Translations under genes and position numbers: made by a program
In this document: positions 1-64,000 of the stretch, one piece after another
How the letters are laid out: each line of letters opens with the position of its first letter
Numbering within the stretch: position 1 is the first letter of the stretch
DNA from: Pleodorina starrii
Taxonomy: Eukaryota; Chlorophyta; Chlorophyceae; Chlamydomonadales; Volvocaceae
Direction: 5' to 3'
DNA: 64,000 bases
NCBI GenBank assembly: GCA_030267565.1
Contig: BRXU01000020.1
Location: forward strand, 1,939,501 to 2,003,500
The notes under the pieces: generated by a model
Told to the model about the DNA's origin: nothing
Seen by the model: the letters and a program-made list of their open reading frames with translations, nothing else
The model's database searches: none

Positions 1-3000
1 GTGGGATGCCGCCAGCCTGAGCAATGGCGACCTGGTTGGCATCATTTCTAGAAGCTACAATCATCAAAGCCCTTGCTGCCTGCTTCTGTACGCCAGTGTC
101 CGAGCTGTCCAGTAGCTTCACCAGGGGTGGGATGCCGCCAGCCTGAGAAATGGCGGCCAAGTTGGCATCATTTGCATAAGCTAGACTCACCAAAGCCCGC
201 GCTGCCTGCATTTGTACGCCGGTGTCCGAGCTGTCCAGTAGCTTCACCAGGGGTGGGATGCCGCCAGCCTGAGCAATGGCGACCCGGTTGGCAACATTTG
301 CATAAGCTAGACTCGCCAAAGCCCATGCCGCCCACTCCTGCACGCCGGTGTCCGAGCTGTCCAATAGCTTCACCAGGGGTGGGATGCCGCCAGCCTGAGC
401 AATGGCGACCTGGTTGGCATCTTTACTACATAGATTCGCCAAAGCCCGTGCTGCCTGCTTTTGTACGCCGGTGTCCGAGCTGTCCAGTAGCTTCACCAGG
501 GGTGGGATGCCGTCAGCCTGAGAAATGGCGTCCCGATTGTTATCGTTTTCGCAAGCTCTCTTCGCCAAAGCCCCCGCCGCCCACTGCTGCACGCCGGTGT
601 CCGAGCTGTCCAGTAGCTTCACCAGGGTTGGGATGCCGCCAGCCTGAGCAATGGCGACCCGGTTGGCATCGTTGTTATAAGCAAGATTCGACAAAGCCCC
701 CACCGCCCACTGCTGCACGCCGGTGTCCGAGCTGTCCAGTAGCTTCACCAGGGGTGGGATGCCGCCAGCCTGAGAAATGGCGGCCCGGTTGGCATCATTT
801 GTAGCTAGCGTCATCAGGGATCTTGCTGCTTTTATCTGAATTTTCGCAGTCCTGCTGTCCAAAAGGCCCACTAGGCGCGTGATTTCGGCTCCATGGGCTC
901 CAAACCTATTGATGCTCCCACACATAACGAGGGCCTGCACACAAGCAAGTAGAGAAACGAAAGGAAAGTTTTACGCTGGACCGTAAGCCCTAGCCTGTGT
1001 TAAGGTAGCAGACTGATGCTGTAGCAGCCGGGCAGTGCGGCGCTAGGCTATAAGAGCCTAAGCTACACCTGCACAAACAACTCGAGTGGCCTTCAGCAAC
1101 TAAGACTGCTACGGATGCTTCATCGGCGGATACAGCCCACTACCGCGGTAACCGCATTTTTGACTAAGAAGCGTGAAGCACCCAGGGGGGCCCCGCCCTG
1201 TAGGATTGCCCATGTCCGTGCCTGTCAGTTACGTAACTGACCAAGTGCAATATCTAGGCCAGCGGAAACGCGATATGAGCAACATATTACATTCTTTATT
1301 GCATGGTATTATATGCAACAATCATCGAATGAGTACAAACCAGTTTTGCAGTCTCCATGGACCGAGGCCGAGGTCTAATCAACGCCTCTCGGCCTATAAT
1401 CAATTCCAAAAGGTACATCGCTTCTCATTTTGGAATTCTGACATGACGGCGTCTCTTAGTTTGGAGAACCGCGCAAGCAATGGGGGCCCTAGGGTGGTCG
1501 GGGCGGTCGGGGGGGTGTAGGGGCCCCCGGGGGCACTAGGGGCGGTAGGGGCACTAGGGGCGGTCGGGGGATGTAGGGCCCTCACGCACCACGACCGCCC
1601 CACTTGTGCCCACTACCACCTCCCGCGTGCCCCTAGTCCTTCCGATTATATAAATATACTAACGTTTTAGTAGGGGCAATAGGGCCTACAACCCCTAGTA
1701 GTCGTCCAACCCTCTCCGTAATGTATGGTTAACATTCATTCCGTAAAATGCTCTCCGTAAAATCAGCTATGGGTCGCCACGCATGTCCTCCGTAATATAT
1801 GGTTAACTTTCCGTAATCTGCGGTTTACATTCCGTAAAATGCTCTCCGTAATGCACTTTTGGGGTTGCCCACTTCTCCGTAATATAAGGTTTATATTCCG
1901 TAAACTATTCTCTGACAGATCTCCGTAAAGCCTCCGTAACCTGATGGAGAGATTACGGAGACACTTTACGGAGACACTTTACGGAGAATTCCTCCGTAAA
2001 TAAAATGCGGTTACTTTACGGAGAATAGCCACCCCATTTTATGGAGTCTATACCCCCCCCCTTTTCCCAGAGTAGTGATATATCTTTAGAGGGCCAGAAG
2101 ATCTGCAGAGCAATAATCCCATGTCTAGGGTATATATGTATGGGTGCCCCCCGTGACACACGGAAGTCCGTTATCGTCAGAAGAAACATGATACTTCTGC
2201 CGTACAGTGATCCATGTGTCTATTTGGGATGCTGTGGCTTTATTTGGTCGCCCTGCTGGCGGCGGTGGCTGGAAAGCACCGTTGACAGCGCATGTTCCAG
2301 GGTGGCGCTCCGGCTGCCACGCACCCCGCTTGGCCGTGTTCAGTTGGTCATTGTTGGTGCCGCGGTGGTTGCTGACTTCTGGTGGCCTATGGTGTCGTGC
2401 CGGCTGCCGTGGCTAGGAGATAGAGTGGTGCCGTTGTTTCGTTAAATAGTGTCATAAATAAAGGTGCATACATTGTCGCTTCCTTGTGTACAAAAGTCCC
2501 ACGCACGCACGCGCCTGAGCTACGGTGCACCCCTTCATTACTACTTTGATATGTATGCATGTATGTAGAGCTGGTCCAGGCGCCTGGTCCGAGCTAGGAC
2601 CGAGCGAGTTCATTTGCACACGGTGCATGTTCCCGACTCTTTCTGGTCATAATAATACTCCGGTGGGTCTTGTGTCCGGTTCAGTGGGAAATTGGATAGC
2701 TGCTGTACGTGTGTACGTATATATACCTCAAACAGCGGGAACAAAGGAAATGAATGGAAAGAGTCAGGTAGGGCGGGCTGTTCACGCAGCTCGGGCCCAT
2801 AGGTACCGTAGTCCCTCGGTGTAGTATCTCATGGATGAATACGGGGACTTCCCTGACATCCACCCATGGGCCTTCTTTGGTGAGATACAACACTCGGCAC
2901 TCACCAGCCATCGCTTAAAAGCCGTTGGCGCAGCCTCCAGCTTGTCCTGCTGTCGATCCTGCGTCAGGTAGGTTCATGGTACATGCACACATGTAACCCG

Positions 3001-6000
3001 ATCTATTTTCAGCAGACAGTGTATGTGTGTATGTGTGTGGATGTGCGTGTGTGGATGTGTGTGTATGTGTGTCGTTACAGTATCTGACCGGGCCCTGACG
3101 CTGGCCAGGGGCTGCTAACCCAGCCCCGACGGAAAGACCGCCTAAGCACTCTCCCCCTTGCGGTGGGAGAAGGGCGTGAGGGGCCGCTACCCCCTCCTGC
3201 TCGACGCGGAGCTGGCTGCGTCGTACACCCCATATACGGGTGTACGGCGCAGCGGCTCCCCAAAGGCTTGAGCTCACAGCCTGCCATATACGGCAGCTGG
3301 GCCCTTCGTCCGCACAAACAGCAGTCGCGCCGGCGCGCTACGCGGCGCCCGCGCTGTCCTGCCCGCCCTGAAGTCCTTGCAGCGCCGGGGCGCCCGGCCG
3401 GCCTGCTACCGGCTGGCGGTGCTCCTCTAGGCGCGAAAACAAAGCGCTGAGAACCTGCCCCGAGCTTGGTCCGGCTCGTGGGCGGTCAGCACCAAAGGAG
3501 AACCCAAGACAGCGCGCGTCCTACCCCTGCTACTACTCCTACTACGACGGCCCCGGAGAGGCCGGGGGGTGGCCCCTAGAGGCCGAGCTCCAGAGCTCCG
3601 CTTGGCCTCGAGGCGGCAGGAGGTCGGGCGCGGGCCTTGCGGCAGCGGGCTAGGTGACGGGGCTATAGTTCGCACTAGGCGGCACCTCGCCAACTCGCCT
3701 CACTCTCGCTGTACCCGCTCCCTATGTGTGTGGATGTACCTCGCTGTACCCGCCTCCTATGTGTGTGGATGTGTGTGGATGTGTGTATGTGTAGCTTGCG
3801 GTGTGTGCCCGCCCAGCCACGTGCCAGATCTATCGGCATCCATCCCGCTGCTTAATAAAATTCGCACATATTTATCGTACAAATCACGGCAGCATTTGAC
3901 TGCACGGTTATTGGCGCATCTAATGATGGCATCAATAATAACTAGCGGAAGTGCAACTTCGTTGTGAGGTGTTTCGTGCGTTCAGGTAGACAGGCACGAT
4001 CGAATGCATGACAGGTAAGCTGAGGTTGGTGCAGTCCTCTTATGCCTAAGAGAAGCACTCAGGGCCAGAAGCAAAACTCAACCAACAGCCTCTCCGCTTC
4101 ATTATTAATGACTGCAAAGGTAAACCCACGCACTGCATGTATCTTTCCTTCCCCACCTACCCCTCTGTTCGCACGCTAACACCGTCTCCGTCCCATCGCT
4201 GCGATGCGGATCTTCTTTTTATCCCCACCTACCCATGTCATCCTCGCTGTGTATTGAAATCGATGATAATCAGTCATCAGAAACTCAGCTGGTGGCATTA
4301 GATAGTGGAGTAGTGGATGGAACTTCACCATGCAGCAGGCACGCACGCACGCACGCATACGTGCATGCATGTACATACTGCTTACCATCTCCGGGGCAAT
4401 CCTCAACTGCGCGTACATGCCCTGGAGGTAGGTGCCCTTGTCGCCGCCTGCAGTCTCTGCGAGGTCGTCCAATGCCATCCGCAGCCCCGCCTCAGAGCGC
4501 TGGTCGAGTCGCTTCCAGCAGAAGTAGGAGTAGATGGCCCACACACGGTCCGCCTCGGACCAGGCCTGGTAGATGCCAGAACGCGCCTCCTGCCCCAGGT
4601 ACACGTGCAGCCACTCCCGAGTGGGAGCCTCCTCCAGGGGGCTGGGTGATAGCCACACACCGACGGCTGCCACGCAGAGGTCCGCCACCTTGTCCTCCAG
4701 ATGGTCACAGGCTGCCGCTTGCACGCCACCGAGCCGGACAGCAATGGCCAGCGGTCCAAGCACTGCATCCAACAGCCCAGCGGCATTCTGGCCGAGCATC
4801 TTCTTGTAGATGATGGATGATGCGTTATCTTCGGTGTTTTTCACCATGGCGTCCACGACCATCCCCAGCCAGCTCTCGAGCGACAGCCAGTTGCACAGGC
4901 CCTCACTGCGGCCATGGCGTGCCATGCGTTCTGCCAGTGTCCACACACGGCCGAAGTACTCCCGCCCTGCAGTCCTGTTCTTCTCGAGGATGGCCCCGAT
5001 GACGGACTCCGCCACAGCACACTGGAGGGACTCGGTCTCGTCGGCTGCTGCTGCGCTTGCGCTTGCGCGTGTGTGAAGGACTCTCTGTGCCTTGGCAAGG
5101 ATGACCCGCACGGGGCCCTCCTCTGGCAGGTCCTCGAATGTGGGCAGGATGTGCATCAAATGTGCACGCGCATAGAAGACTTTGCTCCTGTGCACTTCCA
5201 CCATCGAGTCTTCAGAGTACACCTGAGGCACACAGGACCTGAAAGCAGTGGCAAGCACATTTGGCACATCGACATGAATGTCAATGGGCGCCGTGTGCCT
5301 ACCCAGGATGGAAGATGCATGCAACAGCATCTCCTCTGCTTGCAGCAGCTGCAAGCTAGCAGCAGGGGGGATACAGCCAGTGGACTGCTGCAGTCTGGTT
5401 TGGGCTGGCTTACATTTAATAGGTAGGTCCAGACCAGACCAAACCAGACCCATCTCCGGTGCACAATGCACAGCGAAGCACCTTGTTTCAGTGTGCCATT
5501 CCGAACCTCCTTGATGCAGTGGCCAACATGCATACCCGCATGTTTCAGTGTGCCATGCGGGTATATACGCATGTTGGCCACTGCAACAAGGTTTCAGTGT
5601 ACCATTCCGGCGGCACCATACATGCAGCACCACCACCCCAGCGTCAGACACAAAACCGACCCATACATACATACATGCACCATTATTGCCTCAATAGATA
5701 GCTAGGCACATATGTACGCACGCACGCACAGCAGGAAACAACAAAACAGGACAATGTACCATTACATGATGTACAATTCCTTCCCCGCACGTTCTTCATC
5801 GCACACGCATCTGTCATCACTCACCAGTCGATCCAGACATACTCGACCCCGCTGCTGTCGACTGCATGTTGCAGCGTTGCCTTGAGCTCCCGGAACTGAA
5901 GATCCGACATGGGTAAGAAGCCCGGCTCATAGACCCCTGGCTTCCGCTTCGCCCAGCGCCAGCTGATTGTCACCACCCGCTTCCACAGCTCGTCATCTGT

Positions 6001-8215
6001 GTCCGCATACGGGACCTGCAGCCAGCATTGCCATTACAAGCAGCAAGAATGCGGCGAGCGATGGGCAAACGAACATGCATTCGTTTCATTCCATTTGTGG
6101 ATATGTTGGTTGTCGCTCGCTCGCTCGGCGGCTCAGCAGAGAACTTGATTGCCTTGTTTGTGAGGCACACGCATGCACAAATTGAGTGAACGAACTTCAC
6201 GGGAAAGGTTGTTGTGGTTGAGAACCAGGAGGATGTCACGTGGAGGTATGTTTGTATCATTGCCTGTATGTGAGGGCATCAAGCATTCGTGTTTCTCTAG
6301 CCGGATGACGACTGCACACCCGACCGGAGGCCGAGCGAGGCGTGGTTGAAGGTAGCAGATAAAGGAGGTGGGGTGACGGGTTTCCCCGGCACCAGTCCTC
6401 CCCCGCCACCGTGACTTCACACCGTATGCATGCAACCGTACGTCAGTCACACGCTATCTACGTACTCACTTGCAGCGCCTCTGTCTCCAGGTCGACAACC
6501 TCATACGCCTTGAGCTGGCTCCATTTGAGGACGGCTGCAATCTTCATCAGCCGCACGTTTGCCCCGCGGAGTGACGGCGGCATGCCGAGGTGCAGGTCCT
6601 GGAGGCACGCCGGCAGGCTGCTCAGCGCCTGGTTGGCCTGACCGCCTGTCAGGTGGGGTCGCCCAAGAGCCGCCTTGTTTGGCGCCTGCTGCACTTGGCT
6701 GGCGATCTCCTCGTGGACGGCCTGTGGTTAATCATGCACGGATCGATGTACATTATTTACACGCACACGCACAAACCGGACACATACGGTAGTGAATGCA
6801 CGCTTTTATTTGCGGGGCAACGAATGAGATCATGACACATAGCAGAAGCAGCCCGCGTGTATGATGCCGTCAAGTGCACCCAACCTGTGGGTGCCCAGCC
6901 AGCCAGTAGTGTGCCGCGCGTGCGTGCAGCTGCGTGCCCCAGGCAGCAGCCAGCAGTCCAACTTTCGGATGATCCGACAGGCTGGCCCTGACCGTTTCCT
7001 TGCCCATGCCTTTCGTTATTTCTTTCTCGTAGCTTGCTGCAAGCTCTCAGTGGGGGCACTACGTAATTCGTTGTGGGTGCCGAATTTCATCGGTCCGGCT
7101 CGCTCCGTTATTCCTCATGAATGCATTGCCTACACCGTGCATGCAACGTTAGCATGCATAGGACGGACGGAATCCTCCCTGAACCACTGCTTTATTACGA
7201 GGATAACTGCTAAGCACCCTCCAACACCTACCACAGCCACCATCCTCTGTGCGGTCTGAATGCTCATCACAGCTCATCAACTCGACACGGCTAGCTGATG
7301 CGCCCCCGTGCTGCACCATACAACGCCCTTGCTGCATGCGAGGTTGATTTTGGGGGTAACGAGAAGGCCCTGAGCTTTGGGGGGCCGATCAAGGCCGGGG
7401 TCAACCTGGTTATTAATCAGAAGGGAATGCATGAATTCCTTGTGGCACTTCAGATCCACCGCCCCTGCTCCCGTAAATACCGTCCGACTTCACCCTTCGT
7501 TACCATTGCCTACCGGTATCTCTATAATGCCCTGGCCGACGTGCATTGCACCGGACGCTTCCTATCCATTCTCCTGCACCATCCGCATGCCTCGAGTTTG
7601 AGCGGTTGGGGAGCACTAACTGCGACCGACGGGGATACGAACAGCAAGGGGGCGTCGCCCTATTTCCGGCTTTGCAAAGCGCAAACCCTACTTGTTCATA
7701 TACATTTACAACTTGATTATTGATATAACGTCTTTGTAGCGGCTGATTACGGCTTTTGACGACATTTGTCCGACGAGGACCGAGCGGTTCAGCCCAGCGC
7801 CCGTTGCCCTCGCGTATACACCCTCCGAGGCCAGCCTGACTTAATACGTTTTCCATCATATTTGCCTGACTTCTAATTAGTCGTTAAGGGGCTTCACGCA
7901 CACCCTGCTGCATCGTCCACGGAAGCATCAAGTATTTCCAACAGTGCTGCTGACTTCCTTTATTTCTCTTCAGTTCCCTTCAATATGAGATTGCTAATTC
8001 CCTGGAGCCGCTGAACTTGTCTCGCCGCCGCTCGATGGCCCAGCGTTCCCCTCTTTCACTCGTTGGGCAACGACAGAAAGCTACATACAAGAATACAAAC
8101 GTATACGTTTGTGTTTGTTTTCACCCACCTTAAGCAACGGGTTGTCCTTGGTGGTCGGCTTGTCATCATCAGCGCACGCTTGCTGACGGACCACTCGCGA
8201 TGAAGAAGCGCCCAT
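1..8215 (-). CDS. HET-like domain + ARM-repeat protein, copy 1 (3' end beyond window)
   Basis: Supported exons in transcription order: 8215-8129, 7038-6885, 6721-6470, 6015-5825, 5238-4386, 2958-2905 and 934-1 (open at the edge). All have GT/AG borders, and from 6721 onward the phases join without a stop. Exon 1 encodes MGASSSRVV, an N-myristoylation consensus. The exons at 6015 and 5238 join across IDW|SCVPQ and give three HET-type motifs: VVTISWRWA, EYVWIDWSCVPQ followed by an MVEVHRSKVFYARAHLM stretch, and REYFGRVWTLAER. An 18-codon linker exon ends in FKRWL. The last exon has about seven ARM repeats of the type VAIAQAGGIPPLVKLLDSSD. HET domains belong to the TIR-related fold and act in fungal self/non-self recognition; the role here is inferred. 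The part between 8128 and 7039 is unresolved: a conserved reading frame of about 28 codons starts at 8080 and then meets a stop in both paralogs. Same architecture as the neighbour at 14298-24301. Confidence 0.8.
955..1175 (-). mobile_element. Truncated SINE-like repeat (3' portion)
   Basis: This stretch, in the intron before the ARM exon of copy 1, matches in opposite orientation the tail half of the complete element at 13900-14326: the shared runs include TTACGCTGGACCGTAAGCCC and the CAGCCCACTACCG block. The tRNA-like head is missing and a segment of about 80 bp in the middle differs. Confidence 0.6.
1710..2035. repeat. Dense cluster of CTCCGTAA / TTACGGAG motifs
   Basis: An AT-rich island inside an intron of HET-ARM copy 1. 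CTCCGTAA and the variant TTCCGTAA recur roughly every 15-30 bp on the plus strand up to about 1935. After that the inverse motif TTACGGAG recurs several times, so the two halves form an imperfect inverted arrangement. Copy 2 has nothing similar in the corresponding intron, so it is probably a lineage-specific insertion, perhaps the subterminal repeats of a DNA transposon. Confidence 0.6.
3000..3078. repeat. TG-rich microsatellite
   Basis: Runs of TGTGTATG, TGTGTGGATG and similar repeats in the intron between the 18-codon exon and the HET exon of copy 1. A related block, TATGTGTGTGGATGTG, resumes at 3723-3793 after a GC-rich segment that copy 2 lacks. Confidence 0.7.
3079..3715. mobile_element. 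GC-rich segment absent from the paralogous intron (probable insertion)
   Basis: The intron between the 18-codon exon and the larger HET exon is about 1.4 kb in copy 1 but about 0.65 kb in copy 2. The difference is mostly this block of about 640 bp, which is markedly GC-richer than its surroundings and interrupts a TG-repeat tract. No transposon protein, clear terminal repeat or target duplication was found, so the mobile-element label is an inference from the paralog comparison. Confidence 0.4.
5509..5591. repeat. Long intronic hairpin, conserved in both paralogs
   Basis: The left arm reads CCTTGATGCAGTGGCCAACA and continues through TACCCGCATG. The right arm is its reverse complement, CATGCGGGTAT then TGTTGGCCACTGCAACAAGG. 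The stem is about 35 nt with a small bulge, and the loop is about 11 nt (TTTCAGTGTGC). It lies in the intron that splits the two HET exons. The same hairpin occurs at 20355-20437 in the same intron of copy 2. Confidence 0.8.
6313..6417. repeat. About 95-bp dispersed repeat, copy A
   Basis: It contains CCCGACCGGAGGCCGAG, then GGAGGTGGGGTGACGGGTTT and CCAGTCCTCCCCCGCCACCG. Related copies lie at 17833-17926 and 21129-21231. Copies A and B sit in the same intron of the two HET-ARM paralogs, so they predate the duplication. The third copy is in a different intron of copy 2. Confidence 0.7.
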
Positions 8216-8340
8216 CCTTAACTGACGTCAATTTGTAAAGCTATTACATTTGTTTTTTTAGACCTGGAACTGTTGCATTAATTGGAACTTGCTGCCGCCG
8301 TTCGATCTCTTGCGCAAAGGTTACCGCGCAACTTAGGTCC
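8216..8340 (-). promoter_or_regulatory. Upstream region of HET-ARM copy 1, conserved with copy 2
   Basis: The sequence just upstream of the start ATG is similar, with small indels, to 24302-24430 upstream of copy 2. Shared blocks include GTTGCATTAATTGGA, CTGCCGCCGTTCGATC and CCGCGCAACTTA (plus strand). Similarity then fades. This shows that the duplication carried the 5' flank, probably with promoter and 5'UTR. No TATA box or other named element could be identified. Confidence 0.45.
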
Positions 8341-9240
8341 TATTTCCAGTGCGGATTCAGCCTTGGTCTTCCCGTAATGTGGAAATCCTGGTGGGATTAG
8401 GCTGGATTAGCCAGGAATTCGGGGTTGCCTTTATGCCACCGTGTTCTCTATGTAGAGAACTAGCTGGGGTTCGTAAGAGTTCAGGAAAGAGCAGAAACAG
8501 TGTATGATTTTCCAGTATTTAGCTTGAATCCTCTGTCAAAAAAGTTATGACCTGGCCTGGCCCCACCCAGGTGATATCTTTCCGTACATGGATTTTCATT
8601 CATGGCGGCATATTTGACTTTAATTTCTAGGTAATCCCATTATTACGACCTTAAATTAGCAATAGTTGTTTTGATTTGCGCGGAAGGTGCTACTTCAATG
8701 TCCGGTCTTATGAGGCCCCCAAATAGTCCGCTTCCTAAGCATTTGCAATAATGGTAAACTATGTTCAAGAACTAAAATGACGTTTACGTTTGCTTCAATC
8801 TCTGCCTTGCCCTTTGTACGGCCTTAATCCCCGCACTAATCCCCGGCCTTACAGGGGGATTCCACTGAGTCGCTTGTTTGTTTGATCCGACAAAAATAAC
8901 AGGCGCTTAAATAATAATAAAGCTGACAAAAGTCCGCTTCCACACAGAGCCCTGAAACAACTTTTGTTAGCCTTCTGTAGCGCCAAACCAAACCCATTTT
9001 CTCATCTCATTTGTGATTTAAATGCAATAATGAAACGGATGGTTATTGTACAAGTTTGGCCGCGCTGCTGGCCCTTTTTATGAACATGTTGGCCGCGCCG
9101 CGGCCGCGCCGCGCCGCGCGGCCGCGGCGGCCGCGGCGGCGCCGCGGACGCGCATGGATGTCCAGTCGTCGGGCTGCACCCCGCAAGGGCAGCTGCATAG
9201 TTGCAGTAGACAACTGATGAAGAGGTTATATATAAACACC
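8341..9240. other. Intergenic, no gene seen
   Basis: AT-richer sequence with frequent stops in all frames and no recognisable protein similarity. A short, strongly palindromic GCCGCG-rich block follows at about 9085-9155. Confidence 0.5.
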
Positions 9241-9510
9241 GCCTAAACTGAGTGGTAGAAAACGTGAATACCAGTACGCCAATACGTAGATAGACTTCGC
9301 AACCGACGCATCTCGAGAAGCGCCTTTGCAAGTAAACGCTGATCACCTGGAGTCATGACTGCAGACATGTTCCGTTGTTCCCGATAGGTAACGCAGTCGA
9401 CTGCCGCATTTCTGTCGAATGTCGTTGTAGGCAGGACACTCCAGAAACACGTGGCGCTCGTCCTCAAACGAACCGGAGCTGCACATAGCCTGCAATTTTC
9501 GCACATTCGC
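9240..9510 (-). mobile_element. LINE (non-LTR retrotransposon) 3'-end remnant
   Basis: On the minus strand, one frame reads CSSGSFEDERHVFLECPAYN followed by DIR. This is the Cys-x-x-Ser/Cys...Glu-Asp-Glu-x-His...Glu-Cys-Pro zinc-knuckle type found at the C-terminus of many non-LTR reverse transcriptases (zf-RVT style). The frame ends soon afterwards and the upstream polymerase part is absent, replaced by low-complexity GGAAGGG sequence. A related degenerate copy lies at 25480-25600 in the equivalent position upstream of copy 2. Confidence 0.6.
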
Positions 9511-12169
9511 AGTCTCCAAGGAACCGTCCCTCCCTTCCCTCCCCCGCCCTCTCCCCCTTCCCTTCCCCTTCCCCGGATCAGGTCGCCGCCGCCATAGTGG
9601 GCGCCCGCAACGCCCACCACATCCGAGACATGCAAGTAAGCAAGAGACACGCACTTCCCCCCCTCCTACCCCTCACCCTCTCGGCTTGCTCCCTCGTCTC
9701 ACGACCTGGGTTGTTTCCCAACCACCCTTGATTGACCGCTTGTCATCAAAGAAACCCCTACCTCCCGAAGTCAAAACCCCACTTTATCCCTTCCACCTCC
9801 CTTCACTTCCCACCTCGCTCCTTCCCCCGGCTCCCCGTCAACACACCGGCCCCCAACCCCCCCCCCCTCACCCCCCCTCGTCCTCCCCGCTCGTCCTCAG
9901 GCCGCGTGCGCTCTTCAGTTGGATGAGGTGGACTTGCTGGATCTGGATGCGGTGAGGGGGTGAGAGGGCGGTGAGGGGGCGGGCAAGAACTGGGCTAATG
10001 GGTTTAATTCGGAACTGGTTTCGGAACTGGTTTGACGAGGGCCCGTGGGCTCCGTGGATGGGTCTGTGGAGATGTTTGATTGCGGCTGTCGCGAGTGTAG
10101 AGATATGGGGGCGGGGGGAGGAGAGGCGGGCGGCGGCCTGGAGGGGGTCGGTGGTTTCGGGGCTTGGGATTTCCGGTTCCGGAGCGGGCGTGTGGGGTTT
10201 CGAGCTGTGCTGTGCTTTGGCGGGCGGGACAGGTTTCGGAGAGGAGATGTGGCGGGGTCTCAAGAGTGCGCAAAGTACGTGCCCCCCACCTCCCCGCTCC
10301 CTGCATCCTCTCCACCCTTAGGGTTAACCCTGCTCCCCTCGTTCTACCCGTCTTTCCACCCCTTTCCCGCTCTCGTGCCCTTCCCGCCCTCCCCCTTTCA
10401 AATTCAGGTGTGAGAGGGCGTCCCCAATCCGCCCACGAGCGACGTGTACGTCTGGGAGCGGGGCGGAGACTGGTGATGCAGGTGTACGGCACCCTTGATT
10501 TGCCAGGCGCGGTAGCTGCCGGTGTACGGCACCGGGTTTCGTGCCCAGCGAAGCAAAAGCAATTCAGCATCGATACGTGGCGGTGGCGGTACATGAGGTG
10601 GTGCTAGATAGTTGGCGCGGTTACCGTACGGCATGAGTACGGCTGGAACAAAGGAATGGAGGGATTGTTGGGGAGGGGTCCTGGAAGAAGCGTCGTACAG
10701 GGGGGCGGGAGGACGGATGGGTTACCTGCTCGTAAATACACAACAACCCCCCGGGCTCCGGCCTTAACGTGGATAAGCATGGCTGGCTAGCCATGCCCCT
10801 ACACACACATGAACGACACGTTCCGGCGGAATGTAAGGGAGCACTCTAAACGTTAAGAGTCTTAAAGCCCAGTCCCCGTAACAACAGCACGTGTGCACGC
10901 ACGGAGCTTCCCATTGGAAGGGTTTGTTTTCATGACGAAAGAAAGGAGTGGGGTGGGGACGACACAGTGGATCCAAGACGAGGCGAGACGAGGTGAGGTG
11001 GTGTGGTGTGGTGCCCCAACCAACCGACGACCCCTACCCGATGCGACGAATGGGAGGAGCAGGCCAGCCCCGAACGGAAACCGTTGAGAGAGAAGCGGCA
11101 GGGCGGGCCTGCAGGGCCCAAAAGGCCCAATCCGAAGGCTGACTCCATCTTTCCATGCGTATGCCGGCGCCGTACACACCGGTACATCCGGTTGGCAACT
11201 AAAACTCATCAATGCCGGTTGATCTTATACTTATAAACACAAAGTGTCTAGTTATTCGTTCCGCGGCACCACACTTGCTTCCGGCAATCCGAGCGACCCT
11301 CGCTCACACACGGCAGGCAGGCCCGGAAATACCCAACTCCAGCATTCCGATATATCGACCGCATGAGATCACGCAGCGTAGCGATTCGTCCTTCAGGTCT
11401 TAACACGAACAATGCGGTAGATCACAAAGAACACATCCAGGTTGCCACACGACCTGTAGTAGGCATACGACCGACAGTACGACACTGTACGGCCCTTGCG
11501 ACACAGTCAAATAAACAGAGCGAAAAAACGCTCTCCCAGCATTTCGAGAAGCCTTTGGCTCCTAGCCTGCTTCATGACCACGCAAAATCGGCGGTGCGTG
11601 TGACCTGGTGTGACCAACCTACACGCACGCGCGCAAAATAAAGATTCATTCTGCAAGCAAGTAAGTCATACATGTATATCCGCCGAGAAGCGGCAGCCAC
11701 ACTACATAACGGTACGACTTATCACGCACACTACTCGCAGGCGGTTAAGGCGCCTGCCTACGTAACCGCACCGAAACCAGGTCCTTCGTTCTTTCACCAA
11801 ACAACTAACCAAAAGCAGTTCTTGCCGTTAATGTACCGTTACACGGCAATTTGACGACGGATACCATATACCGGTACCCAAATTCGTTCAATGCGTGCAC
11901 GCACTCGCTCACACGCACCGTCCCTCATCATCATCCATCTATCCCCGCCCCAATAAAGTGATTTGCTCATGCAGCATCCATCCATCCGTCCACCAGCATC
12001 CGTCCAAACACCGAAGCACAGCCCCCCCCCGCAACTAATTAACGTGGGCGTGGGCGTGTGTCGGCTGTCGGCGGCTCGCTGCCGGCTTCCAGCAGCCGCC
12101 ACACGCATGCATGTTGTACCAGCCCAACACAACCATACATGTCGTCACAGTCTGCCTCCACTACCATGC
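9511..12169. other. Intergenic, no defensible gene
   Basis: The left part is C- and T-rich. One short open segment at 9901-9951 on the plus strand (AACALQLDEVDLLDLDA) is bordered by CCTCAG and GTGAGG and could be an isolated 17-codon exon, but no partner exons were found. The rest up to 12,169 has many stops and no family motif. Confidence 0.4.
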
Positions 12170-12575
12170 TTAAAAATGAACCTTTCGTCCTCGGTCCCAT
12201 CTCATCCCCTTGTTATTATGCATCGTCGACTCTTCGGCGGGCACAGCCCATTACCACGGTGACCGCATGTTTGACTAAGATGGGTTACTTTTCCCACCCA
12301 CTCCGTGTCTTGGCTCCGTCTCACTCAGATCACATCTGGGTACCCGCACGCATTTTCCCGGTTATGCTAGACACATTATTGTTGACCATTCAACCGTACG
12401 TGATGAGTTCTACCAGTGCAGGGGACATGGACATGGCTGAAGAGCCAAGCGACCATCTGCTGTTTGTCCCACACCAGGGCCCCCATCGGTTACCCAACCC
12501 TCTCCGAAGGCCGGGATCGAAGCTGTGACCTTATAATCACAAATTATGTGCCCTAACTCTCAGGCTCACCCTAGG
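12170..12575 (-). mobile_element. SINE-like element, tRNA-derived head
   Basis: Read on the minus strand, the element begins near 12575 with CCTAGGGTGAGCCTGAGAG, an A-box-like stretch. It continues with CTTCGATCCCGGCC, a B-box-like stretch (consensus GGTTCGANNCC). The body then matches the 13900-14326 element through CACACCAGGGCC(C), CATCTGGGTACCCGCA and CGGCGGGCACAGCCCA. The 3' boundary is approximate and no target duplication was confirmed. Confidence 0.65.
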
Positions 12576-13689
12576 TATAGCATATGAGGCTATCTAGGCC
12601 TGTTGCCGAGCTAAGCGCCACCCAGCAGGAGAAAGATAGAACCGCAAAGACAACCCTGCTGAAAACACACCCCCCGAACCAAGTCCGTCCCATGGAAATA
12701 AATGGATATTGCGGAACCTTGTGACGCGGAACGCATTGCAGCCAATGCCGGACGCTCACAACACCGAACTCCACCTGCTGCGCAACACGCAGCCAGGCCT
12801 CCAGGGGGCCCGTCCAGCAGACGCAGGCACCACCGCATACAGCGTGCCGCTCCAACACGGAAAGGGCAGCAAACCGCAACACCGCTTCACAAGCACGCAG
12901 CGGCACCTGCAGGTAGAAGTCGGAGGAAACGGACCGGACGTCAGACGGGAACGACGGCCGCCGGCTGTAGTATCTGATGGGTGAATACGGGGCCTTCCAT
13001 TCCCTGACTTCCACCCATGTGCCTTGCTGCCTTCTTTGGTGACACAACACCCGCAACCCACACAATCGCATACCACGCAACACCTATTCTGCATGCAGGG
13101 ACTCCCCATACATCCGTCCGGGAAGGAACCAACGGGCGGGCTGTCGGAACGCGGGACGCAGCAGACCACACAGACATCCCCCCTCGTCGAGACCCTGCCC
13201 AAAAACGAAGTCAGGATCACAGCAACAGCACATGACAATGTACGTGTAGTCCAAGAAACTAAGGACGGAGGCCCCTGCTGCCGCACCTGCTGAAGCTCCT
13301 CGGCGCATCTCGGGCACGGCACGGCACACCACGCAAAAGGGATGGGGTCCATCAGAATCTTGCTTCGTCAGCCAGCCATCAGGCATCAGGCATCCATCGT
13401 CTACATGCAGCCGGGACCCGAGCATAGGCTGCGAAAGTAGCGGAGCAGGCGGCGGGCATGCACACGTGCACACATCAGGCAGTATGTTGCATGCAGCTTA
13501 TGATATCCTTGCAGTAACACCGACACTACTTCAAGGACAATGTTCTTCACAAGGTACATACGTGCGGTGCAGCATGCATGTGGCCACTTATACGTTCTCA
13601 ACAGTACATATAGCAAGAGCAGGCATGCATGGCACAACCAATGACACCCTTACATAAACCCATTCGTTCTTGCCTACCCGGATGGATGG
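12576..13689. other. Relic DNA with a piece of HET-ARM intron
   Basis: No intact gene. About 12,960-13,050 resembles 2,826-2,890, an intron segment of HET-ARM copy 1 (shared ATACGGGG..CTTCC, CCACCCATG and GCCTTCTTTGGTGA). This suggests debris of a further gene copy or of the 3' end of copy 2. The overlapping open frames on both strands in this stretch have no consistent coding signal. Confidence 0.4.
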
Positions 13690-13891
13690 GTTCAGAGTTG
13701 GCATCATTTGCATAAGCTAGACTCGATAAAGCCCCTGCTGCCTGCGTCTGCACGCCGGTGTCCAAATTTTCCAGAAGCTTCACCAGGGGTGGGATGCCGC
13801 CAGCCTGAGCAATGGCGACCTGGTTGGCATCTTTATTAGCTGGATTCGCCATCCAAAGCCCATGCCGCCTGCTTTTGTACGCAGGTGTCCG
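13690..13891 (-). pseudogene. Severed ARM-repeat tail of copy 2
   Basis: This minus-strand sequence continues the ARM repeat that is interrupted at 14334: DSSDTCVQKQAAWAL on one side of the SINE follows the repeat broken at KLQDS on the other. A 4-bp insertion next to AAWAL shifts the frame. Past it the ARM units NQVAIAQAGGIPPLVKLLE and DTGVQTQAAGALSSLAYAN are still readable. Similarity ends near 13690. It is probably no longer translated as part of copy 2, because the SINE supplies a stop codon upstream. Confidence 0.75.
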
Positions 13892-13899
13892 AGCTGTCC

Positions 13900-14326
13900 G
13901 TCCCCTAGGAAGCGCCTGAGAGATAGTGCACAGATTGATGACTGAAGGGTAACATGTTCGATCCCGGCTTTCGCAGAGGGCTGGGTGACCGATCGATGGG
14001 GCGGGGCCCTGGTGTGGGAAGAACAGCAGGCGATCCCATAGCTCTTTAGCCATGTCCCTGTGCATTCCATGCACTGGTAGATAGAACTCATCAAGGTTGA
14101 ATGTTCAACAATGATGTGTCTGGCATAACTGGGAAGAATGCATGCATGCGGGTACCCAGATGTGATTCGAGTGAGACGGAGCCCAGACACGGAGGGGTGT
14201 GAAAAGCTACCCATCGTAGTCAAAAATGCTGCCGCCACGGTAGTGGGCTGAACCCGCCGAAGAGGCATCAGTCTGCTCCCTTAGCACACGCTAGGGCTTA
14301 CGGTCCAGCGTAAACTTTCCTTATTA
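13900..14326 (+). mobile_element. Complete SINE-like element with 8-bp target-site duplication
   Basis: This 427-bp element is flanked by AGCTGTCC at 13892-13899 and 14327-14334. Removing it and one repeat rejoins a normal ARM-unit sequence. Near its left end it has an A-box-like stretch (GCCTGAGAGATAGTGCACA) and a B-box-like stretch (ATGTTCGATCCCGG), as in tRNA-derived SINEs. It encodes no protein. It shares its body with the copies at 12170-12575 and 955-1175, and its head with 45780-45900. It supplies the last codons and the stop of HET-ARM copy 2. Confidence 0.85.
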
Positions 14327-17300
14327 AGCTGTCCTGTAGCTTCTCCAGGAGTGGAATGCCGCCAGCCTGAGCAATGGCGACCTTGTTGGCATCATTTGCA
14401 TTAGCTAGACCCACCAAAGCCCCTGCTGCCTGCTCCTGTACGCCGGTGTCCGAGCTGTTCAGTAGCTTCACCAGGGGTGGGATGCCGCCAGCCTGAGCAA
14501 TGGCGACCTTGTTGGCATCTTTATTAGCTAGATTCGCCAAAGCCCATGCCGCCTGCTTTTGTACGCCGGTGTCCGAGCTGTTCAGTAGCTTCACCAGGGG
14601 TGGGATGCCGCCAGCCTGAGCAATGGCGACCTGGTTGGCATCTTTACTAGATAGATTCGCCAAAGCCTGTGCTGCTTGCTTTTGTATGCCGGTGTCCGAG
14701 CTGTCCAGAAGCTTCACCAGGGGTGGGATGCCGCCAGCCTGAGCAATGGCGACCTGGTTGGCACCTTTACTAGATAGATTCGCCAAAGCCCGTGCTGCCT
14801 GCTCCTGCACGCCGGTGTCCGAGCTGTCCAGAAGCTTTACCAGGGGTGGGATGCCGCCAGCCTGAGCAATGGCGACCTGGTTGGCATCTTTACTAGTTAG
14901 ATTCGCCAAAGCCTGTGCTGCCTGCTCCTGCACGCCGAAGTCCGAGCTGTCCAGTAGCTTCACCAGGGGTGGGATGCCGCCAGCCTGAGCAATGGCGACC
15001 CGGTTGGCATCATTTGCATTAGCTAGATAAGCCAAAGCCCATGCCGCCTGCTTTTGTACGCCGGTGTCGGAGCTGTACAATAGCCTCGCCAGGGGTGGGA
15101 TGCCGCCAGTTTGAGCAATGGCGACCCGGTTGGCATCTTCATAAGCTAGATAAGCCAAAACCTGTGCCGCCTGCTTTTGTACGCCGGTGTCCGAGCTGTC
15201 CAGTAGCTTCACCAGGGGTGGGATGCCGCCAGCCTGAGCAATGGCGACCTGGTTGGCACCTTTGTAAGCTAGATTCGCCAAAGCCCGTGCTGCCTGCTCC
15301 TGCACGCCGGTGTCCGAGCTGTCCAGTAGCATCAGCAGGGGTGGGATGCCGCCAGCCTCAGCAATGGCGACCCGGTTGGCATCTTTGTCAGCTAGATAAG
15401 CCAAAGCCCATGCCGCCCGCTTCTGTAAGCCGGTGTCCGAGCTGTTCAGTAGCTTCACCAGGGGTGGGATGCCGCTAGCCTGAGCAATGGCGACCTGGTT
15501 GGCATCTTTATAAGCTAGATAAGCCAAAGCCTGTGCCGCCTGCTTTTGTACGCCGGTGTCCGAGCTGTCCAGTAGCTTCACCAGGGGTGGGATGCCGCCA
15601 GCCTGAGCAATGGCGACCCGGTTGGCATCTTTGTCAGCTAGATAAGCCAAAGCCCATGCCGCCCGCTTCTGTAAGCCGGTGTCCGAGCTGTTCAGTAGCT
15701 TCACCAGGGGTGGGATGCCGCCAGCCTGAGCAATGGCGACCTGGTTGGCATCATTTCCAGCTAGAACACCCAAAGCCCCTGCTGCCTGCTCCTGTACGCC
15801 AGTGTCCGAGCTGTTCAGTAGCTTCACCAGGGGTGGGATGCCGCCAGCCTGAGCAATGGCGACCTGGTTGGCATCATTTCCAGCTAGAACACCCAAAGCC
15901 CCTGCTGCCTGCTCCTGTACGCCAGTGTCCGAGCTGTTCAGTAGCTTCACCAGGGGTGGGATGCCGCCAGCCTGAGCAATGGCGACCTGGTTGGCATCGT
16001 CGTTGGAAGCTAGCGTCATCAAGGACTTGGCTGCTTTTTCCTGACCTTTCACAGACATGCTGCTGTTCAAAAGGCCCACTAAGCGAGTGATTTCGGCTTC
16101 TCGGGCTCCGACCTTGTTGATGCTTCCACACATAACGAGGGCCTGCACACAAATAGTGACGAGGGGAACAAAAAGGCTAGCTCATCTTGCAAGATACAAG
16201 GTAGGCATGCATTTGGAGTGCTTGTGGTGGGCTTCACATCTTTTGGCGCAGCTGATCCTCCGTCCGGGCGGTGAAGATGTTTTCATTCCGCTCGGGGCGG
16301 TGCGTGATTGTGAGGCCGGGGCCGTTGGGACACCCTATAGCAGTCAAACCGCCCTTAAGGGCAAAATATGGCCTTTCGGTATGCCCTTAAGGTCAAACCA
16401 CACTAGCGTGTTCAACGTTAAACGGTTGTGCTGCTGACACACTTTGTTGGTGCTGGAAACCATGCATACGGCATGGGACACATGAACTTAGCCCCTGGCG
16501 CCCGTAATAATCTAGGCAGGTCGGTGTGATTCGTAGATGTTGTCGTTGATTTGGGAGTTGGAGCTGGGATGACAAGATTGATGCGAGAATGGAGTTGCAT
16601 CTATCAATGCATTACTGAATACGATGCGTCGTATGCATAATCGTTTTCCAGGCGTTGGGCCCGGCTGGGGGTAGGGGGGCTGCTGCCCCCCCTCCCCCAG
16701 ATCCCCTCCCCCCCACTGGTGGGGGGCGGGGGGCTGCCGCTATGTAATTATTTGGATGTCGGAGAGATGAAGCGCCGCCATGTAAATATTTATAATTGAC
16801 GACAACGGTACAATATGGAATGAACAGAAGTTCCGGATGCGTTGGAGCGATCGAGTGCAGCCTCGGACCTGCTCGGACCACGGACTCAAGCAGTCGAACA
16901 TCTTTCATACTGATACATGCACTATTGCTTTTAAAATTCTAATATAGTATTACGAGTATTAAGGGCTATTAATTAGCATTGATAGCGTATCCAGCCACGA
17001 AGGTTGCTCGTCACTCAGCCGGGCAGACAGCCAGCCATTCATACTGATACATGCACTATTGAATTTAAGTTTAAAATATAGTACTACGAGTATTAAGGGC
17101 TGTTAATTGGCCTTTATAGTGTATCCAGCCATCAAGGTTGGTCGTCACTCCGCCGGGCAGCCAGCCAGCCAGGCAGCCACGAACAGGGCCAACACCCCCG
17201 CGCAACAGATATTCAAATTCTATATAAACTTCAGTGCTACTACCCTCGCGAGGTGGCTTGGATGTGTCAAATCGTTATATGCTCTGCCGTATACAAGCAT

Positions 17301-20300
17301 CACCCTACGTACATTTTCCCACTTTGAGTGTTGTGCGGGCTTGGCGTGCGTGGTGCTGGTGGGCCTTGGAGGCTTGGCTTTCGGCACCCCTCCGTGGGTG
17401 ACCCTGGGGTAGGATGAAGAGTCCGTCTAGCATGTACGGCTAGCAACCGTTATGAACATCGGTTCCCCTTGTAATCCTTGCATTCTAACAAGTCTTTCAC
17501 ACTTCGTGCGTCGTGCGGGCTTGGTGCTGGTGGGCCTTGGTGGCTTTGCTTTCGGCACCCCTTGTGGGTGCCCCTGGGGTAGGATGAACAGTCTGTCTAG
17601 CCTGTACATACGGCTAGCAACCGGTGTGAAAACCGGTTCCCCTTGTAATCGTCGATTCCTAACAAGTCAACGCAAGTCGAGTGCTTCAATAAGTAGGGTG
17701 GCATTAGGTATCTGCTGGTCACCTACCATGTGACACAAAGCTACGGAAAATAATATCAGATAGACTCATAAACAAGGTCGTCCAGCTGTTCGCCGAATAA
17801 TAATAAATAATGATATAAAATAAATAATAATACGCCCGACCGGAGGCCGAGGCGTGGATTAAGTAAGGGAGCAGAGGAGGTGGGGTGTCGGGTTTCCCCG
17901 GTCCCAGTCCTCCCCCACCACCGCAGAATAATAATTAACCTTGTATGTGGGCAGTCTTTTCCCATGCCGGAACTTGGTCAAGCGACCGATTCCAGCCAGC
18001 CACGCAGAAGGAAACATGTAAGGGTCTAAATAACTGGCGCCAATGGTCTTTAACAGCTGTGTAGCTAAGTAAGCGCATTCTTGTCCCTAATATATAACTT
18101 CCCTAATAATGTCATCAACGCAGCCCAATGCCCTTACACAACGCACTTCAGCACGGAGTGCGTGCACGGACATACATGCGCATAGAGCTAGCGGCGGCTT
18201 TGGAGTGGACAAGTGCAGAACAGAACGAACGGCACTCACCAGCCACCGCTTAAAAGTCGTTGGCGCAGCCTCCAGCTTGTCCTGCTGTCGGTCCTGCGTC
18301 AGGTGAGGTTCATGGTACATGCACACATGTAACCCAATCTATCTTCAGCAGACAGTGGATGTGTGTTTGTGGGTATTCGCATACATACATAGCTTGCACG
18401 CAGATAGAGCTGCGGTGTGTATGTACCCGCCCACGTGTCAGCTTTATCGGCACCCATCTATCGTATCTATCTCGCCACTTTACAATTCACACCTGTATAT
18501 CGTAACAATCACGCACGGCACCATTGACTGCACGGTTATTGGTGCATTTTATGATGGATGGCATGTATAACTAGCTAAAGCACAATCTCGGTGTGAGGGG
18601 GTCGTGCACACGTGCGTACAGGTAGGTAGATAGGCAGGCATGAAACTGTACATACGTGACAGGCCGAGGTTATACACTTCTCTTTTGCCCGAGAGAAGTA
18701 CTCAGGGCCAGCACCACTCAGTTAACAGCTTCTCCACTTCAATATTAATGATTTCAATATTGAAAGGCAAACGCACGCACTGCATGTATGTGGCGGGCTC
18801 TCTTCTTCCCCATCCACCCAGGCCATTCTAGAAGTATACTGAAGTCGGTGATAATCAGTCATCAGACGCATCATCGGTCAGCTAGTGCCATGAGGGGATT
18901 GAAACGTTAATATGCAGTAAGTAGGCACGCATGCATGTACTGCTTACCATCTCCGGGGCAATCCCCAGCTGCGTGTACATGCCCTGGAGGTAGGTGCCCT
19001 TGTCGCCGCCTGCAGTCTCTGCGAGGTCGTTCAATGCCATCCGCAGCCCCGCCTCAGAGCGCTGGTCGAGTCGCTTCCAGCAGAAGTAGGAGTAGATGGC
19101 CCACACACGGTCCGCCTCGGACCAGGCCTGGTAGATGCCAGAACGCGCCTCCTGCCCCAGGTACATGCGCAGCCACTCCCGAGTGGGAGCCTCCTCCAAG
19201 TTGCTGGGCGATAGCCACACACCGACAGCTGCCACGCAGAGATCCGCCACCTTGTCCTCCAGATGCTCACAGGCTTCCGCTTGCACGCCACCGAGCCGGA
19301 CAGCGGTGGCCAGCGGTCCAAGCACTGCATCCAACAGCCCAGCCGCATTCTGGCCGAGCATCTTCTTGTAGATGATGGATGATACGTTATCTTCGGTGTT
19401 CTTCACGATGGCGTCCACGACCATCCCCAGCCAGCTCTCGAGCGACAGCCAGTTGTGCAGGCCCTCACTGCGGCCATGGCGCGCCATGCGTTCTGCCAGT
19501 GTCCACACACGGCCGAAGTACTCCCGCCCTGCAGTCCTGTTCTTCTCGAGGATGGCCCCGATGACGAACTCCGCCACCGCACACTGATGCAAATCGGTGT
19601 TATTGGCTGCTGCTGCGCTTGCGCGTGTGTGAAGGACTCTCTGTGCCTTGGCAAGGATGACCCGCACGGGGCCCTCCTCTGGCAGGTCCTCGAATGTGGG
19701 CAGGATGTGCATCAAACGTGCACGTGCATAGAAGACTTTGCTCCTGTGCACTTCCACCATCGAGTCCACAGAGTCCTGAGGCACACAGGACCTGAAAGCA
19801 AGAAGCGAGGGGCACATCGACATGAATGCCATTCAATGGCCGCCGTGTGCCTACTCAGCAGGATGGAAGATGCATGCAACAGCATCTCCTCTGCTTGCAG
19901 CAGCTGCAAGCAGCAGGGGGGATACAGCCAGTGGCTGACTGTATGAAGTGAGGCAAGGTTGCCTCAAATAAAGCTGGTGGCCTGGCGGGGTTTTTTTATT
20001 ATTTGAATGCCTTCGTTCACGCAATTATTAATCTCGCTGAACTTGATTCCCTCCCCTGTGTACACACGCACATGACGACCATATGTACTAGCTAGTAGCG
20101 TCTGTCTCCTGGGTGTATGTGCTTTCCTCTACGTAGCTTGCATGCACGCCCTTGTCCTTTCCGCCACGCACTTGGCCCGTTGGCTCTACCCTTTGGCGGT
20201 TATGGAGCCGGTGCGTGCCGACTGAAACTACAACCAACATCTGCTGACGGACTGCAGTGCTGGTCTGGGCTCGGTTACATTTGATGTTCTATCTAGATAG

Positions 20301-23300
20301 GTCTAGACCAGACCAAACCAGCCCCATCTCCGGTGCACAATACACAGCGAAGCACCTTGATGCAGTGGCCAACATGCATACCCGCATTACACATTGTGCC
20401 ATGCGGGTATATATGCATGTTGGCCACTGCAACAAGGTTTCAGTGTACCATTCCGGCGGCACCATACATGCAGCACCACCACCCCAGCGTCAGACACAAA
20501 ACCGACCCATACATACATGCACCATTATTGCCTCAATCAACAAACTCACGCATGTCGGGGTTCCCTCGATAGGCACACATATATATGTACGCACGCACAG
20601 GAAACAACAAAACAGGACAATGTACCATTATAACGAAGAAACATGATGTACAATTCCATCCCCGCGCGTTCTTAATCGCACACCGCACGCATCTACCATC
20701 GTATCACTCACCAGTCGATCCAGACATACTCGACCCCGCTGCTGTCGACTGCATGTTGCAGCAGTGCCTTGAGCTCCCGGAACTGAAGCTCCGACATGGG
20801 TAAGAAGTTGGACTCGTAGACCTTCGGCTTCGGCTTCGCCCAGCGCCAGCTGATTGTCACCACCCGCTTCCACAGCTCGTCGTCTGTGCCCGCATACGGG
20901 ACCTGCGTGCAGCCAGTATTGCCATTACAAGCAGCAAGAATGCGGCGAGCGATGGGCAAACGAACATGCATTCATACATTTCATTCGATTTGTGGATATG
21001 TTGGTTGTCGCTCGCTCGGCGGCTCACGCAGCAGAGAACTTGCTTGCCTTGTTTGTGAGGCACACGCACGCACAGATTGAATGAAGTTCATTCAAGCATT
21101 CGTGTTTCTCTAGCCAGATGAAGACTGGACACCCGACCGGAGGCCGAGGCGTGGGTTAAGGGAGCAGATAGAGGAGGTGGGTTGATGACGGGTTTCCCCG
21201 GCGGTCCCAGTCCTCCCCCGCCACCGCGACTGCACACCGTATGCATGCAACCGTACGTCGCTCGGTCACATACTTGCAGCGCCTCGGCCTCTGCATCGAC
21301 ATCCTCATACGCCTTGAGCTGGCTCCATTTGAGGACGGCTGCGATCTTCATCAGCCGCACGTTTGCCCCGCGGTGTGACGGCGGCATGCCGAGGTGCAGG
21401 TTCCGGAGGCACGCCGGCAGGCTGTCCAGCTCCTGGCCGGCCTGATTGCCTGTCAGGTGGGGTCGCCCAAGAGCCGCCTTGGTTGGCGCCTGCTGCACTT
21501 GGCTGGCGATCTCCTCATAGACGGCCTGTGGTTAATCATGCATGCACGGATCGATGTACATTGTTTACACGCACAAGCACAGGTAGGGCAGGCAGCAGGT
21601 GACTTGTGTAATCGATCTGGGACCACAAACTAACCGAACACATACAGTAGTGAATGCACGCCTTTATGAGATCATGGTACACAGCAGAAGCAGCCCACGT
21701 GTATGATGCCGTCGAGTGCACCCAACCTGTGGGTGTGTGTCCAGCCAGAAGTGTGCCGCCGCGCGTGCGTGCAGCTGCGTGCCCCAGCCAGCAGCCAGCA
21801 GTCCAACTTTCGGATGATCCGACAGGCTGGCCCTGACCGTTTCCTTGCCCATGCCTTTCGTTATTGCTGCAAACTCTCATTGGGGGCACTACGTAATTGG
21901 CTGTGAGTGACGAATTCCTGTTCATGTAAGCCTGGCTCCTGAGCTTCCGCGGGATAAGCCTTTGCTGCTTACAATTATTCACCGGTCCGTCTCGTTCCGT
22001 CATTCGTTTCTCATCAATGCACGCATTGAGTGCCTACACCGTGCATGCAAGGTTAGCATAGGACGGACGGATTCCTCCCTACACCACTTCTTTAGAAGTA
22101 TACTAGTAAGCACCCTCCAACACCACAGCCACCATCCTCTGTGCGGTCCGTCTGCATGCTCATCAACTCGACACGGCTAGCTGATGCGCCCCCCTACCAA
22201 CGGACCGGCCTGTTAAGTTAAGTCTTAAGTCACTAATAAGTCACTTTAAGGCAAACTGGATGCTGTGCAGAGTTGTCATTTGACTTAAGAGTGACTTCGA
22301 CTTTACATTAAGTCAAATGCTGCTTAATAGTCCGTGGAATGGCAGACTTAAAATTAAGTCAAAATCCCGCGATGCTTAGGCTCCTGAGTAGCGCACCGCA
22401 ATCAACATCCCGCAATGCTTAGGCATCAGAGTAGCCAGCTAGCTGATGCGCCCGGCCCCGTGCTGCACCATACAACGGCCTTGCTTGCTGCATGCGAGGT
22501 TTATTTCGGGAGTACGGCCCTGAGGTTCGGGGGGCCGATCAAGGCCGGGCTCAACCCGATCAATCAGGAAAAAAGGAATTCCTTGTGGCACTCCAGCAGA
22601 TCCACCGCCCCTGCCGCTCCCGAAAATACCGTTCGCCCCCCTTCGATATGACTTCCTATCATCATATATAGAGATAGATAGCGAGGTTCACCGATGGATT
22701 TTGTAAGTCCATCATTACCAGAGCCCAAGGTGTAACCACGCAATCAGCAGGCAGGGTGTTCGTACTCGTTGCCCTAACGAAGCACGCGTCCCCTGACTGG
22801 CGACGGAGCCGGGGCCGAGCCCCTTTTCGGCATCTATCGTTGAAGCTTACACAATGTTCGTCATTTGGACCTATCGATCGTTTGGACGGGCGGGTTGCTT
22901 CGTTGGAGTTTGTAGATACCGCGCGGGTCATGAACAATCAATAAGCACCATCAACGGCCGCGAGCACGTGCGTGTGTCCGTGAGCATGCAGGGCATCGGT
23001 GAATGCGGTGCAGCAGATAGAAGCGTGGCGAGGGGCTCGCTGTGTACGGTAGGTATTGCTTGCATGTATGACTGTGACCTACTGTGAGGCCGGGCTATCT
23101 AGCTGCGTGTCTCCGTCCAGCAGCTGAAGCGAGTACCGTACATACATATATTTTTACCACCTTGTTCGTTATTAGCGTATTCGCCCGTGGTCGTGGGTCC
23201 GACTAGCGACTACAGCGAGTGTGGTTCGAAAGCGGACACCCCATTGCCACGCACGCTGGCAGCATGCAGCAGGGGGCTTCCAGCCACCAGGGCCGGCCGC

Positions 23301-24301
23301 GGCCACACGGCGACGCGACAGCCCGTAGACCGACCAATCACGCAACTCCTGCAACTTTCATAATGGCCACAGTTGGTAATCGGAATATAAGGCAGCTACA
23401 TTGCACATGCGGCGCCGGCGGCCATGACCGATTGAAACCGACCCCGCTGAACCGGCGAACCTAGGCTTAGATTGAAGATGTCATGACTTCTTCCGTCTAT
23501 TTTGCAACTTGATTATCATATCATCCAACCCAGTTTGATGTCGTCATGATTCGACTTCGACGGCGGTGACAACATACAATGCACTCAGCGCAGCAGACTT
23601 CCTGTGCCCTCGCCAACGTGCATTGCACCGGACGCTTCCCATCAATTCTCCTGCACCATCCGCATGCCTCGAGTTTGAGCGGTTGGGGAGCACTAACTGC
23701 GACGGGGATACGAACAGCAAGGGGGCGTCGCCCTGCTTCCGGCTTTGCAAAGCGCAAACCCGACTTGTTTTTATACAATTTTAACTTGATCTTTAATATT
23801 ACATCTTTATAGCGACTGGTTACGGCTTTTGACGACATTTGTCCGACGAGGACCGAGCGGTTCAGCCCTCCGCCCTGGTTTGCCCTCGCGTATACACCGT
23901 TGCGAGACCAACCTGCCTTCATATATTTTCCGTCATATTCGCCTGACTTCTAAGTAGTCGTTAAGGGGCTTCACGCACACCTTGCTGCATCGTCCACAGA
24001 AGCATCAAGCAATTTCAACAGTTCTGCCGATTTGATTTTATTCTCTTCAGATCCTTTCGATGGGAAATTGCTAATTCACTGGAGCCGCTGAATTTGTCTC
24101 GCCGCCGCTCGAAGGCCCAGCGTTCCCCGCTTTCACTCGTTGGACAACGACAGAAAGCTGTTTACAAGTATAAGGAAGTTTACTGTTATGTTTGTTTACA
24201 CCCACCTTAAGCAACGAGTTGTCCTTGGTGGTCGGCTTGTCATCATCAGCGTATGTTTGCTGACCGTGTTGCGGGACCACTCGCGATGAAGAAGCGCCCA
24301 T
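14298..24301 (-). CDS. HET-like domain + ARM-repeat protein, copy 2 (3' truncated by a SINE)
   Basis: Exons in transcription order: 24301-24206 (MGASSSRVV myristoylation start), an unresolved stretch, 21866-21727, 21525-21274, 20902-20712, 19791-18948, 18293-18240 and 16142-14298. Every resolved border is shared with copy 1 in position and phase. The HET-type motifs are VVTISWRWA, EYVWIDW joined to SCVPQ, and REYFGRVWTLAER. The long last exon encodes an N-terminal cap repeat and 13 ARM units of 42-43 residues that are almost identical. A 14th unit breaks off at KLQDS, and the last nine codons (LIRKVYAGP) come from the SINE. The DNA of the first two full units is identical over 126 bp. ARM repeats form a superhelix that binds protein partners; HET-like domains signal downstream. 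A membrane-linked receptor or adaptor is plausible but inferred. The gene may still be expressed, but its array is shorter than in the uninterrupted state. Confidence 0.8.
16143..16907. other. Intronic sequence of copy 2, nothing recognised
   Basis: This is part of the intron before the ARM exon. It includes a short G- and C-run-rich palindromic stretch at about 16,650-16,735. No reading frame or repeat family was recognised. Confidence 0.4.
16908..17170. repeat. Tandem duplication, unit about 130 bp
   Basis: Two adjacent copies each begin CATACTGATACATGCACTAT, contain TATTACGAGTATTAAGGGCT or a near-identical form, and end in AGGTTG.TCGTCACTC and GCCGGGCAG. They differ by a few substitutions and lie within an intron of HET-ARM copy 2. 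Confidence 0.75.
17311..17670. repeat. Tandem duplication, unit about 180 bp
   Basis: Two units share GTGCGGGCTTGG, GGTGCTGGTGGGCCTTGG, CTTTCGGCACCCC, CCTGGGGTAGGATGAA, GGCTAGCAACCG and GGTTCCCCTTGTAATC at a constant offset of 180 bp. The unit has no open frame conserved in both copies. It is intronic and absent from copy 1. Confidence 0.8.
17833..17926. repeat. About 95-bp dispersed repeat, copy C
   Basis: Same family as 6313-6417 and 21129-21231 (CCCGACCGGAGGCCGAGGCG, GTCGGGTTTCCCCGG, CCCAGTCCTCCCCC). It lies in the intron upstream of the ARM exon of copy 2. Confidence 0.7.
20355..20437. repeat. Long intronic hairpin, counterpart of 5509-5591
   Basis: The arms are CCTTGATGCAGTGGCCAACA...ACCCGCA and GCGGGTAT...TGTTGGCCACTGCAACAAGG. 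The stem is retained although the loop has diverged (TTACACATTGTGCCA). It is in the same intron as in copy 1. Confidence 0.8.
21129..21231. repeat. About 95-bp dispersed repeat, copy B
   Basis: Counterpart of 6313-6417 in the same intron of the second paralog, with one small internal insertion. Confidence 0.7.
22192..22437. mobile_element. MITE-like insertion with repeated TTAAGTC / GACTTAA
   Basis: This 246-bp block is bounded on both sides by GCTAGCTGATGCGCCC (22176-22191 and 22438-22453). Copy 1 has that 16-mer only once, at about 7287, and no insert. Inside are several inverted TTAAGTC/GACTTAA motifs and a direct repeat around ATGCTTAGGC. It has no coding capacity. The unusually long flanking repeat may include bases belonging to the element. 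Confidence 0.6.
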
Positions 24302-24664
24302 CTTTAACTGATGCCAATTTGTAATTCTATTACATTGGTGATTTTTGTAGGCCTAGAACTTGTTGCATTAATTGGAGCTTTCTGCCGCCGTTCGATCTAT
24401 TGCACAAAGATTAACCGCGCAACTTATTTGCATGCGTTATGTGAAAACGCATTTCATAGTGCCGCACATGCAACCCTTGTGATGTGATGTAATGTTACTG
24501 TAAGCTTTGCGCTCGTAAGGCCCAAACGAGCCACGAGGCTCATGGACCACTAGAACTCGATACAACATGAACACAGAAAAAAAAGAAAACATAAGACTAA
24601 ACAGAATGTTATAAAACGTGAGTACCCAAAACGTAGACTTCGCTGATCACCTAGAGTCATGACA
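24302..24664. promoter_or_regulatory. Upstream region of HET-ARM copy 2
   Basis: Up to about 24430 this matches 8216-8340 upstream of copy 1. The remainder is AT-rich, and 24610-24660 matches the sequence just before the LINE remnant at 9,260-9,350 (GCTGATCACCT.GAGTCATGAC). No defined promoter element was recognised. Confidence 0.4.
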
Positions 24665-25470
24665 GTTCTTATTTTAGAGGTAGCCACGCGAACGCTAAAA
24701 TTGGGTTTGAAGGAGCGCAGAGCCGGCGCAGACCGTTCTCAGATTAGTAGTTGGGCTGGCCGCTTAGATGAATCAGTTTGGGAGGGTCGTCCGTACTGCG
24801 GCTGGTTCCGGAGCGGTGGCTCTGCAGGCGGGAGGCGGTTGTTGGCCGGCAGAGCCGTGCGGTTCTTTCCTCTGATGCTGCCGCGCTGTTAAGGTGTTAG
24901 CTGGTACTTGATACGAGCAGGCGGGCCTTAAGTTGGCGTCTAGGGACGCAGATTGGGGGTGCGTTTATCGACCCCAGTCCTCTCTGTTCGTTTGCGTTTA
25001 TTTTTCCCGCTCACCCTCCCCTTTACCTTCGACATCGAGCGTTTCGCGCGTTAGACGGCACGTGTGTGTTCTAGGGCTAAGACGGCGCTCGAGTGGATCT
25101 TGCGTTACCTATTTTGGATCGCCGGGGGGTGTCTGCCTGGTGTGTGTTGCCGGGTGGCTACCGGGCAGACCTGAAGGCACCCGTGGTCACGTGCGCGGCG
25201 GGAATGGCGCGAGTCACGTGATGACGGGGCCACACAAGCCCCATTTCCACGTTCACTCTCCGGCAGGTGTTGATTTCTTTCTTTCTTATGACGTGAGTGT
25301 GGGTTCAGACAGTCTCCCTTTGTTGTGCGGACTTGGCAATCCCTTATCGGCTCTGACAGTTAGATTCGCACTGACCATCGACTGTATAAACCCGCCCCTG
25401 GAAGGGGCCCCGCTCGCGCTTTGGGCATTTGTTCCCAAGACAGTCTCCGTACGGCGTACGCTTTCTCAAA
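24665..25470. mobile_element. About 0.8-kb insertion relative to copy 1
   Basis: Copy 1 reads directly from GAGTCATGACTG into CAGACATGTTC at about 9,350-9,372. Here the same two flanks are separated by about 806 bp, with ACAG present at both ends as a possible short target duplication. The plus-strand open frames inside show no recognisable family motif and no terminal inverted repeat was found, so the class is unknown. Confidence 0.5.
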
Positions 25471-25600
25471 CAGACATGTTCTGATTACGTAGGTAACGCA
25501 GCCGACTGCCGCAAATTCTAACGGATGTTTTTATAACACGTGGCGCTCGTCCTCAACCGAACCGGACCTGCACATAGGTTGTTTTCCGCAATCTCCATGG
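25471..25600 (-). mobile_element. LINE 3'-end remnant, degenerate
   Basis: Resembles 9,385-9,485: GGTAACGCAG.CGACTGCCGCA, ACACGTGGCGCTCGTCCTCA and TGCACATAG are shared. The zinc-knuckle frame survives only as EDERHV and is interrupted by a stop. Confidence 0.55.
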
Positions 25601-27340
25601 AACAAGGCAAGGCCGCAGTCAGGCCAATGCCGCAGTCAAACCAAGGCCGCGCGCGCCATACTTGGCTCCAACAGGCGTCCTGTGGCTTATGATTGTAATT
25701 AGAGCTGACGTGTGACAATCCGAACAACCACTTGTCGCAGCTCCGCTACGCTTCATTCCCCATCGTGCGTTCATTCGCCTCGCTCCCGCACACTATGCCG
25801 CCCGTCCTGTCGTCACGCACGTCTGTCGGCGGCTTTGATCGACGAGAAGGGCGCGTCGGTTGGCGGTTCGCCGAACGGTCCGGCATGCCCCCGGAACTGG
25901 CGCAAGTCACACAGCGCCCGCTCGCGGGGCTGACGAGTTCCACCCAGGACACACAAGCACAAACAAGCTGAGTCGGCTTCCTCGGCCGGAACACTCACTC
26001 ATTCATACCGTATTGATCTTTGTTCGGGGGGAGGCGGAAATTGGGTTGGAGGGTGAAGCGCCCAGCAGCAAATGTCGCCCGTTCGGCCAAGCAACCCGCC
26101 TGTATGTGCGGTGTTAAGAGGGACCCGCCCTTTCCTGGCTTCGGGGAAGCTGACATACACAGACTGTTGTTAAACAGGCTAACTGGATTCTGTGACGTGT
26201 TTTGAGTCTGCTGCGGTACGGCAAAGCAATAAACCCCACACCCGTTTACAAACCCTGGGCACGCACCCCGCCAACTGTCGTTCCCCCGCTTAGGAAGGTG
26301 CAACTAGAGAAAGGGGGTAAGGAAAACGCCGCTGAAACACTCCTGCCGGCCGACGCGCGCCTAACCGCGACGCCGTTTGCTACTCTCCGTGCCGGCCAGC
26401 GGCCACCAGCGCTCTGCCCAGCTGCCTACTGCCCCGATTAGCCTGCGGCAGAGCACACCCCCCCCAAGCCGGAGGACAGCAATCCGCACCGCAGCCCGCG
26501 AACAAACGGACCAACAAACAACAAAAACAAAGCGGCCGTAAGGCAATCGGACGGCAACACACCAACCAACAGACACGTGCGCCACTCTGATTCCCTCGAG
26601 CGAAAGAAAACGGCGCCCAGGCAAGCGAAGGGGGAGGCAAAAGGGAACCAGAGTCAAGGCAAAACCTCCCCCGCCGTGGGACCGGCCTAAACCCGAAGGC
26701 GCACGAACCCAAGGACAGACGCACACGGCACACACTGAAACACGCGCGCGCGACTACGCAACCCAGGCGCGAGCGCGATGAGAACCAGGGGAGGGCGGGC
26801 GGGCAACGAAACCGTGTACTAGCGCGAGAAGGAAACAACGAGGTCGATTGCCTGCAAGTTGATAAAGGCCGCAATAAGTACCGCTGAACCGCCAGACAAA
26901 CAAGAAAAGACGAGAAAACAAACACCAACTCTGTGCTCCGCAGACACTGTTTAACTGCCGTACTAAGTCACCTGTACCGCTAGACCCTAGAGCTGACAAC
27001 TCCCCGTCAAAGGTCTCCCGCAACAAGTAGGCTTGCCTCCCCTTGCGCCACAAACCGCATTTTGGGAGGGAACCCAAAATAACAATTTGGGATGGGTCTG
27101 AATGTCAACATATGTAATTTGATGATTTTGGCGGGAAAGCAAGCATCCAACGATGCACTTCGGAGTGGGGCAGCGGGCCAGCCGGTTGCAGTTGCGGGCC
27201 AGCAGGGGCCAGCCGGCGCCCCTGGAGTGGCGCGCGTGAAATAGCTCGGGGGCTACGCTATATGGACCGGGCTTCTCGTTTGTTTGACTCTTGTCGCATG
27301 GAGCTCTGAGATGTAGGGCGCAGGACAGTCTTTTGCTTCA
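25601..27340. other. Intergenic, no gene seen
   Basis: A long open frame on the minus strand at 26380-26928 is Cys/Arg/Pro-rich with no family signature, and it overlaps other equally long frames. I do not support a gene here. Confidence 0.4.
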
Positions 27341-27560
27341 ATGCGCAAACTTGAGCTGAACCAGATCATGTGCGAGTGTGTATGCCTCGGAAGCACGCAT
27401 CACACGGCGCTGGCGCGATTCCGTCTTGGCTGCTGGAACCTGAAGATGTGCCTCAAGTCGCGCTGCGGCCGCGTAGACAGCGTACGTGCCCAGCGGACTT
27501 GCAGGATATGTGGTGGCGGGGACGCGATCGCGGATGAGTTCCACGTTCGTCCGTCCTAAT
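27341..27560 (+). mobile_element. LINE reverse transcriptase C-terminal remnant
   Basis: The frame LARFRLGCWNLKM ... RTCRICGGGDAIADEFHV matches the typical non-LTR tail: an ARFRLGC-like helix followed by the C-x-x-C-G zinc knuckle with D-E-x-H. The following ECP part is missing and the frame ends at a stop. Orientation is opposite to the remnants at 9240 and 25471. Confidence 0.65.
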
Positions 27561-28388
27561 GGAGGGAGCCCTCTGCCCCCGTCTACCTTTATGTATGAGC
27601 CCAGGAGCCCAACGTTCACCCCCCCCCAAAAAAAACTCTGATCATGATGAGCAACGAAGGCGGGCTGTTAGTTGATTGATTTCTTCCATCAATGGAAGGG
27701 AGATGCGGGACATGCGTGAAGAGCTGAAGACCTCCTGGGTCGCTGGGAGCAGTTGATTGGGAGCCGCAGGTCAGGCTCGACAGTCTCCTGGCGCAGATCG
27801 AACCAGCAGAGGGCCGTAGAGGGCTCTCGGATCCATAACTGCTGTCCTACTTAACGGTCCCGTCATTCAAACACGGACAAAGCTCCGTCGTTCTCATCCA
27901 GTCCAGCCCAACCCAACCCAGCCCAGGACAACGCATCGGACAGAAACCCTAGGTCCATAGGTCGGTGTTCGAGACGCTACGTCCCAGCCACGCACCCAGA
28001 CCCCAGAACCTTCTCACGCGCGTGGGGGAGGAGGGGGGTCAAAGGGTAATGCCAACGAGACCGCAGCGGAGGGACGTAGGCGACCGAGAACCCAGGAGGG
28101 GCCTGCGCTCCCCCACACCCGCCCCCCCACCTTAGCAGGGGAGGAGGAGGAGGAGGGGCGTGTGCGAGCTTTGGAGGTCTCTCCGTTGGGGCCGGGTCGG
28201 GTCGGGTCGGGTCGGGTCACGTCGGGTCGGGCCGGGGGGCGCCCCATCGGCCATATCGTCCCCTGGCCAACCTGACGCCGTGTCGAGCCATGCACACACA
28301 CCCCAGCCACACACACCCCGCACACGCCCAGAACTAGCTATACACACACGCGGGAAGTAACGACCCCCCAGTCCCCGCAGTCCCCCCC
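27561..28388. other. 3' flank of the SDR-like gene, low complexity
   Basis: No gene seen. It contains a pentanucleotide array of GGGTC at about 28,190-28,232 and one copy of the dispersed ACCGCAGCGGAGGGACG motif at about 28,056-28,080. Confidence 0.4.
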
Positions 28389-30992
28389 TCAAGCGTCCTC
28401 GCCCAAGCCCGCTAGCGTCTCCTCCAGGGCCTCTTTAAGACTCTGTGGGGAGACGGAGGGCGACAGCGCGGAAGCGCTGGCACCGCTGCTGCTGGCGCCG
28501 ACAGCCTGGAGGCGGAAGGGGAGGGGAACGGGACGGGAAGGGAAAGGGGATGGAAATCGATACATACCGCAGCGGCATAACATACCCACCCACCCCGCCC
28601 CGTCCCGCCCGTAGGCCCAATGCGCTTCTTCGCCCCAACCAAGCCCAAGCCCGAGCCCAAGCCGGGCGGGAGGGTGGGTGGGTGTTTGGTTGCATTGGAA
28701 ACTCCAGCGGCAAGAAAAGGCGCAGCACTTTTCTCCATCTATCGCGTCCTAGGTTACCGTCCCTGCAATGTCATTACATCATTACGTCATTACCCAACCA
28801 CACCACCTAAAATGTTCCAGCTGGGGTTTGGGTCCCGCTCCGGAACCACGCAAGCCCCCGAACACCGACCCCGCCGGCCCCCCCCCCCGCGCCCCCCTCC
28901 GCAACCCCCTACGCTCCCCACCCCCCAAATGCCACGCGACGGTCCAGCCTTCCCCCTGTCGTACAGACGTGCACCCACCTGCAGTGTGCGACCCCGCTCC
29001 GGAACCGCGTCTACGAGGCCGCTTAGGAGCGCTCCGAGGGCCTCCCGACTCACGCCAGCCGCCGCCGCTGCCTTTCCACCGGCGGTGGTTGCCCCCGCCG
29101 GCTGCTGTTGCCGCGTCAACGCCACTCCGCCGCTGGCTGACCCGCCGCGGCCCTGCTCCTGGAGGCCGTACACCTGAAGGAAGGTCGTACAGTCAAGGAG
29201 GTTGAGCGGTATGCGAGAATTCGGCCAAGGTATGCGGCCCGATTGGGAGGAGGAGGACGAGGAGGCGTGCCGACACCCCTCCACCCACACACACACACAC
29301 CCTCCCTCCCTCTCGCCCCGCCAACAAAACCCTCATCCCATCCCAACCGCACGCCAGCGCCGCGCATGTACCTGTACGACAGTGTACGGCAGCCCGGACG
29401 CCCGTACTGCCGCCTCCGCGGCCCCATCCGCCAGCTCCCGCAGCTCCCTGCTCGCAGCTCCTCCCCCTCCTCCTCCTCCCAGTGAGAAGCCGCCCAGGGA
29501 GAAGCCGCCAGAGCTGCTCGCCGCTGCGGGACGTACGTAGGGATGTAGTAAAGACGTACGTACCGGATGTACAGACGTACGTGCCGGATGTACAGACGTG
29601 CGTAGGGATGTACAGACGTACGTGCCAGATGTACAGACGTAGGCACGGATGCGGGGGGTTCGAATGCATGAATTGAACGTAGGGTGCAAAGGGTGGTAAG
29701 GGCGGTAAGGGCGGTACGGGCACGAAGATGATGGCGACTAGCTACCGTAGGTGAGTCACTCGGCAACCCTTGATGATATGATACAAGGACCTCTCCGAAG
29801 TCCGAACGAGAGCAGCCTTTCGGGAGAAGAGCCGGAGCCCGCCGTAATCGTAAGGGAGCTCATTTCAACGAATCTTGGACGGTTTTGATTCGGAGCCCGC
29901 GCCAGAACCGCACTACCACTGCTACTCGACTGCGTCCCCTGTTAGTTTCCATCAACCCGCCCCTTCCCCTACCCACCCGACGGCGCCGCCGACAGCAGCA
30001 CCACATGCCGTACACCCCGCGCCGCCGCCGCCGCCTCCAGCAGCCCCCGCGGCGGCCGTCCCAGCAGCACCAAACACTTGACGCCCCGCAGCATCCGAGC
30101 GGCGTTGGCTGTCGCCGCGTCGGCGGGCACGGGCGTGGCGTACGGGCCGTACGCGGTCTTGGCCGCCGCCACGTCGCGGACCGACAGCCGCAGCTGCTGC
30201 CTGAGGAGGGCACGGGATGCCGGGGCGATTTGAGATGCGGGGGTGGGATGCCGTGGCGGGATGGCATGCCGGGGCGGGATGGGATGCGGGGCGGGATGGG
30301 ATGCGGGGAATGAGGTGGTGTGGTTACCAACGCCCTACCTGCGCTGCTTAACCCACCCACCCGGCCGGGTGGATACCCCTGTTGCCCAGCCACCCCTGGA
30401 TCGCACTCGGCACCGCCACTGGCCCCGCCCCCACCCCCCCGCTGCGGCCTCTGTCCGTGGATCTGTGGCCCTCACTCACCCCTCATTCACCCACCCGCCC
30501 AATGAGACCTCCACGCACCGCGAGATGGCCCATCCGTCAGCCAACCATCTTACGGATGGGACGGGATGATGTTCATGCGCATCCCAACACCCACCCGCAC
30601 CACCCCAACCCAACCCGTCTCTGTTCCCTCGCTGCGGTATCTTCTTTGTTATCCGACCCCACCCGCCCACCTCCCGGCACCTCACCACACCCAACCCACA
30701 TGAGATGCCAAACCTCCAGATGCCAGCCCCTTGATTTGCCAAATCTCCTGTCATCATCCGTCAATGGAGATAGCCCCCAGCTCACCCACCTTACCACCTT
30801 ACCAAATCTCCCGTCATCATCCGTCAATGGAGATAACCCCCAAGCTCACCCACCTTACCACCTTACCAAATCTCCCCATCCGCCGATGGGGGTAGCCCCC
30901 CAGCTCACCCACCTTGCCAGGATGAGCTGAAGCACCACTTGCTCGCCGATGGGGCTGTCAGCCTCGCTCACGAACACCACATCCGATGCCAT
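28389..30992 (-). CDS. Atypical short-chain dehydrogenase / NmrA-like NAD(P)-binding protein
   Basis: Five exons (30992-30913, 30200-29977, 29523-29372, 29173-28979, 28505-28389) join in phase to 255 codons plus stop. The first ATG follows a short 5' flank. The order of elements fits an atypical SDR of the NmrA type: a start beta strand DVVFVSEADSPIGEQVV, then SVRDVAAAKTAYG, GVKCLVLLG, GVRHVVLLSAAPS and RASGLPYTVVQ, where the family usually has SGLPYT(I/V)(L/V)RP. The dinucleotide-binding glycine motif (normally GATGxxG) is degenerate: only SPIG remains. The Rossmann fold is likely but redox activity is doubtful. Such proteins often act as cofactor-sensing regulators or plastid assembly factors; no transit peptide is evident. 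Gly- and Ala-rich linkers interrupt the fold. The exact family is unknown. Confidence 0.75.
29540..29645. repeat. Tandem repeat, about 20-24 bp units
   Basis: Four degenerate units of the type GATGTACAGACGTACGTGCC lie in the second intron of the SDR-like gene. Confidence 0.7.
30740..30920. repeat. Triplicated 63-64-bp unit carrying the intron 1 donor site
   Basis: Three tandem units start at 30740, 30803 and 30867, each beginning CAAATCTCC and ending AGCTCACCCACCTT.CCA. On the gene strand every unit contains AAGGTGGGTGAGCT. In the unit nearest exon 1 this is the real 5' splice site (exon end 30913), so intron 1 holds two more near-perfect copies of it. Confidence 0.8.
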
Positions 30993-33900
30993 GTCAGGCT
31001 CCTCGGGCTCCTGAGCCGATAGGTGGCGAGGCCAGGCGTGGTGATCAGCTCAACCCAAACCGCATATCATCTTTGGACAAGGCGCTTTCCGTGAGTTCCG
31101 AAGCGTCCACTGACCTGTTCCTCCCCGCCATCCGTTGGCCGCTCACCCGCTCCATACCATTTTCGCAGCTTCGGACCAGCTGCGATAGCGTATAAGGCAT
31201 TCAGTCGTCCGGTCGTTTGGCAGCTATCTAGGCTCGGGGCTTAGGGTCAACACCCGTATCCACGGCTTGTAATCGCTCGCGGACGGGGCAGTATTTGTCA
31301 CCTGTCACAAAATCCAGCAGCTCGTCGCCTATTTTATTTCTGCAAATGGTTATGCTCCTGTAGCGTGGCAAGGTGACGGCCCTGGGGCCGGTCGAGCGTG
31401 TGACAGGCCGATGGCCACAGGTCCTTACGACGTTGCAAAGCATAGCGCCAGGATAATACGCCTGTGCGTAAGCTTTAGACGAATCGACTCGTTCGTTAAC
31501 CAGGCAATTCGGACGTAGATGTTGCAAGTAAACGAGTTGGCTGGGTCAGCGCACAGCACTACAACGATCCAAATGGAAAATGGACCGGCCAAACAACTTA
31601 GAGGCAGCGCTTACAAGCCTACAAGATTTGATGGAACGTAGGCATACTGTAGATTGCAGACGTGCCTCAGATAAAAGGACAACGGACTACAACCGACCGG
31701 ACCGTTTGCTCTAACGGTCCTGAGGTCGCGAGGCGCGTGCGCGCACTTCTGCGGCTCACTTACATTTCTTTACTTTGTATCTTTCTTTCTCTCCCGCTCC
31801 CGCTCTCTTCTCTCCCGCTCTCCCTCCATCGCCGGACACTTCACGTGACTACTTCCGGCCGTTACGTGTGTGGGACGCCCTCGTGCGACCCGTACACACA
31901 ACACACACAACTTAAAACCGCGTCGTTTGGCGCGCGCAAAGCGGTACGGCAAGCCCTGTGGGGACAAGGCGGCCGGACCGGGCCGGACAAGGCCGAACAA
32001 CGGTCATCACCAGCATGCCGCGCCCACCCGCCCCCGCGCGTCGGCGCCACCCCCCATTCCCACTGACGTACACTGACACCGGCTGCGGGCGCGAGAGGCG
32101 CAGACCGCAATCCGACAGACGGCAACCTAATACGACTTCCGCCCGTCGGCCCCGCCCCGTTTCCGTTTCCGTTCCAAACATCTCCCTGGCCTCTGCCATC
32201 ACGTCGCATATGCGCCATTTATCGGCGTTCCGAAGCATCTGGCATCGCGCCTGCCTGCGTTCCGAGGCTGCCTGAGTTCCGAGACCTGCGATGCGAATCT
32301 GCCTGCGTTGCGAGGCTGCCTGCGTGTCCGCTTGATTGCCGGCGAGCTGTGATTCCCACACACATCGACACATTGCCAATACAGGAGCGGGTCTAGGCAC
32401 CATGCACACACACATACCCCTACAGCTAGAGGCAGACCAAAACCCGTCCACGTGCGTTCACATGTAGATGAAGATGATGATAATATCGATGGTAATACCG
32501 ATGCAGACATGGGAACTCTGAAGGGTAAGGTGCATTCCTATGTATCCCCACCATCATACACACGCGGACAGGCAGGCAAGTAGGAAGGGAGGCAGGGAGG
32601 GGGGCAGGTACGAAGGCAGGCACGGAGGCAGGCAGGCGGTCTGCCCATCCGAATGCGCGCCCCTTACCCCGCGCCCACCCCCACCCCCACCCGAGCACCA
32701 GTCTACCACCACTGCCGCCGCTCTTCACGACCCCGGGGGCGCTGAATGGCGCCACCAGCAACCACTAGCACTAACACTAGTACCATGATCACCTGATCAC
32801 CATAACCACCATCACCAATGCTACACCCCCACCACCACCACCACCAGTCCACCACCATCGTTGTGAGCAGCGACCTGGCGCCGCACAGCCCTCAACAGCC
32901 CTCAACGCAGCGCAACGAAACGCGGCCCAACGCAGCGCAGCGCAGGAACACCAACAGCAGCAGCAGGCGAAGCGAGCGACAGGCGGAGCGCCAGACTGGA
33001 CAGACAGACAGACCGGTCCCGGAGCCCCGGCGGGGCAGCGACTGCCCCGGGGGGGAGGCAACTCTGGCCGCAATCGCACCAACGACCAACGAACTCAAAC
33101 CCAGCACCAACGGTTTTTCTACTTTCCTGTGCCAAGCCAGGATACAGTAGAGATGATGCCGCAGAGATGATGCAGACCTCATAGACGGTTGACACGGCAC
33201 AAAACTCGCAGAGGGGGATCCCCTGAAAGCTTTTCTTTTCTTTTCTTACCTTCGCGTTCCGACTTCCTTCCCAGGCTTCGTGTCTCTCTCGCGCGCGGGC
33301 GTTCGTTTGTGGTCTGGACACGCGCTCGCCTAAAACGATACCGCGCTACCTACCCCGCTACCCCCATCTATCCCGGCCGTCAGTCCTACTTGGCTGCGGT
33401 CCGCTACTCGTTTACTTCTACCGCCTCCTTCCTGCTGTTGAACCTATCGACGACCCAGCAGTAATACCGGTAGGTACCCAGCTACGGTAGTCCGGTTTGT
33501 CTGACCAGCAGGACAACTTTCTTTCATGGATGGTATGGTACACCCAGGATACCCCAGGATAGGATACAACACTTCCCCTCCTGCGCCTCGTTTACTTGGC
33601 TGCGGTCCGCCCTCTTCCCCCCGCACCCCCTCTGTACCCCCCCCCTCCCGGAGCCCCGGTACAGGGCCTGCCGGGTTCAGGGGTCCGTAGTCTCCGTCCC
33701 TTCGCTGCGGTCGGGCCCTTACCCCCCTCCCCTCCCCTTTCCTCTTCCCCCAATCTTTCCTGCGCTCGCCCAAAAAAGTATTCCCCGCTTCGACTGTTAC
33801 CTCCTCCCAACCCCCTCCACCCCTCCGCCCCCCAACACACACCTCCTCCCCCACACCCCGCTTACACCCACACACAAGCACGCAGCCTTGCAACTTCCGC

Positions 33901-34169
33901 TCTCCCAACGCTCTCCCAACGCCCAACTCGCTTGGTCTGGCGCGCACCCCCTCTCTCTCTCGCCCTTTTTCTCCCACAACAATAACAACAGGGACAGCAC
34001 CGAACAGCACCCAACAGGACAATCAAACGACAACGCCCGAACGACCAGTTCACAATCAAACGACAACGCCCGATTTCCAGACAACGCCCGAGGCCAAGCC
34101 AGCAAAGCACACGCAGGCAGGCAGGAGGCGGCGCCGGCGGCTGCGGCGACGGCGGCGGCGGCGACGCCG
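30993..34169. other. Intergenic between SDR-like and kinase genes
   Basis: No gene that I can support. A 99-codon minus-strand frame at 31228-31527 has no family motif. Reverse copies of the dispersed CCGCAGCG module lie at about 33,685-33,711, and 30,618-30,648 within the neighbouring intron. The 33,600-33,900 part is pyrimidine-rich on the plus strand. Confidence 0.4.
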
Positions 34170-37100
34170 CTAGAAGCGCCGGCTGCCCACGCCCGCGGTC
34201 CCGCCGGCGCCCGCGGCACCTGCCGTACCGGTGGCGGCAGCGGCGGCGGCGGCAGTCGCTTCCTGCCTAGTCAGTCGCTCCAGGATTGCGTCCAGTCGCT
34301 CCGCTATTTCGGTGAAGCTGGGTCGGGCAGGGGGACTGTCGTGCCAGCAGGCCTGCGGTGGTGGGTCGAGGGGTGTATGTGTTTGAGTGTTTGTGTGTGT
34401 GTGTATGTTTTGGGGGGAGGGAACGGGGGACGGGGAAAGGGTGTGGCATCCGTACCTCCAGCTACTCACCCGCACCCGTATGCCGTATCCGTACCCGTGC
34501 CCCCACCCACTCATCCGTACCCGTGCCTGTAGGATGCGAGGGTTACCGTACAATGAGGGACCACTAGGGTCCTGCGCTGGCGTATTCTGAGACATTTCAG
34601 AGCCCCACGTGCCTGGAGCCCCACCCACCCGCTCCCCGCACCTGCATCCGCAGATCAGCTCCGCCCGTTCCGTTCCCGATACCCGTATCCCCAGTTCCCC
34701 ACCCTCCCACTCATACCCGTGTCCACTATCCAGTTGCCCCTAACAACCCCCAACCGCCAACCCCCAACCTCCCACCCTCTCACCCGTGTCCAGTGGGTTA
34801 CCCCTAACGACCCCCAACCACCCAACCCACAACTCCCAACCACCCCAACCGCTCCTCCCACCTGCATGAGCTCCGCCCAATCCTGATCGCAGTCAGACGG
34901 CACTCCGGGCCTGAGACTGCCCGTCATCACGCCCGCGAATATGTCGGCCAGATTGTACGAACTGTACGGCTGCTCGCCGAGCTGCCAGATCTCCCAGAGC
35001 ACCACGCCGAACGAAAACACGTCCACCTGCGTTCGGGTGGTTGGCAGGTGGTTGGAAAATCACGCCGCGTTTTTAAGTTTCTGTGTGGTGTGGTGTGGTG
35101 AGAACAACAAAAGCAAAGCATGCTCCGGAAAGTAACGAACTTCCAACGGTCTCCTGGCAGCAAGTGGGACCTGAACACCTGATACGACAGCAACCTGGTA
35201 CGCGCATACGCCTACAACAAACCCAACCGACCAACTACACCAACTACTACTTCCTGCCGTACAACCGTTATCGGTGATAACTTATCACCGCCATTAAAGA
35301 CCGTTCTTTACCTTTTCGTTGACCCGGTCATCATCCAGAAACTCTCCGCCGGGAGCGGCGGCGCCGTGGGTGCCTCCGCCCGCCGCGGCAACGGCAACGG
35401 CAGCAGCGGTTGGGGTGGTTGGGGCGCTAACGGTCGCCACCCCGCCGTAGCCAGAGACCCTCCTCACCGCGGCCGCCGAGCCGCGACCGCCGCCGCCGCC
35501 ACCGTTACCGCCACCGCCCCAGAGCCCCCCCTGCCTCTCCTCCCCCTCCTCCTCTTCCTTCTGCCTCTCCCTCTGCTCCCTCTCCCTCTCCCCCTGCCTC
35601 TCCCTCTCCCTCTGCAGCCGCTCCCGCCCCCCCGGGAACAGCTCCGGAGCCATCCAGGGCAGGGTGCCCCGCATGTTGCCGCTCACAAAGCTCTCCTTCT
35701 TCTTCTGCGGAAGGGGCAGGGTATAAAGAGAATTTCGCAGCGGAGAAGGAGACGGGGGGAAGAGGGGGTGATCCGCGTATAGGCCGAGGGGGGCAAGTGG
35801 TGGGGGGAGGGTTATCCACGTATAAGGGGGATGGAGGTAAAAAGAAAATACCGCAGCGGGGGGAAGGGGGGAAGGGTTATCCACGTATAAGGGGGGGGTA
35901 GGAAAGAAGATACCGCAGCGAAGGGACGGAGATGGCGTTGGCGAACGGATACGGGGGGGAGGGGGGTCAGGTGCGAAGGTCGACGCGGAAGGAAGCGCTC
36001 AGAGAATCGGAGATCAATGGGGCGTGGGGAGGGGAGGGGCGTGGGGAGGCGGGAGATGGGGAGAGGAGATGGGTAAGGGGAAAGCGGGCCGGAAAGCGGC
36101 GGGAGGAAAAGAAAGGAACGAGGGCGACGGCACGCAAACTTGTTTCCAGAGCAACACGACCTTCGGCCTCTCCCCCCAGCCTCCTCTTTCCTCTCCCCTC
36201 CCGGTTCCTTATCATTGAAAAACGACTGGAAACGAAAGCAACCACCTCCTCCTTTCCCCCCTCCCGCCCCACCTACTGCCTCCCGGCCCCCCCCGCCCCC
36301 ACCTTTGACAGCCCCAGGTCTCCTATCTTGACCACTGGCCTCCCGGGGTCCCTCAGGTCACACAGCAGGTTGTCCGCCTTGAGGTCGAAGTGGACCATGA
36401 ACTGGGAGTGGAGGTACTCCATACCACGAGCGGCCTGGAGGGGGGCGGGAGAGGGGGAGATGGGAGGTGATGAGGGAGGGGAAGGAGGAGGAGGGGATGA
36501 GGAGGGGATGAGGAGGGGAGGGGTTATCCACGTATAGGCCGGAGCCCGTGAACGGCATCGAATAAAAAAAATCCTTCCTGTCTGCAAAAGAAAAAACGAG
36601 GCTGGAGGGGAGGGGAGGGGATGAGGTAGGGGGACGGGGAGGGGTTAATCACGTATAGGAAGAGGGGAGGAGGGAGGGGCTGTAGGGGGGAACAAGGTGT
36701 TTCGATCTGTGCGGGAGGAAACCCCCACCCGCATACACACGCATACACACGTACATGCATGCCCCCCACCCCCCACCCACACGCACACACGCACACGCAC
36801 GTACACGCACCTGCAGAGCGATCGCCGCCCGCAGTCGGCGGCTGATGTCCGCTCCCTGCATTGAACCGGGGGGGGGGAAGGTTGTTGAAGGTTGGGGTGG
36901 GTGGGCGGCGGAAAATTGCAGGAGGCAGGGAGGGGGGAGGGGGCACTGTTCGCGTGTTTGTGTGTGGGGCATTGCAAAGAACCCTAAGGATAAGGAACCG
37001 AAAGTAAACGGGCGGAAAACTGGCCGCGGAGATCTCAGGAGGCACCCCAAGCAACGATACACTACACCGCCCTCCTCCCCCACACCCGCTCCCCCTCCCC

Positions 37101-40100
37101 CTCCCACCCCCCACCCCACCAGCCCACCCCACACCTCCCCCCCCCCTGCCTCCCCCACCTGCTTCCTCAGCCTGCTGAGTCCGCTCTTGAGACTGCCCAT
37201 CCTCAGATACTCCACAACGGTGGCGTAACATCCCGGAGCGGTCACGATACCGTAAAAGGCGATGATGCACGGGTGGCGCAACGAGGCCAGCCGCTCAGCC
37301 TCGGCAAACACCTATGGGGAGGGGAGGGAGGGAGAGGGGCGGTTGGGGGGGGGAGGGGCCGGTTGGAGGGGAAGGTTGGGGGGGGGCGGTTGGGGTTGGA
37401 GGGTGGGGGGGAGGGGGTTCCGCCCATCACCCGCAACCCGCATACACCCCCCCCCCCCCCCACACACACACACACCAGGCACTGGGGGTACGGCACCCCC
37501 ACCCACCTCCCCCACCCACCCACCCACCCTTCTCTCCCCTCCCCCTTATCTCCCCTCTCCCCTCCCCCCTATCTCCCCTTCCCCCCTTCTCTCCCCTCCC
37601 CCTTAATCTTCCCTCCCCCCCTGACCTCGTTGGGCGGTCCATCTGTGCAGTTCTGGTCCAGCAGCTCCTTCAGGGCCACCTCCACCCCCCGCCACCGAGC
37701 CAGCCACACACTGCCGAAGCAGCCGCGACCCAACTCGCGAACCTGGGGGGGAGGGAGGGGGAGAAGGGGGAAGGGAGGGAGGGGGAGGGGGTATCCACGT
37801 ATAGGCCGGAGGTGGGGACGGGGAGGGAGGGAGGGAGGGAGGGAGGGAGGGAGGGAGGGAGGGGGCCCACGCCGCCCCACCCACGTGTCCCCACGCCGCC
37901 CCACCCGCATACCACCCCCACCCCCACCCCCACCCCACCCCACCCCCACCCCCACCCCACCCACCACCCCCCCACCCACCTTGACCAGGTCATCCGGGTT
38001 AATCCGCTGCAGCCCCGCCGGAATGTAAACCTCATGAACCTGATCCACAGCTCGCCAGCCGCCTCCGCTGTCCCACTCGCCGTGATCAAGAGCCGAGCCA
38101 ACCGCAACCCGAATGACGCCGGCGTGCGGTCGACGGTACGGCGGCGCCGGCGCCGCCGCCGCCGCCGTCGTCGTACACGTCGACGTCGCCGCCGCCTGCG
38201 GCGGCGGCGTCGTCGAGGATCCCGCCGACGTCGACGCCGACGCGGCGGCGCCGTGCGCCTGCACGGACCGCGGCGACGCCGGTGGCGCGGGACTGTACGG
38301 CGCGGCGTAGTAGTACGACGGCGACGGGGCGGTCTTGCCGTCGTCGCGCGCCGGCGACGGGCCGCCGCCGCCTCCGCCGCTGCCGGAGGTGGGCGCGGAG
38401 GCGGAAATGCCCGCCGGCGGCGGCGGCGCCGCCGCCACCGCCGCGCCGGCGCCGCCGGCACCAACCCCTGCCGAGTTCGGCGCCAAGACCGTCGACAAAC
38501 CTCTGAGGCGAGGAGAGGCGATCGGGGAGACCAAGGCGGCGGCGGCGCCTCCCGACGCAGCTGTGGTGCCGGTGTTGTGGGTCTGCAGTTGCTGGTGGTT
38601 AGGGTAGTTAGGGTGGTTGAGCTGCGACGGTTGGTAGTTGTGGAGGTAGTTGTGCGGGTAGGCCGACGGGCTGCGCAGCCCCGACGCGTCCGAGTGCCGT
38701 TGGTACGGCGACGGCGCCGTCAGGCCACCGCCGCCGCCGCCGCCGCCGGCCCTTTGGGTGGGGCCTCTGGGTGCCGTACCCAACCAGCTGACGCCTCCGC
38801 CTCCGCCCCCGCCGACGCCGATGCCGGCGATTCCGGCCCTGCCACTCCCGCCGCCTCCGCCTCCGCCGCCGGCTCCTCCTCCTCCTCCCCACATGCCCCC
38901 CCGGACCGCCCGATATCGCTCCTTAAAGGTGAGGGAGACGTTGAGGGCGGACTCCAACTCCGTGTTCAAACGCTGAGAGAGGTGGGGGAGGGAAGGGAAG
39001 GGAGAGAGGGAGGGAGGGAAAGGGGGGAGGGAGGGAAAGGGGGGGTTGTCTTCGTGTCGGAAGGGGAAGGGAGGGAAGGCCGGAAGGGGCAGCCAAGACA
39101 GGAAGGTGGGAAGGGAGGGAGGGAGGTGAGAGAGGGCCAGAGAGTGGGATGGAGACGGGGGGGAGGGACGTGGACGAGGCAGACAGCAAAGCCACCGCAT
39201 CGCGTTCCACATTGGGCCGCAGGTTGCCTCTCACCCCCTGCCCCGAATACACAGACACAGACACGCGCACACACCCACACACACGCTCACACACAAACAG
39301 ACACGCACGCAAATACACACACACAGTACACACACGGTGACCAAGCCCTAAGCCCCACCAAAATCCACCGTACATACTGTGCCGTACTTTACCCCATTTC
39401 CTCGCCGTACCTTGACGTACGCCTCATCCACGGAATGGTTGGGACTGGGCCGCTCTTCCATCTCCGCGACCGAGGCCGCGGCAGCGGCAGCAGACGCAGA
39501 CGCAGACGTAGTTCCCATCGAGGGGGTTGCCGTGGAAGTGGACGCGGACATGGGCGCAGGTGTGGGTGTGAGCGTGGGCGTAGCTGTTGCTGCTGCTGTT
39601 GTGGGTCTAAAGTCGGAGCCCAGCAGTGCGTCTATTTCGCTGACGGTGCGCCAGGCCTTGACAAGCGAGTCCTCCCGACTGGCCAGCTGCGTGCGGGTGG
39701 ATTTGGGGGGAGGGAGTTTGGTGGGGGTGGGGTGAGAGAAGATTTGAAAGGGGGATTTGAGGGTGATGTTTGGGGGATTTGGGGGGGGGTGGGGGGGATT
39801 TGAGGAAAAAATTTCGGAGGATTGAGGGGGGATTTGGTAGGGGGGCCAAAAGAGGGCAAGACGGGTTTGTGAGAGTGTGTCGTGCGTAGGCCTGGTACTG
39901 GCTGTGGCTGGATAGCCCGGCACCGACATGAAGGGGTCAGGGCGGGGGATGTGGGGATGTGGGGATGTGGGGATGTGGGGATGTGGGGATTTGGGGATGT
40001 GGGGACCCTCGACCCCTCGACCCCTCGGCTGCTGCCACTTTCTTCCGACTCCCGCGCCGCAGGTGCCCGTCTTGCCCCTTTTCTCTCCCCGGCCCCCCGC

Positions 40101-40181
40101 TGTGTCGCTCACATCATTGGCCGGCGACTCATTGACCGCGGCGGCCCGCTTGATGTGGAAGAACTGAAAGCGGCTCTGCAT
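34170..40181 (-). CDS. Raf-like (TKL, plant MAPKKK B-type) protein kinase
   Basis: Ten exons, all phase 0: 40181-40113, 39686-39411, 38972-37980, 37742-37626, 37311-37159, 36855-36811, 36434-36303, 35704-35312, 35026-34862 and 34352-34170. This gives 841 aa from the first in-frame ATG; an upstream exon cannot be excluded. Residues 1-440 are low-complexity Ala/Gly/Ser/Thr-rich. The kinase domain spans about 440-815: P-loop GRGCFGSV (451-458), Lys471 in VALKEL, catalytic HFDLKADN (Asp568, with Phe replacing Arg of HRD), metal-binding Asp590 in GDLGLSK, and TLPWMAPE (Glu616). HFDLK, GDLGLSK and [11 protein letters not shown] are typical of plant Raf-like kinases. All catalytic residues are present, so it should be active. 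A Glu/Arg-rich and Gly-rich insert of about 100 residues lies between APE and DVFSFG. No PB1 or other sensory domain was seen. Substrate and pathway are unknown. Confidence 0.88.
35728..37811. repeat. Recurring intron motifs in the kinase gene
   Basis: TATCCACGTATAGGCCGGAG or close variants occur at about 35770, 35812, 35876, 36524, 36644 and 37791, always on the plus strand and in three different introns. A second motif, TACCGCAGCG with a purine-rich GGGACGGAG extension and GCGAACGGA, occurs at about 35733, 35848 and 35910-35950. Both motifs recur together at 54,127-54,475, outside this gene, which suggests fragments of one dispersed element. Confidence 0.65.
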
Positions 40182-42517
40182 GGGGGGAACGCAATGGATG
40201 CAACGCCTGTTGGGCTTGCGTGCGTGGAGGCAGGACCGCAAGACGGATCGGGTCACAGCAATTAATTTACGTTGTAGGTCACCGTGTGGTTGTCCGGTTC
40301 CGCTCTGTCCAGAGAGGGCCGACTGCCGCTGACGATGCGGTCCAGCGAGCTTTCAAATTGGCGCAGCCCAGGCTCATCAGCTCCAAGGCCGCTGCTTAAG
40401 CTTGGGAATACCTCATTCGCAGTCGATGAACGCGGATTCATGGAAGGGCTGCGCGGGCACGCCCGCGAGTTGCCTGCTGTGTGCCCCTCGTTCGGGCGTC
40501 AATATGGCAGTCTTCCTTACAGAGCAAAATATGTTTTAGAAAGCAGCCTTTGGGAAAAGGTAGCTTGTGGAGGGTCTCTGGCGTATCAGGCAAGTGGTGA
40601 CAAGTTGCATGTTGCCATTTATGTTATAAACACCTCAAGGCTAACAGATTGTTCATTGGGAAAGCAGTTCCTTTTATAAAGTGTGATGCTCTAGTGAAAA
40701 GCTAGAAATGAGGTAGGTTCCTGTCCGACCTATCAGCTTCGCCAACCTGGCTAGGAATAGGACGTAAATGAATAGTTACAGCAACCTGTCCCCGTGTTGC
40801 GGAAAGCTTCAAAAGAATTCGCTGCATCTCAGATATTTGGCGGGGACGAGCATCAGCCCGCCATCCTCGTAGCTAACTATGCAGTCCGTACATCACGGTA
40901 CAACCGGGAAAGGACCGCCACCGAAATGCCGCACGAGAATTACAATGAGCGATGAAATTTGGGTTTGTTGAATCAGGAGGATTATTTTTGGGCACCCTCG
41001 CTTGCTACACACAGCACCGCGTGGCGTTCAGCTGTCCTAGCTGGCCCTAGCTACCCGGTGCTCACAAAGCGGGCCGGACTAGCGCGCAAGCCGTGCTCCG
41101 GCCATGGTTTCAGTATTTTGGTCAGCTGCTAATTTTCCAGTGTTGTATCGGAGCCGTTTTGTACCAGCTTCCTCGCAATGCTCGTAAGCGCTTTCCAGCC
41201 TGGCTGCGGCGCCCGCATCTACATACGGTACATACGCGCGCGCGGTGTCGTCCTGGCAATATAACTAACAAGGTTGAGGTTGATTGGTGTCACCCCGCGG
41301 GCGTGAGCTCCGATCCCCTCCCCCCCGGCCTGTCTGCTGACCGAATCTTATCACCTTGGCAGTGGTTGCTGGCCGGCAGGTCGGCCATCCACATGCGCTC
41401 GCCAACTGAAAGCTGTAGCGCTCGCTACAGGCGGCCCGTCCGCTATCACATTAGTGGCGGCCCGGCTTCCAGGAGCGAGAGAGTAGTGCACGGGCAGCTG
41501 GACCACCCACCCACCCGTCCAGGGCTTGGGTCGTTGGGTGCGACCCATGGGTCATCGACGAGAGCTTTACATATGCAGCCCGCCGCCACTTTACGGTAGT
41601 TCGCTTGGACGACCTTGGTCCGCGTCAGGGCATTGGAAGGTACCCAAAACGTTGGACAAGCAGCTGTGCTGACTGGGGCCGTCTCGGAAGGGAAATGACG
41701 CGACGGGAATGATAGCTGGCGCTTTTCCAGCAGCCCGCCGGGCGTGCGCGCGAGGTTGGGGGATACCAGCTTCTGATGAGGTCAGGGGGTACCCGGCACC
41801 AGAGGCAGCAGAACCCTAAACCGAAGATGACTGCACCAACACGCACCCAAACCCAAATGCAGCAAACGCAGTTTACGACCAGCTCAGCGAGTGGGCGACC
41901 AAGCGGTCAAGATACAAGCGCGGGCACACCGCAGGACGGAGGTTCACCGCTGTGATACTGCCTGGCGCGCGCAGAGGTTGCGACTCACGCACAGAAGCAC
42001 AGAAGCTTTTTCGTTGCGTCCTGCTATCAATGGTGGTGGAGAACGGCGAAAAGGGGCGAAGTCAGTCATCCGTGCGTGATTGGTCATGCATCGCGCGCGT
42101 GCGCTGGCAAATTCTACGAATTTGCAAAATCGTGTCGTACGGAGCTCAGATTGCCGCCCGTCCGGACGCCCTCTTGGCCTGGTTGGGACAGCATTGAGAA
42201 CCATAAACTCATAGCGCCCTTGATGACACGTCTTGCCGCGCGCTGTCCGTCCAAGGCGAGGTTCCGGAAACGTGTTCAGCAGACCTTCTGACATCATCCA
42301 GTGGGCAACCCAGCAGGTAGGCGGCGCCAAACAGCCGCAGCGTCTTGCTGCTTCTGCCTCCACAACGGTTGCCACCAAACAAGCTTCGAGTCGGCGACGT
42401 CGTGTGCACGCGCAGGCAGTTTCGGAGGGCGGCCCGAGCTGCGGCGACTCGCGGCTTTCGCGGCTTTCGCGGCCTTCACCTCGTGCGGCCTTGATCGGCC
42501 GGAGGGCGGTCGCGCGC
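40182..42517. other. Intergenic between kinase and BTB gene (divergent promoters)
   Basis: The two flanking genes diverge from here, so both promoters should lie in this stretch. Open frames such as 40284-40679 and 41093-41599 on the plus strand have no recognisable motif and no splice-consistent partners. No TATA box or conserved element could be assigned. Confidence 0.4.
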
Positions 42518-45500
42518 ATGGCAGCGGAGCGAGCAGTGCCGGCCTTGAAGCGGCGCCGAGATGATGAGGAGACAAGCGGCGGCGGCTCGGAAGGGGAGCG
42601 CCCGCAGCTCCTGGACGCGGAGCGGGAGCCGCCCGGAGGAGGAGCAGAAGCAGCCGCCGATCAGCGGCGGTGCAGACGTCGAACAACTGCCGACGCAGCC
42701 GCCTCCCCCGCCGAACGCAGCGCTGGCGGCGATGCTGGCGGTGGCAGTCGGCGGTGGGCGGCGCAAGGCGGCAGCAGCGGTGCAGTGGGCGGCGGCGCAC
42801 AGCAGCAGGCGCTGGTGGTGGGCCCGGGCTCGCGCCGCTCACTGCTGCTGCCGGCGCCGGCGCGTCCGACCAGCCTGGCGGCGGTGGCAGTGGCAGCGGC
42901 AATGGCTTGGGGCATGCGGCGGGTGCTGCCGGTCATGGCGTTGGGTCGGATGACCCCGCCTCGCTCCCCGAGCTCTTCCTGCTGCCGTGCAGCAAGGGCA
43001 AGATCACCGGCGCAGGGGAACTCAAGCGCCTGTTTCCGGCGGAGGTGGAGAAAATGGAGAAAATCAGCGAGAAGAATAAGATAACGAGCACCACGGTGCA
43101 ACTCTTTCGCCTTGTCGGTGGCGAAGAGCAGCCCTACGACCTGACGCTTCGGGGCGGAGGATTCGGCCTCTGCCTGGGGGCCGGCAGCGCCCAGCTCCGG
43201 AAGGACCTGGGCCTCAAGGATGGCGACACGCTGCGTGTCGCTGTCTCGCCCAGCGGCCGCAGGGTCGTTGTGGAAGATGGCGCTGCCGCTGTTGCCGGAG
43301 GGGCTGCAGCCGCTGGCGACTCAGCCGCTGTTGCCGGAGGGGCTGCAGCCGCTGTTGCCGGAGGGGCTGCAGCCGCTGGCGACTCAGCCGCTGTTGCCGG
43401 AGGGGCTGCAGCCGCTGTTGCCGGAGGGGCTGCAGCCGCTGGCGACTCAGCCGCTGTTGCCGGAGGGGCTGCAGCCGCTGGCGACTCAGCCGCTGTTGCC
43501 GGAGGGGCTGCAGCCGCTGTTGCCGGAGGGGCTGCAGCCGCTGGCGACTCAGCCGCTGGACAGCTGCCACCGCAGGCAGCTGCAGTACCCATCAAGGTGG
43601 AGCCTGCTGGGCCCCAGGACCCCACTGGAGGTGCGGGAATGGCAGCCGCAACAGGGGCTCTGGGGGCACAGCCGCAGCCGCAGCCGCAGCCGCAGCCGCA
43701 GCCCTTGGAGCATCAGGAGGAGATGGTGGGGCTGCAGGGCGACCTGGCCTCACTGCTGACTGGGCCGGTCGAGCTGCGCTACCATGACGTGGAGGTGGCG
43801 GTGGGGGGTCGGCAGTTTTGGTGCCACCGGTGCATCTTATCGGCCCGGTGCCTGTACTTCCGGCAGCTGTTTGCGGGCGGCTCTGCGAACAACGGTACAC
43901 GTCAGGTGGAGCTGCAGGTAGAGGTGGGGGGAGGGGGAAGGGGAAGGGGGAGGGGGTGGGGGGAGGGGGTAGGGATGGGGAGGGGGTGGGGGCGGGTGGG
44001 GAGGGGGTGGGGGTGCGGGTGAGGTCGGGGTTGTGTGTGGCCGTGTGGCCTCCCATGCACTGCAGGGGCGGGGGCGGGGGCGGGGCGCGGGGGGCTGCGC
44101 CCGGATCGGTCGGTGTGCTGGAGTGAGGGATTACCACTGTGGGTGAGCCCCTGTATGTTGGGTACGGTCGGTGTGGCTCCCACTGTGCAGAAGGTGTGCC
44201 TGCCGTCGCCCCTCCCCCCCTGCACCCCTCCACCGTCCACCCCCCTCCACCGTGCACCCCCTCCCTCCCCTCCAGAACGCCGACCCCGACGCCTTCGAGC
44301 TGCTGCAACGCTACATGTACACGGGGAAGATGACCTTCCCTCCGCACCTGATGAGGGCGGTGGCGGAGCTGGCGAACAGACTGCTGCTGCCTCAGGTACT
44401 TGCTTGACCGCTGGGGTGGGGGTGTTTGTGAAACGTGTTTGTGGAACGTGCGTGTGCCATGCCATGCGGTGCGGTGCGATGCGGTGGTCACAGGTTGGGT
44501 GCGTGCGTGCGTGTGTATGTGTGTATGTGTGTATGTATGGGTTCCCAGCAGAGGAGAGCGGAGAGCTGCACCCACAGTCCTCTTGCATCGGTCCATGGAG
44601 GCGCCCTGCCGCACGATCGCTCGCACGCTCACGCTGCTGCCCCCGTCCCTGATGTCGTACAGCTTCCGCCAGTCCACATCGTCACACTCACATCCGCATC
44701 CCCACATTCCCTCTCTCTCTCCCTCCCCCCCTCTCTCTCTCTCTCTCTCTCTACTCGTCTTCTCTCGCCCTCGCTCTCCACCCGCCCTCGCCCCGCCTTC
44801 TCACCCCCCCCCAAAACCTGCATTTCACATTCCCCTCCAAACCCGTCACCCTCGCTCTTGATGCAATTCCCATTGATTCGTGTACCGCTACATACGTTTG
44901 TCAGCTCTTTGTCAGCCCTATTTCAGCTCTTTGCTTGTCAGCACTCCATCAGCTCTTGCCGCTTTGGACCCCCATACTTCACCCCTCCCCGCCCCCCTCC
45001 CCCCTCCCTCCCCCTCCCCTCCCCTCCCCCCTCCCCCTCCCCTCCCCTCCCTCCCCTCCCTCCCCGCCCCCCTCCCTCCCCTCCCCCCTCCCCCTCCCCT
45101 CCCTCCCCTCCCTCCCCCCCCTCCCCTCCCTCCCCTCCCTACCCTCCCCTCCCCCCTCCCTCCCCTCCCTCCCCTCCCTCCCCTCCCCTCCCCCCTCCCT
45201 ACCCTCTCTCCCCTCCCTCCCCTCCCCCTCCCCTCCCTCCCCTCCCTCCCCTCCCCTCCCCTCCCCCTCCCCTCCCCTCCCTCCCCTCCCTCCCCTCCCT
45301 CCCCTCCCCTCCCCTCCCCCTCCCCTCCCCTCCCCCCTCCCCTCCCTCCCCTCCCCTCCCCCTCCCCTCCCCTCCCCCCTCCCCTCCCTCCCCTCCCCTC
45401 CCTCCCCTCCCCCCTCCCCTCCCCTCCCCTCCCCCCCGCCCCTCCCTCCCCCGGTCAGGTGGTCCACCACGTTCACCGGCGCCTGCTCGCTGCTGTCCAG

Positions 45501-46170
45501 CCCGCCGGTGTGGTGGCTGACATGCTGTGGGCGCACCAACAGGGCTTCCAGGAGCTGCTGGGGGAGCTCAAGGTGGGAGGGGGGCTGGGGGGGGGGGTAA
45601 TTAGAACCCCCCCTGGGGGGGGGGGGGGAGGAGGGAATTGGGGGGTTGGGGGGAGTGGGGGTTAGGGTGGTTAAAACACTGATGCGGTCGTTGGTACTGC
45701 TCTCTGGTGTGGCTCTCGTGCTCTCAGCGCACTGCCGCTCTGATGTCGCACTACCGCACGCCGCGATAACAGATAGATAGGAAGTGCCTGAGAGTTAGGG
45801 CACTGAAGTTATGGTCGCGAAGTCCCCAGTTCGATCCCGACCTTTGCAGGGGATTGGGTGATCGGTTAGGTGAAGATGCAGATGCCTTGTGATCATTGTT
45901 TGAATTCCGCCATACCGCCTTCGGATTGTGGTTCTATGTTCGGGCTGTCCCACGTCCCGCCCCTCGCCCCTTACCCCCATCCTCTTTCCCCCCCCCTTCC
46001 CCCCCCTTCACCCCCTCCCCCTGCCGCCCTATCAGGACTGGTATCTGAGTCACCAGGCGGAGGTCCTGGCGGCCGCCGGGGACAGCGTACGGCAGCTGTC
46101 TGAGGCTGCACCGAGCCTCTTTTACGACCTGTACTGCGCCACCGTACGGCAGGCCGACCGCAGGCAGTAG
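42518..46170 (+). CDS. BTB/POZ domain protein with possible B3-like segment
   Basis: Secure exons: an exon ending at 43917, then 44276-44395, 45459-45572 and 46036-46170 (stop), all phase 0. The first exon probably starts at ATG 42518 (MAAERAVPALKRRRDDEE, a nuclear-localisation-like start). However, its frame differs by one from the frame used after about 42,900, so a small intron or a sequence error is needed between them. Next come about 110 residues, from LFLLPCSKGKITGAGELKRL to LRKDLGLKDGDTLRVAV, resembling a plant B3-type pseudobarrel (tentative). A repeat-rich Ala/Gly linker follows, then a BTB domain: YHDVEVAVGGRQFWCHRCIL, ARCLYFRQLFAGG, AFELLQRYMYTGKM and ELANRLLLPQ. The last exons add a helical BACK-like end (VVHHVHRRLLAAVQPAGVVA, WYLSHQAEVLAAAGDSVRQL). 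BTB domains dimerise and often recruit CUL3 ubiquitin ligase, so a DNA-linked regulator or E3 adaptor is plausible. Confidence 0.78.
43287..43558. repeat. In-frame coding minisatellite (24-bp and 15-bp modules)
   Basis: Alternating modules encode AAVAGGAA (24 bp, GCCGCTGTTGCCGGAGGGGC plus TGCA) and AAGDS (15 bp, GCCGCTGGCGACTCA). The modules are identical at DNA level, so the array is recent. It is followed at about 43,668-43,703 by a CAGCCG run encoding Gln-Pro repeats. Confidence 0.9.
44980..45450. repeat. Polypyrimidine tract (CCCTCCC) in BTB intron
   Basis: About 450 bp consist almost only of C and T on the coding strand, dominated by CCCTCCC. The other strand therefore has long G runs suited to G-quadruplex or triplex formation. 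The tract ends at the splice acceptor before 45459. Confidence 0.9.
45780..45900 (+). mobile_element. SINE head fragment in BTB intron
   Basis: GTGCCTGAGAGTTAGGGCAC (A-box-like) is followed by CCCCAGTTCGATCCCGACC (B-box-like, matching GTTCGANNCC) and TTTGCAGGGGATTGGGTGAT. The spacing and sequence match the head of the 13900-14326 element; the body of that element is not present. A functional tRNA is excluded because no closing acceptor stem is seen. Confidence 0.65.
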
Positions 46171-49100
46171 GCCAAAGGCGAGTACCGTCTCCGGGAAGGG
46201 CCCCCACCCCCCTCCTCCCCCTGCCTCCCCCTCCTCCCCCCCTGGCTCCACCTCTGCCTGGCTCCCCCTCTTCCTCCTCCTCCATTCCTAGCCGCCCTCC
46301 TTCTCCCCTTCCTCCAGGGTACCCTGTTTAGTTCTTGCATTACCCTCTGCAAACCCCCTCCTCCTCCTCCTCCTCCTCCTCCTTCCTCCGCCCCATCACT
46401 CAACCCGCTCAAGTCCCCGATCCGCGCTATATCACCCCCTGCCTCGCCCCTGCCGCCAATAATGTCCCGATCTCCACACCACACCGCCCCCCCTGCCCCG
46501 CTTCCTCACGCACTAGCCCAAATACCTACCTTTGCCCTAATCCTCCACGCTCCCCGCCCCCGCCACCGCCCCCGCCTGCGCAGCCCTTCTGGCGGCCACC
46601 GGGACTACGCCGCCGCCACCGTCGCCGCCATCACCACCACCTCGGCCCCCATCCTTGCGGGCAACCCCGCCCCCGCGGGCACCCCCGCTCGCGCCTCCGC
46701 AGACGCCGTACATCGGCGGGAGGCCCGGGAGCGGGAGTGGCGGCGGGAGCGGCGGCGGCCGGGGTGGCAGAGGGAGGCGTGGCGGCGCCTGGCGGTCGCG
46801 GCTGGCTGGTGCTCTGCAGTGCTGTTTGGGCGGGAGGAGGAGGCGGAGGAGGGGGAGGGGGAGGGGGAGGCGGAGGAGCAGCAGCGCCAAGTATGGGCAG
46901 GATGGGGGTGGCGTGTCGCGTCGTGAACTCGCTCGGCGACTGGCGGCTTCAGGAGGATGAGGATGAGGATGGGCGGCTCGATGATGAGTTTTGCGGTGTG
47001 GTTTGACGTGTGTTTGGTCGTTGGCGCTGTTTTGTTTGGGGGGTTTTGGGGGGTTTTTTGGGGTTTTGTTTTGGGGGGGGCGCACGAAGCTGTGCGTGGA
47101 GTGTTAGGGCGGGTCTGGATGGGTTCATATATACATACATATGGATATGGATCTGCAGTTTTGGAGTTTTGAGTTTTGGAGTTTTGAGTTTTGGAGTTTG
47201 GGGGTCGTGGACAGCTGCTCACGAGGTGGGTGGGCAGTGGATGCTGAGAGCAGGGGCAGGGACCGCGCACGTTTTCCAATCCTCGCGGAAGCAAGCGATG
47301 GGTGAGGCGCTGATGTGGCGTTTTAGGACTCACTGACCCATGGGTCAGCGGCGGCGCAAAAGGTACTCTTGCGGCGGCGGCGGCGGCGGCAGCGGTGGCC
47401 AGGTGGGCGGTTGCGCGGCGCCTCGTGCGGTGTGCTACAGCAACTGCAGGTGCTATTTTGAGGAGTTGCCACGGCCCTTCCCCCCTCCCCTTCCCCACCT
47501 GGTAACTGCGTTGCGTTCCTTCGTTCCGGGCCGTTTTAATTACTCCCCACCTGCCTGGGGTTTGCCACGTCTGGATGCGTCCAGCCACCGCAGCCAGGAG
47601 TGTCCTCCACGCCTCCAGTGTCATTGCCCGATACGAGGCAGTGAATGATTTCTTTCTTTTAGTTTGTTTGACCGGCGGGGTCCCTCTTTGTCGGATAGAT
47701 GCCATCCGTCGGTCCGTCGGCGAATGAATCGTCTTTGGCTCATGTCAGTTTGCGGCTGGTTGGTTGGTTGGTTGGTGGCGATGGTCGTTTTACGTTTTTC
47801 GATGAGTCTGCAGGTGGTGCGGGATTGCGGTGGGCGGTGCCGTCGTAGGATGCCGTCGTAGGATGCCGGCTGCCGCGTGGATGTTGTACTGCAGTACTGC
47901 ACTTGGTGGGATGTGTGTTTGTGTTTGTGTGTGTGCGTGTGTGTGTGTGTGGGGGGGGGGTCAGGAGTCCGGAGTCGGTGCGCCTGCTGTTACCTGTGGC
48001 GGGTCGTCAGGGCTGAGATGTACGGCTTCTGTGTCGTATACACGCGCACGTCATCAGGGACAGCGCGAAGAGCGGGCGGGGTTCACTCCTTTCCCTTTCC
48101 TTTCACTTAGACGTTGTGAACCTGATCTGATCTGGGTTGGTCTGATCTGATCTGGGTTGGTCTGATCTGATCTGAGATGAGATGATCTGACCTGCTTGAG
48201 GACTGACTGGATGGCTGGATTTCGAAGGCCGCCATGCGACGGTGACGGTGGGGGCTGCTGAGTGGCTGCGACCGGAATTGGTGACACGCACTCCCCGCAG
48301 TATTGGGGACTGCGAACCGGGGACTGGAACCGCGAGGAAAAATCTTTTTCCAAATCATCTAACATAAGCTGTTGACTGATTGTGGCTGTGGGGTTATGTC
48401 CTGCGAAGGTTGGTAGCAAGTGGGTTTGAGGTTTTAGGGTTTAATCGTTTGACTCTCAAAGTTTCACGGGGTTGATTTTTTGCAAGTTTATAACAGCGGG
48501 GGTATAACAGCTAGCGCCCATCGATGTAGGCTGGATGCTGCGCGTTACGTGGGGCACGATACGTATAGCTAGTGCACCCGACGGAAGGAGTGCGGACCTG
48601 CGGAGGCGGCTGGGCGAGGTTGGTTGGCGCCATGCTGTGGGAGTAGTAGTCATAATACGGCACCATACTGTGCTACACTGTCTCTTGCGAACTGCTGCCG
48701 GGGTGGGCCGGGTGGCGCCAGAAGATGGTCCGTTGGTTGGAAAGGCGCTACGTACGTTACACTTTGAGGACAACTTGACGAAATGCATGCCCCGTTTGTC
48801 ATTGATGGTCTTTGATTGTTTACGACATTTGCCCAAATTCATAGTGGTGGAAATCGAAGCAAGTGAGGCCGCGCGTACGCACATTTGACCTACCGGCATT
48901 AACTTCGGGCCGTCCGCAGATGATGACTCGCTCGATTGACGATTTAACGTTGGTTGGACTTTGCGGTTTCGAAGGAAGGGTGTAGCCGACCTCCCCGACC
49001 TCTGCGCTGACCGACCCTCCCGCTATCTGCCGCCGCGAGCAACACGCCCCTTCCCCTGCTAAGTAAACTAGGTAGGATGAAGAACTAACGAGGGCTAGCG

Positions 49101-50470
49101 AGCTACGCCGGACGACGTTGCGCAGACCGGTAAACAAGCGTTTGGACGACCCGATACCGGATAGGCTAGCTGAGACCTACCGTTGCTCCGCACGCTAGGG
49201 TCTTGGTGTCTGGTCGGTCTGGGTGCGCTTTCCATTCTTTGCCCCGCCGTTTTATCCGAGGGAGGATCTGGCGCCCACTGTATGTAGCAGCCCGCAACCC
49301 ATACAAAACAACAACTAGGGTTCTTTTGGGTCCACTAAGAATCCTTCCAATGATTAGGGTTGCAGTCGTGCAGTGAACTGGCGAGTGTGTGAGTGTACGG
49401 AGCCCACGTACGGCACCTGCTCGTCCAGCTTGGAGTCCTGCGAAAGGAGCTTCAATCAAGAGCATCAGCAATCCTACGTGGGCAAGCAAGAAAGGTAGAC
49501 GGCAACCTGCATTCTGTAGCGGGCCAAGAATAGAGCCAGCGGTGATGTGGCATGGCCATCCGCAAGTATGTGCGAGTAGGTCGAGCGAGTGGATTATCAC
49601 CTATTGGCAGGCGCTTGACGAGTCTTGGCGGAGCGTCAAGCACCCGGTGCCTTCGGACAACGACATATCACCATGGGCAGGGTTTCAGGCCAAGAGTGGG
49701 ATGCTGGACTAGGTATCCCTTGTCGACGCGGGCCTAAACCAGGGGGGAGGCCTAAGCAGATAGGTACTGTACGGCATCTAGATCCAAGCAACGACCCGCG
49801 GACCAGAAGACAGATCAGGCGCATAATGTTGCGGGAGATACGTTGCCTTTAAAGTAAGACTGCACGTAGCGTCCAAGTTTGCGTAACTGAGCCCGGGCGG
49901 CGAGACAACACCACATTCACTTGCAGGCTCCCGTTTAAGTGCAGCGCGATAAGCGTGTCCAGCTGGAATTCGGTCATCAAATACTGGTATTAACATGCAA
50001 TTACAATTGCGGAAATGATCTAGGTGTTTACAGTTTAGAAAGCTGCGAGGGCCGCATTATTTGGGTACATTATCGCTCCAAAGATCCTGTAGTTGCGAGT
50101 GAAACTGCAGCATGCTTACTCGCTTCAAGTCCTGCAACGCTGCTGCCGGTCGCCGGGAATGGCCTTTGGAGTGGACCGCACACCGTTGTACCAGGCTCAC
50201 GCCGACGCCTGTGCGCGATGACAGGTCTGTTCCGGCCACGATATTTCTGTTTTAGGTATTTTAGCGCTATTTGCAGAATTTGGGTGGAAGGAGTTGTATG
50301 CGTGTCGTCGCAATTGCGACAAGGAGCAATTCTTCAGCCCGTTTCCAGTCCATCCTTCCTTACCCCAAGCTAGGCTGGCATCTTCCAAATCAACATCCCA
50401 TAAGTAGGCACGGGGCATCTTTTTGTGCCTCCGTTACCCACCCCTTCCTTCCCTCCCTCCCCGCTGCCCG
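46171..50470. other. Intergenic, no defensible gene
   Basis: GC-rich low-complexity sequence at 46,200-47,000 contains overlapping long frames with Arg, Ala and Glu runs but no family motif. A 21-bp tandem repeat (CTGATCTGATCTGGGTTGGT plus one base, about three units) lies at 48,120-48,190. A GTTTTGGA-type repeat lies at about 47,155-47,205. The block GGGCCGTTTTAATTAC at about 47,539 recurs as GGGCCGTTTTGATTAC at about 54,241. Nothing else recognised. Confidence 0.4.
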
Positions 50471-52203
50471 ATGACACCCTGCAGCCTTCCCGGCCCAGGA
50501 CCCTCCTCTCTCGCGGCAGCCGCGGCAGCTGCAGCCCCTTCAAGAGCTGCACGGACCGTACGATCATCCTTGGCGGCGGCAGCAACAGCAACAACAGCAG
50601 CAGCACGCCTGCCGACGCCACCCGCCCGCAGCAGCACCCGCCTCCCGCCACCATCAGCTGCAACCCAGCAGACCATCACCATCACCACCACCGCCACCAC
50701 CACCGCCACATCCCCTAATTCCAGCGAAGGCTCCGTCCCTGGCAGCCCTGATGACCGGGCCGCCGAGGCGCCCTCCAGCGGGACCTCCTCCTCGTCCTCG
50801 TCCTCCTCCTCCTCCCGGAGGCACAGGGCGCAGCGGCGGCGGCCCAAAGCCGGGACCGACACAGCGAAAGCCAGGGGGGCCCAGGAGGACCAGGAGGACC
50901 AGCAGCAGCAGCAGCAGCAGGAGGAGGCCCTTGAACTAGCCCCGCAGGCGGCAGCGGATTCAGCGGCGGCGGCGGCTGTCGACGTCGCACTCCCCAGCGC
51001 CGCCGTCAGCGCAGCCGAGTCCTCCCGCGACCCACCTCCCAGTCGCCCAGTCAAATCCATTCTGGAGATCGCTGCCGCCAGTGGCGGCGGCGGCGGCGGC
51101 AAAGCCGCCGCCGCGGCCGAATCGCGCACGGCTGGCGGCGGCGGCTCCGCCGCCGCCGGCAACGGCAACGGCGGCGGCGGCCACCGGCCGGCGGACGGCT
51201 TCCCCATGCGCCTGACCGACGGCCGGCAGGTCGTACACGTCAAGTACGACACCGCCGCCGGCGCCGCCGCGTCGGCGCTGTCGCACGCGCTGGGGTTCGA
51301 CCAGCGGGCGGTCGTGCGCTTCAACGGCGGGCCGGGCGGGCTCAAGGGCATGCGGGTGTTGACGCTGGGTAACATGATGATGGGCGGCTTCCACCGAGCG
51401 ATGAGCTTCGTAGTGGACGTCAAGCAGGTGTCGTACGGCCCGCCGACGCCGTGGGACGCGCGACCGCAGAGCGGCGATGTGTCGTACGCGTACCGCGTGA
51501 TGGCACGGGCGCGGGCGCGGGAGGCGCATGACGAGGAGCTGCCGGTGAGGGTCCATGCCGGGGGGGGGGGAGGGGGGAGGGAGAGGTCGGAAGGGGGTGG
51601 GGGTTTGAAGAGTGTTATGCGGGTGGGGGGTTGGTGGGAAGGGTGGGAAGGGTAGGCGTGTGGGGTTTGGGGTGGGTAGGGGGGTGGGAAGGGGGTGAGG
51701 GTTTGAAGAGTGAATTTGCAAAAACGAGACCGGGAGTCCTGCGGGTGGGGGGGATGGGAAGGGTGGGGTTTGGGGTGGGGGTGGGGGAGGGGGAGGGGGT
51801 GCGGATGGGGTGGGGGATCGGCGGGAGATGGAGCCACTGATTGCCAACAGGAGTTCGGGAATAGAGCCAGCCGTAGCTGCATGTACGGCAATGGAGGGCT
51901 GTTCAGACTGTTCGTCCCCAGCCCATGCACAGCACAGCACACACGAATCTCCGCCGGAAGCTCCTCCTCACGGCGGGCGGTTGATTGGTTAAGTCGTTGG
52001 TTGGTTGGTTTGTTGACGGCTGCGGTCCGTCCTCCGTGCAGGTCGCCATCCGCCACGCGCGCTTTCTGTTGGATCTCTCCATCAATGTACGGCAAGCCTG
52101 GGGGGAGAAGGGCGACGTGGACGAGGAGCAGGCGTACGACCTGGCCGACACGATGTACGGCGCGCTGCTGGCGCAGCAGGCCGAGCAGGACGCGGCGGAG
52201 GCT

Positions 52204-52244
<41 letters not shown>

Positions 52245-53033
52245 GGCGGTCCCGGGAGATCTCGGATCTCGCCGAGATGCGATCGAGGACCTCCGGATGA
52301 ATCCGCGGCAGAGGCGGCAGAGGCAGTCCGACGGCGCCTCCGGCTCTTTCGGATCTTCTTCTTTCGGATCTTCTTTTTCCGGATCTTCTCCCGGGATTAT
52401 TATTACGGCAGATCTGGCGCAGGGCCTTACGATGCTGACGGCGCTGGGTCTGCTGCAGAAGCGGCTGCGGGAGGAGAAGCAGCAGGTGGGGCTGGGAGGC
52501 CAAGGCCGCAGAGGGGAGGGGAGGGGACAGGGACTCTCACACACACACACACACAAACACACGCGTTCTGTTCCTTTCGGTTTTCCTTTGAGGTCACCGC
52601 TAGGGGGGGGGGGGAGACCAGCGCCCAACCACGCAACCAGCGCCCAACCAAAGCTGCGCAAGTAACAACCCAACCACTCCCAACCACCCCAACTCCCAAC
52701 GAACAGGCGGTTGTCGAGACGACGCTGTACCGCGCCTCCGTCGCTGCACCCCGACTCGACGGCAAGGACGGCTGGGTCTTTGTCGTACGGCTGGGGTTCG
52801 AGAAGCTGTACCTTGCCGTACCCGGAGACCGCAAGGCGACGTCGGGACACACCTCAAAACTGTCGTCGCCGTCGCGGGCACCGTCGCCGTCGCCGTCGTC
52901 GCCTTCGGAGGGCCGGCGGTGGGAAGGCAGGCGGCGGGAGGCTGACACCGCCTTCGTCGGCACCGCCGCCGCCGCAGCTGCGAGCGCTGCGGGCACGGCG
53001 CCGGCACCGGCGGTGGCGGTCTCAAGCCGTTAG
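50471..53033 (+). CDS. Protein of unknown function with low-complexity N-terminus
   Basis: Three exons (50471-51544, 52042-52485, 52707-53033), phase 0, 614 aa from the first in-frame ATG. Residues 1 to about 250 are Ser/Ala/Thr/Pro-rich with a Gln run. A denser core follows: ADGFPMRLTDGRQVVHVKYD, ALSHALGFDQRAVVRFNGGP, GMRVLTLGNMMMGGFHRAMS and DVSYAYRVMARARAREAHDE. Exon 2 has a helical stretch (VAIRHARFLLDLSINVRQAW, EEQAYDLADTMYGALLAQQ), a run of about 17 Ala, and a Ser/Gly/Phe repeat. Exon 3 opens with a well-folded-looking segment (GWVFVVRLGFEKLYLAV) and ends in Ser/Pro and Ala repeats. There are no membrane segments, signal peptide or known catalytic motif. I do not recognise the family. 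The start may lie further upstream, since a CAG acceptor-like site follows the ATG closely. Confidence 0.65.
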
Positions 53034-56026
53034 GAGCTGTGCAGCACACGCCTCTAGCGACACAACAACAGCACCATTAGCGGTAGCAGTAGCAGCGGTA
53101 GCATTGCAGCGGTAGCAGCAGGGGGAGAAGTACGGGTTCACCTTCGCATGGAGGGGGGAGGGCGAGAGGAGGGGGGAGGGCAGGTGGAGGAGCACGACTC
53201 ACGAGTGTATGCGGTAATGGGGAGCAGTATGCGGCTTACGGAGCACAGCGGTTGGTTTGGGGGTGGCGGTGGAGGTGGTGGTGGTGGCGGGGTGGTGGCA
53301 GCAGCGGTTGCGGTCTGCTCTCTTGACAGTTGGGTCGGCGGGGCATTTGGCACGGGCTGGGCTCCGGTTCCCCCCTCCAAGGGCCCATTTTTTCCCAGGG
53401 CTCCATCCAGGGTTTTTTCTCGGGGGGTGGGGAGGTTGGCCTTTCCGCCGTTGCGTGTGACGGGGGAAAGGGGAAGGGGAAGGCGGGGGGTAAGCGGCGG
53501 TGGGGTGGTGGAGGAGGGGGGCACAGCGTGTGTCGTTTCCCGCTGTACCGGCGTGTGTGTCTGTGGACTTGGGACTAACAAGACCCCGAGGTCCTTTGTT
53601 GGTGGGGTGGGTGGGGGGAAAGGGAGCGGCGCTGCGGAAGGGATGTCGCTCCGCTGCTGCTGGTGAAGGGATGGCGCTTCGCTCGGGCTGCGGTGCTACG
53701 GAAGGGAGGGTTGCTGGGTGGGTCACAGTGGGATGTCGCTTTCGCTCGGGCCGCCGTCACATTACATTACATCACGTCGCGTCACGTCACGTCGCGTCAT
53801 GTCGGGGTGTTTGTGTGTTCGTGTTTTTGTGTGTTCTGTTGTGTTATATGATGCTGGTGATTGAGGGCTGCGGTTTCCTAGATGGGGGGTGGCGGGGAGG
53901 GAGGGAGCAGGGGAGGGAGGTCTGGGGTGGCGGCAGCGGAGGGGAGCCGGGAGCAGAGAGGGAGCGGACAGAGCGGGAGACTGCGAACCGCAGCGGAGGA
54001 GCCGACTGAGGCGACTTTGGCGAACGGTGGGGAAGGCGGTGGGGAGGGATTGGGGGCGGCATTGGTGGTCTTGGGAAGTGGTGGCAGCGACCGATGGCGA
54101 GCGGGGGTTGCGCGGGGTTGGATGGGGATCCACGTATAGGCCGGAGCCACGTATAACGAGATCCCGTATCAGAAGAATCCTACTTCTCGTCGGGGGAAGA
54201 GGCGCCGCACACCCCCGACGCCGACGCGTTCCCTCGCCCCGGGCCGTTTTGATTACCCCCGACGCCCCCCGAGTGTGTTTTTGCTCCGAGTGAGGCCGGG
54301 CAGGTCCGAACCCGAGGGGAGGGAAGGGAAGGGAAGGGAAGGAGGGGAGTGAGGGAGTGAGGGGGTCTGCCACCACGTTGGGCCGTGTGGAGCCAGTTGG
54401 GGGTGGGGGTGGGGGGGCAGGTGGGGGTAGAAAATGATACCGCAGCGGAGACGAGGACGGCGTTAGCGAACGGACCGACGGTGGGGGTGGCGGTGGCTGC
54501 TGTCTCGGGTGGCTGCTGTCTCGGGTGGCTGCACCGGACCGGAGCTATGAGGTTCAAGAACGGAAAGATACCGCGGCGCGAAGGGACCGGACCATCGGAC
54601 CGGGGGAGGGGGACGAGGTTGATGAGGGGTTATGAACACGTGAGCCTCCTCCCTCCCTGCCGAAGGTCTCTGGAGCCCCCCCCCCCAAACTGTAACAGCA
54701 ACGTGACAACAGCAGTGCCCAACCTAGCCGCAACACCTGCAAGCAGCTTCCTGCCTTGGCGGGCACATAGGGCACATTAACAATATCACCGCTGATGCGA
54801 CGATTATGAACGTTTCGTTTCAATCTAACGGAAGCCGTTGTGCCGGTGTATGTTGTACATATTGCCACAGGTATCAGTCGCTGCTGCAGTTGACAGCTGA
54901 CATGTGTTGACAGGTTGTGTGGGCTTGGTTGCGTTGCGTTGCGGTGACCTGGAGCCCCGTAGTTTCCTGCCTACACCTCAAAAGTTGTTGGACACCAGCC
55001 CCCTGACCCGCGGCGACCCGCGGGTCGGTGCAGTGATTGATTGCCCATTGCCCCGAAACCAAAACTTAGGGTTACACGGGTCAGACGACAGCGCAGCGGT
55101 GGTCCAAGATGGATGATTACATTAGTATGGAACAAGAGGATCAGTTCGGATGGTAGAAGGAAAGGAATGAGCTTGCTGCGCCGCGAGGGACGCTGGCCGC
55201 CTCTCAAACAAGCTGCGGTACCTTTACTGTATGCCGGCAATGTGGCACCGTGGATTAAATATAAAACTGAACGTCCTGCAATGTTTGAGATTTGTCGAAA
55301 TAATTTAAATGATAGGCCGCGGCGCGGGGCGCGGACCGCGGAGGCGCCGGCCAGCGCTCGCTCGATGCGGTCTATTGCGGCAACCGACACGACACTCGAC
55401 ACACGAGACACGATACGACGGGAGGCGACCGAGGCGATGATCCAAGATGTGCGCAAACGCTTCACTCCGCTTTCCGCCCCTTTCTGGCCTGTGATGTCAA
55501 AGCCCCTTGGCAGGATTGCTGACAGAACTGTAGACTCTCTCAAACGGTATCATCTCACATCAAATCAAACCGAAGCAGCACCCTCGTCCCGTTTCGCAGT
55601 ATAACAACTGTTAAAGGAAGCACGGCGTTACTCGTCACGTGCTGCGTCTGCCTCCTGGATTCTTCCCACATGTGTTTTTATCGCTCGTGCGCTTGACGGC
55701 CCCCTCCAATCCTCAAATCAGCGCTCTGTCGTCTCTGTCGAGTTCTCCGAGGGTGTAAGGTTGCAGGTAGGGCTTTGCGCATGTTTTGCTGTCAAGGGGC
55801 GGGCTACAGCTCGCACACAGAAGGTGCCTAATTCTGACCCTGCAGCAAGCCCCGCCAGTGAACAAACGTACTGCTGCCCCCTTCTGTCGGTACGACGGAC
55901 CGCCGCCACGAACCCCATTTCTTCTTCTCCTCTCTCGTCGATCACAGGGGTGGCTTGCCACCGCCGCCGGTTAAGACAACGACGACGGTATATACGGCGA
56001 TAACGACGACGAAGACGACGACGGCG
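53034..56026. other. Intergenic before the oxygenase gene
   Basis: It holds copies of both dispersed motifs seen in the kinase introns: CCACGTATAGGCCGGAG at about 54,130, and the CCGCAGCGGAG...GGCGAACGG type at about 53,981-54,028, 54,436-54,474 and 54,567-54,589. A plus-strand frame at 55041-55604 has no ATG near its 5' end and no known motif. No gene is supported. Confidence 0.4.
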
Positions 56027-59000
56027 ATGAAGCTGGCGATGCCGCGCGGTGTCGCACCGCGCATCTGCGGCGGGCTGACGTCGCCGCCGCCGCTGCCCTC
56101 CCGCCGTCGCCTTGTGGTGACCCCTGCCGCCGCCGCCGCGGGTTCACGGTCGCCGATGCAGCCTTCCGCCGCCTCGAGCGGCGGCGGCGGCGCCGCCGCC
56201 GCCACGGCCGCCAGCGCCACAGCTGTGGACCTGACGGCAGCGTCGTCTGCGCCGACGGCTCCGGCGCCGTCGCCGTCGACGCCCGTGGAGAGTCAGCCCG
56301 GATCTGGATCTGAATCTGGATCTGGATCCGAACCGGAACCCCAGGCTTCAAAATCCGAAGAGGCGCAGCAGTTCGTTTGGACCAAGTGAGTACTGTGGGG
56401 GCGCTTTGCGATACGGTATGTGTATGGGCTTGTACGACAGGCATCTTCATGTCGGGTTGGGCCGACGAGTGGAATATCCTCCGCGCGTGTGCGGACATTG
56501 AAGTAATGGACCGCGCCGCTGCCGTATATACGTCATCCGCCCGCACGCAGACGCATACACATGACCCTCCCACCTCCCCGCCTTCTCGCGCCTTTCCCCC
56601 GGCTCCATACGCATCCCATCCCCTTCTCCCCTCCTTCTCCCACACCCACTCCAACCCCAACTCCACCTCTACCTCCCCACCCACCCCAAACACCCTATCA
56701 AACCCCAACAACCCACCCTAATAAACCCTCAAAACCCTAAAACCCCCAACACGCCCGCAGGCACTGGTGGCCCCTCATGCCCCTCGCCTACCTCCGTCCC
56801 GACCGTCCAAACCCCATCACCCTCCTCGGCAACCCCCTCGTCGCCTGGCTGGATCGCAACGGTAACGATAACGCCAACACAACACCGCCCGCCGCCGGAG
56901 GCGGCGGCGCCGGCGCCGCGGGCGCCGCCGCCGCCGCCGCCCCCGCCACCGCCTCCGGCGGCGGCGGCGCCTGGCGCGTCTTCGCTGACCGTTGCCCTCA
57001 CCGTTTGGTTCCTCTGAGTGAGGGTCGGATTGAGCCCGACGACGGCACCCTGTCGTGTGCCTACCACGGCTGGCGCTTCGACGGCAGCGGCGCGGCTCGC
57101 TCGATTCCGCAGTCGACGGGACGCGACGCGGAGGCGGCGGCGTGCCGCAACCGACGCGCCTGCGCCACGACCTACCCCACCCGAGTGGAGGTGAGCGTGG
57201 GTGTTCGTGGGGTTTGGGTTTGTGGTTTGAGAGAAGGTTTTATGGTTTTAGGTTTTACGATGGGGCTCGAGGTAGGTTGAAATGGGGTGTGGGGTATCGG
57301 AGCCTCCGATATAATTTTCTCCCTTCCCTTTACATGTATGGGGGCCAAAAACCAACAATCTCCCGTCCAAACCATCTCGTCCAAACCGACACAACGGTAC
57401 AGGCCGGCATGCTATGGGTGTGGCCCGACGACTCTCCCGACGCCGCCGAGACCTCCGCCGCCACTGCCGTACACCTGAGCTACGACCTCCGTACACAAGG
57501 CCAGCGCGCCGACGCAGCCGCCGACGCCGCGGCGGCGTCCGGTACGGCAGCTGCGTCGCCGACGGCGGCGGCGCCACCCATTCGTTGGTTCATGCGTGAG
57601 CTGTCGTACAGTTACGAGATTCTGGTTGAGAACGTGGCGGATCCCGCGCACGTGCCGCATACCCACCACGGACTCACACCCACGATCAAGAGGTACGACA
57701 TATACGGCATATACGGCATACGGCATAGCAAGCTCGGAAATCGGAACTCGGGATACGGAATACGGAATACGGGATACGGACGGTACGAATCTCACGCGGT
57801 GTCGTGTTTGGTCTGGGTAGATTCAGGTACGGCTTGATCTGGTCAAGAGATGCGACAGAAACGCGCGAAGATCCCCGCCCCGAAATCCGCCCCGAAAACC
57901 CGGCCACCGACTTAATCCATTCGCTCAGCTGCCTACCGCCCGGCCCCTCGCCTGTCCACCTCCGCGCCTCCGAAACCCGTCTTCACCCGCTGTACCGCTG
58001 TCGTACACACACACAGGTCTGCTGGCGGCCGCATGCCAATGAAGCAGGTCGACCCCGCCGCCGCCGTCGCCGCCGCCGCCGCCGCTTTGCCCACCGCCGC
58101 CGCCGCCGCCGCGGTGTCGCCGTCAGCATCCCCACAGTCCTCGCCGGCGCCGCCGCCACCATCGCCGTCGTCCCAATCATCCAACCCGCCGCTGTCACCA
58201 ACCACAACAAAACCATCAGCCACCCCAACCCCAAACCCAAACCCAACACCCACTTCCGCCCCCCCGGGGGTGGCGGGGGGAATGCCGCTGCACTGGGCCC
58301 GACCCACGGGTCCAGACTTCGAGTTCGATTACCTGAGTACGGCAGGCAACGGTACGACAGCCACCCTGAGCCTCACTATGCCGCACCACATCATATACAC
58401 CTACCGCCTGGGGAAGGTAAGAGGCGTGATAAGCAATGGGGAGAAGTGAGGGGGAAAGTGGGGGGGGGGGGGAAGTGACAGGGAAGAGGTCATACATATT
58501 TGTATGGACGGAGAGGGACAAAAAGCGGCGACGGAATTACGGGGGAACTGATGGGTGCGGGGGGGGCGACGTTGTCGGGGGAAGTTCGGCCGATGGGTCC
58601 AACTTCTCAGTGCTCGTACATCACATGCTACAACGTCATACTACGAAATCGACCGACCACGCACCCCTCAGCCCCAGCCCTCATCCCCTCCGTCCCGCGG
58701 CCCCCCGGCCTCCACCCACCCGACGAAATGGCCCGATACCCACTTCCCCCATCAGCACCCCTCCTCCCCCCCACACGCCTTCCCCTGCGCCTTCCTCCTG
58801 CTTTCTCTCTCCCCCCTCCCCTTCCCTTACCGCCTGCCTCGCTTTCCTCCGCCTCAGTTCGAGGGCCGCAGCGAGCTGATCGCTACCCCGATCGAGCCCG
58901 GCCGGGCGCGATTTTTCACCGCGCTGCAGCTCGCACCGCCGCCGGCCAACCCGCTGGCTGCTCTCGCGTCCGGATCCTTCGATGTCGCCATGAACTACAT

Positions 59001-61361
59001 TATGAGCACGTGAGTTACGGTGGTTGCGAACCTGCGGTAATTGGCCGGTCGGTTAGGGTGTTTGATGGGGCCCAACGGTCTCAACGGCGCCCAACGGTTT
59101 GGTTGATAGGAGCTTGCTCCGGGGTGCCAACGGCGCCCAAAGGTTCCAAGGTAGCCTCAGCACGGTTACAAATAGTCAGTTGAAAAAACTGTCATCTGTT
59201 GCGCACTCTACCAGTCCGCCTACCAGGCCGCCTGACCATGTTGTTTGAGTGTCACTCCACTACCGAGCCGGGCCACGACGCTGGTGCCACTTTCTAAGGC
59301 CGAACACCGCCCCGCCCGTGTACCGCACTGCCGTACCGTTGTACAGCCTTGACCCGCTGATGATGTCGCACGTGATGTACAACCAACTGCTGGACGGAGA
59401 CAGCGTCTTCCTGAACGTCCTGGTACGAACGGGTTTCCTTCATATGCAGTACACATGTTTTTGGTACGGCTGTATTCTGTACTGCGTACGGGAGTGTACG
59501 ACGTTGTGGGTAGATAGAGGGTCCTAGGACATGCGTGCGGTTTGGCAGATATCGGTAGTGTTAAGGAAAAATAGGAGGGATGCATGACGCGCGTGCCAAG
59601 AGTACGACCACGCCGTACTGTGGCCTCGCCGCGGCGGGAGCTCTCTCTCTTTTCCTGCAGCTCCACCATTCGTACTCGTATGCCGTACTTCCGTACAGGA
59701 TGGGCAGCTCCAGCAGACCCTGGCGGCGGCGGACGCCGAGGCGACTGTACGGCAGGGGGGCGTCAACGGCGGCGGCGGCGGCGGCGGCGGCGGTTTCTGG
59801 TCGCGTCTGTACTACATGCCCACCCCCTCGGACCTCTCCGTGGTGGCGGGCCGCAAGTGGATGGACGAGCGGGCGGGCGGGGGCCCCTTCCGAGCCCGCC
59901 AGCGGAAGCTGCTGGGGGGGCCGCCGGCGGCGGCGGCGGCGGCGGCGGCAGCGGCGGTGCCTGGCGCGGTGAGTGGCAACTTTTATGTTTGGGTGATATA
60001 TCGGGCGCCGACGTGGGTGGGAACGTGGGATGGGTCATGGGTGTGCGGGGTATGGGTGGGATGGCGGGCGGGTGCTGGGGTATGAGTGGGCTGCTGGGGT
60101 ATGAGTGGGATGCTGGGGTATGGGTGGGATGCTGGGGTATGGGTGGGCTGCTGGGGTATGAGTGGGCTGCTGGGGTATGAGTGGGATGCTGGGGTATGAG
60201 TGGGCTGCTGGGGTATGAGTGGGATGCTGGGGTATGAGTGGGATGCTGGGGTATGAGTGGGCTGCTGGGGTATGAGTGGGATGCTGGGGTATGAGTGGGC
60301 TGCTGGGGTATGAGTGGGATGCTGGGGTATGAGTGGGATGCTGGGGTATGGGTGGGCTGCTGGGGTATGGGTGGGCTGCTGGGGTATGAGTGGGCTGCTG
60401 GGGTATGAGTGGGATGCTGGGGTATGAGTGGGATGCTGGGGTATGAGTGGGATGCTGGGGTATGGGTGGATGCTGGGGTATGAGTTGGATGCTGGGATAT
60501 GGGTGGGATGCTGGGGTATGAGTGGGATGCTGGGGTATGAGTGGGATGCTGGGGTATGGGTGGGATGCTGGGGTATGGGTGGGATGCTGGGGTATGAGTG
60601 GGATGCTGGGGTATGGGTGGGATGCTGGGGTATGAGTGGGATGCTGGGGTATGAGTGGGATGCTGGGGTATGAGTGGGATGCTGGGGTATGAGTTGGATG
60701 CTGGGGTATGGGTGGGATGCTGGGGTATGAGTGGGATGCTGGGGTATGAGTGGGATGCTGGGGTATGGGTGGGATGCTGGGGTATGGGTGGGATGCTGGG
60801 GTATGGGTCGCTGGCTCGGGAATGTGCGGTAGCAGCCCTCAAACCCAATACGGCACGCATTTCAAATCTGCCTCTGGAGGTAGCACGCGCGTCGATATCC
60901 GCATCTATCCCCTTCAGCCGTACCGATGTCGTATGACTGTTGTTGCTTCCGTACTCCTCAACGCCGTACTCCTTTGTACGCAGGCCCCCTCCCCCGACGC
61001 TCGCGCACGCATCCTCAGCCGCTACGAGCAGCACACCCGCCACTGCCCCGTCTGTACGAACGGCCTGGCGCGTGTACGGCGCCTGGCGGAGGCAGCGCGT
61101 GCCGTACAGTCGGCGTCGCTGCTGGGCGTCGGGCTGACGGGCGGCGCGCTGAGCGCCGCCGCCGCCGCCTCCACCGCCGCGACGGCGGCGGCGACGGCCA
61201 CCGCCGCCAGCTCGGCGGCGGCGGCGGTGCCGGCGGCGGCGGCGCTGCTGGCTGGCAGTGTGGGCGTATGGGCGGCGGCGGGTTGGTTGGCGGCGGCGGT
61301 GAAGCGATGGGGTCAGCGGGCGTTTGTGTTCCAGGACTACATCCACGCAGAGAGGGACTGA
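56027..61361 (+). CDS. PAO/PTC52/TIC55-type Rieske non-heme iron oxygenase, plastid
   Basis: Eight exons (56027-56385, 56761-57190, 57403-57692, 58017-58416, 58858-59009, 59299-59422, 59699-59968, 60984-61361) join in phase to 800 aa. The N-terminus MKLAMPRGVAPRICGG with a basic Ala/Ser-rich continuation looks like a chloroplast transit peptide. WPLMPLAYLRPDRPNPITLLG and WRVFADRCPHRLVPLSEGR lead into the Rieske [2Fe-2S] ligands Cys198-x-His200 and Cys219-x2-His222. The mononuclear iron motif is Asn340, Asp343, His346, His351 (ENVADPAHVPHTHHG). Near the C-terminus HTRHCPVC (Cys696, Cys699) is the redox CxxC typical of this group, followed by hydrophobic segments ending in FQDYIHAERD. Family members act on chlorophyll breakdown (pheophorbide a), protochlorophyllide or at the plastid inner envelope; which applies here cannot be decided. 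The protein is much longer than the usual 500-550 aa because of Ala/Gly/Pro-rich inserts, for example around 164-190 and 366-440. Confidence 0.9.
57690..57790. repeat. ATACGG-rich repeat at the start of oxygenase intron 3
   Basis: TATACGGCATATACGGCATA and later GGATACGGAATACGG units directly follow the donor site after 57692. Confidence 0.7.
60069..60808. repeat. 19-bp minisatellite, about 39 copies
   Basis: The unit GATGCTGGGGTATGAGTGG, with GAT/CTG and GAG/GGG variants, is repeated without interruption across about 740 bp. It fills most of the last intron of the oxygenase gene (59969-60983), with the G-rich strand being the transcribed sense strand. Variant units are interspersed, which could be useful for typing. 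Confidence 0.95.
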
Positions 61362-62881
61362 GGGGTTCGGAGACGTGGAGTGGGAGACGGAGGGGGCTGT
61401 AACGCTGTATTCACCCGCGGAGTGGGTAACGGTAGGTGTGGGCAACGACCCGTCGTTGGTGTATATCGTAAGGGATGGAAAGAAAAGAAAAGGCACCAAT
61501 GGCCCGAACGAACTTGGGGGACGTGTACGGCGGGGCGCGGTGTTTACACGGGTTGCCTTGTTGCCGGGTTACCCGGTACAGTGTTTGGGATCGCCCGCCA
61601 GCAGCAGCAGCAGCAGCCAGCCTGCCATCAGTTGTGTCACTAATGGACCGAGCTCCGGGAACGTGTATGGTGGGGTACGGTGTTTACCGTAGGCGGGTTG
61701 CCTTGTTGTCGGATTATATACGGTCTTCGTTTGGGATCGCCCTTCGCCCACCAGCAGCCCCGCCGCCAGTTGTACAAAGTGCACGCAAGGACGACCAAAG
61801 ATTTTAAGCATAATTTGGTAAGTAGGAACAGTCGTTGCTGCAGTAGTGCGTCTGAACCTAATTTAATTTGGAAGGTTTCGGGGTTGGGGAGTGAGAGCCG
61901 TGCGGTACGACCCCTGGTACGGCATCCGGTACGAGCACTATCTCGTAAATTTTACGGGTATTATAAATTGCTATTACGTGAGTGGAAACGAGGCACCAAC
62001 GCAATATTGGGAAATGTTAATGAGGTTGGGGAAAGCGGACTTATCGACTTAACAGTCATCGGTATTATTTCCGTTGCAATTTACCGTATGTGTTAGTTGG
62101 TCGTTCAGGCCCGGCGGCAGCAATTTAATCGTGAGTTAGGACACGGGCTCGCAGGCAAAAGGTATTGGGTATTGGTGTCTGCTCTGTCCAACCGCATCAA
62201 TGTCTACGTTGCCAGGAGACTGCGTGTCAACAGTGGCGTGTCAAGCTGTCAACAGATATGTACGGCTGCCGTACACGACTGCATGGCGTAGATTCCCCTC
62301 TCATCTCGGCACGTTACTCGGCACGTTTCAGTGCGTTCGTGCTGCGAATGTTGTGGGCGGGGGTACCAACCTGCCGGCCGGCCGGCAGCAAGAGGCGGAC
62401 GGATGGACGGGGGTTTCGATGTACGGCAGCCCGTATTTACGAGGTACACGCAAGTCAAAACCAACGGTCAGAGCGGTCGGAGATAGACCTCTGCTGCCAA
62501 GGGCAGAACGAACGGCGTCGTTGTGATGATGGTTGCTAAGAGGTGCTCCGCTGTCGTACCGCTGAAATACCCCTGAAATAATACCGCTTTAGCACTAATG
62601 CGTTGTGCAGCAATGCATCCATGATGCACCTTTTCCAGCCATCCAGCCGTCCACAGCCAGCAGCAGGTGCCTGCGCCGCTCCCACGCATGCAGCCGAAGC
62701 CAGAGTGCCAAAAACCCCTAAACCCCTCGCTCGCTTTCTCCCTCGGTCCGTCCGAGCGTCCGTCCATCCAGCCCACACATTCAACCTTCTACCTGCTCCA
62801 CCACATAGCCTCCCTCGCTCCCTCACACATACACACACACACATATCGACATACACACAGATCCCCCTCCCCCCGCCTCGT
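61362..62881. other. Convergent intergenic region
   Basis: Contains the 3' regions of the two convergent genes. A TGTAA, the usual green-algal polyadenylation signal, occurs at about 61,398 downstream of the oxygenase stop. A tandem duplication of about 165 bp lies at 61,505-61,770: shared GTGTA.GG.GGGG..CGGTGT, GGGTTGCCTTGTTG and GTTTGGGATCGCCC. No further gene seen. Confidence 0.5.
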
Positions 62882-64000
62882 TCAGAACAGCTGCCGGCGG
62901 GGTCCCCAGGAGGGCGTGAAGCTCTGCTGCAGAGCGGTGGCGCCGCTGATGCTCCAGCTCTGGCGCTGCTCCGAAACCAGCCCCTCCTCGTTCAGCGTGT
63001 ATATCGTGTGGCCTGCACGCGGTGGTGCCGTACACAGGGGGCGGAGGGGAAGGGGGGTCAGGGGTCAGGGGGGTCAAGGCGGGGTAAGAAATAAAGAAGG
63101 TGCCCGCCGAGTGAATGAAGGGACGGAGACGGCGTTCGCGAACGGATGGGGTGCATGATGCAGCGAACGAAGGGATGTTGTTGGCGCGTGTTGTGTCGTT
63201 GGTACTCCTGGCTGCAGTAACCAGCCCCCTGGACAGAAAGTCATACAGGTCATAAAGAGGGACGGAGGTATGCGTACAAATATATGCGTGCAACACACCT
63301 ACACGCACACACACGCTCTCTCTTCGTCGCTGCTGCGACAGGTGGTTGCACCCGTGGGGTGATGTCTACCACCGCCGCCGAAATAGGCCACGGCAGAGAA
63401 GGCGTGCTGCGGTGCCGTTGCTTAGTTGGGTTGTCTAGGGCAGCGGCCGTTGCTTAGTTGGGGTGTCATTAATCCAACCCCACCCACCCACCCCCCACCC
63501 CACCCCACCCCACCCAGACCCCCCCTACCCGTGAAGGGCTCCACTCGCGGGTTCCAAGGAAAGACCAGGTACCCGCCCAGCCGCCAGTCCGCCTCAATGA
63601 CCCGCGGGTCGGTCACCCGGATATCCAACAGCTCAACCTGCACCGCACAGAGGCACCGAGGCACAGAGGCACCGAACAGCGCAGCAGCAGCAGAGCAGAG
63701 CGGTTGAGAGGGTGTGTGTATGGGTGTGTGTGTGGGGGGGGGGGGCAGAGGCGGGGGGAGGGTTGAAGAGTGAATTTGCAAGAATGAAACAAGACGCCCT
63801 ACTATTGGGGTTTGAGAGGCAGGCCGGCCGAAGGAGGCCACGCGCGGCGGTCAGACGCTTATCTCGGGTACCGCCGGACCGTGTGACATATACGGTGTCG
63901 AATCTGCCGTACTAGCTGCCGTACTGCCGTACCTTGCTGTACTTGGGGTCGAACAGCACGCCCAGCGCGGTGAGGTACTTGGACAGACCGGTCACGTCGT
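62882..64000 (-). CDS. DUF2358 / SnoaL-like protein, 3' portion (5' end beyond window)
   Basis: Three exons are visible: 64000-63933 (open at the edge), 63637-63529 and 63012-62882 (stop). They join in phase to DVTGLSKYLTALGVLFDPKY, then VELLDIRVTDPRVIEADWRL with GGYLVFPWNPRVEPFTG, then HTIYTLNEEGLVSEQRQSWS ending SWGPRRQLF. The order 'Y...L...F...L.V.....VI...WRL.G.L..PW.P.....G...Y.L...GLV....WS' fits DUF2358/NTF2-like proteins common in plants, algae and cyanobacteria, which are usually plastid-targeted in eukaryotes and have no established reaction. The gene is convergent with the oxygenase at 56027-61361. The N-terminal half, including any transit peptide, is not in this window. Confidence 0.72.

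Follow-up and report, generated by a model that had tools for sequence, protein, structure and literature searches.

Neighbouring genes of the green alga Pleodorina starrii join a HET domain to a variable armadillo-repeat array

Results

Gene structure of the HET-ARM pair

The window, i.e., the whole 64,000-nt stretch of P. starrii DNA analyzed here, carries two neighbouring genes, A and B, on its minus strand. Each consists of six exons with GT-AG introns, agreeing phases and no internal stops, and in both the parts follow the same order: an MGASSS start, a HET domain, a 54-nt linker exon and an armadillo (ARM) array. A first-pass annotation of this DNA had described tandem paralogs with an N-myristoylation motif and a HET domain split over two phase-compatible exons and fused to an ARM array. 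This description holds in the intact, in-phase models, while the gene structure is refined from two exons to six.

Gene B begins with an N-myristoylation-like MGASSS start (exon 1, 24206..24301), identical to the start of the database protein P0033, and continues upstream of the HET domain with exon 2 (21274..21525). The HET domain is divided between exon 3 (20712..20902; VTISWRW to YVWID) and exon 4 (18948..19791; WSCVPQ to FGRVWTLAE, plus the region after it). The linker exon (18240..18293; DRQQDKLEAAPTTFKRWL) has a similar stretch in the proteins P0001 and P0034, and exon 6 (14298..16142) holds the ARM array, in which 15 units were found and 13 taken for codon statistics. The stop closes this last exon, giving a product of 1093 aa; downstream of it, an open frame on the same strand contains one orphan ARM repeat (13598..14104). 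Gene A comprises exon 1 with the N-myristoylation-like MGASSS start (8129..8215), exon 2 (6470..6721), the two HET halves in exon 3 (5825..6015) and exon 4 (4386..5238, with the region after the domain), the 54-nt linker exon (2905..2958) and an ARM exon (1..934) that extends past the window edge. Its frame reaches a stop beyond the window, for a total of 17 ARM units and 1237 aa. The last intron measures about 2 kb in A as in B.

Gene B is a single gene in the RNA-seq-assisted annotation of P. starrii NIES-4479, where it corresponds to P0033 (PLESTB_001291300, 1011 aa). P0033 is 100% identical to B across the searched HET region, shares its MGASSS start and YAGP end, and is two repeat lengths (82 residues) shorter than the protein modelled from the DNA. 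The arrangement of parts seen in A and B recurs in P. starrii proteins of the annotation, namely P0033 (B), P0001 (from the female strain) and P0034 (copy C), the last of which lacks the N-terminus.

The HET domain

On the spliced genes, Pfam HET (PF06985; curated cut-off 22.5 bits) matched both paralogs, B with E = 1.2e-7 and 32.6 bits (profile positions 2-146 of 146) and A with E = 3.9e-7 and 31.0 bits (3-146 of 146), bearing out the HET assignment made from motifs. A six-frame search of the genome with Pfam HET listed three exons elsewhere and missed A and B because their HET domain is split over two exons. Among aligned relatives, a HET match (E up to 10) is listed for 38 of 40, and the R.W...E motif of HET is conserved, with R and W present in all 45 aligned rows and E in 44. 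The dN/dS ratio of the HET domain between A and B is 0.62. A structure search with the HET domain did not recover a TIR-related fold, and the match to SARM1 was weak. According to a passage in a review, HET shares a functionally important glutamate with TIR (PMC9153377); on the strength of this literature, the conserved E would correspond to that residue. Fungal HET domains are described as causing cell death upon activation (PMC10197012).

Variability of the ARM array

The ARM profile PF00514 matched B with E = 3.9e-175 in 13 stretches and the window part of A with E = 5.2e-72 in 6 stretches, and solved ARM structures match the array, with Vac8 chains among the closest (E about 1e-49). Measured on the family arrays alone, identity between repeats was 0.88 (A), 0.90 (B) and 0.73 (C) at framework positions versus 0.34, 0.40 and 0.43, respectively, at six helix-3 positions. 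Over 43 repeats, mean entropy was 2.05 bits at the helix-3 positions versus 0.44 bits in the framework, and the helical-face moment of 0.53 was equally high in 45 of 20,000 permutations. The six variable positions include those of WxxxN, described as the groove motif of karyopherins (PMC3885797), which fall on repeat columns 31 and 35 and rank fourth and second of 38 in entropy. A pN/pS ratio clearly above 1 was seen in A only. The placing of the variable face on the array surface is taken from the literature and not from an array model.

For 41 of the 43 repeats, the nearest repeat lies within the same gene. By our own ungapped measure, repeat identity over 100 aa reaches 98 percent in A, 97 in C, 91 in B and 67 in D, and the repeats of P0001 also exceed 85%, the threshold over 100 aa that has been used for fungal NLRs (PMC4986451). 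With copy D at 67 percent, such identity is therefore not a property of all copies. The female-strain protein nearest to A has a HET domain 93.8% identical to that of A and an array of different composition; it is likely an allele.

The HET family in P. starrii and other algae

A and B belong to a family of ten HET genes in the P. starrii genome (six HET-ARM, one HET-SPRY and three HET-ANK), so that one HET family carries different C-terminal modules. Elsewhere in the genome, caspase-like exons precede ARM arrays of the kind found in A and B. Other algae have HET relatives of several architectures, among them HET-ANK, HET-SPRY and LRR-transmembrane-HET, the last represented by P0021, P0028 and P0064 with an LRR part, a hydrophobic segment and then HET. 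Among the best-sharing candidates listed, ARM tags occur in 5 of 67 proteins, all from P. starrii. A myristoylation-like start is present in 28 of 46 family models of the Chlamydomonas-Volvox group.

Discussion

Comparison with known systems

The fungal HNWD proteins (HET-E, HET-D and HET-R of Podospora anserina) and A/B alike join HET to highly conserved internal repeats with variable sites, and in fungal ANK and TPR repeats the passages cited place the variability on the concave surface (PMC4986451, PMC10197012). A and B differ from HNWD in having ARM instead of WD40 repeats, an N-terminal myristoylation motif and a green-algal host. NACHT and NB-ARC, central in HNWD, have no Pfam listing in the spliced HET parts of A and B (E up to 1) and are absent from the 25 top-ranked families, out of 36 and 37, for the ARM exons, lower-ranked families having E >4e-4. 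The repeat traits of A and B resemble those described for fungal HET receptor sensors, here without a nucleotide-binding domain.

SARM1, an ARM-SAM-TIR NADase, likewise combines an ARM array with a TIR or TIR-related domain in a single protein (PMC9153377), whereas A and B have the reversed domain order and form a family of paralogs; Pfam listed no SAM domain in their HET parts or, for the ARM exons, in the 25 top-ranked families. Toll-like receptors (LRR-TM-TIR) are matched in layout by P0021, P0028 and P0064, while P0033 (gene B) has no hydrophobic segment of that kind and an ARM array in place of LRR. Vac8 shares the ARM repeats and is N-terminally acylated; it is not known to carry a HET domain. 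The HET-ANK and HET-SPRY proteins of Chlamydomonas, Gonium, Volvox and relatives belong to the same HET family as A and B, many with an MG start, and differ in the C-terminal module.

Proposed function and alternatives

The reading of the locus as a receptor family for immunity or self/non-self recognition gained ground from the variety of sensor modules found within a single HET family, the variability on one ARM helix-3 face within a homogenised framework, the likely allele with a different array in another strain and the caspase-like exons that precede similar arrays; the role itself is predicted. We favor, at somewhat short of an even chance, that A and B are membrane-tethered receptors whose ARM groove binds a peptide or protein ligand and frees HET for defence or cell death. 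N-myristoylation would tether the proteins to a membrane, and the variable helix-3 face would form the ligand-binding groove. HET, as a putative TIR-related effector, would stay silent until a ligand, from a pathogen or a conspecific, occupies that groove; its release would then start the defence or cell-death response. Duplication and loss of repeats may change specificity.

Sexual or flagellar roles of the volvocalean HET-repeat proteins, such as gamete recognition or post-fusion events with ARM binding an endogenous partner, seem unlikely to us, yet have several points in their favor. In Chlamydomonas reinhardtii, the relative P0056 bears the name NSG7, a C. incerta relative is named 'Flagellar associated protein', another NSG gene is nitrogen-starved gametogenesis 13 (PMC3235179), and three sexual phenotypes are reported in P. 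starrii (PMC10256686). However, a literature search on NSG7 found no paper, and a fixed endogenous partner alone explains neither the homogenised, changing repeats nor the caspase-like exons ahead of the same kind of array. Somewhat less probable still is that A and B are ordinary Vac8-type armadillo scaffolds with HET as an inert interaction module. The UniRef name 'Vacuolar protein 8' of P0033, P0034 and P0043, the closeness of Vac8 chains among solved structures, the HET dN/dS of 0.62 and a helix-3 pattern measured on the family arrays alone all fit such scaffolds, but the conserved HET motif and the pronounced homogenisation of repeats within A, B and C speak against them, as does the point that Vac8 is not known to carry a HET domain.

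A metabolic sensor akin to SARM1, in which ARM senses a small metabolite and sets free a TIR-related NADase, is improbable: a single conserved metabolite is hard to reconcile with several paralogs whose helix-3 faces and array lengths vary, Pfam lists no SAM domain in the HET parts of A and B, and the domain order is reversed. The last intron of about 2 kb in both genes might suggest that the HET and ARM parts are separate adjoining genes wrongly joined, which we regard as highly improbable given that the 54-nt exon and its splice sites are conserved in both paralogs, that P0001, P0033 and P0034 (two strains) have the matching junction and that RNA-seq was used in the annotation.

Beyond the receptor role of A and B, a broader reading is conceivable, which we consider doubtful: green algae may possess an NLR-like immune or allorecognition repertoire that dispenses with nucleotide-binding domains and fuses death effectors (HET, caspase) directly to exchangeable sensors (ARM, ANK, SPRY, LRR-transmembrane). 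The Pleodorina ARM arrays would then act as an evolving, modular code for peptide recognition: new specificities between strains would arise as near-identical units that differ in their groove residues are duplicated or lost.

Since HET homologs in green algae have been known since 2014 (PMC4986451), what is new here is the HET-ARM fusion and its evolution. If the receptor reading is true, these genes would be a green-algal counterpart of the fungal HET self/non-self system, with a TIR-related HET effector and fast-changing repeat sensors taking fungal HET logic into the plant lineage without a nucleotide-binding switch. They would also be a naturally occurring example of modular peptide recognition by ARM repeats, something that protein engineering has achieved by design. 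How green algae recognise parasites or other individuals would become directly testable, because three strains of different sex have been sequenced and HET-ANK relatives exist in laboratory Chlamydomonas.

Organization of the paired HET-ARM genes

Genes A and B, both on the minus strand, share a six-exon plan comprising a short MGASSSRVV exon 1, exon 2, two HET exons, a 54-nt linker and an ARM exon. Gene B (24301-14298) encodes 1093 aa, and gene A (8215 to beyond window base 1) encodes 1237 aa once completed from neighbouring DNA. The HET exon junction lies in phase 2 within the tryptophan of WIDW-SCVPQ in both genes; all introns are GT..AG and the spliced reading frame is open throughout. Across exons 1-5 (476 codons), the coding DNA of the two genes shows 94.2% identity and a dN/dS of 0.62. 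The linker-exon junctions recur in the annotated proteins of B (P0033) and of copy C (P0034) from the same strain and in P0001 from the female strain. Compared with window 14298-16142, P0033 lacks 82 residues (two repeats) of the DNA model, reflecting either a repeat-confused gene model or alternative splicing. Since a single orphan ARM repeat lies 3' of B's stop (13598-14104, minus) and B lacks the C-terminal end found in A and P0001, its ARM array may be truncated.

Elsewhere in the window, inspection by eye revealed protein-kinase-like motifs in frames at 36649-39230 (minus) and a BTB-like stretch with alanine-glycine-rich repeats in a frame at 42568-44022 (plus), and tandem PIPQHPTHTPASHSY-like units fill a long frame at 59763-61568 (minus).

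ARM repeats combine a uniform framework with a variable helix-3 face

A profile built from B's repeats recovered 17, 15 and 17 ARM units in A, B and C, of which 16, 13 and 14 entered the codon statistics, the remainder being short or divergent. Framework identity among repeats was 0.88 (A), 0.90 (B), 0.73 (C), 0.62 (D) and 0.52 (E), versus 0.34, 0.40, 0.43, 0.12 and 0.10 at the six helix-3 positions; copy F had too few units for this comparison. Over 43 repeats, mean entropy was 2.05 bits at the six positions and 0.44 at the other 32, a value matched by 0/200,000 random position sets, although the six had been selected with the repeats already in view and with known binding positions in mind, which makes this test not independent. 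Three further checks depend less on that choice. The six include the WxxxN motif of the karyopherin groove (PMC3885797), which maps to columns 31 and 35; among the 38 columns, these take entropy ranks 4 and 2. Helix-3 variability concentrates on one helical face (moment 0.53; 45/20,000 permutations equally high over the 43 repeats), and per gene 380 (A), 232 (B) and 366 (C) permutations were equally high. The pocket of designed ARM proteins, which by spacing we take to fall on columns 24, 27, 28, 31 and 34, was enriched in variability over the 43 repeats (548/50,000) and in A (29), and weakly so in B (2316) and C (5574 of 50,000). Its residue numbers come from PMC12202725.

At the six positions, pN/pS was 2.04 in A (bootstrap 1.21-5.99), versus 0.95 in B (0.58-1.54) and 0.94 in C (0.68-1.61), so diversifying selection at helix-3 positions is indicated only in A; outside them it was 0.37, 0.53 and 0.67, respectively. 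On its face, the contrast between helix 3 and so uniform a framework is unusual, and part or all of it may be general to ARM arrays.

Repeat turnover in the arrays

For 41/43 repeats, the closest repeat by DNA lay within the same gene, yet framework identity averaged 0.913 for A against B, which is not below the 0.908 seen within A (A-C 0.863, B-C 0.874). Recent local duplication fits these values better than strict gene-by-gene homogenisation. The most identical blocks over 100 aa reached 98% in A, 97% in C, 91% in B and 67% in D. The 85% level was attained by 17/78 sequences measured, some through repeats outside the sensor. Homogenised repeats are not confined to the ARM version, as those of P0012, an Edaphochlamys HET-ANK protein, reach 93% identity across 100 aa. 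P0001 is closest to A (HET 93.8%, A-like end) and probably represents its allele. Its first two helix-3 patterns resemble A's, while the later ones differ and fewer were found, its array length being taken from a gene model, of the kind that dropped two repeats in B. For the repeats of fungal NLRs, PMC4986451 describes strong conservation within an array, polymorphism in length and variability on the concave surface.

HET family in P. starrii and its relatives

The searched genome (136,057,477 bases, 95 contigs) is that of the bisexual strain NIES-4479, for which PMC10256686 gives 95 contigs, 136.1 Mbp and an annotation with RNA-seq input from asexual and sexually induced cultures; the window occupies C20:1939501-2003500. 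Using the HET part of B as query, 29 matches were obtained, representing ten loci. ARM is the C-terminal module at the four C20 loci (A, B, C at 1917 kb and D at 2041 kb) and at both C30 loci, SPRY at the single C39 locus, and ANK at two loci on C38 and one on C19.

Two database searches (~8,000 candidates apiece; some genes appear as more than one isoform) yielded at least 67 distinct HET relatives among the candidates searched. Pfam tags among the 67 listed were ANK (24), SPRY (12), ARM (5) and LRR (4), with 22 carrying none of these; all five ARM-tagged relatives were from P. starrii. In a tree of 41/45 sequences, P. starrii HET-ARM, HET-SPRY and the untagged P0014 grouped with support 1.0 next to HET-ANK, and support for the ARM genes as a single clade was only 0.24, a topology suggesting that the sensor module was exchanged while the HET part was retained.

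A myristoylation-like start was present in 28/47 models of the Chlamydomonas-Volvox group, isoforms counted singly (28/46 as first listed, plus P0027 of C. incerta, which lacks it); at least three models without it (P0039, P0040, P0045) have no start methionine. By a hydropathy-window threshold only, 9/11 more distant relatives have a hydrophobic segment ahead of the HET motif, and 3/4 LRR proteins have one between LRR and HET. P0021 and P0064 (Tetraselmis) and P0028 (metagenome) follow the order LRR, hydrophobic segment, HET, matching the layout of a Toll-like receptor with HET where TIR would stand.

Caspase-like exons precede similar ARM arrays

Further strong matches to the ARM repeats, with identity of up to 65%, are located on C12, C9, C11 and C42. 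Among five ARM stretches fetched and examined, caspase-like exons bearing the motifs SGHG and DACRS occur 5' of the array at C12:372-381 kb and C42:403-407 kb; none was seen in the C12:404 kb stretch. With two frames of each joined beforehand, the C12 piece reached 36.6 bits and the C42 piece 29.6, both above the Peptidase_C14 cut-off of 21.4. One of two additional pieces stayed at 19.1 and the other gave no match. The genome search listed three C14 exons, these two and one at C12:468 kb. In the female strain, P0068 fuses a caspase-like region, which aligns with 97% of the caspase query at 51% identity, to ARM repeats, although no caspase family is among its Pfam tags and the SGHG exon is absent from its model. 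The ARM arrays at these further loci show the same helix-3 variability tendency, weakest at C12:452 kb (682/20,000). The arrays at C9:901-903 kb and C11:317-319 kb have identical scores, through either recent duplication or duplicate assembly.

Proposed mode of action

Among the publications listed in searches of mainly non-subscription literature, none on HET-ARM proteins was seen. The genome is not devoid of classical domains, with TIR_2 (3), NB-ARC (2) and NACHT (2) matches; PF01582 TIR gave no match in the genome search. At C66:60805-61215, a 316-aa open frame carries a TIR_2 domain (E 8.5e-20).

From the anatomy and evolution shown here we infer, step by step, a mechanism that we consider possible but somewhat short of probable, our confidence being reduced because the helix-3 contrast may be general to ARM arrays, because repeats of A are as similar to those of B as to one another, and because a gene model is the source of the P0001 array length. 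Myristoylation of the N-terminus would tether the HET-ARM protein to a membrane as a receptor, with its ARM groove as the predicted docking site for a ligand, either a peptide or a protein. Binding would free or cluster the HET domain, which may then act as its fungal and TIR relatives do, through cell death or an NAD+-derived signal.
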